In this document: positions 1 to 64,000 of the stretch, piece after piece
Position numbering within the stretch: position 1 is the first letter of the stretch
How the letters are laid out: each line of letters opens with the position of its first letter
Assembly (NCBI GenBank): GCA_015501055.1
Contig: JADNYV010000003.1
Location: 558,001 to 622,000 of the forward strand
DNA from: Mucidula mucida
Taxonomy: Eukaryota; Basidiomycota; Agaricomycetes; Agaricales; Physalacriaceae
DNA length: 64,000 nucleotides
Direction of reading: 5' to 3'
Program-made: the position numbers and the translations under genes
The notes under the pieces: generated by a model
Told to the model about the DNA's origin: nothing
What the model saw: only the letters and a program-made list of their open reading frames with translations
Database searches by the model: none

Positions 1-817
1 GTTTTCTTCTTCGGCTTCGATGGATGAGTCTGTATCGAAACCGCCAGACCCAGAATCTGAATCCGAAGATGATGCAGACGACAAGGCCGAGGCAGAGACG
101 AAAGTCGGGAAATGTGCAGATCGCGTGTCGTCAGCAGCATCGATGTCGCTGAATTCTGATTCTGAGGACGAACTGATGGAGACTGCACGCTTACGCTTGT
201 TGGATGCGGCAGGGAATGGCTTTCTTGTGATTTTTGGTGGAGGCTTACGTCGCACAGGCTGGGCCTTGTATGGCCGAGCAGCGGTAAGCGATTTGGGAGG
301 CCTACCTCGTCGACGAGGAGCGGCTGGGAGGTTTCCGACGTGCACGACGGCGGACGTCGTCGGGGTCTGCTTCAGACGCATCGGAGGGAGGCGTATTTTG
401 AGGATAGCCGCGGGTTTCTTGGGAGATGGATTGGACGTGCACGTGCACTCGCCATCGCAGACAGGACATATATCGTCGTCGTCGTCCTCGGGGACGGCGT
501 TTACGGTATTGGGGTGAGGAGGCGACATTGGGAGAGTCTGAGATTGCTGTGGGGAAAGGACTATCAAGGACAAGTGAGCAGAATGTCACAGGTAAAGACG
601 GAAAAACGTAAAAAGATGCATGGAGACACAGAGATAATCGATCGTGCGGTCAGACTGCTGCCGCAAAAGGGTAAACATACAGGCTGGCTGTTTGCCGTAC
701 CACCGCCTGCTCGTCGTCTTCGCCAGCGTCGGCGAGACCTGTCCAGACAACCCTGGCTGTCGCGCGTGTGACTGCTTCGGGACCGAGCAACTTACATGGA
801 ATACTGTGTTTGGACAT
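1..817 (-). CDS. AT-hook, cysteine-motif nuclear protein, truncated at the window edge
   Basis: Positions 528 to 1 read open without a stop for 176 codons on the minus strand and run off the left edge. Near its start the protein has a CPVC..GECTC cluster (possible small zinc site). It then has an AT-hook core RRRGRPPK, a KRKR basic stretch, and long Ser/Asp/Glu-rich acidic tracts. This looks like a nuclear, chromatin-associated protein. A second coding-like stretch lies upstream at about 817-681. It starts MSKHSIPCK, is in good codon usage and ends near a GTATGT donor, so I join it as a probable first exon. The splice phase to the main exon is not resolved, and the gene could instead start at 528. 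No specific family was recognised. Confidence 0.55.
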
Positions 818-1360
818 CGTTGAGGACGATTAAACATGGAGAAGCAAAGGGATCCAGCGTAGAGAAGGGCGAGGAGGGCGCCTGCGAATGTGTCCGACTG
901 GTGATGGTAGTCGGAAAGAAACTTGTCCCACTTTTGGACGCCATCAACCAATTTTGCGCCCGATTGACAGTCCCTAAAAGGCAACTTGCCCAAATTGGAC
1001 CGCGTGTTTCGTTCCACAGCAAAACTGTGACAAGTCGCGTCTGGTGGCACGTACCGTTGTCTGGTGCTCGCTTGTGCTCTGCCCCTTCTCCAAGGTTTCT
1101 CCGTATCTTGCCATTTTAAAACACTTTGCCGCCACTCCGAGTACTACTCCCGCTCGCTTCGTAAAAATGCCATGCTCTCTGCCAACCTGCGCGGTCACCT
1201 GTCTCGTCCAATCTCCTTTTGCCCCGCTAGGTCTAGCCTATCCTGTAACCGCAACTCGGACTAAGCTTCCGTATCCCACGTTACGAGGCGCTAAGCTCTT
1301 TGCTATAAAATCCTGCATGTCACGCATCTTTCTCTCCAGCGCGTTGCCTCTCTATCCCTC
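818..1360. other. Intergenic, divergent promoter region
   Basis: No convincing coding exon. It separates the minus-strand AT-hook gene from a small plus-strand gene. The only element I can point to is a TATA box at 1304. Confidence 0.5.
1304..1310 (+). promoter_or_regulatory. TATA box (TATAAAA)
   Basis: A perfect TATAAAA lies about 50 nt before the ATG at 1361 and is followed by a CT-rich leader, the usual arrangement of a fungal core promoter. It is the main support for a real gene starting at 1361. Confidence 0.5.
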
Positions 1361-1648
1361 ATGTCGACCAACCACGTTCTCCAGTCATTTGACCCATTGG
1401 CTACTCATCCCTTCACGCGGTACTGCACTCCGCCCAACACACCTACTCGCCAACAATCGATGTCGCCTGCCACGACCTCCCCCGCAGCTCATCATCATGT
1501 GTCATCGCACACCAAACCAGCTGCATCGTCTCCTCTCCCGCCTCGCTCAATATTCGTTCCATATATGAGGCAGTCGCCAGAGCCTCCAGAGCTCGAGCAG
1601 ATTCTCAAGAAGAAGGACACCAGCCTTCCCTCGTCTCTCAAGAACTAA
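1361..1648 (+). CDS. Small Pro/Ser/Thr/His-rich protein, unknown
   Basis: A single open frame of 95 codons begins at an ATG about 50 nt downstream of a TATAAAA box and a pyrimidine-rich leader. The protein is rich in Pro, Ser, Thr and His and ends with a charged segment (LEQILKKKD). No domain, signal peptide or membrane segment is visible. The composition and promoter suggest a real small gene of the kind common in mushrooms, but the length is also compatible with chance. I assign no function. Confidence 0.42.
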   Translation: MSTNHVLQSFDPLATHPFTRYCTPPNTPTRQQSMSPATTSPAAHHHVSSHTKPAASSPLPPRSIFVPYMRQSPEPPELEQILKKKDTSLPSSLKN

Positions 1649-2019
1649 CGATACCCTAGCTCGAGGTATGTTTTCGACCATCGGCGGAGCTTATGCTGAA
1701 TATATTGCAGCCTGCGGTCTCTGAACGCGGCTCCCGCTTCTCACATCATAACAGAGGCGTAAAGTACATAGTCTGTTCTCATCACCCATTTGTTTTCCCT
1801 CAGGGCAATCGCTTGACGTTCAGTTCCGACATGTCTCCTCTGGAAGGATAGGTGAAAGTGAAGTGCAGTGCGAAGAACGTTCAATGGTTTCTTGGGATAA
1901 TCATACACGCCTCAGGACGCCCGTATTCCGTTATTCCCCACTTCTCCCCATACACCTAGGTCTCGTGCCATTTTTTTGTGTTCCATGGCGAGATTCGAGC
2001 GATAAAGGTACAAGCCGTT
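1649..2019. other. Intergenic, nothing recognised
   Basis: Convergent spacer between the small plus-strand gene and the minus-strand membrane protein gene. No exon, repeat or RNA gene was recognised. Confidence 0.5.
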
Positions 2020-2325
2020 CTACACTTCCCCGTTTCCTACGCCTTGTTCGCCGGTACCTCCCCCGAACTGGATTCGCTTTTTCAGGAGATCCTTCTCTTC
2101 AGATGACTGCCGTGGAAGAATTCCCCACTCGTCGTCATCTTCGTCTTCTGACTCTTCTTCATCTGAGCCGATATCGCCATCCTTGTCCAGGGCTCTGGAT
2201 AGTTTGTTCATGCCTTGCTGCACCCTGAAGTAGAAAATGCAGAGAACGGATAGGCAGACCACGAGGAATATTTTTAATAAGAACTGCGAGTCTTCTTGTT
2301 CTGCGATTTCTGGGGATGTTGACAT
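2020..2325 (-). CDS. Small single-pass membrane protein with acidic tail, unknown
   Basis: 101 residues from the ATG at 2325. The same frame is open further upstream, but there it lacks ATG codons and looks non-coding, so I chose the MSTSPEI start. Residues about 17-36 form one hydrophobic membrane segment (FLLKIFLVVCLSVLCIFYF). It is followed by an amphipathic stretch, a strongly acidic tract (EEESEDEDDDEW) and a basic/Gly-rich end. The protein therefore resembles a short tail-exposed type of membrane protein. No family was recognised. It is divergent from HSK3, with about 250 bp between the starts. Confidence 0.55.
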   Translation of the reverse strand: MSTSPEIAEQEDSQFLLKIFLVVCLSVLCIFYFRVQQGMNKLSRALDKDGDIGSDEEESEDEDDDEWGILPRQSSEEKDLLKKRIQFGGGTGEQGVGNGEV

Positions 2326-2572
2326 GATGGTGGTTCCCTGCAGAAAGGCTATAAGAGCCCCTCTGCAATGGTCAATTTGAGACAGGTGAGTCTCATTGGG
2401 ATTGATCACGTTTAAACGCCGTTTCTCCTGAGATTTTGTTCTGGGAAACGGCGTAGCGATAGGACGTGAGAGACGCGAACATAAATAAGCAACATGTTGA
2501 ACGCGAGTCAAGTGTCCCGTCAGGGTTTAGTTAGCCGCTCGGCCCGATGTTCCTTTACCACTTACCATCAAC

Positions 2573-2867
2573 ATGAACGCTCCGCCCACTTCTGCAACGG
2601 CGGCAAAAGACCGCCTGTACGGCCAGCTTTCTGCCAGCCTAGGCCGACTCAACCGTTCTATCACACGCACGGCCGATCTCTTGGAGGATCTGCAGAACGA
2701 CCTGCACGCCATGAGCATGTTCGCCGGATTAGATGCAGCCAAGTCAGTCTTGACGCGTTATATGTTTCCAAGAAACTCAGAAACGTTGCAGGTTCATGGC
2801 CATCGCGTCCGTACTGAATCCGGACGAAGATCCAGAAGGAGAAGAGACGGCAGATGCTTCCAAGTAA
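2573..2867 (+). CDS. HSK3: DASH/Dam1 complex subunit Hsk3-like
   Basis: Two exons (2573-2742 and 2792-2867) joined over a 49-nt GTCAGT..CAG intron give an 81-residue protein. This is close to the 60-90 residues usual for Hsk3, a small coiled-coil subunit of the DASH complex that couples kinetochores to spindle microtubules. Visible features are a short Ala/Thr start, a heptad-like helix (YGQLSASLGRL..SITRTADLLEDLQNDLHAM), a second helix ending FMAIASVLNP and an acidic tail. Only fungi have this complex, which fits the host. The main uncertainty is that another short DASH subunit could look similar. Confidence 0.72.
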
Positions 2868-4442
2868 AGGCGCGTCTTTTGTTACATTTCCCCGTTCACG
2901 CGGTTTTAATGCGTCCAGCAGCTGTTCATCTTCCTGACGAACCTGATCTGAAGCTACGGGCTTATCGCTTTGTCTTTCATATTTACGAGATCCAGGCGTG
3001 TGTCAAACCAAGACCATCACATGTACAGTAAGCCCGACAGTAACTCAGAGACGATACGAATCAAATCAACTTATAATCCATCAATAATCCGGTTTCGACG
3101 ACTGCCCCGAAATGATCACCGTTGAGGCCGCGAGATCCATTATCGATACTGCGCGCGGCAATAATTCGGACTACTTACAAATTTCCAGCAACTGGACGAG
3201 CGATCATTGACAGCAGTCCATTGCAAAAGCATCTATCATGATCACACACCGCTGAACACGCTGAACAAGTAATACAGACGTCAGGATTGGAAGCCAACGC
3301 CACAGTCACGACGAGGAATAGGCAAGTATGTATTCAATATTTGACCCGAACAGAAGAGCCATCAACTGCGCTGGCCTTCATGTTGTCCTTCAGGCCTTGA
3401 CAGGATTGTATCTGCACGGCGTCATACTCAGCCGACCCATTTAGATGAAGGATCGTACTGTGCCAATAAATCTCATCCAATCAACACCTGATGGAATACA
3501 GACCCGGTAATGAATAACACCAACACGTACTACCAAGCGTCTAGCGTCACAAGATACCTTCATGCATGCTCAAGGTCCCTGCAGTGCGGCCAGTGCTATA
3601 CCCGCGCAGTGGTGTCAGTAACGCGAAAGTATTCATATCAAGATTAAGAACCGCCTATGACTCCTGACATAACTCATTTCATTCAAGGATACACTCCCTA
3701 GCCAATGGGAAGATAATGGCCCACCTGGTACACGAGAAGACGTCGAGCTCTGCGCGCGTTCTCCGTCAATGAAATTGGGGCAACGATTGAAGGTGAGAGC
3801 GCCACTAGGCTCTATTTAGTGCACTATTTCCAGCAGCTTACAATTACAAGAGGGACTGGCCATTCTGTATTGGCCAACTCACTTGGGCGTCCAACCACCA
3901 CCAAAGATGCAAGAGTCAGGGCACATGCCATAACGCGATACCCCCAGGCGGATGATCAAGTAGTCAAGAGGCCAATGAAGCTTTTAAAAAAAGCCGCCTA
4001 ACCCCAATCGGCCAGAATACGATAATTCTTGCTAAACATGCTCAAACTGATCCAGGAGGAAGTGATAATCATGGAAGTTCATGCCAAAACCTCAGTAAAC
4101 GTACAGTGGTAACGTAGGTTACAGATGGTGGCAGTATGAGAAGTGAGAGCAGTGTGACAATTCCGCCACACTTCTTAGCTCCATGCGAGAATGCGATTCA
4201 ATTCACAGATCGATCATTGACCATTATAAGATAGGCATATAGATGATAGTATATCCTTTCTAGACTGCTTATCCACTGCCTTTTAATAACACATTCAAAC
4301 CAAATGGAAAAACTAATGTTGTGGAGACGAAACTCTGTCACAGCAAGAATGTCACTCATAGGCACTACAATAGAGACGCTACAAGTCTTCAATGCCTCTT
4401 TCGTATGAAGACAGATCGATTAGAAGGATGTAACTTAAGAAA
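2868..4442. other. Non-coding stretch of about 1.6 kb
   Basis: No ORF with coding character on either strand; the largest frames are about 60-80 codons with no domain. The region is somewhat AT-rich. I see no terminal inverted repeat, long terminal repeat or tRNA. It may be the 3' region of HSK3 plus decayed sequence. Confidence 0.45.
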
Positions 4443-6885
4443 CTATCGTCCAGCAACAATACCATCCGGAACCGTCCCATTCGTCTGCGCACCACCTCCA
4501 GAAATACCAGAAATTGTCTTCTGGAGCTCATTCCATTCGGACTCTTTCGGCAAAGCAAGGTCTCCGATATCATAAACATATAATTTCCCATCGCTCCCTC
4601 CGAGAGCCACACGCCTCCCATCCTTATGATCCCACTGGAGTTTGTTTATGGCCCGGCCTGAACCAGCCGTGGTAGAATCGAGCGGAACCTGCACTCATGT
4701 CAAAGAGAATTTTGGAATGCGCTAGAACATCACGAACCTCCGTGTTCACATTGAGATTCCACAAATCGAACTTCCCTGCCCCATCAACGGTCCCAAACAG
4801 TGCGGGGTGTTGGGGGTGCCACTTCACGTCATATACATAGTCATCTGCCTCGTCGAAGGAGTAGAGCGGGGAAACCACATTCGGCCCTGTTGACGGCTTC
4901 GCGAGACTCTTCGAGCGCCATAGCTTCACAGTCCAATCGACACTGCTTGTCAAAAAAAGATCTGAGAAGTCCACCGACCCGACGAGAGGATGGAAGTGTA
5001 GACCCATGACAGGACCTGCATGTCCCTTGTACACATCGTACTGATTCAAGCCTGCTTTGGCACCAGCACGATCGTAACGGTTTGCTTGGTAGACATTTCC
5101 CTCCTCAGTGCCTACCCAGAACGCAGTTGTCTCGTTATCGGGGAAGTCCAATGTTGTAACAGCAACCTCGCCCGTTTTGTTATGCCCTGCGTGGATGAGC
5201 TCCAATGTTTCCTGATTGTAGGACAGAGGTCAGCGCTGTTGGAGTGATTGTGCGGTCTTCCATACCTGAGGTTGGGCTAACATGTCGACTAGCCAGCTAC
5301 AGACGGTGCCGTCCGTACTACACGTGATTAGATTGTGCGCATTTTGCGTACCAACCATTTGCATCGAATAGACGGGGTGAGTGTGCCCGGCTGCCGAAAG
5401 AGGTGTCTTCAAAACGGGTAGGTGCTTTGATCGGTTATCCCAGAGAAGTATTTGGCCAGAATAAGTGCCGCCGAAAACCAAATTGGAATGGAAAGGGGAG
5501 AAGGTACGGAGAGTACGTCGGACTATATAACTCGTGTTCAGAATGGAGAACAAACTGGCGCTCTGAGAAAGGCTTACGGACTTGAGAGTGGAATACAAAT
5601 TCAGGACGTTCGAGGAGATGAAGATTCCAAACTGCGACGATACCGTCAGGCTCGTTCAAGGCTGCCGGGTTCTTGTTATAAGAGGCGACGCTCAATTCTG
5701 GATACTGTCCCGTTTTAGAGCGCAGTGAGAATGTTGTGAACCAGGCTCACTTGGAGGGACCAGTCTACGTCTGTGATTGATCGATTTTTTCCATATCGTT
5801 CGTCCCAGAATTCGCAGACGCGTTTAACGCGACCTTCTGATTCATCCCTGCAAAGTCGATTATCTTGAAATTCGCCGCATGTATGAAGAAACCCACCCGC
5901 CGGCTTCTGTGCCCACTCGATAGTCGCGAATATAGTCGTAGCGATCATTCAATGCTCGATGGAATATCTTGGTGGTACGATCGACGAATTCCAAAAGTTC
6001 CGGAGCGGCCAGGATACCAGCTAGTTCTTCTGGCGGTATCTCTGATATACCATGAGGGCGTTATATATGAAAAGCATGATTTGGGACGTACCTCGTATCT
6101 CTTGTTCAATTTCCTCGTCAAGTTTCACACTTTCGGCTTCAAGTTCACGTTCCAACGCCTCATTTTCGGCGTCTCGTTCTTTCAAGAGCCGCTGCCGTAA
6201 GTCGTCATCCAACCCAGGAGAAGTCTCGTTTTCTACTTCCATCGTCTGGACAGACTTGCTGTAAATGACGCGTTCCTATGTCGGCTCAGCAATGCCATAT
6301 TGATACGTGAACGACGCGCAGCAGACCTTTCTAGGCATCTCAAAGAGTTCTTGTTCGACTTCAATCAAGTCCGGTATGACTCGCGGTGTCATTTCTCTTG
6401 ATTTCTGTTCAGCGTGCGATTTCATAAACGGAGGGATGGCGCACCGATCCATGACATTGTCTGTGCCAGAATTCGCCAACGTTGTCGCCGCACTTGCAGA
6501 GAAATCACTTTGCCTGCTTAACCTTCCCGACTGCGACACTGAGAGACCAAGATGGCCCATGGACGGTGTCCCAGGTATCGACGACGAGGGTGTAACATCT
6601 CCGCTGTTTCTCCCGCTACCCCCAGCTCCTGCGCCTTTGGCCTCACGGAAGATGGAGTTGATGAAATCGCCAACATCTCCCGTCGGAGCGCTCCTCCTCG
6701 GCGTTGACGGACCCCCGGAGCCACTACCAGGTGTTGTCTAGCAGACTTAAGTCGCGGAATTTGGTACATAATGTAGCACTCACTGCATCCGCATTCTTTA
6801 GCTTTGAGCGCCTATTTCTGGCCTCCCTCAGCTCTTCGAGTTTGGCCCGTTTGGCCTCAATTTCTTTGCGGCGGTCGCTCGACAT
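4443..6885 (-). CDS. Cytoplasmic dynein intermediate chain (WD40)
   Basis: The intermediate chain binds the dynein heavy chain and dynactin in the minus-end-directed microtubule motor. The N-terminus ([19 protein letters not shown]) is the charged helix typical of the family. It is followed by a Ser/Pro/Gly linker, then [11 protein letters not shown] and the conserved block with [18 protein letters not shown] and SITDVDW sequences. Seven-bladed WD40 repeats follow (for example [43 protein letters not shown] and [14 protein letters not shown]). About eight short introns are needed. One exon just after TATATAG at about 5503 requires one extra C/G to keep SDVLSV..FSPFHSN in frame; see the frame-break finding. 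Housekeeping, not part of the cluster. Confidence 0.88.
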
Positions 6886-7174
6886 GGAGGTCACGATGAA
6901 GATGCTGGGCGCGGTCGAGGTCGTGGGAAAGCTGTCATATGATGCACGCGTTAAAGTCTGTTCAAGTTCAATTCGCTCTTAGATGTTGGTTTTACAGATG
7001 AAGTTCTTGTTTTCCCTCACAACGAGGGCGCCGATCTATGCTTCCCGTCGACTTTAAGCTCCCGCTGACCGCAGCTTTGGATCTTCATGCATATCCTGCT
7101 TTGGCGATTGGCTGGCTGTATAAGAATATGACTTCTTCTTAGCTATAGCTCTCTCCAGGACACCCGTGTACGTC

Positions 7175-10076
7175 ATGCCTGAAGAAGTGACAGAAGAAAA
7201 ATGGGAAGTCGGTATGTAACATATCCCAGTCAAGTTGCAACCATTCGTAGTTTATTTACGGCGTTGGCAGAAGTCATCTTAGCTGTGCGTGGTCGAAAGA
7301 ACCATGCGACGCCCGTCGGTTTTCTTTCCCTCCTAACTTCAAACGCACTGACATACGCTCTAGAAATATCTCGTGAAATGGTGGGGATGGCCTCACTCTT
7401 ATAATAGGTAGGACACCTCAGCGCTGCTGAAACCTCGAATAACGTTTTCCGATGCTCAGTTGGGAGCCGCCGGAACATTTCACGAACATGGAACGCCTTC
7501 TCGGTGACGTGTGGGATCAAGTAGAAAAGCAACGCGAGCTTCATGAAAACGATTTCGCGTACTCATCCCGAAGCGTCAAACTCAATTCGAGATGGGTCGG
7601 TGAGTCACACTCACCACAGAGGTTGTTCTGATCTTACAAGAGTGCTTTCAGACCAACAGATTGTCCTTTTCCATGAATTCTTCAAAAACCGAAAACGTCA
7701 AGTAGACCGTTCGCCACTTAGACGATTTAAAGACCCACTGATCATTACCTAGTCCAGCCAAGACCTAACCATCAAGGTCCTACCTCTTTGCGCTCTAAGT
7801 GGGCATGGGCGTATGCCTTCTGGTCCAAGTGATTTGCCGGTCCAGAAGATGAAGTTTACAACGAGTAGGACTCCCAGAGTCAAACGGTCTCCGAACGTTT
7901 CGTCCTCTCCTATGAAAGAGAGTTCTGAAGAAGACGAGGATTTCTTCTCAACTGAAGAAGAGGAGTTTGAGGATCCGTTTACACCTACCCCGTTAGGAGA
8001 CGCGCCCCCCGATTCATTGCCTCCAACAAATGTCATGCCAGATACGCCTTTACATCGACACCATAGACCGGAAACAGATACTCATGTCGGAAATTGGAAG
8101 TCGAGACCAATGGTAAAGCCCTCTGCGAAGCCGCACCCACATCGCCCTTTCTTTGGTATCGCAATCAAAGAGAGACGTGCAGGGTTCGCATACGCCACTC
8201 CACCGCCGGACACCTTTATGTCGGAAGACATACAAAACAACGACGGACCGTGCACTCCAGGGACTCGTCGATACCTCTTTGGTAGCCTCGCATCGAGTAG
8301 CAATGATAGCAATCAAGAGAAGAACGAGGTACCTCAGAGGGCTCCGTCCCCTTCCAATACAGAAATGCATCCTGAGGAAATGCCATCCGACGATCTGGAC
8401 CAGGATTTTTCCTGGGCAATCCATGGCATTGACAGTGACGAAGACGAAGACGATGTAGGTGGACACACATCTGATCCCGTCTGCGACGTACTATGGGAGG
8501 GAAATCTTCGTCTACCCTCGGAAACTATAACTGGCAGGCCCATTATTGTGACGGGTACACGATCCATGTCTAGTCGCATCGATTGGGATTCATATCTTGC
8601 AGTGGAGCGTTTCTACCCGCTGGCCCTCACGGCACGTCTTATTCGCCATGAGCGTCTTGATGTCAAAGCCCTTGTCTCACTGAAAGTCCCGATAAAAAAT
8701 CGGGAACTCTTCACGTTGTAGAGCAGTATATGATACGCCATAAAATGGTATTTCTTTTTTTTCTTCATTGTAGTCGTCAAGTACTCACCCATGCTTAGGT
8801 TGCCACCAAAACAATTTCCGACGACCAAGGTCGCGTACGATCCATGTGGGTCTTTTATGCTCCGTGCATGAAGGACCGTCTTGGGCTCGGAGGATACAAT
8901 GAGGTGAATGCGACTCTTGGCGGCGCCATGCTCGACTTTGGTAAACCAGTCGAGTCTCCTGGGGCCCGACAACCTATCCATCACGTCTCAAGCGCTTCCT
9001 GCGCGTCCAAGGCCGACGTACGCTTATTGAACAACATCGGAGTCCTTGGATTTCCGGATTGGCTCCATCGTGGCCTCAGTGCGATCGAGCGTCCCGTCTT
9101 CTTCACGATGGATGCTGGAAGGGCTCTCAGTCGTCGCATGGAACGCGAATTCGGGACACTTTCGAAGATCCTTGGCATGTATTCCAAAATCCAGCTAGCT
9201 ACCTCTCCCTCACCTGTGAAACAAGCGACCATAGTCTTCGTTCACTTTAGTGCTTTAGGGAAACCGAGTGGGCTTCCGTTGATGCAGTTGAGAAAACGGA
9301 CTACGCACCTCTTCATTGGCTTTGGTAACCCTATCTCGTGCGCATTGCGAAATCCCAAGTTTGCTGTGATATTCAGGAGCGGTAACCATTTACAATGGAG
9401 GGGTAATTTGGATCCTGCATACTTACATTGAATCTGTAGGTGGGTTGATAACGTTTACGCCCTCCGCGCTTTGTCAAGATCCTGTCCGTGTCTTCGACAT
9501 ACTATTGAGAATACAGGGGAGACAGCCAGGATGGAGAGTCTACGTTCCGACGTACATCTTGGGTTCTGCTCTCATCAAGTACTATCAATCTTCGCAAAAT
9601 GTGCTCGAAGCGTTCAAAAGGTACTTTGCCCGTACTCTTCCTGTTTCATCGACTCTAATCAGCTGGTCAGTGGGAATTCCGCTTTTGAGTTTGTTCTGAC
9701 AAGTATCGTCAACCGAAGTCTTGAGTTGACCTCTGGTCTCCTTCGTCGCCATTCACCCACATATACCTATGACAAAGACGCGATTCTTAAAATATGCGTG
9801 AATGATTATAATGTCTTCCGGCAGCGAGTTGTACCTGAAATAGTGAATATTACTATTGCTAAGGATGTGCTTATACGACAAAGAGCCCTCGACATTACCG
9901 CCACATATCGACGCTACGTTGTGCTAGATTGTGCGCAGACATTCAGAGGTCCGGCCAGACACAAGGAAGAGTTAAGAAATGAGGTGAGATCGACTTGGAT
10001 CAAGATCCTGATAGAGACTAATACTCCTCACTAGCTGGAGTGGTTGACGTGTCGCGAGTTTGTTCAAAGTCTGTAG
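7175..10076 (+). CDS. Chromodomain protein, possibly Chp1-like
   Basis: Exons at 7175-7211 and 7271-7314 plus the next two encode a chromodomain: EKWEVEVILAVR, KYLVKWWGWPHSY, SWEPPEHF. Its three aromatic cage positions are visible, so methyl-lysine histone binding is expected. Splicing out 7702-7752 joins this in frame to a long Ser/acidic linker (about 7753-8450). A folded region follows (VCDVLWEGNLRLP..RPIIVTGTR) and then further exons up to LEWLTCREFVQSL and a stop at 10076. The C-terminal part (VGGLITFTPSALCQDP and onward) is well formed but unfamiliar. The order chromodomain, linker, possible SPOC-like and PIN-like folds recalls Chp1 of the RITS silencing complex; that is inference. The junction near 8702-8799 does not close in phase without one extra base. 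The N-terminal part might be a separate HP1-like gene. Confidence 0.68.
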
Positions 10077-10242
10077 TACTAGTTGAAAATACTTCATAAA
10101 TGTACGTCTTCGTCTCTGCGAGCACAGAAGGAGGAACTTGCTCCGATCCTTACAGCGTCATAGTTTGTGTTGACAAGTTTCGTCTTATAGAAACAAATTC
10201 ACATAGTATACAGTACAGTTCTTCGAGATCCACTGTTCTCTC

Positions 10243-11600
10243 TACTTTGGCAACTCTGGGCTGTCAATGAGCATCGCCGTCATCCTCGCATTTCTATCCC
10301 CGGGAATTTCAGTTTCCTCCGCAACCTTGCGTATGGAAGCAACTTCGTCCTTGCTGAGTGTGATAGCGGCGGCGCCAAGATTCTCTTCCAGATACTACGC
10401 GCAGGAATGAGCGATCTCGACATTGGATGTGACAAAGGGTCTCAACCTTAACCTTTCTCGTCCCCGGAATGACAATAAATTCGGGCCCTTGTGCCAGAAT
10501 CCAGGCGAGCGTTACCTGTGCCGCCGTCGCGCTGTGGTTGTCAGCGATCTTCTTCAGGTGGGAAACAACGTCGAGGATTTTAGGAAAGTTCGCGGCAGAG
10601 AACCTGTTTGGCCATCAGAACGAGAACAAGCTAAAAAGGACGAGTGATACTTCGGGATGGTGTGCCTAAAGTCCTTCTCAGCGAAGTCGGCGGGCGATTT
10701 CTGCAGGATAAACGTAGATAAGGAATCCACGGCGCACAGAGCAGTGGACGTACGTATTGTCCCGTGAGTAAACCTCGTCCAAGCGGAGAGTACGCGACGA
10801 CCGTGACGCCAAGCTCCCTGGCGGTCTCGAGCAAAGCAATTTTGGGATCCTCAATGTCAAGGACAAAGGGAGAGTATTCCATCTGGAGAGCAGCGATTGG
10901 ATGAACTGCGTGGGCACGGCGAAGAGCCTTAGCAGAACACTCCGAAAGGCCCAAATACTTGACTTTCCCTTCCCTATTGATACACATACATTCGTGAGAG
11001 ATTATAGGATTCTTCAAAGCTGTACGCACTTGACAAGTTCGGCCATTGCACCGACGGTTATCTACCCATCGGTTCAGCGGGAATGACTGAGATATTAGGA
11101 AAGTACAAGCAACCTCTATGGGCGTATTGGGATCTACTCTAGGTGTAACATGTCATTGGACAAAAAACGTAAGAACGACGAGTGCTTCCCACCTGTGTTG
11201 ATACAACAAATCAATGTAGTCGGTACCAAATCTTTCGAGAGATTTGGCGACTTGCTCCCTGACGAAAGCGGGGTCTCCACGCACTCCTTGGGCGCTGATT
11301 CCGAACTTGGTGCCCAGGAAGATGTCGCTTCGCTTCCCACTGTGCTTGAACCACTTGCCGATGAGTTCCTCTGAGTCTCCATAGATGTGCGCGGTATCCC
11401 AGAACCTACAACCCTTCGCATGGGCCGCGTCCAAAACCTGACAAGATCTATTTCGGGCAAAGTGCTTCAAAACAACAACACACCTTGAATCGTTCTTCGT
11501 CGGAGTCGGCAGCCCCGTAGAAGCCGCCTGATATACCCATCGCTCCGTATCCAATCTCAGAGACGAGAGCTTGACCGATTTTCCTGGTAGGGATAGACAT
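10243..11600 (-). CDS. Aldo-keto reductase (cluster)
   Basis: NADPH-dependent oxidoreductase of the AKR superfamily, aryl-alcohol-dehydrogenase/AKR13-like. The start MSIPTRKIG gives the usual beta-strand opening. Next come the catalytic Asp and Tyr in [11 protein letters not shown], Lys in FLGTKFG and His in DLLYQHRVD, so the tetrad is complete. Further blocks are [47 protein letters not shown] and the cofactor-binding VIPGTRK. All exons splice in frame (about eight exons), with about 340 residues expected. It lies at the left edge of the cluster, divergent from the GMC oxidoreductase. A role in reducing an aldehyde or ketone around benzoate supply or late tailoring is possible, but nothing in the sequence proves it. 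Confidence 0.85.
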
Positions 11601-12303
11601 TGTGGATTATGGTGGAGGGTGAGTAAGGAGGTTGGTGCTATGGCTACTCGTCGCTCGAGCTCAATTCATCGATAGCGTCGCGTGACACTGACATGCACGT
11701 CCAAACTCGTCAATTACGGAGATATTCTTGGAGTACGTTATGAAATGGTCTGCGACTGGGAGAATGACCGTCGGGATTAGGAACCCAGACCTCCAAATTG
11801 ACGTCGGAGCAGATCTAGGGGAGGCCCAGAGTTTCAGAGTATTTCCCCTTGGACAAAACAAAACTCACAGATGCGTGCAAAGAAGGCAAAGGGGGGGGGG
11901 TCGCAGTTCCGAGGCCGCAGTCCCCCAAAACCCGAGTAGTTTAGGCGAAGGAAAGTTCCTTGGGCACCGTGCACATCACAGATCGACGTGATCTGACAAC
12001 GATTAATTGTAGCTCCATGGAGGCAATCGCAGGCTATCGTTCTCCGATTTGGATCTCGGCGCCGGCCGTCAGTCCGCCGCCAGTAAATCTGGGAACTGGT
12101 GTCACACCGTCCGGCAGCCGTGTGGGCGCTCGCGGTCACCTTGACTTGTCGTTTGAGCCTGAAACCTAGGTCCAGCGCTTTGGCTCTAGATCTTGGTTTG
12201 TCGGGTGTAATAGGCTTGACAGTATCCTCCGAATGGCGCTTGAAACATTTAAATCCGTCGCTCACTTTGCATCTGCAACCACCTTCGCCTCGTCCTCGAA
12301 GAT
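11601..12303. promoter_or_regulatory. Divergent promoter, aldo-keto reductase / GMC oxidoreductase
   Basis: About 700 bp without a credible exon; the open frames in it lack coding character. It contains a run of ten G at 11891-11900 and a GGTCACCTTGAC at 12134-12145. The latter resembles, imperfectly, the GGTCACGTCAC element found in other cluster promoters. Confidence 0.45.
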
Positions 12304-14871
12304 ATGGGATCCTCACATTCTATCATCTCGGATCCTCACCGTTTCGCAACACCCATAACATCGGACGAGGATGTTATTAGGGTGCAGGGAAACCCCTTCA
12401 AAAGCTATGACTACGTCATCGTAGGAGGAGGTTTGTGCAGCTTGGCAACTTCTTGACACGTTGGATTTACGCCTTCAAGGAACCGCTGGCTGCGTTTTAG
12501 CGTCACGACTTTCGGAGGACCGCAGCGTCAACGTATTGCTTATTGAGGCTGGGAAGAGGTTCGTGTCCCATCACACAGCAGGATCATTCGCGTCTCAATG
12601 TAGCATCGTTTGAAGCAATCAGGGCGTACGAAATGCTATCATTCCCCTTGCATTTCCCCTGATGATGAAGAGCGAGTACGACTGGAACTATGAACAGTGT
12701 GAGCTTGAATCCCATGAGCTATCTTGAACGTGAGATTGACGATCAACTGCTCTAGTGGGATGTCGACTCTTGGTGGCCGTACTAGTTATTGGCCCCGCGG
12801 ACGACTTCTTGGTGGAACGAGGTGAGCTGCGCGGTATAGATTGGGGTTTCCTCTCCTCATCACAGTGAACTACAGCTCTATCAATGGCTCAATGTATCAC
12901 CGTTGCGCGCCGGAAGGTACATGCCCCGACAATGTTACTTCTTATTTTCACTGACTCCACTGCTTTAGACTTTTCTGCCTGGGTGCAGGAAGGCGCCAAA
13001 GGATGGGATTATGAGACCATGAAGCCGTCAGCCGTTCTTCTTCGACGCGCCACGTCCTGCCTAAAACTTATTCATCCAGTTATTTCCGCAAGGCCGAGAG
13101 TTATTCCCCTCATTCCGACTATCCCAACATAGACCCCGCGCTTCATGGCACGGATGGTCCGGCCGCGACTACTCATGGTGTCATTGCGGTAAGCTTGCTT
13201 TAACTTTGGCTAGACACGAGTGCCTTGCTGACAATCTTGTTACAGCCCATCACGAGGGATATCCTGCGTTCCAGCGTGAATGTTGGTATACCTCATGTTC
13301 AGTGAGCGTAGTTTTTTGTAATGTTGACCACAGCATGCTCATCACGCGTCTCAGTGACTTCAACACGGATGCTGGACCAACTGGAGTCGGTCTGTTTGTT
13401 CGTAACGTAACCAAGAACGGCAATCGCGTCTCTGCTGCCACGGGATACCTACCTCCCTCAGTCCTAGCTCGTCCCAATCTGACTGTCGCAGTGGAATGTA
13501 TGGTGGAGAAGGTCGTAATGACTTCAAATGACAAGGTGCCTCGTGCGACGGGCCTCATCTTCTCTACCTCCAGGGCGGACAACGTTTCTACGTTCCCGCT
13601 TCCAAGGAAGTGATCATCTCAGCTGGAATTATCGGAACGCCTCAAATCCTAATGCTTTCCGGAATTGGGCCAGCAGGGGACTTGGAAAAGCTGGAGATTC
13701 CGGTTGTACGTGACCTTCCGGTCGGTGAATATCTTCAGGATGTGAGTTCTTGACTGAACAATTTCGATTAATGGAGAATTCAACTGGCCTATGTAGCACT
13801 TCTCGCCTGGTCCTATGTTGATTCGAGCCAAGCGTGGCACCTGGGATCATCTTCTTCGGCCTCTCGGTGCTTTATGGGCCTATGTAGTCTGGCTGTTCAC
13901 TGGCAAAGGCCCTCTTTCGTCCTTGAGTGTGCAAGTGGCCTGCTTTGTTCGTTCTGATGATATGAGGTCCGTCGATGCCCATGCATTTCCTTTTTTGTAA
14001 CCAATTTGACACGTCCATTAGCTTGCCCATGCACGACGGAGCAAAGAAATACCCAGCGTTGGACCTTTGCTCAGGGCCTACCGCTCCAGATATTGAACTA
14101 TTCTTCGCACCCTTCCTAACCCCTCCACTTGGCCAGAAGAAACCTTGGCCTTTCCCTGGACTGACGGCTGTGAGTTCTATTACTTTGTTTTTGTGGACTC
14201 CTAATTAATGTCGTGCTTTGCATAGGGTATCCTCCTCTTAAAGCCAGCAAGTTATGGTACAGTCAAGCTCGTGAGCCGAAACGTCTGGGACTATCCCAAA
14301 ATCGATCCCAAGTATGTCTCAACATTCCACGACGCGCTTGGATGCTCATATCATGTAGTTACGTTGGCGAGAGTAGCGACATGGCACTCTGCATCATGGC
14401 CATCAGGCTGATGATGCGCATTGCACGCGCCAAGCCTTTCGCAGACTCCCTCGATCTTCCCAAGGACTCCACCGACAAAGCCTCTTTGTTCTGGCCAACG
14501 GATTGCAATCCCGACACGGTGCGTCCAAAGATCACGTGGTCGCGATGCGAAGAGAACTGATATAATTAAAGGTCTCCGACGATGATATTGAAGCTTGGAC
14601 CAGACTACATGGCCAGTCTACAGGCCATCCGGTACGCGTGTCATTGCCATTACCGTAACGGTCAATATCTCATGTGCTATTACAGACGTCAAGTGCGAGA
14701 ATGGGCAGTTCGCCGAGCAACAGTGTCGTAGATAGTCGATGCAAGGTGCATGGCGTGGAAGGGTTGAGGGTTTGTGATGCCAGCGTGTTTCCGACACAGG
14801 TGTCGGGACATCCGGCTGCCGTCATCGTCGCTGTCGCAGAGCGGTTGGCAGACATCATCAAAGGTTTCTGA
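12304..14871 (+). CDS. GMC (FAD-dependent) oxidoreductase (cluster)
   Basis: Glucose-methanol-choline family flavoenzyme, aryl-alcohol-oxidase-like, oxidising an alcohol with O2 or another acceptor. The FAD motif starts at YDYVIVGGG, is interrupted by an intron and continues GTAGC. It is followed by [33 protein letters not shown] and the GMC signature region [22 protein letters not shown]. Signature 2 ([21 protein letters not shown]) is present, and so are the C-terminal catalytic histidines in GHPTSSARMG and [14 protein letters not shown]. About 13 exons. At 13573-13575 a G run is one base short of keeping the frame; a 38-nt intron could bridge it but would delete the conserved RATG segment. 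Cluster member by position. Confidence 0.84.
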
Positions 14872-16549
14872 ACGGGGCCATCTCGAGTTTGTTTGGTGTT
14901 ACTCAAATAATGGATTTCGTGATTTGGCAAATCAAGTGAACCTAAGTCCTAACTAAGACATGCAAGTCTTTGCAGACATATATGCGCACAGTGTCCGACA
15001 GTGTCAGAAAAGTATCGCAACTCGGAACAGTAAACATCGACAACCCACCAGCAAGTTCGCATTGACAGAAATAGTGCCATGTGCCGTTGCTACACTGCAA
15101 CTCTATAGCCAGATCTCTGATAAGGCCAGTCCTAGAGCCGTCTGCAAAAGTAAATTGCACAGTTAGAAACTCGAGTCGAGTGTTGGAGCAGTCTGATTTA
15201 GATTGACACCGAAACTGGGACTGAGCTTCTTCCAGAAGGTATAGAGAGGCGGGATGAAAGAGATTAGTCATTTGGATCCACCTCAGTAGTAGTGAAAGGA
15301 AATTTGGGGTACTTACTAGTTCAAACGTTGATCTCACTGCCTTCAAGTACACCAATTCCCGTCTTCTGCGTTCTCCAATACACATGGTATAAGCTTTCGT
15401 CATCTGGAAGTGACAGCGCGGATGAGACGAAATCCCGGTCACGCCGCCCTGTGGCGCAAATTTCGAAAATAGCGTGATAAGTAATCGGACCGTCGCGACT
15501 CACATATCACCGGCATTTTAAGACTGATATGTAAGAGGTCTGAAGAAGTCAATGACGAAATGGGCACATATCTACTTGAATCTAAATCCTGGTGAATACT
15601 TCCGCATCCGCATGAGGAATTGATTGCATGTAAGATCTTTCTGGAGAGCATACGAAGTGGAGCAAGAGGCGATTCCTAACACCGAGAAGAGATTCCCGAA
15701 AGAAATAAAGTCGAACGCGGGGCACTTGGCCGACTGCCCGAGCCAAGTATGGTAAACCCTTGCGTCACGCTCCCAGAATTCCGGTCTAAGAAAACATGCG
15801 ACTGATAGTAGCATCTCCGAAGAGGCGTCAATCATACGAGTAATACAACAGATTACAGAAATCTCCGAGTCGACTGCCGAGACAGCGATTTCACACGTAT
15901 GTGTATCCAGGAAGCGCCGGGGTATTAATTACGAGCGTGTGCCTACGCAAGAGAGCACAAGATCAGAGTTGCTTGAAGGAGCACAGAAGGAGCAAGACGA
16001 GGTCAAGGTGATGGTTGTTCCAGATAAGTCACGTCGATCACCTCAGGCTCGGCATTGAGCGGCTCGGTACTTGACTTCACGTTCTCCAATTCCGTGCGTG
16101 GTTTACGACAACGACGCGTAGATCGGTTATACTGAAGACAGGCTATATGGAGGAATCATAAGGCCACATAATCACGCCAACCCACCGGAAGGAGGCATCG
16201 CGACTAGTACAACTTGAAAGGAATGTTCTTCGACTCGTCGAGTCCGAACCGAGCATTCTCATCTACAGTGCTGGTCTATTAAGCATTGGACACCATGATA
16301 CATTGCAGCGTCTATGTTATTTAATCCATTATCGTGACTCTCGTTATCGTGAAGTTGAAGATTGAGAAGTTCGGCAATATCTTGAAGAGGTCGTTTGGAC
16401 TCGTGAAAGCTCACGAATTGAAGGCATTGACAACGTAGAATTTACTTCGTACATTCGAACAAGTACAATACTACGATACAATAGACATACAATGTGAGCC
16501 TAGTTGTAGTAGCGTCTCTACATCTAGTAGACCTAGACTAGCGGGCCGT
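14872..16549. other. About 1.7 kb non-coding, convergent 3' regions
   Basis: Between the stops of the GMC oxidoreductase and the FAD monooxygenase. Frames of up to 166 codons occur on the minus strand at 14942-15442, but they lack domains, splice partners and codon bias. No repeat or mobile element signature was seen. Confidence 0.45.
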
Positions 16550-18378
16550 CTAACCAAGAGTCTTCTCAACGAGATCTAGAGCTTTCTTCTGCTCATCTTC
16601 AGGACGCCAAGTCCAGGCCCATTCCATCTCCGCCTGCATACGCTTCCCAAGCGTATCCAAGTCGCGGCGGCAACCTCATCATGCAGAGCGCAATCTACTC
16701 CGGTCGCCCGCGAACTCTCTAAAACGTGTCGAGAGAATGGAACACGGATCTCTGAGTAGATCTCGAGGGCTTTGGTCACGTTCTCCCTGGTGATGGACGG
16801 GTGCGAGAGGATCGTCGAGAGAATGTAAGCATCCTACAGAGGCGCGTAGATGAGCATTCTTTTGGGGGCAGAGACAAAAGGAAAAGAGTTACCTCGATCG
16901 CTTGGCCTGCCCCGGCTCCTTGGAAGTTAGTCATAGCGTGCTAAAGTAATGGTTCTTATCAGGTAACAGAACTTCAGGATGGAGAAGCACACGAACCGCC
17001 TAAAAGTCAGTGTCAGACAACGAAATACTCTCGAGAATTCATCAAAATGCTCACTGCATCTCCCAGGAGCACGACGCGGGACGCATTGAAAAATGGCAAC
17101 CCGGTGACGGTACAAATGGCCCATCGGCTGACAACGGGATCAACGCACTGAAAGTACGAATATGAGTTAACAAAAATCCTATAAGAAATTATGCTCCCAC
17201 CTTGAGGATAGCCTGTACATCTGGTTCCCAGCCGGGATACAATGAGGCAAGATGCTCAGAGCTGACATCCGTCACCCATGGTTCGGGGTAGTCGTCTCCC
17301 TCACGGGTGTAATCGCACTTGTAAATGCCAATGTTGACAACCTTGCTATTTTCCGACTGTATAGGATAGGACATAATGTGCTGCATTGAACCATGATTGA
17401 ATAGTGTGAGGGAGAGACGGGAGAAAGAATTCTGACCTTTTCTTTGCCCAGGAACTACGATAGCACATTTCAGTCATCAGAATACGATTTACTATCATGA
17501 TGATGAAAAACCGACCTGGGTGGGAGACTGGAAAGCGTGATGGTTCGGCGCGAACTCGCGCAGCTTGTCCGCCGGGATGACTGTGCGGAATACCTCTACG
17601 CCGCTGAAGCGTGCCTTGATATGGGAGCGCAACTTGGTGGCTTCAGCAGATCGACCCTCCTTCTCTGCTTGTTCCGCTGCCGCGGTGTACATCGTGGCGC
17701 GTACGGCGGATTTGATTCCATCGGCCCCAATGAGTATATCACACGTGGCCGTCGTTCCGTCCTGGAAGTGTAGCTCAATTGGCTCCGATTGGTTAGATGG
17801 CTCGGTGTAGCTAACCAAACGCTTCGACGTGAACGTTTTGGTGCGAGACGGGAGCTCTTTCAAAAGCGCTGCGTGGAAATGACTGCGGCGGAAGCGCGTG
17901 TAACCGGCTAAGATAGGACGTCATAATGAGATGGGTTCATACGCGGTGAAGAGTAGACATACCTAGGCCCATGCACATGAAGATGTCTTCGCCAACGGCT
18001 TGATCAGACTTGCGATAGAGAACCGTCGGTACTTGAGAACCAACATCAGCGCCTTGTTCAGCAACTCGGAACGTAACTGACCCATCTCGTCGCGTGGAAT
18101 CTGATCCTTGGGCAAGAGTGGTACCAGGTATTGTTGCAGTCCAAGCAACTTGAGGACCGTCCATGGCCTCCATGGTATGCCGATCGCGACGCCGATCTCT
18201 CCGAACTTGGAGGCTGCTTCGTACACGACGACTTCGAGGTTTTCAGACTTGGACAAGGCGAGAGCCGCGATGACGCCTCCCACACCACCACCGCTGAGTG
18301 AGACTCGGATTAGGATTATACACGTCGATGAACGGAATGTACACACGCGATTGCAATTCTAAGTTTTGGAGAGGCCAT
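16550..18378 (-). CDS. str9: FAD-dependent monooxygenase, Str9-like (cluster)
   Basis: Class A flavoprotein hydroxylase of the salicylate-hydroxylase type. It begins MASPKLRIAIA, then after an intron the dinucleotide motif GGGVGGVIAALAL and VVVYEAA. The DG motif is ILIGADGIKSAVR, and the third FAD motif RVVLLGDAAHAM..GAGAGQAIED is present. The C-terminus is EMEWAWTWRPEDEQ. About 440 residues. In strobilurin clusters the homologous oxygenase performs the oxidative rearrangement of prestrobilurin A; the context here (PKS, PAL, two methyltransferases) supports the same role. It is divergent from methyltransferase A across 659 bp. Oddities: the GDAAHAM motif needs a 3-nt exon at 16997-16999, and one base is missing in a G/C run at 16674-16675 before the last 35 codons. 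Confidence 0.84.
16997..16999 (-). other. Candidate 3-nt microexon in the FAD monooxygenase
   Basis: On the minus strand the triplet GCG is flanked by ..TTTTAG before it and GTTCGT after it. Using it adds exactly the second Ala of the conserved GDAAHAM motif. Skipping it joins GDA to HAM directly and keeps the frame. Confidence 0.5.
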
Positions 18379-18851
18379 TGTCGGTACTTGGAGGACGTAT
18401 GTCGAATCTTCGAGGAAGACGAAAACAAGTGTTTGAGTTTTGTGAGCCTTATGTACGACTGATTTGGCAGCTCGTATGACTGATTTGACTTTACTTGACA
18501 CTTTCCCCCTGCTTTTCCCCGTTTCCCTATTTGAATTGATGATGATACACTAACTAGTAACGACGAGACACCGTTGTCTATAACTAAGGCCCAGACGCCG
18601 TCATCCAAGCTTGGGTCATCCAGCTATGGTAGTGCGTCAACCTGCGTGAACGCTACGCGAGTCCTTCCATTCTCAGCGGGGTATTTCTCAGCGTCCTCGC
18701 GTAACGGATTATTCTTAGTCGCTAATCACCAAGTCTTATTGGAAATAATTACTCGCCGACGGAGACTTGCTCGGAGACAGGGCCGCTGCCCCGTTACTTA
18801 TCTCCATTGACCGCGAATCGCATCGGTCGCCAATCCCAGTGGATTTTCGGT

Positions 18852-18862
18852 GGTCACGTCAC
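18852..18862 (+). promoter_or_regulatory. GGTCACGTCAC element, copy 1
   Basis: Eleven bases identical to the reverse complement of 18951-18961. A one-mismatch copy lies in the CoA ligase/PAL promoter. The ACGTCA core resembles bZIP/CRE-type sites, but the binding factor is unknown. Confidence 0.4.
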
Positions 18863-18950
18863 AGTAGATCGGGCCATCCAAATCGGTCGAGATAGAGACC
18901 AGAGCTCGCGGCCGGGATCTCCGAGCTATTCAAATAGGTCGCTCCGGATG

Positions 18951-18961
18951 GTGACGTGACC
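18951..18961 (-). promoter_or_regulatory. GGTCACGTCAC element, copy 2 (inverted)
   Basis: Reads GTGACGTGACC on the plus strand, the exact inverse of copy 1. It is preceded by GCTCCGGA, which also occurs next to the related element upstream of PAL. It lies about 30 bp upstream of the TATA box of methyltransferase A. Confidence 0.4.
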
Positions 18962-18989
18962 CGAGACTTATGAACGATGTCAACGATGG

Positions 18990-18998
18990 TTATATATA
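18990..18998 (+). promoter_or_regulatory. TATA box of methyltransferase A
   Basis: TATATATAA about 40 nt before the ATG at 19038, spaced as expected for a short leader. Confidence 0.5.
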
Positions 18999-19037
18999 AC
19001 ATTGGTTCAATAATCCCGACCTCCAAACTCCCTCAAC

Positions 19038-20239
19038 ATGGCTGCAGCTGACGTCCAGACTCCCTATGTCCTAGTGGTAGGTGGATGTCCTTTTGCTCAT
19101 GGTGTATCACTCATGAAATCCCTACAGGCCAATGAAGCTGAATGGGCCAGGTACGATTTCTACCATCCCTGTCGATCTATTCGTGTCATTGAAGCGTGCA
19201 CTTAGGCTTGATGCTATGCACAATGGAATCGACAAGTTCTTGGGTGGCAAGCTATCGCCCGCAGACTTAGGGAAACCTCAAAAGATCCTCGAAATCGGGT
19301 ACGAAGTCTTTCCGCGATTCTCCTCGGATCGTCCTCGCTGACTTTTGTGCAGCGCTGGTTCAGGCGCATGGTGAGCCTAAATTCGAGTTACCGCGCTTGC
19401 AATTGATTCGTTGCTTCGTAGGGCCATTCAAGCCGCTAAGGCCTACCCTGATGCCGACGTCCTGGCCGTCGACATGAACCCGCTTCCTGCTAGGTAGGTT
19501 CCGTACGAACCATGCAGGTGAAGCCCGTGACGAATTGATACACTTCCAGGCCCCTGCCTCCCAATGTTCGCTACCAACAGCTCAATGTACTAGAGCCCTT
19601 CCCGTTTCCAGCGGAGAGCTTTGATGTCATTCACATCCGACTGGTTCTCTGCCATGTGAGACTGTCTGGACAATCTTCTATGCCAACCCCGCTGACTTGA
19701 GCTGATCTATTTCAGCTCCCGGACGGGCATTCGGTCCTTTCTCGCATCATCGATCTTGTGTCGCCAGGCGGCTGGCTTCTGGTCGATGATATCGACTGGT
19801 CCGAGGCCTTCCAAGGTTTGGACAAGGCTCCAGGAATTAAGCTCGGCCTCTCAGCTTTGGTGAAATCTATGGAATCGGAAGCCGGCGATCCTCACTATGG
19901 CAAGACGCTCAAATCGTATCTTGAGGCCTCCAGCAAGCTCAGTGAGGTTCACGTACGAGAGGTTGATCTGCCCATCAATCCCATCCCCGAAGGTATGTGC
20001 CCCCAACGAGGCGCTTTCAAACGTGTTGCTTATGTTTAGCAGAGCCGGCCTTGGCGGGGCTCAGTCAGATGATGAGGAAGGCCCTTGTTGGTGCTCTGGG
20101 CGCTGCTACGGTCAGTCCTACTACGGTCGGACTAACGAAGGAGGTGCAGCAAGGATTCTTAGAAGAGATGGGCCGTGACGACATGGAGTGGCAGTATTCG
20201 TGCCAACTGTACTTCGCATGGGTGAAGAAGCGCGCCTAA
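19038..20239 (+). CDS. SAM-dependent methyltransferase A (cluster O-methyltransferase)
   Basis: Class I Rossmann methyltransferase. Eight exons splice cleanly, giving roughly 285 residues. Motif I is ILEIGAGSGAWAIQAA, the acidic end of strand 2 is VLAVDMNP, motif II/III is FDVIHIRLVLCHLPDG, and the post-motif is LVSPGGWLLVDDIDW. The C-terminus is VQQGFLEEMG..WVKKRA. In strobilurin biosynthesis two O-methyltransferases methylate the carboxyl and the enol oxygen of the rearranged intermediate; this and the paralogue at 31736-32955 are the natural candidates. All seven intron positions and phases match that paralogue, so the two arose by duplication. Which of the two reactions it catalyses cannot be told. 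Confidence 0.86.
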
Positions 20240-23200
20240 GTAATGTATTCGTGTACAAGTAACCTGCGTCCAGGATTATATATGTGATCTTCGTTTCGAC
20301 TACCGATGCGTCGAAATCGACATGAATGTATGCGCCAGTTCGTCGTCCTGCACGCAACAAAAGAAGTCGATATCAGTAGCGCTCCAGCCAATGCATAGGT
20401 CAAATCAGGCAGTTCCACCTGGTAGATACAGATATTTGTGACAACAAACGGTCGTTAGTCGAATTGCATAAGTACAGGTATCATACAGCATCGATATCCT
20501 CAATGGCGTCTGCCAGAGACATTCTGGACCAATGGCGGCAACAAAATCAATTAACATGACGCCACCACTCTGAACCGCTCGAAAAGCTGGCATGAAGCGG
20601 CTGGTTCGAAACGCTTCATTAGCTCTTCGTTCGGCGCAAATCACGCCGGTGGCGAGTTTGGAAGGAAACTCACTGGCATAGGACCTATGAGGAAGCTTGC
20701 TGCCGCTGGAGTACGAAACTCTGCAGGGCCAAGATCCCGGCATTCCCGACCAGCGTCACGAACATTCGACAGCGGAACTGTTTCTGCAACATTGTACGCC
20801 AAGTCCTACTCATGACATAAAAAGTAACGTCCAAAAATTGGATACTTGGTGCGCGCGGGATATGAGCGCCCGGAACTTCATTCAACATTCATCTGTGACT
20901 TCTTTGACATAACTTCAATCATGGACGCACGGTTAATCTTCCGAGGATCGGGGTGAATAACGTTCAATGTAGATCGGAAGATTTCCGAAAGTAGCGCACC
21001 ACTAGTCACTATGGTCCATTGTTTGGGTAGTGCTGCTTCTGATCGCAGCGAGCTGCCGAAGACGTCAGTCGAGATACGTGGCTAAAATTTGGCGGAAGCG
21101 ATACCGGTACAAGAGGTCAAGACGTTCCGTGTAGCTCACCAACATTGAAGGTCCTGGAATGCGAGTGTTCCATACCTTTCAGGACTACGGAGGTAGTTCC
21201 ATGTCGTACAATCCGCGAAGCAAGTATCTCTAGCGAAAGCCTCGGAACGAAGCGTAAGCTGAGTGCTCGCACTGCAATTTGAGACCCCTAGAGGGCTGAG
21301 TTCGTAATTCGACCTGCTACAGAGTTACATTGAGTTCAAATCCCAGCATTCTCCATGAGGAACACAGAAGAAGAATATATGCTTATCCGTAAGTACTAAC
21401 GTACAGGAAGCCATGATATAGCCTTCGCGTGCAGGAGCTCGGACAAAGCAGTTTCAAGATGGCGTCTCTCCACATCGTAGTATTTACGAGATAAAGATGA
21501 TATTCATCAGCTTGTCCCATGATAGTATCGCCAGTGGTGGCATTCACAGTTTGCACAAGTGACAGGAATCTTGGAAGGCCACAGTGCACCATCACAAAAG
21601 TGGAACGACAGCGTTGTGAAGGCAGTAGATCATTCCGAGTCGCACAGATAACTTTGTATCCTATTTTGGGGCGGTCGACGAATCCCTTACTATTAGTAGT
21701 CAATTAGTAGTTCTCCATGCGGCACGGTCATGTACTTACAACCTTGGGATACTAAGCATTCAAGGCGATACGCTCTTCTCTCCGAAGAATCTTGGAGTCT
21801 ATTAATCTAGTATTCGCATCAATCTACGAGAATAAATATTCTACAAACCTAATTAGACCGAAATAGCTGACCTTCAGATAGTCATCCGTGCACGCGTGTA
21901 TAATTATGCGGCGTTACTACTAGAAACCGCCAGCGGAGTCCTAATGCCATCATTAGAGACTGTGCCAAACAACAAACAAAAAAGGAGACGGGAAGCAATC
22001 TTCATGGTATAACATGGGGTGAGGTGTGGCGCATGCACGGCATTGTACGGTCATTGTACGGTCTTGAAGCATCAGCGGAACAATTATGGTAAATCGGAGA
22101 TGATGATCAGTATAAATCAAGCCCGCAAGACGAATGGCCCTAGCTATGAGTACACAACGCAGGATTCCAAGTCCCGATATCATATGAGGATCTCGCTGAG
22201 ATAGAGCGCGATCCACAGTATAAAAATGGAGAGAAGAAGAAATTGGCGCACTATCTAGTTTGTTACTTCTCAGATTAAATGGATGGTAGCCATATTTCCC
22301 GTTTCTCAGTGCATTTGACGAGCTCATTTCCAGGATTTTTGCCGCAGGAAGACTCAACGCGCCCCTCCTGCCTTTTACGACTAAACCCATTGAATTCGGT
22401 TGACTAGCCAAGCGCTACGGCTCCCCGTCTTTTGGCCTTGTGGGCGCATAGTACGTGAGCGCTAGTCTTTCACCGCGTTCTCTTCGGAGAGGCAATTGCA
22501 AGGGAAGCCGAGCTGTCGTTCCTAGGGTAGATGGAACAGACAGTGGTGAAAGATATCAGGAGCATAGGACCGGTGAAATCTAAGCAGGGAAGATTTTGAG
22601 GCAAAAACGGATCCGGCTCGTTTGATCGCATTGATGAACGGAAACGCGTAGATCTCTCTTGGGTTTGCTCTTTATCTTCTGCAAGAGTCACCAATCGTGT
22701 ACTAAGGGAGGTAAGAACGGCATGCGCATCGTCTCTCATTCTGTAGCAGTGCCGACCATATCTTTTAGTTCAGGCTTGTCTTCACTGCAAGTTGTGCCGA
22801 TGCATAGATGGAGCGCCAAACCACCAGAGATGTCATGATCGACGATGAAGAATGCAAGGCGAAAGTGAACAACAAGCGTGTCGTGGAAGCCATGAAGTGG
22901 CATGTCTTGAGCGAAAATATCGGCTTTCCGTGATGTCCAAGTTCGGTTTACGTACTGGCGCGCAGAATTCAAGGAATAGATAAGAAAGCCTGCGCACAGT
23001 TTGACAGTGGTCGTGAAGCTTATTGTTTCATAGGTGTGGTGGTGGTGGTGGTGGTGGTGGTTTAAATCGGGCAATGAGATCCACGTGCACCGCATTCGAC
23101 TAAACTGGAGGCTCGACTAACCTTCGACCAGTCAAGCAACATATCAAGAACTTTGGACTCCCTACAGCCCCGGGGCAAGCAACACGAAGCACGGGTTTAC

Positions 23201-23278
23201 AAGATCTTTCTTAGCGAGGGCATTATGAACTCTTTACGAGGTAGACGAATGTTTCCTAACTTTGGCAGTACGACTTCT
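20240..23278. other. About 3 kb without a recognisable gene
   Basis: The longest gene-free stretch inside the cluster. Frames of up to 150 codons (for example minus 21953-22411 and 22470-22739) show no domain or intron partner. Only short repeats were found: a (GGT)8 tract at 23038-23061 and an 11-bp tandem duplication CATTGTACGGT at 22041-22062. No transposon ends were recognised. Confidence 0.45.
23038..23061. repeat. (GGT)8 microsatellite
   Basis: Eight perfect GGT units directly upstream of a TTTAAA. It is not in a coding frame I can support. Confidence 0.9.
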
Positions 23279-24045
23279 TCACTGAATCTTAGCTACAGTT
23301 TCGATCTGCGCAGACTTGATGCGCGAACGCATATCTATCCAAAACGGAAATCCGAAAATGAAGGTGCCAAGAACATATCCAGCCTGCACAGTTGTCAGAC
23401 ATTTTGAAGGAATGGGTGCAATCTCGACGTACACCTGTCGTGAAGTTCCCCGCGTGTTTGCGCGCAAGGTTGAGCGTGTAAAGGGCTTGCAGGCCGTGTA
23501 CCGCAAACGTGAATGCCCATATACCTTTTAGGGTTGTACCTTCCACGTAGGTATTCGGGACGAAGGTAAGGTAGAGAAGGCCACAGACGGTGCCGAGTGT
23601 CGTCTTGAACACAAGAGTAGGGAAGCGGAAGGTGCTGACCACAGGGGATTTGATCTGTAAGAAGACGTCGATTTCATGCAGTCTCGAAGGTAGGAAGATT
23701 GCCGTACCAGTCCAAGGCCTTCTAGCGCTCGCGCCTTCATTTCAAGGAGGCGCGGCTTAACGTCTTCATAGCCAGCAAATGGGCGATCCAGCACAACCCG
23801 GACCTGCTTCTTGCTCCCGTTCTTGAACGTACAAGTGAGTGTAATGCTCTAATGATGCAGTTGAGAACAGAGCAACGGAGGATTCGCCAGACACAAGTAA
23901 CCTTGGAGTCGATTGCAGACACTTCGGCGGCGGTGATGGTCTCTGCGACCTTGCCATACCATTTGGCGTATGCGCGTAGAGTCTCCGGCTGCTTCGACAG
24001 ATACGCCTTGAGTTCTCCAGATTTGTTTGCAACGGGGTCGGCCAT
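23279..24045 (-). CDS. DUF2470-domain membrane protein
   Basis: From ATG 24045: MADPVANKSGELKAYLSKQ, then a DUF2470 core (heme-iron-utilisation/FMN-binding-like fold) with TCTFKNGSKKQVRVVLD and the conserved FAGYEDVKPRLLEMKARA. The second half has several hydrophobic segments (TTLGTVCGLLYLTFV, GIWAFTFAVHGLQALYTL, YVLGTFIFGFPFWIDMR), so it is an integral membrane protein. Four exons fit in frame and give about 220 residues. This arrangement is a common uncharacterised fungal family of unknown function. It sits inside the cluster but has no obvious part in strobilurin chemistry; I take it as a bystander. Confidence 0.75.
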
Positions 24046-25131
24046 AGTGGTGTAGGTGACTGGCTCTTGCAGGAAAGGTCCGTGTGACAGAAATAGTCAA
24101 GCCGTCCCCAGATAGATTGCCGGGCGGCGGAAATACATATTGTGGCCAAATGTATGATCCCTTTTCACCGATTGATGTCGGAGCGCCTGCTCAAAGTCCT
24201 GACCTACACGACGGTGAAGCGGAGAGCCGCTTCACATCTCTCCGACTCCAAGGCATCTTGCTTACGCGCGTTGTCTAGCTCAGTTTTCACACCGACGCAA
24301 CGCCGCTGGGCTTCGCAGGCAGAGTACGATCACCTTTGGTAGCAATGACAATAGAACGCGATTGAAACGCGTGGCGTGACCTCCTGTCTTTTCTCTTAGT
24401 CGCCTTAGCACCGTCGCAGCGCTGCATAGACTTGTCCACTTCCCGACGGTCCCAGTAAATCGGTTGTTGAACACGGATCGAAGATTGAGTACCTTCTCAA
24501 AAAGATCCGGAGGACAGAAGACTTCCGATGTGGAACTAAAGTCCTCAGAAATGATAACCAGTCAAACCACCATGAGGACTTTGCGTAAGGAGAATGGATA
24601 TTGAATCTAGTGACGCTTGAGTAATAATAAGTCAATGTTCACATTGATACGATGTCGACGGCGCAGAATGTTCACAATTGACGGCAGAATAATCAATCAT
24701 TCTTCGATTGATGATCATGTACTTGATATCAGGCAGAGACGAAGCTGACGAAGTCTCTACTTAACACCTCCATGGAGGTCTACGTTATGCGATCCGGTGG
24801 GCGGCGCGCTGGCCGCTGCCTTGCGACATTCAGGATCGATGATATAGACGGCAGCACATTTGGGCTCTGGAACTATCTGGAGTTCGTGTACATGAGGACT
24901 AGGCCAAGTTTCTCTTGTCCCTCGATTGCATACAGTTGCAAATTCTGAACCGCGTTACTGGAGCTGCCAGCAAGTCCGCCGCTTTTGTTGACCATTCATC
25001 ACAAAATGGGTCTAAGTATGTCGAACAGTACATTGATATGGAGTTCAAATGAATAGCGAATCTACGCTGACTAGCTAAGGAGTTGTATAGTATACACGAG
25101 TAGAGTACCAATACCAGTAACAGTCGACCAT
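24046..25131. other. About 1.1 kb non-coding
   Basis: Between the start of the DUF2470 gene and the stop of the CoA ligase. No exon, repeat or RNA gene was recognised on either strand. Confidence 0.45.
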
Positions 25132-27868
25132 TTATGCCTCTGTGGACTTACGATCGCGCAACAACCGTCGGAGCATCTTTCCCGATGCCGTCTTTGGAAT
25201 CTCGTCACAAAACTCAACTCCGCCTCCAAGGTGCTTATAGGTGACCTTGTGTTCCGCGACATGCTGAAATCCCCTCTTCAGTACAGGCTGGAACAGAGCA
25301 AGTAAAAACATACTTGAATGAGCGCGGCCTTTACTTGTGCGAGTTGGCTGTCATCGGATCCAACGCGAACACGTGCTTCCTGAGTGAGAACAACGAACGC
25401 CTTGGGGACCTCCCCGCTGAATTCATCTGGTACCGGAACGACGCAGCAATCCGCAACGTCCGCATGTTTCAACAAGTGGTTCTCAAGTTCATCGGGATTA
25501 ACTCGGAATCCCTTGACCTTCATGAAGTCCTAGTTATTTTTGTGTCAGATGGGGAAATTACTCGTTTTATAACACTTACCTTCAGACGCTGAACGACGAA
25601 CAAGTCATTAGCATCATCTAAATAGACTTCGTCTCCACTGCGTAGCCATCTAAAGACATTTGGTATGAACATACAGATCCGATGAGGGCGGGAGGCTGAC
25701 TGACCCATCAACGAACGTGTCTGACCAGCTGAGAGACCGCGATGTCAATGAAGCGGAGAAACGACGCAAGATAACTACTCACGACTCTAAGTTGTTACGA
25801 TATCCCGTCGCCATAGAGGGAGTTTTGACCCAAAGCTCGCCTTTCTCGCCTCGTTCAGCGAGCGATCCGTCGGCGCGAATAACCTTCCATATGACGCCGG
25901 GAAGTAGTTTACCTACGCTGGCTGAAGCTGCACCAGAGGAGGAGTTACCCGGCGTAGCAACCTGGACGGATAGAGATGGCGCTGTGAGAGCCCCAGCTTC
26001 TGTCATGCCTAATTCGCAACGTAAGAACAAGCAACGCTTTGATTTCGCATATCGCTGCGTACCGTATATTTGTCCAATGACTGATCGAGGAGCGGTTTGT
26101 GCCAGACGCTTAACAAGATCGTTGTTCAACGGAGCACCTGCTACGGAGATTACTCGCACACTCCGCAGTTCTTCGACGTCGACGCCTAGTTTCTGGAAAT
26201 TCGTGTTAAAACAGAAGTCTGCGACAGATATAAATGAGACATACCTTTGTGAAGAGGACAACCATCGGTGGTACCATTCTGAACAGAGTCAATGAGCAAC
26301 TGGGACGGAAGAATGACGAGAAGACAGAGCAATGTCGCTTACAGCAGATGCGTAATCTTGTACTTCTCTATCGTCTTGACACAAGTTCCTAAGCTGAACT
26401 TCGGGGCCACAACAACAGTCATCTGGTCAATGAAGGTCAACGACCGTCGTTTCAATCCGAAAAAAAAATCACCCCCGAAAAGAGAGCATGATGAAGCTGT
26501 CTGTCAGTCAGCTAAGGTACATCGGTGAGCTAGAGTATCTCACATTGATAAGAAGCCCTAGGATGTCTGTGGGAATGAGGCACGTCAATTCAGAACGCTG
26601 CTTCAAGACCTAGCACTCACGAAAAAATGGCAAAACTAGACGATGATATACACGTCAGTGATAGATTACGCATACGCGAATTGACCAAGTTACCTGCGAG
26701 GGAGATGTTTCCAGGTTGATACCGCCTCTGGGCGACGGGTATTGTCTCCTTGCTGGTTCCTGCGTGGTAAACAGCGGCCTGAAGAATGTTTGCGATGAAA
26801 GCGTGATGAGAAACCGAGATGAGTTTCGGTATACCTGAGCGAGGGTTCTAAGAAACAGCTCGATTGATGAGAATTTGGGAGTGCACATACCGGTAGTACC
26901 ACTGGAAGGAAAGAGAATGGCGGTCCTTGTTTTCCCTTCCTCCGGCCCAAGTACTTGCTCACTGAATCCCGATGATGTATCGGAGTTCAAACCAGTGTCT
27001 ACCAGGTCTTGTACAGTCAATGGCGCGTCGTCTTTATTATCGGGATGGGAGCCATTTGACGTTGGGTGCGACGCGTTGAAGAGAATGATGCGATCGGCCT
27101 GAAGCCCACTGGCGGTTGCTGCCTCACGGACTGTCGAGAGTACCTCTGGCTGGACGAAAAAAAGACAGGGTTTCGCTGCTCTAAACTGGAGTTCGAGCTC
27201 TTCCGCTGTAAATGCTGGATTCGTAGTGCTATCGAAACGCTTAGTCGAGACATCCGAGTCCAAGAAGGCACGCTCACAAAACCGCGGCGCCCAAAAGATG
27301 CGACGCCCATACACTAGTTGGATAATCTGAAAGTAAATGCAGGATTTAACAGACATAAAACGGCTAGGAACAAACGCGCTCACCCACGTGATTAACGCTG
27401 ATGACGCAGACTGTACAACTCTTTCAGCATCATAATTCAACCAAAGCAACTGCAAAGGACCTACCAACTGGGTCCTCGTGGTGTTCTAAATGCAGAACAC
27501 GTTAACGGGTCAAAACCAGGAGACTAACTAGCCTTACCTAGACCATATCGCGCGTTGATCACCTTCGCGAGAGCGTGACTTCGATCTTTAAGCTACAGTC
27601 ATATTGAGATAAAGGTCTTTCTCTGCAGACAGATTGGGGCAATGCTTACCTCGTCGCCAGTAAGAGCACGGCCAGATACAGAGTCTATCAGCCAAGGAGC
27701 ATTGGGAAAATGGTCGAGGCGAGCGAAGTGCTTGGAATTGAAGAGGAACTGGGGAACAGTGACGTTTCCGGGGATTTCTAGAGCCGCAACTTCACTGATG
27801 GGTTTCACTGGCCACCCATTCTGAATCTGAGTCGCTGGGGCAAAAGCGCGCGAAGGGAGGATTGTCAT
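25132..27868 (-). CDS. Aryl/4-coumarate-type CoA ligase (cluster)
   Basis: Adenylate-forming enzyme that makes an acyl-CoA through an acyl-AMP. The start MTILPSRAF at 27868 is the only ATG in frame; an upstream GTG was ignored. Seen in order: VCVISVNHVDYPTSVWASHLLGA, FTAEELELQFRAAKPCLFFV, the P-loop AILFPSSGTTG, VSHHAF, VAPKFSLG, the A5 motif GQIYGMTEAG and GELWVKTPSMATGY. The A7 motif is WLRSGDEVY, the hinge is RLKDFMKVKGFRV, and the C-terminal catalytic Lys lies in PKTASGKMLRRLL. About 12 exons join without frame breaks. It is divergent from PAL over 856 bp, so it probably activates cinnamate or benzoate to supply the benzoyl-CoA starter. Substrate cannot be decided from sequence alone. A published strobilurin cluster also has a CoA ligase. 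Confidence 0.87.
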
Positions 27869-28724
27869 GGGGTGCGATGAAAGATGTGGGCAGTTAGACA
27901 CAGTCCTTACACACTTGCTTATTGGAAATAGGTATCAGTTTGCATCAAGTCTCTTCATACTTGCCGACCACGGAGGGGCCGCGGGAGCGTTATCCCCGTA
28001 GCGCATTTTTCACACGTGTGGGCGTACCTGTTACAGACACGGGTTAGGAGGGTGTAAAAGAAGGGCCAAAAAGGTGATTTACGTTATGTCCGTCCATCTC
28101 TAGCTAGTAGATCTCCGGTCACATCACGCTCCGGAGTGGCAGTGGCGGTATTTGTCATTCCAACTTGTAAGATCTGTGGCGTTTACGATCTCTCCATGAG
28201 CAACCCGAGGAACCGAGCGGAAACCTACGGAACCGCGTTGACTTCCCCCACCCCTGAAAACCCCGCGCTCCAGACCGCATTCATAATAGGTACCATTCGC
28301 CAACGGCTGCAGCGCCAGCAAATGGAGCCCGTTTCAAGTGGTAAATTCTGGTGCTTGGGAGTGAGCCAATGTATACATTCACTTCTCATATCATCTTCGA
28401 GCCGCCTTCAGGCCTTCCAAAGTTCCCATTGGTGGACGTCCTGAACACCTCCATGAATACATCCATCAACCTCCAGATCCTTGATAAGATATACAATTAG
28501 TGGTATGTATGTAATAATCAAATGTCGTCATGCGGAAACCCGCGATCCAAGCTACCGTATTATAGCAAAACAATGTAACAGTTTCTAAAACGGCGTCACA
28601 GTGCGAGGCGCCGAATTGTTTTGGGGTTTATAATACATAATGAACATGTTTGAATCGAATCGAGCTCTCCGATTTCCCTATCGTCTCTGTTGCATCTTTA
28701 AACCCACACATCCGAGTCGACATT
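27869..28724. promoter_or_regulatory. Divergent promoter, CoA ligase / PAL
   Basis: 856 bp shared by two starter-unit genes. It contains GGTCACATCAC (28117-28127) overlapping a CTCCGG and followed by the palindrome CTCCGGAG (28129-28136). A TATAATA at about 28629 lies roughly 95 nt before the PAL start. CGG-containing palindromes are typical Zn2Cys6 targets and such a regulator is encoded at 51490-54966; the link is inference. Confidence 0.55.
28117..28127 (+). promoter_or_regulatory. GGTCACATCAC element next to CTCCGGAG palindrome
   Basis: Differs by one base from the two GGTCACGTCAC copies in the FAD monooxygenase/methyltransferase A promoter and shares their neighbouring CTCCGGA. Confidence 0.4.
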
Positions 28725-31348
28725 ATGGCCATCAACGATACGGAGCAGCCTAACGGTCACTCGAAGCTCTTCAACGGCGCCTCTGCTCGCCCCTTCAAGG
28801 CTGTTCACTTGCATTCTGACATGCTCTCTCAGTTCGTCAAGCAGCACCTTGAGCTCGAATCCTACAAGTGGGTTTGTTCAACCTTTATCGCCATATATGG
28901 TAGTTGATTGCCACTTAAGGAATGGTTGCGTGATCGACGTTGACGGGTATTCCTTGTCAATCCCTGCCGTCGCTGCTGCAGCTCGTTACAACGCTCCCGT
29001 GGCCTTGAGGGAGTCATCCAGTATCAAAACCCGCATCGAAAAGTCGCGTGCCGTGATCGTTGACAAGGTTGAAGGGAATAAAAGCATTTATGGCGTCAGC
29101 ACTGGCTTTGGCGGCAGCGGTATGTTGTGTTTTCTCTGGTAGTTCGTTGATACCCGACACTCGCTACAGCGGACACTCGCACGAGCGACACCACCTCTCT
29201 TGGAAACGCCTTACTGCAACACCAACAATCCGGCATTTTACCCTCTACCACCAATGTACTGTCGGTGCTTCCACTTCTTGATCCTTTAGCCTCGACGAGC
29301 ATGCCGGAGTCGTGGGTTCGCGGCGCAATCCTTATCAGGATTAATTCGCTCATTCGTGGCCATTCGGGCGTACGCTGGGAGCTCATTGTCAAGATGGCAG
29401 AACTCTTGCAAGCGAACATTACACCACTCATCCCGCTCCGCGGAAGCATCAGTGCATCCGGAGGTATATCCTTTCGCTCTCAACAGTGACGGGAATCTCA
29501 TTTGGTTTGTATCCGCTTAGACCTTTCGCCTTTATCCTATATCGCAGGGACTCTGATGGGAAACCCGTCCATCAGAGTGTTCGATGGGCCTGCTGCATTC
29601 GGGGCGCGTCAGGTCGTGTCGTCTGTTGAGGCGCTTGCCAAACACAATATTACACCTATCTCTCTCGCCTCGAAAGAGCATCTCGGTATTCTCAACGGCA
29701 CCGCATTTTCTGCCTCTGTAGGCGCACTTGCTCTAAATGACGCCACACACCTCGCAATGTTGGCTCAGGTCTGCACGGCAATGGGAACGGAGGTTCTTCT
29801 CGGTGAGCGCATGAACTACGCGCCATTCATTCACGCTGTGGCGCGTCCTCATCCGGGACAGGTACGTTCTTTCGCCAATACGGTTATGCAAATACTGCCT
29901 CTCTTGCGCGTAGGTAGAGGCTGCGAGGACGATTTGGGACCTCCTCAGTGGAAGCAAGCTGGCTCATGGACAAGAGAAGGATGTGACAATTGAAGAAGAT
30001 CAAGGCGAGCTCCGCCAAGACCGGTACCCTCTGCGTACCGCGCCTCAATTCCTTGGGCCCCAGCTCGAAGACATACTCTCCGCTCTGAACACCGTCACTC
30101 TTGAGTGCAACTCTAGTGCGTACACATTTATATAGTATTCGTACGATAGGATTCTGATATTTCTCGGCAGCAACCGATAACCCGCTCATAGACGGCGATT
30201 CTGGTGAAATACATAACGGGGGTAACTTCCAGGCTATGGCCGTTACAAACGCTATGGAAAAAACGCGTCTCTCCTTACATCATATCGGTAAACTTCTTTT
30301 CGCCCAATGCGCGGAGCTGGTCAACCCTGCGATGAACCGCGGCTTACCCCCCTCCTTGGCCGCAACCGACCCGTCACTCAATTATCAGGAAAGGGTATCG
30401 ACATTGCTGTTGCGGCATATATGGCAGAGCTAGGCTATCTTGCGAACCCTGTTTCCACCCACATCCAGTCCGCCGAATTACACAACCAAGCCGTCAAGTA
30501 TTGTTGATTCCGCTGCCATTGTAGATCACTATGTACTAAAATATTTGCGTCCTACAGCTCTTTGGCGTTGATCTCCGCGCGCGCCACAATCAACTCCCTT
30601 GAGGTCCTCTCGATGCTGACGTCAAGTTACTTGTACATGCTTTGTCAAGGTTTGTTCACTCTTTCTCCCTCCGTCAAGTCATGTCTGATCTCTGGTAATC
30701 ATCTCAGCGTACGACCTCCGCGCCCTCCAGGCTGACTTCCGACGGAATTTTGCGGAAATCGTAGAGGAAGAGCTACGCGCCCATTTCGGTACATGCATCG
30801 GTTCGCCCGATGATTCGGCCCTGCTCAACAAGGTATTGTCGTCAATGTATCGCGTCATCGATCAGACGACGAGTATGGATGCTGTACCGAGGATGGCCAA
30901 AGTTACTGCTGCCTCCACTTCCCACCTGGTCGACTTTTTCACTGGCACACAGACCTCCGACGAAGGGATGTCTGTTACCGCTCTGAGAGCACTGCCAAGG
31001 TTCCGAGAGACTGTGGCGTCGCGCGCGGCTGCAAAGCTTGTGACTCTCCGTGAGGAATATCTATTGGGGGCTCGAGGACCGGCTCCTGCGAGTGCGTGGT
31101 TGGGTAGGACAAGACCAATCTACAACTTTGTTCGGGTGACGCTAGGTATTCGCATGCATGGAACCGAAAACCTGGGTGTGTTTCGGGAGGGATTGGGCGT
31201 TCAGGACGTGACCGTTGGTCAAAATGTGTCGTTAATTCATGAGGTGCGTTGTTTCGCTTGGTTGGGTACATGGCTAACGTGCTTCTTGTGCGTACAGGCT
31301 ATTAGGGATGGAAAGATGCAAGGCATTGTTGCGGAGCTCTTTGCTTGA
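28725..31348 (+). CDS. Phenylalanine ammonia-lyase (cluster)
   Basis: PAL removes ammonia from L-phenylalanine to give trans-cinnamate, the entry to the benzoate starter. The MIO prosthetic group forms from Ala-Ser-Gly, seen at 29454-29462 (SISASG). An intron follows directly, and the protein continues [16 protein letters not shown]. Other family blocks are [87 protein letters not shown] and a C-terminal lid region. The length is about 730 residues, as usual for fungal PAL. At 30388-30389 one G appears missing, since otherwise the strictly conserved [16 protein letters not shown] block is out of frame. Divergent from the CoA ligase and convergent with methyltransferase B. PAL versus histidine or tyrosine lyase activity is assumed from context. 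Confidence 0.9.
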
Positions 31349-31735
31349 TATATCACTGAAGAGGATGTTGCCGATAGACGTCAGGTTAGATGACCGATTG
31401 ATTGTATTAAATAGGTTATTGAGGTTCGCACATAGTTTCACTGTTATTTTTGTACATTAGGCATTTTCATAGAAGATCAAATACTGGTTAGATCGATTAC
31501 ACTACGCATAGTCTAGAGGCAATTCATACTGGTTCCCCCTACGTCCATTGTCGTGATCAACTACAACATTTTGCCAATATTAGGTTAAGTGTTGGCGCCA
31601 ACACGTTCGTACAAGTAGTAGCAAAAACTGAAAACGACCATTGCTCGGGGTTGGAGGGAGCGATGCAGAAGCGAACCATTCATTTAGGACTTTGATCTAC
31701 ATATCTACAAGGACATAGACGCCTTGGACACGATT
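31349..31735. other. Convergent spacer, PAL / methyltransferase B
   Basis: About 390 bp of 3' sequence with AT-rich stretches. No gene seen. Confidence 0.5.
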
Positions 31736-32955
31736 TCAGACGCGCTTCTGCGAGCACGAGAAATACAGGTGGACTGAATACGACCAGTTCTCCGCGTCCC
31801 CGCCCATCTCGTTGAGAAATGACTGCTGCACCTCTCTCGTCAGTCCCCCCTGCGTGACCGTGTCCGGATTCAGTTTTTCTGCGCCGACGGCATTCATGAA
31901 TGCCTGCCTCATCGTGCGGCTTAGAGACGCCAAAGCAGGATCTGTCGCGATGAAACCACAACATCAGCAAAATCCACCATGCTTCAACACAGAAGATACA
32001 TGCCTTTGGGGGTAGGATTTATCGGCAATTCAACCTTTTGGACATTGACTTTGCTCAACGCGGTCGAACTTTCAAGAGATGACAATAAGGTCTTGCCGAA
32101 GTGTGGATCCCCATTGTGCGACTCCATGGATTTAATGAGTCCGGTGAAGCCGCTTCTTACTCCCGGTGCCTTTTCTAAACCTTCGAAGGCGTGGAGGAAG
32201 TCGATGTCATCGACGAGAAGCCAACCGCCGGGAGCAACAAGTTCGATGATGCGGGGAAGAACCGTGTGACCATGGGGAAGCTGAAGAAGTCGAAATTAGT
32301 TGTCAGCTGTATGTGTCGGACAAAGAAATCTGTAAAAAAGACAAACGTGACATAGTACAAAGCGAATATGAACAACGTCAAAGCTTCCTGGTGGAAATGG
32401 GAAGGGCTCCAGCACGTTGAGTTGCTGGAAGCGGATGTTGGAAGGTAACGGCCTAGTGATTCGGTTCATCAGGTCGGTCAGCAGCCTGAGGTGGGGAGCT
32501 ACCTCGCAGGAAGTGGATTCATATCGACGGCGAGAACGTCGGTCTCAGGGTACAGTTTAGCGGCCTGAATGGCCCTGTCAATCAAGGAGTCAATCGCGAT
32601 GCAGGTATATAGAGGCTAAGTCTCACCATGCTCCTGAGCCCGATCTGCAGGCAAAGGTCAACTTCAACGACACGGAGAGAAATCCGGAACAAGCTCATAC
32701 CCGATTTCGAGGATCGTCTTCGGTTGTCCTAAGTCAACGGGTGCTAGCTTCTGGTTGAGATACTTGGCGATCCCATTGTGCTGCGCGTCGAGCCTAGCAG
32801 CGTCGCCTTAGAATGCCTCGATCCTTGAAGCGCGACACAAACATACCTGTCCCATTCAGCATCGGTCGCCTGTACTCGTCAGTCGACGGGAGACACGCTA
32901 TGAATCTTGAACTTACCACTAAAGCGTAGGGGGTTTGCGCGTTGGGAGAAACCAT
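31736..32955 (-). CDS. SAM-dependent methyltransferase B (cluster O-methyltransferase)
   Basis: Paralogue of methyltransferase A. Eight exons from MVSPNAQTPYALV to a stop at 31736. Motif I is ILEIGSGSGAWAIQAA, then VLAVDMNPLPARPLP, FDVVHIRFVLCHLPHG and LVAPGGWLLVDDIDF, ending VQQSFLNEMGG..CSQKRV. All exons keep frame. The seven introns fall at the same places and phases as in methyltransferase A. The last one has a GC donor (GCATGT) instead of GT, at 31942-32003. Divergent from the PKS across 983 bp. One of the pair should methylate the carboxylate and the other the enol oxygen of the strobilurin precursor; I cannot assign which. Confidence 0.86.
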
Positions 32956-33938
32956 GTTGGGCAGGAGGGGGACTGCACGTAGATTGGACCTTGTAGTATT
33001 GGGTGAGCTGGGGTACACATTATGGGCGCTCCGTAGAACATGTGCATCGCCGGTTGGGCTGTGTGACTATGTCACGCCATGAACCACTTGAGCTAACCCT
33101 GAATGCATTGCGTTGACGCATTGCTGACAATAAAGGGGAAGGAAAGTTGAAATGGTGCGTTGAAACTGCGAGCTGATACTGCCGATAATCCATGTGCATG
33201 AGTTACTGGGGCAATGCTGTCCTCGGCCATGGGTAAATTATTTCGACGCGAACTGCAAAATCCGCCGAGATATCCGTGCGGTCTCTCGTGTTGATACGTT
33301 ATATGAGCGAGTCGTTGCGAGAGTACTATCTAATGTCGCTTTACACGACTTTTGAGTAGTTGAACTTGAGTTTCAAGGCATTTCATGTCGACTTTGACTT
33401 GTAAAACATAAGAATCTAGACCGACAGCTGTGACGATCGCCGATTGACCATCCACCGAGATCTCATCTTGGTACAAGTTATCAAAGATCTTGAAGATTGC
33501 GTCCATGGAGGTACCCGGAGGCGTATGGGGCTTGCGGCGACCCCGACGGTGAGTTACTGCGACCGTGACGATCACGTTAATCCGTGATGCCGTCAAAAAA
33601 ACTTCTTTCGCTAAAACAATTTGGGGCATTGCGGCTCCTCGCAGATACTTCGATTGCAGCGCCATACGAGGAGTTTCAATGCATCCAAGGGGAAAAAGTT
33701 GAAACTCTGGGCCTCACCAGGCTTCCTCCGATAGGTCTGGATCTGGATACAATCACGCACGTCCGACGGCGACGGTCACAGAGGTTTCATAAACGTACCC
33801 CCCCGACCATTTTCGTTATTCATATCAAGCAGATAATCGATATCCAATCGCAACGCTTAGTCTGCATAACTTTACGACGTCCGAAGCACCATCGCGCGCC
33901 TTTTAAGGACTCATCTCACAATTAGACGCCGAGAAACC
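32956..33938. promoter_or_regulatory. Divergent promoter, methyltransferase B / PKS
   Basis: 983 bp without supported exons. It contains an inverted repeat GTGAC-TAT-GTCAC (33062-33074), ACCGTGACGATCAC (33562-33575) and GACGGTCAC (33771-33779). The last two resemble the ACCGTGACGGT core upstream of the ABC transporter. Confidence 0.5.
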
Positions 33939-36900
33939 ATGTCGCAACCGTCTCAAAATCCAAAGCCAGTAGCTGTGGTACGCTTTGACGTTCCTCTTCA
34001 TAGTCTGAAGCGTCTGATAAACAAACACAGGTTGGGATCTCTGCAGAGTTTCCATCCGGAACCCTGTCCGAGACCAACTTCGACCACCAATCATTCTTCG
34101 ACTTTTTACTTACAGGACAAGACGCGTCTGAGCGCATTCCAAAGGAGAGATTCAACATCGACGGGTGCGTGTTTGCAACCACCCGTCTCTAATTATGCTG
34201 TTCAACACCGCACGATTCATCAGATGGCAAGGTTCTCATCTTGGCCAAATTTTGCCAGAGGAGGCGTGTTTCCTCAAGAATGTCCACCTGTTTGACCACT
34301 TTGAGTTCGGAATCTCTGCGAAAGATGCCGTCACCATGGGCGTCGGTACGAGGAAGCTTGTCGAACACGCTTTCCTCGCGTTGCTGGATTCAGGGATCAA
34401 CTGTCGTTCACAAAACGTCGCCGCGTACACTTCTGCCGTCGCGTTCGATCTACTAAGCGCGGCTGACGCGGTAAGTATGCCGCTGTATCCCCTGGATGTC
34501 TGCCGATCATGTTCAATAGGATGAATTCGATGTGAGAGATGGGTTCGGCGGCGGTGCCGCTGCGGTAGCAAATCGGATTTCCTATTCGCTAGATTTGCTG
34601 GGACCATCTATGCCTGTCGACACTGCATGTAGCTCCTCGTTGATGGCTCTCCACCTTGGCGTTCAAGCCTTGCGGGCCGGCGAATGCGAGGCTGCAGTGA
34701 TTGGCGGAAGTCAAGTCAATCATAGGTAATCTAATTTTGACACAGTTTGAGCGCAAACTTATCCGTTCTGTGTAGATTTCTAGATTGGATCTTCTACAGT
34801 CAATTGTCCATCTTGTCCCCCGGTGGAAAGTCTATACCCTTCGACGTTTCTGCGGATGGGTGCGTGTCTCGCCTTGTCGCTCTTCCTCAATTCTCATGAA
34901 CATCGACGTTGATAGGTTCGGGCGCGGAGAGGCTGTCGTCGTACTCGTAATCAAGTTACTCGAAGATGCCATTCGGGACGGTGATAAGATCTACGGCACC
35001 GTAAGAACCAGTGCCTCTTTCATCGCGTGCAAAGTATTCATGCTCTGAGACAGGTGTTGAACACGGCCGTGAACTCTACGGGTTCGTCGTTGTAACATCG
35101 ACGCGGGGGCTGTATCTCAATCTCACTTCTATTTGACAGGTTCTGCAGGCCCAGTGAAAACCCCTATTGCCGAGTCTCAAGCTGCAGCGATGCTCACTGC
35201 GTACAAGGGGATCGGACGCTCGCCGACAGAAGTGGATTTTGTCGAGTGTCACGCCACAGGAACATCCGTTGGAGATCCCATAGAGGCCAACTGGGTCGGC
35301 AATCACTTCAAGAGGGATTCCGAGCTGATCATTGGCAGTGTCAAAGGAAACATTGGGTGAGAAATACGTGCCTGGATGAAGAACTATATACTCAATTGCA
35401 TGCCTTTCATAGTCACACGGAGATCACGTCATTCTTGTCGTCGTTCTCCAAGGTCCTCTCCATGTTTGCTACGAATACCATACCACCTCAGGCCAACTAC
35501 AAGACTCCGAATCCAGCCATTCACTGGGAGGAATACAACATGCGTGCTCCCACCCACGTTGAAGAATTCACTACTCGCAATGCATCCGGAAAGAGGCTGG
35601 TCTCGATGTATGTTGGCACCCGTGTGATCGGATTCGGACACATCTAACTCTCTTTTAATTCTAGTTCTGCATCCGGGCTTTTGGGCGCGAACGGCCACGT
35701 GATCGTTGAGAGCCCTCCTACAAAGGTACTTGTTTGGTTCCTCATTCTCGCAAATGGACAAAATCTGACACGTCTCGGAATTAGTCGCGGCAACCTACCG
35801 TCATTCCCAATGGAATGCCAGTATTGCTTGTTGCAGCGGGTCTTTCTCCCCGTAGTGCTACAACCATCGCGACAGATCTATCCAAACTCGCTTCCGAAAT
35901 CCCAGACGAACTTCCTGTCCTTTCCACCATCTATGGCAGACGTGCGAGGCAACTGACTTGGCGCACCGCAGCTGTTAGCTCCTCCGATGGGTCGTTTGTT
36001 TTCCCTGCGCCGCGTTTTGTTGCGCGAACACCGCCCCCACTTGTCTTCGTCTTCTCAGGCCAAGGTCCCCAACATATTGAAAGTAAGTCCCTATCTACTA
36101 GCTGCAACGAAGATATCTGACGTGCTTGGCTCAGTGGGACGCCAACTGTTTAAGATTTATCCTGCGTTTAGGGACAGCATTCTTCGGATGGACAAGGTTC
36201 ACGTTGAGGTCACCGGAGCTTCCATCGTCAAGGATCTTGGCTTCTTTGGAGACGCCAGGCCCAAGGAAGCGCTGCCCGATACCTGGCCGGTCGCCCTGAC
36301 TGTACCTAGCATTGCGATGATCCAAATGGCGCTCGTAGACCTTTTCGCTGCTTTCGGCATTCATCCTAACATGGTCTTTGGGCATTCTGCCGGAGAGGCT
36401 GCGATGTCGTATGCCTCAGGAGCTCTTACCCAGGAGTTGGCTATGGAAATCGCGATCCGTCGCTCACAAGCAATGGCCGTTGTTGAAGGCACTGGCGGGA
36501 TGGCCGCAGTATCCTGTATCCCGTCCGTCGCTCGTGAGATCATACGGGGCGTTTTGCAAGAAGCGGGTCCCGGTGACGTTCTCGAGCTCGGGTGTTACAA
36601 CGCTCCAGAAGCTGTTACCATCTCTGGGACTCATGCTATGCTCGACAAGGCTGTCGCCATCGCCCAAAAGCGCGGCTTCTTCGCTCGTAAAATCAAGGCT
36701 CGCGTTCCAGGACACTGCAGTCTTCTTGAACCGTGTAAAACGCGCTATGTCGAGGAGATGGAGATTGCGTTCTCGCGTCATCCTGGCTCTCATGTCCCCG
36801 TCGTCCCGACCTACTCTACACAGACTGGCGCCCGATGGGAATCGGCCTTTACACCTGAGTACATGTGGAACAATGGTCGTAAGTGACCTTACCCGAACAC

Positions 36901-39900
36901 TAATTGATTAATTGACATCCAAATGCTCAAGGTGTACCGGTCAAATTCGAACAAACTGTGCTCTCTGTCGTTCAGGAGATGCCCGAAGCCATCTTTGTTG
37001 AAATTGGTCCGCATCCCGCACTCTCGTCCTACGTCTCAGGAATGGGAGCAAAGGCTGACAAAGTTGTCTGCCCCATGCGCCGTACAAAGAACGTGACGGA
37101 GTTTAATGAAATTACCGACTTGCTCTTGACCATCGGCAACCTGTCCACTCTCGGCGTCAACACGATCGACTTCCATGCTGTCAACGCCACCGACTCTCTC
37201 GAAATATCGAAGCCCCTTCCTGCGTATCCTCTGGCGCCGAAACCACTGCCCTTCTATTCTGAGAGTTCTCAACTGGCGATCAAGCAGAAACGCGCTCGCA
37301 AGGGACCCCTCAACCATGATTTCTTCGCGTTAAACGCGATGACGCATCCTGACCTTGCTGAGCATGTCATCAAGGGCGAACCAATCCTGCCGGCCACTGG
37401 GTTCTTCGAAATGGTACGAATCTTAGTCAAGCACTCTGTATTGATTGTTCCAAACGATTTCTCGTAGATTTTCGAGGAGGGTGCTCGTACTATCTGGGAC
37501 ATCGAGCTGCGCAGTTTGCTGCCACTCCTGCCGGAGAAAGTCTTGAATGTGGACGTCCAAATAGACGGTCACGCGTGGAGCATTGTATCCTCCTCAGGCG
37601 GTCGAAACGTGAGACGACTTGCCCCACTGGTCGATTTGTTACTGATAGTATATATCAGCCTCGACTTCATGCTACTGGGTTCATGACGAAGGAGGTTATG
37701 GACAAGGACCTTGGACCTATAGATCTGGATGCTATCCGCGCGCGCTGCACGCCTGCAGACATTACCAGTGAGTATTTTCATTCTTATTCACAGTTAGGGA
37801 ACCTGATCATCTGCATGACCAGACCTTTACGCTGTCCTTGATTCTACTGCGGCTTTCGGTCCTCTTTATCGTCGGATTGAAGCGTGTCTTGAAGGCGACC
37901 ACGAAATTCTTTTCCAGGTCCGCGGTAATGCCCCAGAGCTCACTGAGTAAGTTTTCCTGCGTTACTTGCTCGTAACGGTGTCTAATGTATAATCAGACAT
38001 TATAACTATGTCTTCCATCCATCGGTCCTAGATTCATGTATTCACGGCATTCTGCATCCTGTCTTCACTGGCAATGCGGACAAAAGCGTCTACTACTTGC
38101 CCTCACACATCGGTCGTGTAATCCTTTACGACCGTGCGATCGAGAAGGGAATTCCTGAGACGCTGTATTCATATGTGGTTCCGCACGACTGGACCCCCGG
38201 TACGTCAATTCAACTTGTGTCCTGATTATTTGAACGCTCAACAATTCGTTCAGAGTCTATTGCCTGCGACGCCTTCATTGTTAATGAGCGAGGCGAACGA
38301 CTTGTAACGTTGATCAACTGTGTCTTGTTCGTTGAATCAAATAGTTTTGGCTCTTATCCCCTCACACGTTCTATAGATCGAAACACTGGACCGGCGCGGT
38401 TCCTACACGGCCAGACACAAGTTACGAGTATGTCTACCAACCGCTTGGCATGCCTTCTGTCGAGCTCCCCCCGCCCCATGCAAAACAGCAAGACTATGCT
38501 TTCCTTGACGCTCTCGCCGACGCAAAGGTACGCCATTTCCTTGTCTTACACTTCAAGTCATTTATAGTCGAGAAGGCAGCGCCGGTGTCTGCAAATGGTC
38601 ATGCTAATGGGCACGCGCATGGCTCTGCTATGGACGCGACATCAGGAGACGATCATAAAGCCTTCAAAGAAATTGTGCACTCCATCGCGTCGGACGCGCT
38701 TGAGGTAAGCGTTACATTTCGCAGCACCTATCATAGGTGATAACACATCTATAGCGTAAACCGTCCTCAATCCTTGGTCTCTTCTCTTCCTCCCTGGATG
38801 CCACCGTGACAGCGGTCCGCCACATCCTGGGCCACGCTGCGAGTTCCGGAAAACAGGTTCTGCGTATTCTCGAGATCGGTGACGGTGAGTTTACATGTCA
38901 GCATGTCATGATTCCCCCGCTGATGTTTTTCTGTTAGCCACTGGATCGTTGTATAACCAGCTCACCGCTCTTGCTTCGGATTATCCTACTCTGAGGGTCG
39001 ATTATACTGCATGTGGACATGAGCACGCTTCGCCTGATCTGCGGACCACCTCTTTCAACATTGACGCTGTGTCGAAACAGACTGGCCTCTTGCCGTCCAC
39101 ATACGATATCATCATCGAGACTCACATGCTCGGTTTTGCAGCGGACCTTAAGCAGTCGTTGGAGTATTTGAATGGGCTCCTCGTACCTGGTGGCTTTATC
39201 GTCGCGCTTGAAGTCAACGGGGCTCCTGCAGCTGCTGGTGCTAAATGGTTGGATCAGGTCTTTTCGCCGCAAGGACGTTGGCAGGGTTTACGCTCTGGAA
39301 AGCAGCATCATCGGTGGTCTCTATCGGATTGGAATGACCAGCTGGCTCGCGCCAATTTCCGCGTTGTTGAGGCCACACGGGACGTCGAAAACGCTTTGTT
39401 TTTAACGCTACAGGCGCAGAAACCATCTCTGCCTCTCATCTCCTCCGCGGTAGAGTCTTCTTCAAACAATGAAGCACCAGTCATCTTCTCCTTCGAGCTC
39501 TCGCGTGCTCTGGAACTACAGAAGACTGTGCTAGCTTCCATGTCATCAGGAGCGAACCATTCCACGGTCTGGATTGAAGCAACTTCGGGATCCTTCAATG
39601 GCGCTGTTGCCACTGGATTTGCTCGGTCTCTAATGCGTGAGCTGGTAGCTGTCGAGATCCGATTGGTGCTCTTTGATCCAGTCTGGAAAGCCGAGTCCAA
39701 GATTGCTGCCATTCGCCAGCTCTCCAACCTCCCTTCCCTCGAATCAGAGGTTGCTCTTGATGCGTCGGGTGTGGTGTTGGTGCCGCGTCTGCGCTCCTAC
39801 GCCCCACGAGCTCCAGAATCCTTGGACCATGACAAATACTGGGTGGTGGAGCAGGCGAAAACGGTTGTTCAATCAGCACTTCCCTTGCCTGCGCCTCATC

Positions 39901-42900
39901 AGGTACTCATCAAGATATCGTCTCTTTCGGACACGGAGGGTGGGCTACGGGGTATTGTTGGAACAGTCGCGCGCAGCGGATCCTCGCAGTTCAAAGTAGG
40001 GGCTCGTGTAGTGTCCGTCGCGCCGTCTGCTCTGTCCAACTTCGTCCTCGTCCACGAGGGCCAGATCTCCCAAATTTCCGAGACCGCTGACGAGCGAGCA
40101 TCTGCGAATGTCGCCTTGCTGTTGGTTTTCGCAGCTCTTGGTCTTCGGCTTGACTCCAGGCCACTGGAGAGCTTACAGGAAATCCAAGTCGTCGTCCTTA
40201 ACACCGGCACGCTTGCCTCTTCCGTAGCGCATGTCTTGGAGCATCTAGGCGTCAGACCAGTTTTGGTTTCCCCTTCCCTTCCTTTGATCCTTCCTCGCCT
40301 ATCCCCCGGGGATGTTATTCTGTGCGGACTGTCTGCCGCCTCTGCTCGTACTATCCCTCGCATCGCTGGAGTTTCTGTCTTTAACTGGGAGGACGCAGAC
40401 CAAGGCGCCCTTACCGCCGTGACCCAAAACCCTTGGTTAGTCGGTACCACAATCAACGTGCACTTGACCAGCGCCGTTCAAAAGGTCAACGTGGACGACA
40501 ACTTGCTCACGCCCGAGCAATTGCTTCCGTCGAGTTTCGATGTCTCGCAAACTCTCGCTTTGGCGGAGGACAAGTTCTATCTCATTCTGGGTGGAATTGG
40601 CTCTTTGGGACTCCAGGTTGCTATCTGGATGTATCGAGTGAGTAATATCTTTTCTTGCGCTCTTCAATGCTAATGAGAGTTATATGGCAATAGAAAGGTG
40701 CACGTCATATCGCTCTTACCTCCCGAACAGGTGTTAGTCGCCTTGCCGGAGCCCAGAACAGAGCCATGCGTGGCGCCGTCGACTACCTCAAGAGCCTTCC
40801 TGATCTTGACCTTCGCCTGGAGGCGTGCGACGCCTCGTCGGTGGAATCTCTTACCAAGTTGATCAACTCGCTGGACCATCCCCTTGCAGGTTGCCTGTTC
40901 ACAGCAGCCGTCCTATCCGACCGATTGTTCTTAAAGCAAGATGCCGAAAGCTTCCCCATCCCTTTCAAGCCGAAGACTGACGCGTATTTCGCCCTGGAGA
41001 AGGTCGTCGCCATCGAGAAACTTGACTTCTTGCTCGCTGTCTCCTCTGTGGCCGGTTTTGGCGCCGCCGGGCAAACGAACTACGCTAGGTAAGCTTTCTC
41101 TCTCTACCTGGCCTTCTGTTCATGCACTTATCGCTGCGATAAGCGCGAACACGGGTATCGAGTATCTAACGGGACGCTATCCCAACGCCTGGTCCTTCGT
41201 GGCCCCTGGAATCGCAGATTCCAACGTTGGTTTTGACTTATTCACTTCAGCAAATTCCCATATAGAGATGTGGGAATCATCGACCATGAACAGCTACGGT
41301 ATGTGAACCTCCTCTGCGTTGATCGTGAATATTCCATTGAACACCTTGACCTGCAGAGATCTGTCTCTGCCTCGAGGACGGACTTTTGCGCATGGCCAAT
41401 GAACGCATCTCCATCTACGTGCCCAACCTCAACTGGGATGCCATCTACAATTCCGTCAGCGAGTCTCCTCTTTACAATCACCTCGTCAAGTTGGACGCCG
41501 CACAAGAGGATCTAGAGGTCGAAGACCCGTACCAGGTTCTCCAGGAGATTGTTCTCAAATTTGTCGATGCTTCTGAAGACGAGTTTGAGAAAAATGTTCC
41601 CCTCACGTCGTACGGGTAAGTCGCTCTCTGTGTTGCTTTCAATTAGTTCATTGTGCTCAATGTGTCACTCTCCAGTCTTGACTCTCTTTCTGCTGCCAGA
41701 ATGTCAACCGCCCTGAAGCCGTATCTTGCCATTACGCAGATCCAGCTGTTGGGTGACCTCAGTCTTGATGATCTTGTCGCAAAGATGGGAGACACGAAGC
41801 GCACAGCGGTGGACGAACACGTAGTCAGCACGACGGAACGGCCGTTCGCATGGGACGCACTGCATCAACCTGGGCAGACGATCCTGAAGCTGATCATTGG
41901 AAGTGGGACGCCTCTTATTATTCTTCACGGTGGCGCAGGCGACATCGCTGCTTTCAGAGCTATTCAAGAGCAATTTACGACTCCACTCTGGGCTATCCAG
42001 CCGACTCCGGAGGCTCCCCTTGACACTGTTGACACTCTCGCTCAATTCTACTTTGAGAAGATCAAAGAAGCGCGACCTGCCGGTCCCTATCGTATTGCTG
42101 GATTCTCTGCCTCAAGTATGGTTACGCTTCGACTTGCTCAACTCTTAGAAGCCAACGAAGACGAGATTGTGCAGCTGAGTTTCGTCGACCACTTCCCGAT
42201 GCTTTTCACCTCCCCTGTTCACGGCTTCACGGAAGATTTCAAGACCTTCGAGGAACTGGCCATATATGGGAGACAAGCTAGTGTGGCCATGGTCGCAGAC
42301 TGTTGCAGTCGAGACTCAGCACCCGCTCGCCGCCTATATGGTGAGAATCTGGTAGCGGCCTCCAAAGGGCTTCCCTCTGCCGCAAACGCACTCGAATCCT
42401 GGGAGTGGATCAAGAAGACCACGGCCATGAATCTGAAGCAGGTGGTTGAGTTGGGAGGCGGATGGGCTGTCTGGGCTTCTACCGACGCAAAGACCCGTGA
42501 GGCGACTGCGAGACGCAGCATGCTCGAGGAGATCGCCAAAGTCCGGACCCCTATGACCGTTCTGGTCGCGAATTGGGGATTACGCTCACTCCTTTCATCG
42601 GATTGGAACGACTTGGGTATTTCTCTGAGTCAACGGGAGTGTCAAACCTCGTACTATGAGTCGGGTCACTTCGACATCTTTGAGAAGTCAGACTTCTCGC
42701 GTAGTCTCGAGCTCGATTGGGTCGAGCCACACCCGGAACACAAGCTTGCTTCGATGGTCCACAACCCCGCCATGAAAGATCTCAGGGTGATGTTCAAAAT
42801 CTTGGACACGATGGCGCTGCGGGTCATGGCGGACACCGTTGGTCAACATCCTCGTGTGGGATCGGAGGTACGTGCCGAGCCTCGTTATGAGGGAAGATAT

Positions 42901-43887
42901 TGACTCGCCAACAGATCAGTCGCCAGCGGTTGTACGACGCAACAGAAGAGTTTGTTCGCACACAATCCAAAGCACATGGACGGAAGAGGAATACGAACGC
43001 TCCAAGGCGCTCTTCCCGCTGTACTTCGAGACGACAGATCGTATTGCAAAGGTACACCCGTCCGTGATGGAATCGCCAGCGGTATGTGCAATGATTTATG
43101 TTATCAATCTTTGCAAGTTATTCATAGTACACTAGGCCGCTGTTGGAGCGTTGTATTCCGACGACATGATCGACGGCTTCTATCGCGAAAACAGGGTGTT
43201 CACTAGTATGAACCAAGAGGCTGCGAAGACCTTCAAGTCACTCGTCTCGTCTCCTGACTTCGGAAAGCAGCGTCCTATCAGGGTATTGGAAGTCGGTGCA
43301 GGTCTGCATCCTGTCTTTGTATTTTCGATGATCCTGTTGACAGTGTATCTTTAGGTGTCGGTGGATTGACGAAGTTCCTCGTCGAGGCCTTGTGCGACAT
43401 GCCCAACGCTGATGTTGAATATACAGTCACGGATCTTTCTTACTCCTTAGCCAGCAGCTTGGCGCAATCCTTCTCCTACAAGAACATGGTCGCGAAGATG
43501 TATGACCTCTCGAAGACGCCAAGCGAACAGGGAATTCAGTTGGGCCACTACGACATAATAACCGGCTTGAACGTTATCCACGCCGTGCCGAACCTCGACG
43601 CCACCCTTCATGACCTCAATTCCCTGCTCGCGCCTGGTGGCCGCATCCTCATCGTCGATACCGATGGCACAGCCCGGAGCTCAAGTCCACCTCGCCCAGG
43701 AGCGATTTGGAACGACTTTATCTGGGGCTGCTTCCAAGGGTGGTTCGGGTACACCGATGATCGCATGCATTGTACTATCGATGAGAAAGAGTGGCGGAAG
43801 CGTCTCACAGCGACAGGGTACTCCAATATCCAGGTCTGCCACGAAGACGCAGGAACTTGTATCTTGTTCGAAGCTGAGAAAGCTTAA
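33939..43887 (+). CDS. stpks1: Highly reducing polyketide synthase with C-terminal hydrolase and methyltransferase
   Basis: Iterative type I PKS of roughly 2,800 residues over more than 20 exons. KS: DTACSSS with Cys at 34628-34630, ECHATGT (His 35250) and GNIGHTE. AT: GHSAGE, Ser 36386. [12 protein letters not shown] (His 37363) and LDSCIHG (Asp 38031). CMeT at about 38.8-39.4 kb has the altered motif EIGDATG. An ER-like region at 39.8-40.4 kb lacks an NADPH motif. [36 protein letters not shown], Ser 41683. After the ACP come an alpha/beta-hydrolase (GFSASS, Ser 42106; GHFDIF) and a methyltransferase (VLEVGAGVGG). This C-terminal pair is the hallmark of the strobilurin PKS, which extends benzoyl-CoA to the prestrobilurin A tetraketide. 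One base seems missing at about 42969-42973 between hydrolase and methyltransferase. Confidence 0.93.
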
Positions 43888-44833
43888 AATCGCGTCGGTT
43901 GCGGTATTGCTGTCATGTATCATGTATTTCTCCTCCATCTACGCACATCATATCTATTCGCTACACCAATGTTTCAATGTAGAGTTCTGCTTAATTGTAC
44001 CAATATCATGATGCATTCACTGTAACACCCGGAAGCATATATTTAAATGCGAATCCTGGCAATCTTTCCTGATTGTGTGTCTTTTGAGCTGCAAGATGAG
44101 AGACTTGGCAATATAACTGACCACAGGTACTCGATCCGTTGAAAGCGACTGGCGGTAATGACGCCACACCTACATCGTACAAAAGAGCGGAAGCCGGACC
44201 GTGACGGTCCTTGATCGTCTCGCCGCTAGCAGATCTTGTAGTCGACTGTCTTCACTGGACTTTCTCGATGAAATGCAGCTAGCTGTGGTAAGAATTGAGT
44301 AAGACTGCAGTAAGGTCGTGTCCAGCGCATGTTTCGCCCTCTTTGCTCCGCACACGACTTTGTTCAACAGCTGCTAGTGTGTTCCAACGTTCTCTTGAGG
44401 GGCTCCTCTTCTGTGAGTTCTGTTCCGCGCCTAGCGCTCTAGTCCTGGCGAAGTCGATTGAATTGTGTCTGCTACTTACGACATCGTAGCATGATGTTGA
44501 AGGAAGAAGCATTCAGGATGTATCTTTGGTGTGTTGACTCTAACCAAACGCTTTGTTGATGTTAAGTAGTGTATGCAACTACTTCAACAGCTAATATAGT
44601 CGAACGTGAGTTCGGCATAATCGGTCAGATTCGCGGCAGTGAGACGAGGTAGAATGACTAGAATGGCAGCAATTAGTTTGACTGGTTAATTAATCGGGAG
44701 TGCCTTTGGTTGCGCACTACAGATGCCGACTAAATCGGACCGATGACCGATATTTAATCTTACCAAGCGTGTAGCTTTCCTCCTACGCTCGTCGCTCGCC
44801 ATCTCGTCCTCTTTCACGCCATCTGTCGTAATA
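43888..44833. promoter_or_regulatory. Intergenic region, PKS 3' end and ABC transporter promoter
   Basis: 945 bp with no exon. The noteworthy element is the perfect 15-bp palindrome at 44196-44210. Confidence 0.5.
44196..44210. promoter_or_regulatory. 15-bp palindrome GGACCGTGACGGTCC, candidate regulator site
   Basis: Two perfect 7-base arms (GGACCGT/ACGGTCC) around a central G, about 620 bp upstream of the ABC transporter start. The shape fits a dimeric binding site. Half-sites recur before the PKS. Confidence 0.42.
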
Positions 44834-47800
44834 ATGGCTGCCTGCCGCGACATTGAAGGCTGGGCCGTGGTTTCCGGCCAACGTCCATTTGATCTCACGC
44901 CATGCTTCGAGGAGGGCATCATCCTATCGACGCTTTACACGGCGCTTCTTGTGTTGTCGGTGTTGCGCTGTTTCACAACATTCCTCAAGGAAAAACAAAA
45001 TTTATGCAACACAAGTCGATGGTTATTGCGCGCAAAGCTTGTACGTACATTTCAAGCTCATTGCGGCAGTACTCACGCAAGAATAGGTCTTGCTCACCTT
45101 GGCGTTCTGCGTGGGCATCGCCAATCTTTGTGTCGCCATTTACCTCCACAAGTTGTCCCGGTGCTCCAGTCTTATATTCTTGAACCGGTCTCTATCGCTG
45201 GTGCCATATTCCTCACATACTATAACCACACGCGAACACGTAGCTCGTCGACGCTCCTCCTGATATATTGGCCAGTGTACCTCTTGGGCCTGGCCATATG
45301 GGTTCGAACTACGTTGTCTAGCGGCTCCCATATTTCGCGTGTTACCCTTGTCTTGAAAACCACAACCAGTGGTTTAGGCCTCTTGGCATTTTTCTTGGAG
45401 TGTATAGGTCCTGAGCAGGTGCCAGGGAAAGAAAACAATGAGAACGCACCATCCGAGAGCCCTATCATTACCGCTAACATTTTCAGTATCTGGGTATGTG
45501 CGTCTTGGGAGCTTTTCTATTCGGTTAACCAACATAATTTTCAGTTTTTTGAGTGGATGACGCCACTTATGAAGAAGGGTGCCTCACAGTTTATCACCGA
45601 GAACGATTTGCCGTCTCTACGACCTGCAGATGATTCCATACGCTTGAGCGGATGTTTAGAACGCGCACTTAAGAAGCAGTTCGTCACAAACCCATTGTCA
45701 TTTAAAGGGGCTGACACACTTGTAGTGCGCTGTGGAAAGCCCTCTTCGTCGCTTATGGCCGTCCATACGGTATTGCCGCTGGCATGAAGCTTGTGTCAGA
45801 CTCACTTGCGTTTCTACAGCCTCAACTTCTGCGATGGCTTCTCTCGTACATTTCGCACTATCAGATGGATAACGCTTCATCGTCTCGTCGCCATCCACTG
45901 GAAGGTTTCTCTATAGCGGTTCTCATGTTCATCGCGTCCATCGCGCAGACCGTAATCCTCAATCAGTATTTCCAGAGGACGTTTGAAACCGGGTATGAGA
46001 TTCCTTTGGCCAAAAGACGCACCTAATTCCAGCTAGAATGCGAGTCCGCGCAGGCTTAGTATCAGTAATCTACAACAAGTCGCTGGTGCTTTCCAATGAT
46101 GAGCGTACCCGCGCGTCTGGCGACATCGTCAACCTCATGTCCGTGGACGCGACGAGGCTCCAAGACTTTTGCACATATGCTCTCATCGCGATTTCTGGTC
46201 CCTTCCAGGTTTGTCGCATCGGACTTTGGGACTTGACCTCGCATCTTATTCCCACCTTTTCAGATCACCTTGGCTTTCGTTTCTTTGTACAACCTCTTGG
46301 GATGGGCTGCGTTCGTAGGTGTAGCTATCATGGTCATCTCGGTTCCTCTGAACACATGTGCGTACTCTTTTAGACGCGTTAATCCCCAATCTGAAATTTG
46401 GTAGTCATCGCCCGAATTTTGAAGCGGATGCAAGAGCAACAGATGAAGAATCGTGACAAGAGGACGCGACTCATGAGTGAGCTACTGTCCAACATGAAAA
46501 GGTTTTTACTTTCTTACCTGAATGGCTCCGAGGATTTATTGCCGTATAGTATCAAGCTGTATGCGTGGGAGTATGCATTCATGCGCAAGATTCTTACTGT
46601 GCGCAATGACATGGAAGTGAAAATGCTGCGGAAGATTGGTATCGCTACTGTGAGTAGCACGTTGTTCTGACATTCTGTTACTTGACAGGTCGTGCTAGTC
46701 CTTGAACATGATGTTGTGGAGCGGTATCCCTCTACTCGTCGCCTTCAGTTCTCTCGCAGTGGCCGCAGTGACTTCTTCACAGCCTATAACCTCAGATATC
46801 ATTTTCCCTGCGATTTCTCTTTTCATGTTGTTACAATTTCCTTTAGCTATGGTTCGTCTCATTCGTACATGAAATGCTTCTATCCGGTTAACAAGTGAAC
46901 AGTTCAGCCAAGTGACCTCAAACATAATTGAAGCTATCGTTTCCGTCAAGCGACTAGCAGAGTTTTTGGGAGCCGACGAGTTGCAGGTTGACAATCGGAA
47001 AGTGATCGAACGGCCCAATCTACAACCAGGCGACGAGGTACCTACTTATCTTTCATTCAATCCGACTTTCTCTGATGCACTCTAGGTTCTTTCCATCAAG
47101 AATGCCGATTTCGTCTGGTCAAAGGACGCTGTTGAGCCTACGCTAGAAGATATCAATCTATCAGTAAAGAAAGGGCAGTTGCTCGGTGTCCTGGGCAAAG
47201 TTGGTTGTGGCAAGGCGAGTCCATTGACCTGCCGACCGCTTTGAACATGACGTAATTCGGCTTGACAGACAAGTTTACTTTCGGCCGTAATCGGAGATAT
47301 GACTAGGAAGGAAGGGGAACTTGTGGTCAATGGTACCATTGCATACGCGCCTCAAAACCCTTGGATTCTTTCTGCAACTGTCAGAGAGAATATATTATTT
47401 TCTCATGTTTACGAAGAGACCTTTTACAACTTGGTGATCGAAGGTCTGTCGAAGGGCGTTACCTATGCACGTTTTTTTTTTTTTGCTGAAGACATCTTCA
47501 GCCTGTGCCCTCGGACCGGACCTTGCGCTGTTAGCACAAGGGGATTTGACGGAAGTAGGAGAAAAAGGCATCACTGTACGTCCGTAATCGACATATGCTG
47601 GAGAAATTTATCGTGTTCGCCAGCTTTCTGGTGGGCAACGTGCCCGCATCGCCCTTGCGAGAGCTGTCTATGCTCGGGCCGACCTGTAAAGTAATCCCTC
47701 TGGCTTCGACTCACGCTGACACCCCATGTAGTGTCTTGTTAGACGACGTCTTAGCAGCAGTCGATAGCCATGTAGCTCGCCATATTTTCAGTGCGCTTCT

Positions 47801-50558
47801 ATTGCTTGCTTCTAGATAACACTTCTGACTGCCGTCAGATAATGTAATCGGGCCTCAAGGCATTCTCGCTACTAAGGCTCGAATCCTCGTCACGAATAGC
47901 ATTGCTTTCATCAAAGACTTTGACCAAGTCGCATTCATTCGGCGTGGAATAATCCTTGAGCAGGGCTCATACATGTCTCTCATGGATAACACTGAAGGAG
48001 AAATCTCAAAACTTGTGTGAGTTTGGAAGCTATTTACGTTGGATTTTTGCTCAACTTCGCGGTAGCCAAGGACACGGAACCAGCACCAACGTTTCGGGAT
48101 CGGTCACGCCCATGATACCGGATGCCAACAGGAATGGGAAAGGAGTTGTCACTCCAGAGTTGAAAGACGACGAAATAGATGCGAAGTTCAGTATCAACCT
48201 TTCAGAGAAGTTGCGTCGATCGAGTTTTTCGAAGGCCGTGCTTGCACCTCCTGCTCCCGTGAGAGCTTCGGAGTCGACGGGTCTCTCCAAGGAGCATATG
48301 GAACAAGGATCCGTGAAGAGGCGTGTTTATTCTGAATATGTCAAGGCCGCATCCAAGACCGGATTCCTACTCTACCTCCTTGCCATCGTTCTGCAACAGG
48401 CTGCATCAGTCTTGAGTAACCTCGTGTTACGAAGCTGGGGCGAACATAATAGTCAGATGGGTGATAACTCTAACATGTGGCGGTACATGCTTGTATACGG
48501 GCTGTCCTCGTTGTCATCCATTTTGTTCAGTGGTATGGCGGCCATTCTGATCTGGGTGTTGTGCTCCATCCGAAGTGCTAAACAGCTTCACGATTCGGTA
48601 GGTATCTACCTATTCATTCGGAAGCTAATTTTACGGCCTCACAGATGTTGCAATCTTTGATTCATGCCCCACTTAGTTTCTTTGAGCTGACCCCTACTGG
48701 ACGGTGAGATTTAGTCTCTGCCGCCAAATGACTCTTAACTTGATTGAAAACACAGAACGTTGAATCTCTTTTCTCGTGACATATACGTCGTCGATCAAGT
48801 CCTTGCTCGTGTCATTCAAGGCTTTTGTAGGACGTCCGCTACCTGCATCTTCATCGTGATCGTTATTGGTGCCAGTTTCCCTCTCTTCCTGCTCGCCGTT
48901 ATACCCCTTGGTTACTTCTATATGCAAGTTATGAAGTGAGTGCTATCGCATGTGACGTTTAACTTTGACTTAGTACGCCCGCGCAGATACTACCTGGCAA
49001 CGTCCCGAGAACTCAAGCGTTTGGACGCCGTCTCTCGTTCTCCGATCTTCGCATGGTTCTCCGAATCATTAGCCGGCCTGTCTACCATCCGGGCGTTCAA
49101 TCAACAACCTATCTTCATATCTACTATCCAGCGAAGGGTTGACCGCAATCAGATCTGTTACCTTTCCAGTATTTCTGTGAACCGATGGCTTTCCGTGCGC
49201 TTAGAGACTGTGGGAGCGATTGTCATTCTGGTCGTCGCCCTACTTGCTATGGTTGCGCTGATCACTACTGGTGTCGACGCGGGTCTTGTTGGGCTCGTTC
49301 TCTCGTATGCTTTGAATGCGACCTCTTCACTCGTCAGTATCCACCGTCATTCGCTTCAGTCATTGCTGATAGACCTGTCTACAGAATTGGGTAGTCCGAT
49401 CGGCCAGTGAAATTGAGCAGAACATTGTTAGTGTCGAACGTATACTGCATCAAATAGAGGTACCTCACGAAGCTGCCCACGAACTGCCCGAGTCTAAGCC
49501 AGAAGAACCTTGGCCGGCAGAGGGAGCAGTTGAGTTTCGGTAAGGGTGTGTAGTTTTCTCACAAATTTTCATACTGAACTTTGATGCAGGGGTTATTCAA
49601 CGCGATACCGTGAAGGACTGGATCTTGTTTTGAAGGACCTCTCTTTGAATATTGTACGATTTTTATCAACTACATAACACAAGGTCGCCAACCGATTTCA
49701 GAAACCTAGAGAGAAAATCGGTATTTGCGGAAGGACTGGCGCTGGGAAGTCTTCCGTGAGGCTCTTTTCCGTCTCTCGGTTTCAAGATACTGAAGTTTGT
49801 TAGCTCTTACTTGCTCTGTTCCGTATCATAGAACCTGTTGAGGGCACCATCTTCATTGACGGCATTGATCTCACAAAAATTGGTCTTCACGATCGTAAGT
49901 CACGATCGGCGCTACCCCGTCCAAATTTGAACTTTCTTTCAACAGTTCGGTCTTCAATCTCCATTGTGCCCCAGTCGCCAGATCTGTTTGAAGGGACCCT
50001 CCGCGAAAACATTGATCCTTTGGGCGAACACCACGATGCCGATATATGGGTGGCGCTCGGACAAGCGCATTTGAGAGAATACGTCGAGACTCTACCTGAA
50101 GGTCTTGATGCACCGGTCCGCGAAGGAGGGTCTTCGCTTTCTTCCGGTCAGCGGCAGCTTCTTTGTTTCGCCAGAGCCCTCTTGCGCAAGGTAGGTAGTG
50201 TCGGCCTCCATTCTGAACCCTGTTTAACTCGAGGCTCAGTCGAAAGTGCTTGTACTGGATGAGGCTACGTCAGCAGTCGATCTAGACACAGATAGGAATA
50301 TCCAGGATATCATCCGGGGGCCCGCATTTACCGACGTTACTATTTTGACTATCGCGTACGTTTCCGTCTTTCTGGTCTGAGCGTCGTTTTCATTTCTCCG
50401 ACAGACATCGCCTGAATACCATTATCGACTATGACCGTGTTCTTGTCATGGAATCTGGCAAGGTGGCAGAGTTTGACCTACCACAGACCCTATTGGAGAG
50501 AAAGGATTCTATATTCTATTCTCTTGCCAGTGAAGCAGGACTGGCTCCGGAGAAGTAG
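44834..50558 (+). CDS. ABCC-type (MRP) multidrug exporter (cluster)
   Basis: Full-length ABC transporter of the ABCC/MRP class, about 1,400 residues, with an extra N-terminal membrane domain (TMD0), then TMD1-NBD1-TMD2-NBD2. NBD1: Walker [21 protein letters not shown], signature [14 protein letters not shown] and Walker [16 protein letters not shown]2: Walker [27 protein letters not shown], signature [15 protein letters not shown], Walker [14 protein letters not shown] and H-loop TIAHRL. About 25 exons. The intron inside NBD1 Walker A (47215-47268) uses a GC donor. One base seems missing in a C run at 45146-45147 in TMD0. It follows the PKS in the same direction; a role in exporting the antifungal product or protecting the producer is likely but not proven. 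Confidence 0.9.
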
Positions 50559-51489
50559 AGAACTACAAATAGGCTTTATAGATACTTAGATAAGTTTGCT
50601 TAACGCGTCACGATCTACATGGCATGGATTGTCCCAACATGCATCAACAACACGTTATTATGAGGTGTTCATGTCTTGGTGTCAAAACTGCCGAACATCC
50701 GACATCTATTCGCCGAGTCTACAGGTGCCTTTGGAACATGACTGCTAACTTCCTTACGCAATGTAGATGAGGGGAAGGTCGTGAGACTTGTGGCGTGATG
50801 GCGGCGCATGGAACGCGTACTTTCGTCGTCTGTACAAGGTATACTATTGACCTAAAAAGTCTAGGTAGGCGTCGCCGTATTGGAGAAGCCTATGAACAAC
50901 CAGGTGATTCCCAGTCCCAAGGAAGTAAGGGAATTGAATTATATAGTTTATCGCTGCTCCATGACCGACGATGACCTGACCGAGTGCCGCCATATGTGAA
51001 TTTTTTTGCGGCGTTTTGGTGATCCCGTAGTATTGGATCGCGCTAGGGGGCCCGGAGCCACGCATTGCTTGAATGCCCGGCAGTAATAATGCGTACAAGA
51101 TGCATTGATGTGACTCGTTGGGAGACGACAGTCTGCAAATCGGTAGACCTTGAACAATTGAGTTGCGCCAGATTACGAATGTTCAAGCGCTGGCAGTCGA
51201 ATCGTCGGTCGTGCTGGAACGATTGAGTTCGTTCTGGGCACATTGCTGAGATCATCACGAACAGAAGAATAGTGTGATTGATTGGCGCTTCCGTGGTGTC
51301 CAGGTACGCCAAGTAGTAGAAAGCAGCGAGCAGAATACAGCAAAAATGCGGAGAGAGCAGCATGGACCCAGGACGGCGACGTCCGAAACAAAGGGATCGG
51401 CGTACAGGGCTGATTAACTTTGGCTGACCGGATTGACGGGTCTTCGCCGAAGCGAGAGTTGCATCAACTGTCTCCTGCCTCTTGCCTCC
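50559..51489. other. Intergenic, promoter side of the regulator gene
   Basis: 930 bp. No exon supported on either strand and no clear palindromic element seen. Confidence 0.5.
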
Positions 51490-54400
51490 ATGGCCTCCCC
51501 GTATCCTCAAGACAACCCTTTAATTCATCGCTCGCAGGACAACTCAGTCGGCGTACATCGGAGCCAAAAGCGCAGGGGAGGGCAGTTGAGCTGTTCCGAG
51601 TGCCGAAGGTGAGCAAATATTTCGTTCATTATATTGTCGAGCTGCTCGACAAACGGCGACGTTGCGCGGCGACGGCTGCTAGTCACCTTGTTTCTATCGA
51701 TCATCCGTCGGGATTGGATGGCTTGCTTCACAAATGTGTCTATAATCCACACCGAGCTGACACTGATTCGCGTCCACCTCTACAGATTGAAGCTCAAGTA
51801 CGGCCTTTGCTCTTCTCATTCCCGCCCGCTCGCTCACACGCCTTGTCCAACAGGTGCAGCCGTGTCTTTCCATGCAGGTACGCGCCATTTCCTGGCCTCG
51901 ATCATCACACTCATCTCCGTGTCTAGTAACTGCGTGAAAAAAGGTATACACCTGTTATATCCTCCTTGGTCGTCTTTACACAACCCTCAGGCTGCGGACC
52001 AATATGCCCCGATGGTACGAGTGCTTTATCGCGAAGTGACCGCTTCTGATGCGTTCAACTATAGGGTCTCTCACGACGGGCAAGGGCAATCGGTTCGTGT
52101 TTACATTAAACAATAGGAGTCAATCTTGGACCTTATAAAATGTAGGTTTGTCTTAGCAAACACCGAAGCTCTTCATGACAAGATTGGCCAACTATCGACT
52201 CGTGTCCGGCAGCTTGAAGATGCACTGGCCGAGTCCCATGCTCTCAACTCCCCACAACCCCATGCACTCCTTACGGAGGAACTGCTTCAGATAAAGCGTC
52301 CTCTGGAGCGTGAACGTCTAGACTCACAAGCCCACAACAACGACACCGCTGAAAACGCGGATGCCATAAATGCATTAGGCTCCTTGTATGATGCTCCCGC
52401 TATTCCATTCGTTTCCAGTACTAATTGATATCCGTCGTTAGGTCTCTCTCCGAACGTGGCAAATCGACTTTCTTTGGCTCGACTGCTAACTCTTGGGTGC
52501 GTTTCCTTGTGTCTAAACAGTGAATGCCATCTCACGTTAAGATCTGTTACTCTTCAGTATCTGCTCAAAGTGTGTGATTACATCCTCCAAGCATTCTAAA
52601 GGCTTAACTCGAGCTACTATTTTTTCTAGAACGAAGAAGGTTCCGAGGAAGAGGAAGTCTCGCTGAATTTTCGATCGCCTATACCGAATGATGTTCCATG
52701 GCTGGCACAAAGCTTTCCGTTTGCGTCGACTGGGTCTGAGAGTGCGGAGTCGATACGCGCATCTCTTATCAGTTTTCTGCCGCCAGAACCTCAAGCAAGG
52801 AGGCTATGCGATCTCTACTACCGACATGCGGCTTGGATGTCTGCTCTTCATCTTTCCCTTCTATATCCTCTGACGGCCATTTAGGTACACACCGATTTCC
52901 AATCAGGATTTTCTGGAAACGATATACCGCCCCGTGTACGGGCAAGACTCGATGCTAGAGACTTTCAATCCTCAAAGTTTAGCTCTTCTTTTCATGGTGC
53001 TCGCAATGGGGACCTTGATGGACCTGTCTCAGCCTGCCCATCCACCTCAGGCAACTCAGTATTATCAACTTGGCCGTGCCGCATTGGGCATCAAGTCAGT
53101 ATTTGACGAGCAATCCATTCCAGGTATTCAAGCGCTTGTATGTGCTTCCTTCACTCAAGCTTCTTCAACTCCGATGAGACTGATGGATGGTATCTTTGAT
53201 TTACGACAGCTCATCATGTGCCACTTCATGTTTTGGAACGACGAAGGTGCGCGGTGGGTGGTTATGGGAATTGTTGTCAAATTGGCTCAGAGTGTAAGTG
53301 AATTGTTTTGTGTCTTTGATGTTCTTGCTACAATCCATATACAACAGGTCGGACTTCGTGAGTCGCCTATGTTCCAATTCAATGACCTTTTTCTCAGGTA
53401 TTTCAGACCGTGACAGTGGTAAGTGGAATCTAAATCCCGAGGAAACGTATCGCCGGCGCTGTTTACTCTGGGAAATTTTTGTGTATGATTCGTGGCAGGT
53501 AGTGGCGCATATATCAATCCAATCAAAGTCACTGATGGTAACATCAGAGTCTCACATATGGACGGCCCCCTTCATTTTCCATCGTCCACGTGGATACAAA
53601 GATGCCTCATGAAGAGGCAGGCTCTACGGCAACGGAAGGCGAGATGACTTGTGAGTTTTCACCCTTTTCATGTCGCCACCTCTGACATACTGATAGTTGC
53701 CGCATGGAAACATTCCTTCGCGTCACAATGTCAGTCCATTGTGCACGACCAGGCATTTGGCGCACGGCCACCTAGCTACAAGACGCTGCAAGAATTGGAC
53801 AAGAAGGTTCGATCCTACTATGTTCCTCCGAGCCTGCAAGTCCCTGGATTCGGCGGAGCCAAAGTTGGACCGGAGATCGATCAGCCAACGACAGAACTGA
53901 CAATGCAGAGGTACATCGCGTTCGCGATCAAAGAAATGAGTGGGTCCAACAGTTTATTCTGACCTTGCACGTCTAATCACAGACTTCATAGCACTGTTCT
54001 ACATGCACCGAGGTTTCTTCGCTCAAGCACTCGAGGATTGTCCAACTGATCCAATGGGTAGTAAGTATGCACAATCTGTGCTTGCTGCTTATACGAGTGC
54101 CTGTTCGTTTGTTGGCTTGATTGAGAGTCTTTTCAAGCAACATCCGGCGTTGACTGAACGCATGTGGTTTCTCTTCACCCATGTGTTCTCTTGTTCCGTG
54201 AGTGTCTTCCTTCACTTCTTTCGACAGAGTTTGATGCTGTTCAGATCGTTCTCGGGTCAATTGCGGTGAAAGCTGAAATGGCACTCGCCCCTTCAGCATT
54301 GTCCCATCTAGAATCGGCATACCAACTCTTTTCGCAGGTATCAGAGAGCTCGCGCACCGCCAAGATACTTGTAAGCTCATTGTGTCTCTGTTTAATCTCC

Positions 54401-54966
54401 TCTAATCCCAAGCTTAATAGAACGTCCTGCATAAACTAAAGGAGAGAGCTCATGCGGCCATTTCGAAAGCCCGGGGACACGTCCTCCCAAATCACCGCAC
54501 ACCACATGTCAAAACAGAGGCGAGCGATGAATTGGCAGGACTCGGTGGAATGACTAGGCTTGTCTCTCGCCGGACATCGTCTTTGCCCTCGTCGCCGTCG
54601 TCGAACGCAGGCTCTAGTCCAGCCTCGCAGCCAGCATCTCCTCCACTGAGTCAGAACTCGAACTACCAGGCGATACATGACCCAGCCGCTCAGTGGTCGT
54701 ATACCCCCATGCAACAAGATTACGACTACCCTGTATATTCCCCAACAGATGGCTCCATGCCATACAATGTCCCTCAAAGCCAGCACGGGATGACTTTGGA
54801 TGTCATGCCCACTTACTACGGATACGGCAGCAACGGTCACAATGTTCGAGTTGGCTTCGGCCAATTTAGCATGCAGCATTCTTTACCGAGCGACTTTTCT
54901 GCGCCACCGGATCATGATCTCAACCTGTCTTGGCAGAACTTCATGTCGCAGTACAGGCCAATATGA
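51490..54966 (+). CDS. Zn2Cys6 transcription factor with fungal-specific middle domain
   Basis: Likely pathway regulator. The binuclear zinc cluster is assembled from four short exons: CSECRRLKLKCSRVFPC, then SNCVKKGCGPIC. It is followed by GSLTTGKGNRF and a coiled coil typical of mushroom Zn2Cys6 proteins. The middle homology region runs from ICDLYYRH-like sequence through FLETIYRPVYG, LALLFMVLAMGTLMD, YYQLGRAAL, LIMCHFMFWN and RRRCLLWEIFVYDSW. The C-terminus is Ser/Pro/Gln/Tyr-rich. All exons examined join in frame. It lies directly downstream of the ABC transporter on the same strand, which suggests control of the cluster; its targets are not known. Zn2Cys6 proteins usually bind CGG triplets, which occur in the CoA ligase/PAL promoter. 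Confidence 0.88.
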
Positions 54967-55415
54967 CAGACGCTACGTATCTCTCTTAATCGTTATCCTT
55001 ACATCTTCATTGGAAATCTTGGTGTATTTTGTATCTTGTATCATTCTTGACCGCGTAGTACATTTGTATCAGTATGTTTTTTTTCATCCTTATCATATAA
55101 CGGTCAGAGTAGACATTTTCAAGCTTCGATGGAAGCAAAGTGCTAAAATTCTTCATCGGCTGTCTCTAGAGTCTACTCTCGACCGAAATAACAGTCACTC
55201 GGAACGGACATGTTCTGTCCCGTCGGTTACATCATTTATCTAATCGTCCCGTCGATCGATCGCGATCTTTTAATTTTCTGTCACTCTCAGTTGACTGACT
55301 CGGTTCTTGGGACCTACGATTCTATACACTCCGGTCTGTGCTCTGGTCTGTGCACTTTAAACAGATCTACGGCGCACATAAATCCCGACGTCTCTACTCT
55401 TCTATTGACTCAAGG
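54967..55415. other. Intergenic, nothing recognised
   Basis: About 450 bp between the regulator and the permease. AT-rich 3' sequence, no element identified. Confidence 0.5.
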
Positions 55416-57299
55416 ATGTCACTCCATGAGAAGGAGGCGACTGATGAGAAACGCGATATCGAGTCTACGACATACAGAAGTTACTCGACACGGTGGTCGC
55501 GCCGTCTACTAACGTGGGGAATTGAAGGTAGAGGTACCTCTATTCGTCGCACATCTCCACGAGCACCTTTTCTTATCACTTGTGAAGGCACAATTCCGGT
55601 CCAGCCTGAGGACCGCATCGACACCCAATACCTCAAAAACTTCTTTCTGTGGTTCTCATTTAACTGTAACATCCTTTCTTTCTCTGCTGGATCTTTAGGC
55701 CCTATTGTCTTCGGGCTGGGAGTGAAGGACTCGTGCTTAGTTATCTTGTTCTTCAATTTACTGTGCGCACTACCCCCGGCATACTTGTGCGTTCCCCTCT
55801 CCTCCTTGGTATATCTCTTCTCAGTCTGGCTATTGTAGGACCACATGGGGACCAAAACTAGGCCTGCGACAAATGATACAAGCTAGGTATTCGTTCGGGT
55901 GTGTTTTCTCTCCTTCATTCAAGTGCTTGCCTGATGAATCATGCTTAGTTACTTTGGTGTTATCATTCCATGTATTTTCAACCTCATCGGCATGTGTGGA
56001 TTTTGCATCCTGAACTGTATTCTGGGCGGCCAGACCCTCGCAAGCGTTGCGGGAGGCGACCTCAGCTGGAGGTACGCTTCGCGCTATCAATTCTCAACAA
56101 GGTCTAATTACAACCCAGTGTCGGTATCGTCATCATATCAGTCATCTCGCTGTTTGTACGCGTCTTTTCTGGTTATCTGAGGCTAGGTGGCGCTGATATG
56201 CTATTTCTAGGTCTCGTTCTGTGGGATTAAAGTGCTCTCGTGGTACGAACGTGTGTCATGGGTTCCAGTGGTTATCGTATTCGTCGTAGCGCTGGGTGTG
56301 GGCGGGAAGCACATCAGCAATGTACCAGCCGCGGAGCCAGTCACGGCTGCGGCGGTTCTTTCCTTCGCGTCCACCATTGCTGGTTTTGTGCTCACCTACT
56401 CTGGCCTGAGTTCGGATTTTACAATCTACTTCCGTCCTGACGCTCCAAGGTGAGATAATGACTTCCTTCTCTCTTACCTTTCCTTACGCTTCGCTTCCAC
56501 TTTAGTATGCGGCTGTTCTTGTATTCCTACATCGGATTTCTGCTACCTATCGTGAGTAGCCGCCCAGGGCATAATCCAGAAGCTGAAGCTCGATAGGTTA
56601 CATTACAATGCCTAGGCGCTGCTGTAACTGCTTCGGCAGCTCTGGTTCCGGAGTGGGAAGCAGGCTACGAAGGTGGTAATGTCGGCGGTCTTCTCGAGGC
56701 CATGCTGCACCCAACAAAAGGATTCGGGAAATTCCTGACGGTTATCATGAGTCTATCCGTCGCAGGAAACATAGCGCCGACCTTCTACTCCTTTTCTCTC
56801 AACGTCCAAGTTTTCATTCCGAGCTTGTACCTTGTCCCACGTTATGTTTTCTCCATCATTGCCACTGCGGTGTGAGTTCGTATACCTTGAGGTCAGGCAC
56901 AGTTGTTAATGTGATGCCGACAGAGTACTCCCGATATCTATTGTGGGCGCTCACAGATTCTACGACACGCTCGTCAACTTTTTGGGACTCATCGGATACT
57001 GGACAAGCGCGTTTGTAGCCGTAATATTAGTGGAACACTTTGTCTTCCGACAAAACAACCCATCCATGTACGACATTCGATCTTGGAACAAGCCCCGCGA
57101 GCTTCCTTTGGGGATAGCAGCGCTGGCAGCTTCCATTGGTTGCTTCGGTATCGTTGTGCCATCCATGGAACAGACATGGTTTGTGGGACCAATAGGCAAA
57201 AGAACAGGAGATATAGGGTTTGAAGTTGCTTTTTTCCTGGCCGGTTTGCTGTACTATCCACTCAGAAAGTTGGAAATCAAGTATCAAGGAAGATTATAG
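55416..57299 (+). CDS. NCS1 family purine/cytosine permease
   Basis: Twelve-helix proton symporter of the nucleobase-cation-symport-1 family, Fcy2-like, in the plasma membrane. A hydrophilic N-terminus (MSLHEKEATDEKR) leads to WGIEGTIPVQPEDRID. The family's helix 1 motif follows (FFLWFSFNCNILSFSAG..GPIVFGLG), then TWGPKLGLRQMIQARYSFG, NLIGMCGFCILNCILGGQ, GLSSDFTIYFRPDAP and a Trp-rich C-terminal set of helices (FEVAFFLAGLLYYPLR). About nine exons, all in frame, about 500 residues. It lies just outside or at the right edge of the cluster. Its usual substrates (purines, cytosine) do not suggest a role in the pathway, so I treat it as flanking. Confidence 0.87.
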
Positions 57300-57328
57300 A
57301 TATGTCGCGTACATGTCGAAGAGTAGTA

Positions 57329-58031
57329 TCATTGTTTACGACGGCGAAGTACAGGGTTTTCATCAGCAGCTGGAGAGTTGTCAACTTCGGGGTTCGGGCC
57401 ATCGTCCTTTTTATGCCTCGCAATGAATCTGCGTTTCAATTTGCGTGAAGCTTCACGTCGGGATTGCCATATGAGATATAGGACTCCCTCAGATACTGCT
57501 ACGACGATGGCAACGAAGAATGAAAACAACACGCGCTAAGGGCTATGAGCATATTGAAACACGTCAAGCAAATCAGACATACCCATTCGTACTTCCAGCC
57601 TGTATGCTGCGACGCCCACAATGCTGCGAATGCTGAACCGCCGACGCTGAGCAGCGCATTCACCAGCGTCGTAATCTGTTTTCGTTCTTCGTTGTTCTGT
57701 GCAGCAATGACCTCTGGGTCCGGTGGCGGCTGATAGGAACCAAACTTGCGTTCTGGCGAAGTCACCGTCCCAGCCAACAGCGCAATCATCGAATAGTCCT
57801 TGGGGTCAAGCAGAGGGCTGCCTTTCATGCCGACGAGCCTGTCGGGGATCGAGCCCATTGGGATATCGACTGAAGGAACGCGTAAGGGATGGTGGCTGGA
57901 CGCGGATCAGTCAAATACGCGTCTAGCTGTCCAGCGAGCTCGCCGGGGAGGACGCTGCGCAGCGGCACTAAGATGTCCGCAAGATGCGGCTCGAAGGATA
58001 TGTTGACATTGGGCGCGGTGACAGAGGCCAT
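57329..58031 (-). CDS. VMA12: V-ATPase assembly factor Vma12/TMEM199-like
   Basis: ER membrane protein that helps assemble the V0 sector of the vacuolar proton pump. The start is MASVTAPNVNISF at 58031, chosen because the longer frame has no ATG. The conserved block has LLDPKDYSMIALLAGT, PPPDPEVIAAQNNEERKQ and two membrane helices (LVNALLSVGGSAFAALWAS, VLFSFFVAIVVAVSEGVLYL), followed by a basic tail. An intron near 57540-57580 splits W from RVLFSFF. Around 57830-57831 the frame changes: either one G/C is missing, or a very short 36-nt intron is used. It shares a 92-bp promoter with the ataxin-10 homologue. Confidence 0.8.
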
Positions 58032-58123
58032 GATGGCAGGAGGCAACGTCAGAGTCTGACAGCGCCGAGCTAAGCGTGTTCCTTCCCTTCCACGTATCCT
58101 CCTTCCACTCCTCTGCTTGCTGG

Positions 58124-60231
58124 ATGGATAATGCTGACTTGATTGAGTATCTAACTAGCGTCTGTGCAACATTCGATATCAACGTCCGGATACCCATGAC
58201 TCTCTTTGTGCCACCCTTGACACTATCGCGGAACAACTAGCTCGCAGTCAGGATTTGCGGTAGGCCAAGTCTGCGTTTTCATGCGCGAAACTCACCCACA
58301 CGATCATTGAATAGAGCCTCTCTTGGCTCTGCTGTTCCGTTTCCGTGGCCATGTCTTCGAAAACTGTGGCAATCTCTCCACCGCGCTCAGTTGACGTTCT
58401 GGGACGGCGACGATTCAGATGGCAACAACGGTCCTGCTCAATCAGAGTCGCAGAAGCATCATCACCTCTTAAAACTCTGCCTTTCTCTCGCGCGTTTCAC
58501 AAGAAATCTTGTGGCTAGTGTTCCCGAAAATCAAAATAGAGCATTGTGAGACGCGTAATCTCTCGCATTCTTCAGATGTTGATCTTTACGTAGTGAAAAT
58601 GAGACAGATATCAGGCGTCTTTTGCATTATTATACATCGTGGACTGCGATGGAAGATCAGCAAGGCATGTTAGCTTCAAAAAGATGAAAAACGATACTGA
58701 TCGCAAAAGTGAATATCTAGCCGTTGCTGTAGCTCGCGTTCTAGCTCAGGCCCTGTCCAATATCATTACTGCTAACGAAAGCTTAATGCAGTCGCTCTGG
58801 GAGACCTACATGAATCTTCCAGAGGATCAGCTCGTCTTGATGTTCGTGTTCTATCAATAACCTCCCTGCGCTGTATTGACCTGTCATAGCCGCCTTCTCA
58901 ACTCATCGGACGCAAAGTCCGCCCTCCCTGCTCTCATGTTGATTCAGAACTGCATACAGGGCAATAGGACACGAGCGTAGGTCCATTTCGTGTCTCACGG
59001 CCGACTTAGCTGTAACTGATTTCACAGTCAATTACTCATTCGAACTCCAGTCGGCGCGCGACTATGTGTATGCCTGTTGGATAAAATGGCAAGCACATAC
59101 GAAGCAGAAGAAGGCACAGATGACTCCAACGCCTTTGACATCGGGTATGTTACTACCATCTCCTAGAAACATGAGTTGATGCTTTGGCAAGTTACGCTAT
59201 CTTCAGCCGGCTTTTGGAAGCTGGATTGGTGCCTGAGATGTACGCTAAGCTATCTATGTCGGTGATTCATTCGTCAAACGATTGACTCGGTGCTGATATG
59301 GGCGACAGAAAGGACGAAATCGTGACCCCACATCAGACGGTCATCTTGAAGCTTGTTGACTCATATCTTCAAGCAACGCCGATGGCTGCGAAAGATGTCA
59401 AAACATTCAATCTGCGACAAAGTCTAGGGCAGCTGCTCGGGAGTTGCTTCTTCGCAATGTCGTCCTATTCTCAAAGGGCTCTGAGACGTGCCTTGGGATC
59501 ACCCTCTACCGAAACATTTCCGGAGAACGGCGCACCCGCAGAATTAGATGTGTTGCTACCCAAGGTGTGCGAGGCGCTTGTGCTGGTCTCTCAGTGCATA
59601 GTTACTCTTTTGCTCGATGACGAAAAGGATCCTTCCACGCCAAATCCAAGCACGCCACAGCCACCTTTGAAAACGTTCTTCAACAGCTTGCGATCGGAAT
59701 CTCACCGTCTTGATGAGAGTTTAGTAGGTTGGCAGCCATCATGATGATATCTTTCCCTTCACTTCTCTGACATATTACAGAGGTGCTGCGTCTATTGGAT
59801 CGTTTCCTACCGCGCATAAACTTTGGGAAAGCTGTTCCTGTAGTGGGCGCTGAGGCTTCATCAACCGCACAGCATACAGACACGGGGTTTTCGTACTTAA
59901 AACGAGATCTAGTCCGGTTACTTGGAGTGCTCTGCCACGAAAACAAGGCTGTACAGGACCGCATCCGAGAGTGCGGCGGCATCGAGGTCGTGATGAACCT
60001 GTGTGTCGTTGATGAACGCAATCCCTGTCAGGCCACCTCAGCACTGTTTTTTGTTGATAATCAAACTTATGCAATTGCACAGATTTACGCGAGCATGCGA
60101 TTTTCACGCTGCACAATTTGTTGAAGGGCAATACCGAGAACCAATCTTTAGTACAGGAAATACAACCCGCTTCGCAATGGGATGAAGACGGAGTCTTGAG
60201 AGACACACCGGGAGCAGCTGTCAGAAAGTAA
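58124..60231 (+). CDS. Ataxin-10 domain protein
   Basis: Armadillo-like helical protein. The start MDNADLIEYLTSV is followed by helical repeats (LDTIAEQLARS, LWQSLHRAQLTFWDG). Near the end comes the ataxin-10 domain: YLKRDLVRLLGVLCHENKAV, then QDRIRECGGIEVVMNLC, and after an intron REHAIFTLHNLLKGN and ENQSLVQEI. Its cellular role in fungi (the Ctr86/Cop-c type) is poorly known. The frame needs one extra G at 58188-58189 soon after the start. The gene converges on LEO1 with 38 bp between stops. Confidence 0.78.
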
Positions 60232-60269
60232 ACGTGCAGTGGATGTAAAGTAGTCAGTAGCGTCGGAAT

Positions 60270-61806
60270 CTAGCCCTCTTCCTCCTCTGCATCGTCGTAC
60301 ATGGCCCGTTTCCGTCGCGAACTTCCTGCTCGCCGAACTTTCGGTTCGTCATCTTCTTCCTCGCTTTCCACATCCATAGCCTCATCGTTGTCCGCGACGG
60401 CGCCACCACCCCCACCACTACCACGTCTGGCTTGCTTTTCTGCCATAGCTTCCAATCGGTCCAGGTCATCTTCTTTGGCAATCCGCCGACGGTCATCGTC
60501 ACTATCCTCTTCTTCGTCCGATACAACGAAATCATCCGCTTGATAGTCCGCCTTTCCGTCCTCGTCTTTCCTCGCCCGCGTTGTGTGCCTAGACTTTCGA
60601 GGTCGACCACCTCCTCTTCGTCCGAGTCTGGTCCAAATACATCATCATCGCTGTCGTATTTGCTCCTCGACTGTCGGCGCCTCTTATGTCCAAGACCATC
60701 ACCTGTGCTCCTTCTAGGTGTACTCCTCTTGGCCTTCTTTATGGCTTCGTTCACCTCACGCTCGGGATCCATCGTCGGATCCGGCGCTAACCGCAGTCTT
60801 GCGACCTTGTTATGTCGCTGGCCAACAGCTTTAACCAACATGCGATGTGTCTCGGACTGCATTCCTGTCGGTCGGAGACTCAAGTATCCCGTTACGAGGG
60901 CCTCGGCTTGTAGGACTTGCGAGGTCTTATGTTGCGCGACAAGATATGTCAATCCTTGCGTTTTACCTCCTGGCGTGTGTGATGTTGGCGTCGATTGCGT
61001 CAAATGGGTGCCTCCGAGAGATTGTCGATGGACACCACCAGCAGTGTCGATGCTCTCCTTGATGTCGAAAAGCTCTTTACCGAGGCGAAGACTCAGAGAA
61101 CCGTCTGACCAACGTATAATGCGACTATTTGTTTCCCTGACCTGTAAATCATTAAGCAAATGTTGTACAAACCGCTAGATCAATACCTACGTCGTTCTTA
61201 TGCTCGTCCTTCTTCCAGCGCCAGCGTACGGTGTTTTCAACCTTTAGTTTTATTGTCATGCTTTGCTCTCTGAGAGCCTCAGCTTGTTGATTTTCTTCCT
61301 CGTCATGTTCTGGACCCATGTAGGTATCGGGATGGAACGGTTTTGGGTCGAGCTTGACAAAGTTGGGCATTCGCATAACCCATTTCTGATCAAGTTGTGT
61401 GAAAGACGACAAGATATACACAGCAGATTTGCTTACATTGCCATCTGCACTTTGGGGAACAGGAATATTAGGAAAGTCAACAATGGCTTCCGTTAATTCC
61501 TCCAAAGGAATATCTTGTGGCAATTCTTCTTCAGCATACTCCATTTGTTTGCGGTATTCGCGCTCTGGAGAAGGAATACGTTCCGAGTCATGCCCTGAGG
61601 CTGATGCAGCACTGCATACATTGTTCAAGCATGCGCGACGACGACGCGTCAAAGACTTACTCCTCCTCCTGCTCCTCTTCTTCGTTACCGAATAAGTCGG
61701 CCATCCCTTGGTCAGGCTGGTCTCCCGTTTCATCCATTACAGTCTCGGACTTTGTAGGGGACGTGAGAGACCGCGGTGGTATGAGTGCACCGGCAAGCGA
61801 AGACAT
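60270..61806 (-). CDS. LEO1: Paf1 complex subunit Leo1
   Basis: Leo1 is part of the Paf1 complex that accompanies RNA polymerase II and promotes histone modification during elongation. The N-terminus (MSSLAGALIPPRS) leads to an acidic tract (FGNEEEEQEEE), then the Leo1 core: MRMPNFVKLDPKPFHPDTY, TVRWRWKKDE, NSRIIRWSDGSLSLRLGKE and LTYLVAQHKTSQVLQAEA. The tail is highly charged and ends RRKRAMYDDAEEEEG. The tail lies in a different frame from the core. A single extra G at about 60610 joins them, and the composition of the tail strongly supports this reading. Confidence 0.87.
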
Positions 61807-62656
61807 TTTAGAAAAGTAGCTCAGCGACGGGAAAACGTGGTGGTCGATGATGAGAACAAATCTGAGATCCACGTGCAGAGTGCATCCTCGTGGCCATCAG
61901 TCCGAATTTGGAAAGCCATAACCGGTCCATTCTTGGCACCGCCTCTACTCGTGTCAGGCTACCGCGCTTGATTCCTCCGTCGCCTCCGTGTCTTTTCTGA
62001 GTCGAAAAGAGAAGGAATAGCTAATCGCAATTGCCTGCTGTCACCTTCCGGAGGCAATGTTCTCTTTGCATTTTCCATACTTCAGCCTTCTGGAATCTGC
62101 CGTTTCTGGTGATTGATATACCGAACTGGGCTGTGTCAACAGCTCGCACAATCTGTGATCACAAAAAGTCATGCTCCCTTCCATGCACGGCGCTGTTGAA
62201 CAGCGCTTGCGCAGCCTTGGCTTGGTCGATACTGCCCGACTCTGTTTCCTGAAACGTAACGCTCGCAGCTCCATTGATCTCTGAATCATTTGTTCCTCCC
62301 AGAAGATATTGCCTGCCTTTACGACATGAGACGATCTATCACATACGTGTAGCACTGGCCTGTAACGGTTCGACTTGACTACTGGTCCGGACGGAATGGG
62401 CGCGGAGCTTTGCTTATCAGGACCTTAATCAACGGCAATGTCCAAACGCACTTCACAGCTTTCTTTCTAAATTGGTTCCTGTCCGTCGAACTCCGGTACG
62501 CGTTCGGTAAACAGATGTTCGGAGGCTAAAAAAAGGCTGTGATTCATACTTAAACTGCCCTCATCTACAGCGTACGTCCTTTTAACCAATCCCACCATCC
62601 AATGCCGGGGTTTCCCAAGCTGTGAGCTCTCTGCTTCTGCTTTCGCCAATCTCGTC
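61807..62656. other. Divergent intergenic region, LEO1 and the last gene
   Basis: About 850 bp with no supported exon on either strand. Confidence 0.45.
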
Positions 62657-64000
62657 ATGTCCACGTTTGCCGACAGCCCTTCGATCATCTTCAAGCGCTC
62701 GCCTTCCGAAGTTCCCTCAGCCTTTGACAGTGGACATTGCCATCCCATCCCCCAATACCCTCAAACACTCAGTCGAGCGCCGCGCTCCATGTCGGGTTTT
62801 TATTCTTTCGTGAGTGGCCGTCTATCCTCGTTCCCTTTCATGCATCTACTCATGAATCATTTAGTCGCCAGATGAAAAGCCATTTCCAGAAATTGAAGAT
62901 GGGGCATCACAACCGTTCAATCAGTCGTTGCCTGATTCTTGGCTGCTCCAAGCTGATCCTCGAGCTGGTACGCAGGAAGAAAACGACGACCTTAACATGA
63001 GGTCACATTATGCAGCACCCTACTCTGAAGGACACTGGGAGATGCATGTCGCTTCTACTTCTTACTCAGCGCCTCAGTCTACGCCCAGTCAACATTATGC
63101 TCCGCAACTGCATCCGTATGACACGCACGAAATGGCTGGATATCCAGCTTACAGCTACCCCCAGCAATATCACCACAGCACTTTACAAACTGGAATGCCT
63201 TCCCAAACAATTAGTCCTCATCCATATACACACTCTTCACCTACCACACCGTCACAAATGTATGCTACCGCCCAGCATTCGCCGCACGCCCTACCGTCTG
63301 TTCTCAACAGTCCCCACGCGACAGACTCCCCTTACAATCAGCCCTCTCCAATGTCCGCGTCAACGCCCGTACGTATTCAGCATACCCTCTCGCGCGCTCC
63401 TAAAGTTTTCGCGTTCTAGACCGCTGGGCCTTCCACATCTACATCTTCGATCCATGGTTTAACACACAAGGAACAACTTCAGAAATTCAAGCAAGCTGTT
63501 GTAGATTACGGCGGACCGACGAGCGTTGCCTCGGGACCATTCGTGCCACAGCTCATGTACAAACCGCACACGAGCAGTGATCGGCGTCGATATGTCGAAG
63601 AAGTGACAATGGACGAGCCGATCGTTTTCAATGTCGAACATCCTGATGAAGTCGGAATATTGTTGGTCGATGCCATGCACATGAGGGTTAAGCGACTAGT
63701 GGGACGGGATGAGACAGTATTTCAAGGCCGGGGCCCCAGTGTCTCCGTTCGCTTGGAGGTATGTCCCTGCACATTTCTTAAGCGCCTCTCAGTAATGATT
63801 TTTTTCAGTGGCCTGGCTACCGTCCGTGGAGTCGCCAGATCCCTACCAAAGACTTCCGAAGCCCCCCTGGGCCAATTACGCGCGCCAAACTTGCCAAGAA
63901 CGTCGCAAAATGCGTTCAGCGCTTTATTGCAGTGCGCAGATACTTTTGCGGATTATCACTTGACCAATTGATTGTTTTTGCCACAGGAGCGACAGTCCAT
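62657..64000 (+). CDS. Mushroom protein with conserved C-terminal domain, truncated at the window edge
   Basis: Starts MSTFADSPSIIF. After a first intron it carries a long low-complexity region rich in Ser, Pro, Tyr, His and Gln, typical of a disordered activation or interaction segment. Then follows a well-formed domain: HKEQLQKFKQAVVDYGGP, RY..EVTMDEPIVFNVEHPDE, RVKRLVGRDETVFQGRG and the very conserved-looking WPGYRPWSRQIPTKDFRSP with TRAKLAKNVAKCVQRFI. I recall similar proteins in Agaricomycetes without an assigned function. The last exon at 63987 starts after CACAG and runs off the right edge. A nuclear regulatory role is only a guess from composition. Confidence 0.7.

What the first reader, a model, noticed from the sequence alone, without database searches (positions are those of the whole stretch)
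10243..54966. Complete strobilurin-type biosynthetic gene cluster
The sequence shows PAL, CoA ligase, an HR-PKS with the rare hydrolase plus methyltransferase tail, an FAD monooxygenase, two paralogous O-methyltransferases, an ABC exporter and a Zn2Cys6 regulator within 45 kb, interrupted only by a DUF2470 gene. From established knowledge this is the set required for prestrobilurin A and its conversion to strobilurin A. That this strain makes a strobilurin or oudemansin is inference.
Basis: partly seen in the sequence, partly recalled or inferred. Interest (0 to 1): 0.9.

Follow-up and report, generated by a model that had tools for sequence, protein, structure and literature searches.

The report
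Strobilurin antifungal gene cluster in mushroom
This stretch of a porcelain-mushroom genome carries most of the genes expected to make strobilurin A (mucidin), the natural antifungal behind a major fungicide class, but one known pathway gene was not found beside them and a second copy of two late-step genes lies elsewhere in the genome.

Summary
Deposited Mucidula mucida proteins for the PKS, FAD monooxygenase and PAL lie on a contig of this contig's length, 839,475 bp. M. mucida is a known producer of mucidin = strobilurin A (PMC7828609 passages). The PKS has the diagnostic hydrolase plus methyltransferase tail, as do its nearest relatives in Mycena, Hymenopellis and Favolaschia. A GMC oxidoreductase (compare str4) and an aldo-keto reductase lie in the interval too.

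"Complete" is not supported: no str8-type non-haem-iron oxygenase and no SDR was found in the window. A second FAD-monooxygenase/methyltransferase pair lies on contig C94.

Added here: the PKS "partial hydrolase plus unknown region" models as one whole thioesterase with a conserved Ser-Asp-His set. The cluster-type PAL and FAD monooxygenase group with Russulales enzymes. One-base frame breaks in PKS, FAD monooxygenase and PAL also occur in housekeeping genes of this assembly, so they are probably assembly errors.

A variant of a known system. Alignment to the Strobilurus proteins themselves was not possible.

The parts
10243..11600 (-). aldo-keto reductase gene; possible aldehyde-reducing enzyme of the cluster (role inferred)
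   Evidence: PF00248 E 3.6e-24 on a gene-finder model; lower end read from DNA
12304..14871 (+). GMC oxidoreductase, counterpart of str4 by family; exon model approximate
   Evidence: PF00732 (N-terminal domain) E 2.6e-29; models
16550..18378 (-). FAD-dependent monooxygenase, counterpart of str9 by family (oxidative rearrangement)
   Evidence: P0121, contig length 839475; FAD_binding_3; DNA read; trees
16645..16663 (-). one-base frame break in the FAD monooxygenase, probably an assembly error
   Evidence: housekeeping controls
19038..20239 (+). SAM-dependent methyltransferase A (str2/str3-like by family)
   Evidence: Methyltransf_23 E 1.1e-15; 83% to the C94 copy over 230 columns
23279..24045 (-). 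DUF2470 plus TMEM254 gene, membership in the pathway unknown
   Evidence: on a hand-spliced model; coordinates
25062..27868 (-). acyl-CoA ligase, counterpart of str10 by family (benzoate activation inferred); 5' end uncertain
   Evidence: PF00501, PF13193
28725..31348 (+). phenylalanine ammonia-lyase, counterpart of str11
   Evidence: P0241 96%; PF00221; tree
30343..30385 (+). one-base frame break in PAL, probably an assembly error
31736..32955 (-). SAM-dependent methyltransferase B; ends approximate
   Evidence: Methyltransf_25 E 8e-9 on a hand-assembled model; 66% to A
33939..43887 (+). highly reducing PKS, deposited model 2797 aa, 304 kDa, 30 exons; KS-AT-DH-(MT)-(ER)-KR-ACP-TE-MT
41854..42723 (+). 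thioesterase domain of the PKS (model residues 60-349; conserved Ser, Asp, His)
42968..42974 (+). one-base frame break between thioesterase and C-terminal methyltransferase, probably an assembly error
43007..43884 (+). exons holding the C-terminal methyltransferase domain with intact LEVGAGVGG motif
44559..50558 (+). full-length ABC transporter with TMD0; export role inferred; 5' end uncertain
   Evidence: PF00005, PF00664, PF24357
51490..54966 (+). Zn2Cys6 transcription factor; 3' part of the model uncertain
   Evidence: PF00172, DNA read

Best explanation
The interval is the strobilurin (mucidin) biosynthetic locus of Mucidula mucida, a variant of the Strobilurus str cluster. PAL makes cinnamate; an enzyme not found here converts it to benzoate; the CoA ligase activates benzoate; the HR-PKS extends benzoyl-CoA three times with C-methylation, and its own thioesterase releases prestrobilurin A; the FAD monooxygenase epoxidises and rearranges it; the two methyltransferases add the O-methyl groups; the GMC oxidase turns reduced alcohol back to aldehyde; the ABC protein exports and the Zn2Cys6 protein regulates. 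Shown here: the genes, families, PKS architecture, relatives and linkage. Taken from the work on Strobilurus: the reaction steps. Inferred: substrate identity in this species, release by the thioesterase, export, regulation, and the supply of benzoate from a gene elsewhere.
For: PKS architecture and exon map (304 kDa, 29 introns, serine at 2274; the paper gives 306 kDa, 28 introns and S2240 for StPKS1). Nearest PKSs are in Mycena, Hymenopellis and Favolaschia with the same tail. Contig-length linkage among the seven other species whose full-length PKSs head the list (P0002-P0008): cluster-type PAL listed for 5, on the PKS contig in 3 (M. polygramma, M. crocata, M. sanguinolenta); cluster-type FAD-MO listed for 5, on the PKS contig in 2 (M. 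sanguinolenta, F. claudopus); in M. galopus PAL and FAD-MO share a contig. No second PKS of this type seen in the genome (17 of 21 candidates scored). M. mucida is a documented producer.
Against: No non-haem-iron oxygenase or SDR found in the window. The Strobilurus proteins could not be aligned: none was named among the 120 hits listed in each. In M. crocata, M. galopus and M. olivaceomarginata the FAD-MO is on another contig than the full-length PKS, and in H. radicata PAL and PKS are on different contigs. Frame breaks in three core genes. No expression or metabolite data for this strain.
Confidence: 0.9

Rival explanations
1. A related benzoate-primed polyketide cluster that makes a different product (for example an oudemansin-type or shunt compound) rather than strobilurin A itself.
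For: Gene content differs from the Strobilurus cluster: aldo-keto reductase, ABC transporter, Zn2Cys6 and DUF2470 genes present, str8-like and stl2-like genes not found. M. mucida also makes oudemansins and strobilurin X.
Against: This is the only PKS of its type seen in the genome and the species makes strobilurin A, so this PKS should serve that product unless another exists in unassembled sequence.
Confidence: 0.12
2. The window locus is decaying: core genes are broken and the working late-step genes are the FAD-MO/methyltransferase pair on contig C94.
For: One-base frame breaks in PKS, FAD-MO and PAL; the C94 FAD-MO shows none.
Against: Breaks of the same size occur in a housekeeping-type PAL, a chaperonin and an HSP70 gene of this assembly (the last two were picked because searches showed abutting pieces). 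The other PKS introns are 47-60 bases long (exon list). No second PKS of this type was seen.
Confidence: 0.06
3. Benzoyl-CoA is made without an oxygenase, by another route from cinnamate, so the locus is complete in itself.
For: No oxygenase found at the locus although PAL and ligase are there. The paper says that the squalestatin pathway forms cinnamoyl-CoA early.
Against: No extra chain-shortening gene was identified in the window either. Many exon-level hits to five non-haem-iron oxygenase families exist elsewhere in the genome.
Confidence: 0.15

Closest known systems
Strobilurin cluster of Strobilurus tenacellus and S. lutea (Nofiani et al. 2018, PMC6158276; text parts 1-4 of 6 read; the body of its Table 1 and the supplement were not seen)
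   Same: HR-PKS with post-ACP hydrolase and terminal methyltransferase, PAL, CoA ligase, FAD monooxygenase, GMC oxidoreductase and two methyltransferases within about 45 kb
   Different: No str8-type oxygenase, stl2-type SDR or str5/str6 hydrolase found in the scans; an ABC transporter, a Zn2Cys6 factor, an aldo-keto reductase and a DUF2470 gene lie in the interval ('transporter' and 'transcription factor' do not occur in the paper's main text); gene order differs from that implied by the published numbering; a second FAD-MO/methyltransferase pair lies on another contig
Basidiomycete polyene HR-PKSs LpaA and PPS1 (PMC7473843, passages)
   Same: HR-PKS with an inactive ER; LpaA is described with a thioesterase behind the ACP
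   Different: LpaA's stated architecture ends at the thioesterase, without a terminal methyltransferase; the product is a polyene acid
Thioesterase domain of human fatty acid synthase (PDB 7mhd, 1xkt)
   Different: About 20% identity over the whole domain; sequence search matches only about the first 100 residues

Membership tests
Strobilurin biosynthetic cluster | HR-PKS with hydrolase and methyltransferase behind the ACP | tested here: met
Strobilurin biosynthetic cluster | Central C-methyltransferase and ER inactive, terminal methyltransferase intact | tested here: inconclusive
   Terminal motif LEVGAGVGG intact. No ER family among the 14 listed for P0001. Central motif reads LEIGDATG, not compared with a solved enzyme.
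Strobilurin biosynthetic cluster | PAL (str11) | tested here: met
Strobilurin biosynthetic cluster | Non-haem-iron oxygenase (str8) in the cluster | tested here: not met
   None in the proteins or in 70 open stretches; no hit of five non-haem-iron families on contig C271. Limits: the Pfam family of Str8 itself is not known to me, 35 of the 95 stretches of 50 aa or more listed for the gaps between 11.6 and 51.5 kb were not scanned, and shorter exons were not scanned with Pfam.
Strobilurin biosynthetic cluster | CoA ligase (str10) | tested here: met
   family level only
Strobilurin biosynthetic cluster | FAD monooxygenase (str9) | tested here: met
   family level, no direct alignment to Str9
Strobilurin biosynthetic cluster | Two SAM methyltransferases (str2, str3) | tested here: met
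   family level
Strobilurin biosynthetic cluster | GMC oxidoreductase (str4) | tested here: met
   family level
Strobilurin biosynthetic cluster | SDR (stl2) | tested here: not met
   No SDR in the proteins or stretches scanned; an aldo-keto reductase is present. The paper's experiment 12, without the SDR, still gave strobilurin A.
Strobilurin biosynthetic cluster | Makes strobilurin | not testable with these tools
   Species-level literature only
Type I thioesterase (alpha/beta hydrolase) | Complete fold with Ser-Asp-His | tested here: met

The most novel reading that the evidence does not exclude
The strobilurin pathway of Agaricales is a mosaic moved between lineages. Its rearranging FAD monooxygenase, and perhaps its PAL, come from a Russulales (Stereum-like) source, were joined with the PKS in Mycena and Mucidula relatives, and in M. 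mucida the late module (FAD-MO plus methyltransferase) exists in two places, so that the pathway runs from more than one locus.
Probability: 0.35. Interest if true: 0.7.

Novelty: new variant of a known kind. Interest (0 to 1): 0.5.

Why it matters
Mucidin was found in M. mucida in the 1960s and proved identical to strobilurin A (PMC7828609 passages), and the listings of my paper searches (three of them capped, open-access library only) showed no title or abstract describing its gene cluster in this species. The locus gives a comparison with the Strobilurus cluster that asks which genes must be clustered, makes the benzoate-supply step and the PKS tail testable, and offers a case for studying how a mitochondrial-inhibitor pathway spread among fungi.

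Tried and rejected
Self-resistance: cytochrome b could not be read, because the assembly gave no PF00033 hit, so producer-type cytochrome b is untested.

Pseudogene reading: the frame breaks first looked like decay of the cluster; the controls made that unlikely. One further suspected break (C260) turned out on reading to be an intron. The control genes on C1 and C160 were chosen because their HMM pieces abutted, so one search gives no rate.

Simple transfer of the whole cluster from Mycena into Mucidula: Mycena cluster-type PALs as one clade without Mucidula/Hymenopellis is not rejected (p 0.636), so direction is open. PKS identity of Mucidula to Hymenopellis (0.83) and to M. polygramma (0.84) is about equal, but gene models and paralogues blur this; for PAL Hymenopellis is clearly the nearest (0.92 against at most 0.85 for Mycena).

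Russulales ancestry: holding all Agaricales PALs together is rejected only at p 0.0175, and Russulales PALs as one clade are not rejected (p 0.613). Holding the cluster-type FAD-MO with the Agaricales is rejected at p 6.8e-6 and Russulales FAD-MOs as one clade at p 0.0169. The PAL groups were named after a first tree; the FAD-MO test was set in the script of its first tree, after the PAL result; the two Russulales tests came after the trees. PAL rows: 51 of 120 hits plus two own paralogues; FAD-MO: 39 of 120 hits. Deep paralogy is not excluded. The best PKS hits outside Mycena and Favolaschia showed no russuloid closeness.

The C94 dioxygenase (about 309.6-311 kb) and SDR (about 272-275 kb) as the missing str8 and stl2: unsupported, because gene models of other kinds lie between them and the FAD-MO copy.

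Full report
What the window is. The window is G000:C271:558001-622000 of a 59.9 Mb, 1047-contig genome. The contig is 839,475 bp long. The top database hits for the PKS, FAD monooxygenase and PAL models are proteins named Mucidula mucida on a contig of exactly that length (P0001, P0121, P0241), and a further one (P0122) is on a 451,075 bp contig, the length of C94. P0001 maps exactly onto 33939-43884 in 30 exons. So the organism is M. mucida (syn. Oudemansiella mucida). That it is strain CBS 558.79 (genome reported in PMC8480192, passages seen) is inference. The review PMC7828609 (passages) says that mucidin, found in the 1960s in M. mucida, is identical to strobilurin A, and lists oudemansins and strobilurin X for the species.

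Gene content. Left to right: aldo-keto reductase (10243-11600 -), GMC oxidoreductase (12304-14871 +), FAD monooxygenase (16550-18378 -), methyltransferase A (19038-20239 +), about 3 kb in which none of the 26 open stretches of 50 aa or more has a Pfam match over the family's cut-off, DUF2470 gene (23279-24045 -), CoA ligase (25062-27868 -), PAL (28725-31348 +), methyltransferase B (31736-32955 -), PKS (33939-43887 +), ABC transporter (about 44559-50558 +), Zn2Cys6 factor (51490-54966 +). Models other than PKS, FAD-MO and PAL come from a home-made gene finder and hand splicing and have uncertain ends.

PKS. Pfam finds KS, AT, DH, KR, a thioesterase start at 2209-2303 and a methyltransferase at 2609-2780. 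The nearest PKSs outside M. mucida are those of M. polygramma, M. crocata, M. galopus, Hymenopellis radicata, M. sanguinolenta, Favolaschia claudopus and M. olivaceomarginata (P0002-P0008, 68-77% by BLAST), all with the C-terminal methyltransferase motif. Of the 55 proteins aligned, 15 show this motif (P0009 with a substitution), 39 have a gap there, among them the Mycena forms P0011-P0018, and P0019 shows two letters of it. In the genome only the window gene matches along its length; the next PKS-like hit (C61, residues 202-620) is 29% identical. The same search found stand-alone hydrolase-like genes on eight other contigs that match residues about 2192-2472 at 29-51%, that is the thioesterase start together with the region behind it or part of it.

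Linkage elsewhere. Contig lengths served as contig identity. M. sanguinolenta has PKS, FAD-MO and PAL on 3,563,225; F. claudopus PKS and FAD-MO on 3,412,355; M. polygramma PKS and PAL on 451,171; M. crocata PKS and PAL on 596,510; M. galopus FAD-MO and PAL on 252,251. Against tight linkage: in M. crocata, M. galopus and M. olivaceomarginata the FAD-MO is on a contig other than the full-length PKS, and in H. radicata PAL and PKS are on different contigs. Hits are representatives of 90% clusters and lists stop at 120, so a species missing from a list is not evidence of absence.

What is missing. The Strobilurus work obtained prestrobilurin A without feeding when PAL, str8, ligase and PKS were expressed together. 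I found no non-haem-iron oxygenase in the window (70 open stretches in all), and none of the genome's hits to PF03171 (15), PF05721 (2), PF14226 (19), PF13640 (7) and PF02668 (26) lies on contig C271. No SDR was seen in the same scans. Hence the set is not complete at this locus, as far as these scans reach.

Second locus. On C94, 282436-284240 holds a FAD-MO copy (81% to the window's over 421 columns) followed by a methyltransferase copy at 284723-285928 (83% to methyltransferase A over 230 columns). The PKS search gave no hit on C94.

Frame breaks. The PKS, FAD-MO and PAL each show a net -1 break against relatives, and the deposited models skip codons around it. The same class of break is seen in the housekeeping-type PAL on C593, a chaperonin on C1 and, twice, an HSP70 gene on C160, while the C449 PAL and the C94 FAD-MO show none. 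I read them as assembly errors.

Ancestry. In the PAL tree (53 rows) the cluster type (Mucidula, Hymenopellis, Mycena) joins Russulales (SH-aLRT 99), while the genome's own C593 PAL sits with Desarmillaria and Guyanagaster; holding all Agaricales PALs together is rejected at p 0.0175, but Russulales PALs as one clade are not rejected. In the FAD-MO tree (39 rows) the cluster type joins Stereum among Russulales (bootstrap 100, SH-aLRT 98); holding it with Agaricales is rejected at p 6.8e-6. Transfer from a russuloid source is the bold reading; deep paralogy with losses remains possible.

Judgement. The locus works like the strobilurin cluster and is best filed as a variant of it, because the clustered oxygenase was looked for and not found. 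The listings of my paper searches (capped at 20 of 54, 15 of 26 and 15 of 31) showed no description of this cluster in M. mucida; most subscription papers are outside that library.

Noticed in passing
G000:C94:282436-285928: Second FAD monooxygenase/methyltransferase pair, paralogous to the pair in the window, on a contig without a hit to the PKS
   Followed up: partly
window 16645-16663, 30343-30385, 42968-42974; L047, L048, L050: One-base frame breaks in cluster genes and in housekeeping genes of the same assembly
   Followed up: yes
P0011-P0018, P0026, P0028: Close relatives of the strobilurin PKS with a gap at the C-terminal methyltransferase motif, mostly in Mycena species, some of which also hold the long form
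   Followed up: no
P0007, P0020-P0024, P0026: Favolaschia claudopus has at least seven PKSs of this kind in the hit list
   Followed up: no
G000 contigs C715, C625, C682, C727, C448, C111, C227, C661: Stand-alone hydrolase-like genes resemble the PKS thioesterase, most of them over its whole length
   Followed up: no
window 20240-23278: About 3 kb without Pfam matches over cut-off in its 26 open stretches of 50 aa or more, between methyltransferase A and the DUF2470 gene
   Followed up: yes
window 55299-57296: Pieces of a cytosine/purine-type permease (PF02133) just right of the regulator
   Followed up: no
G000: No cytochrome b hit, so the mitochondrial genome seems absent from the assembly and target-site self-resistance cannot be read
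   Followed up: partly
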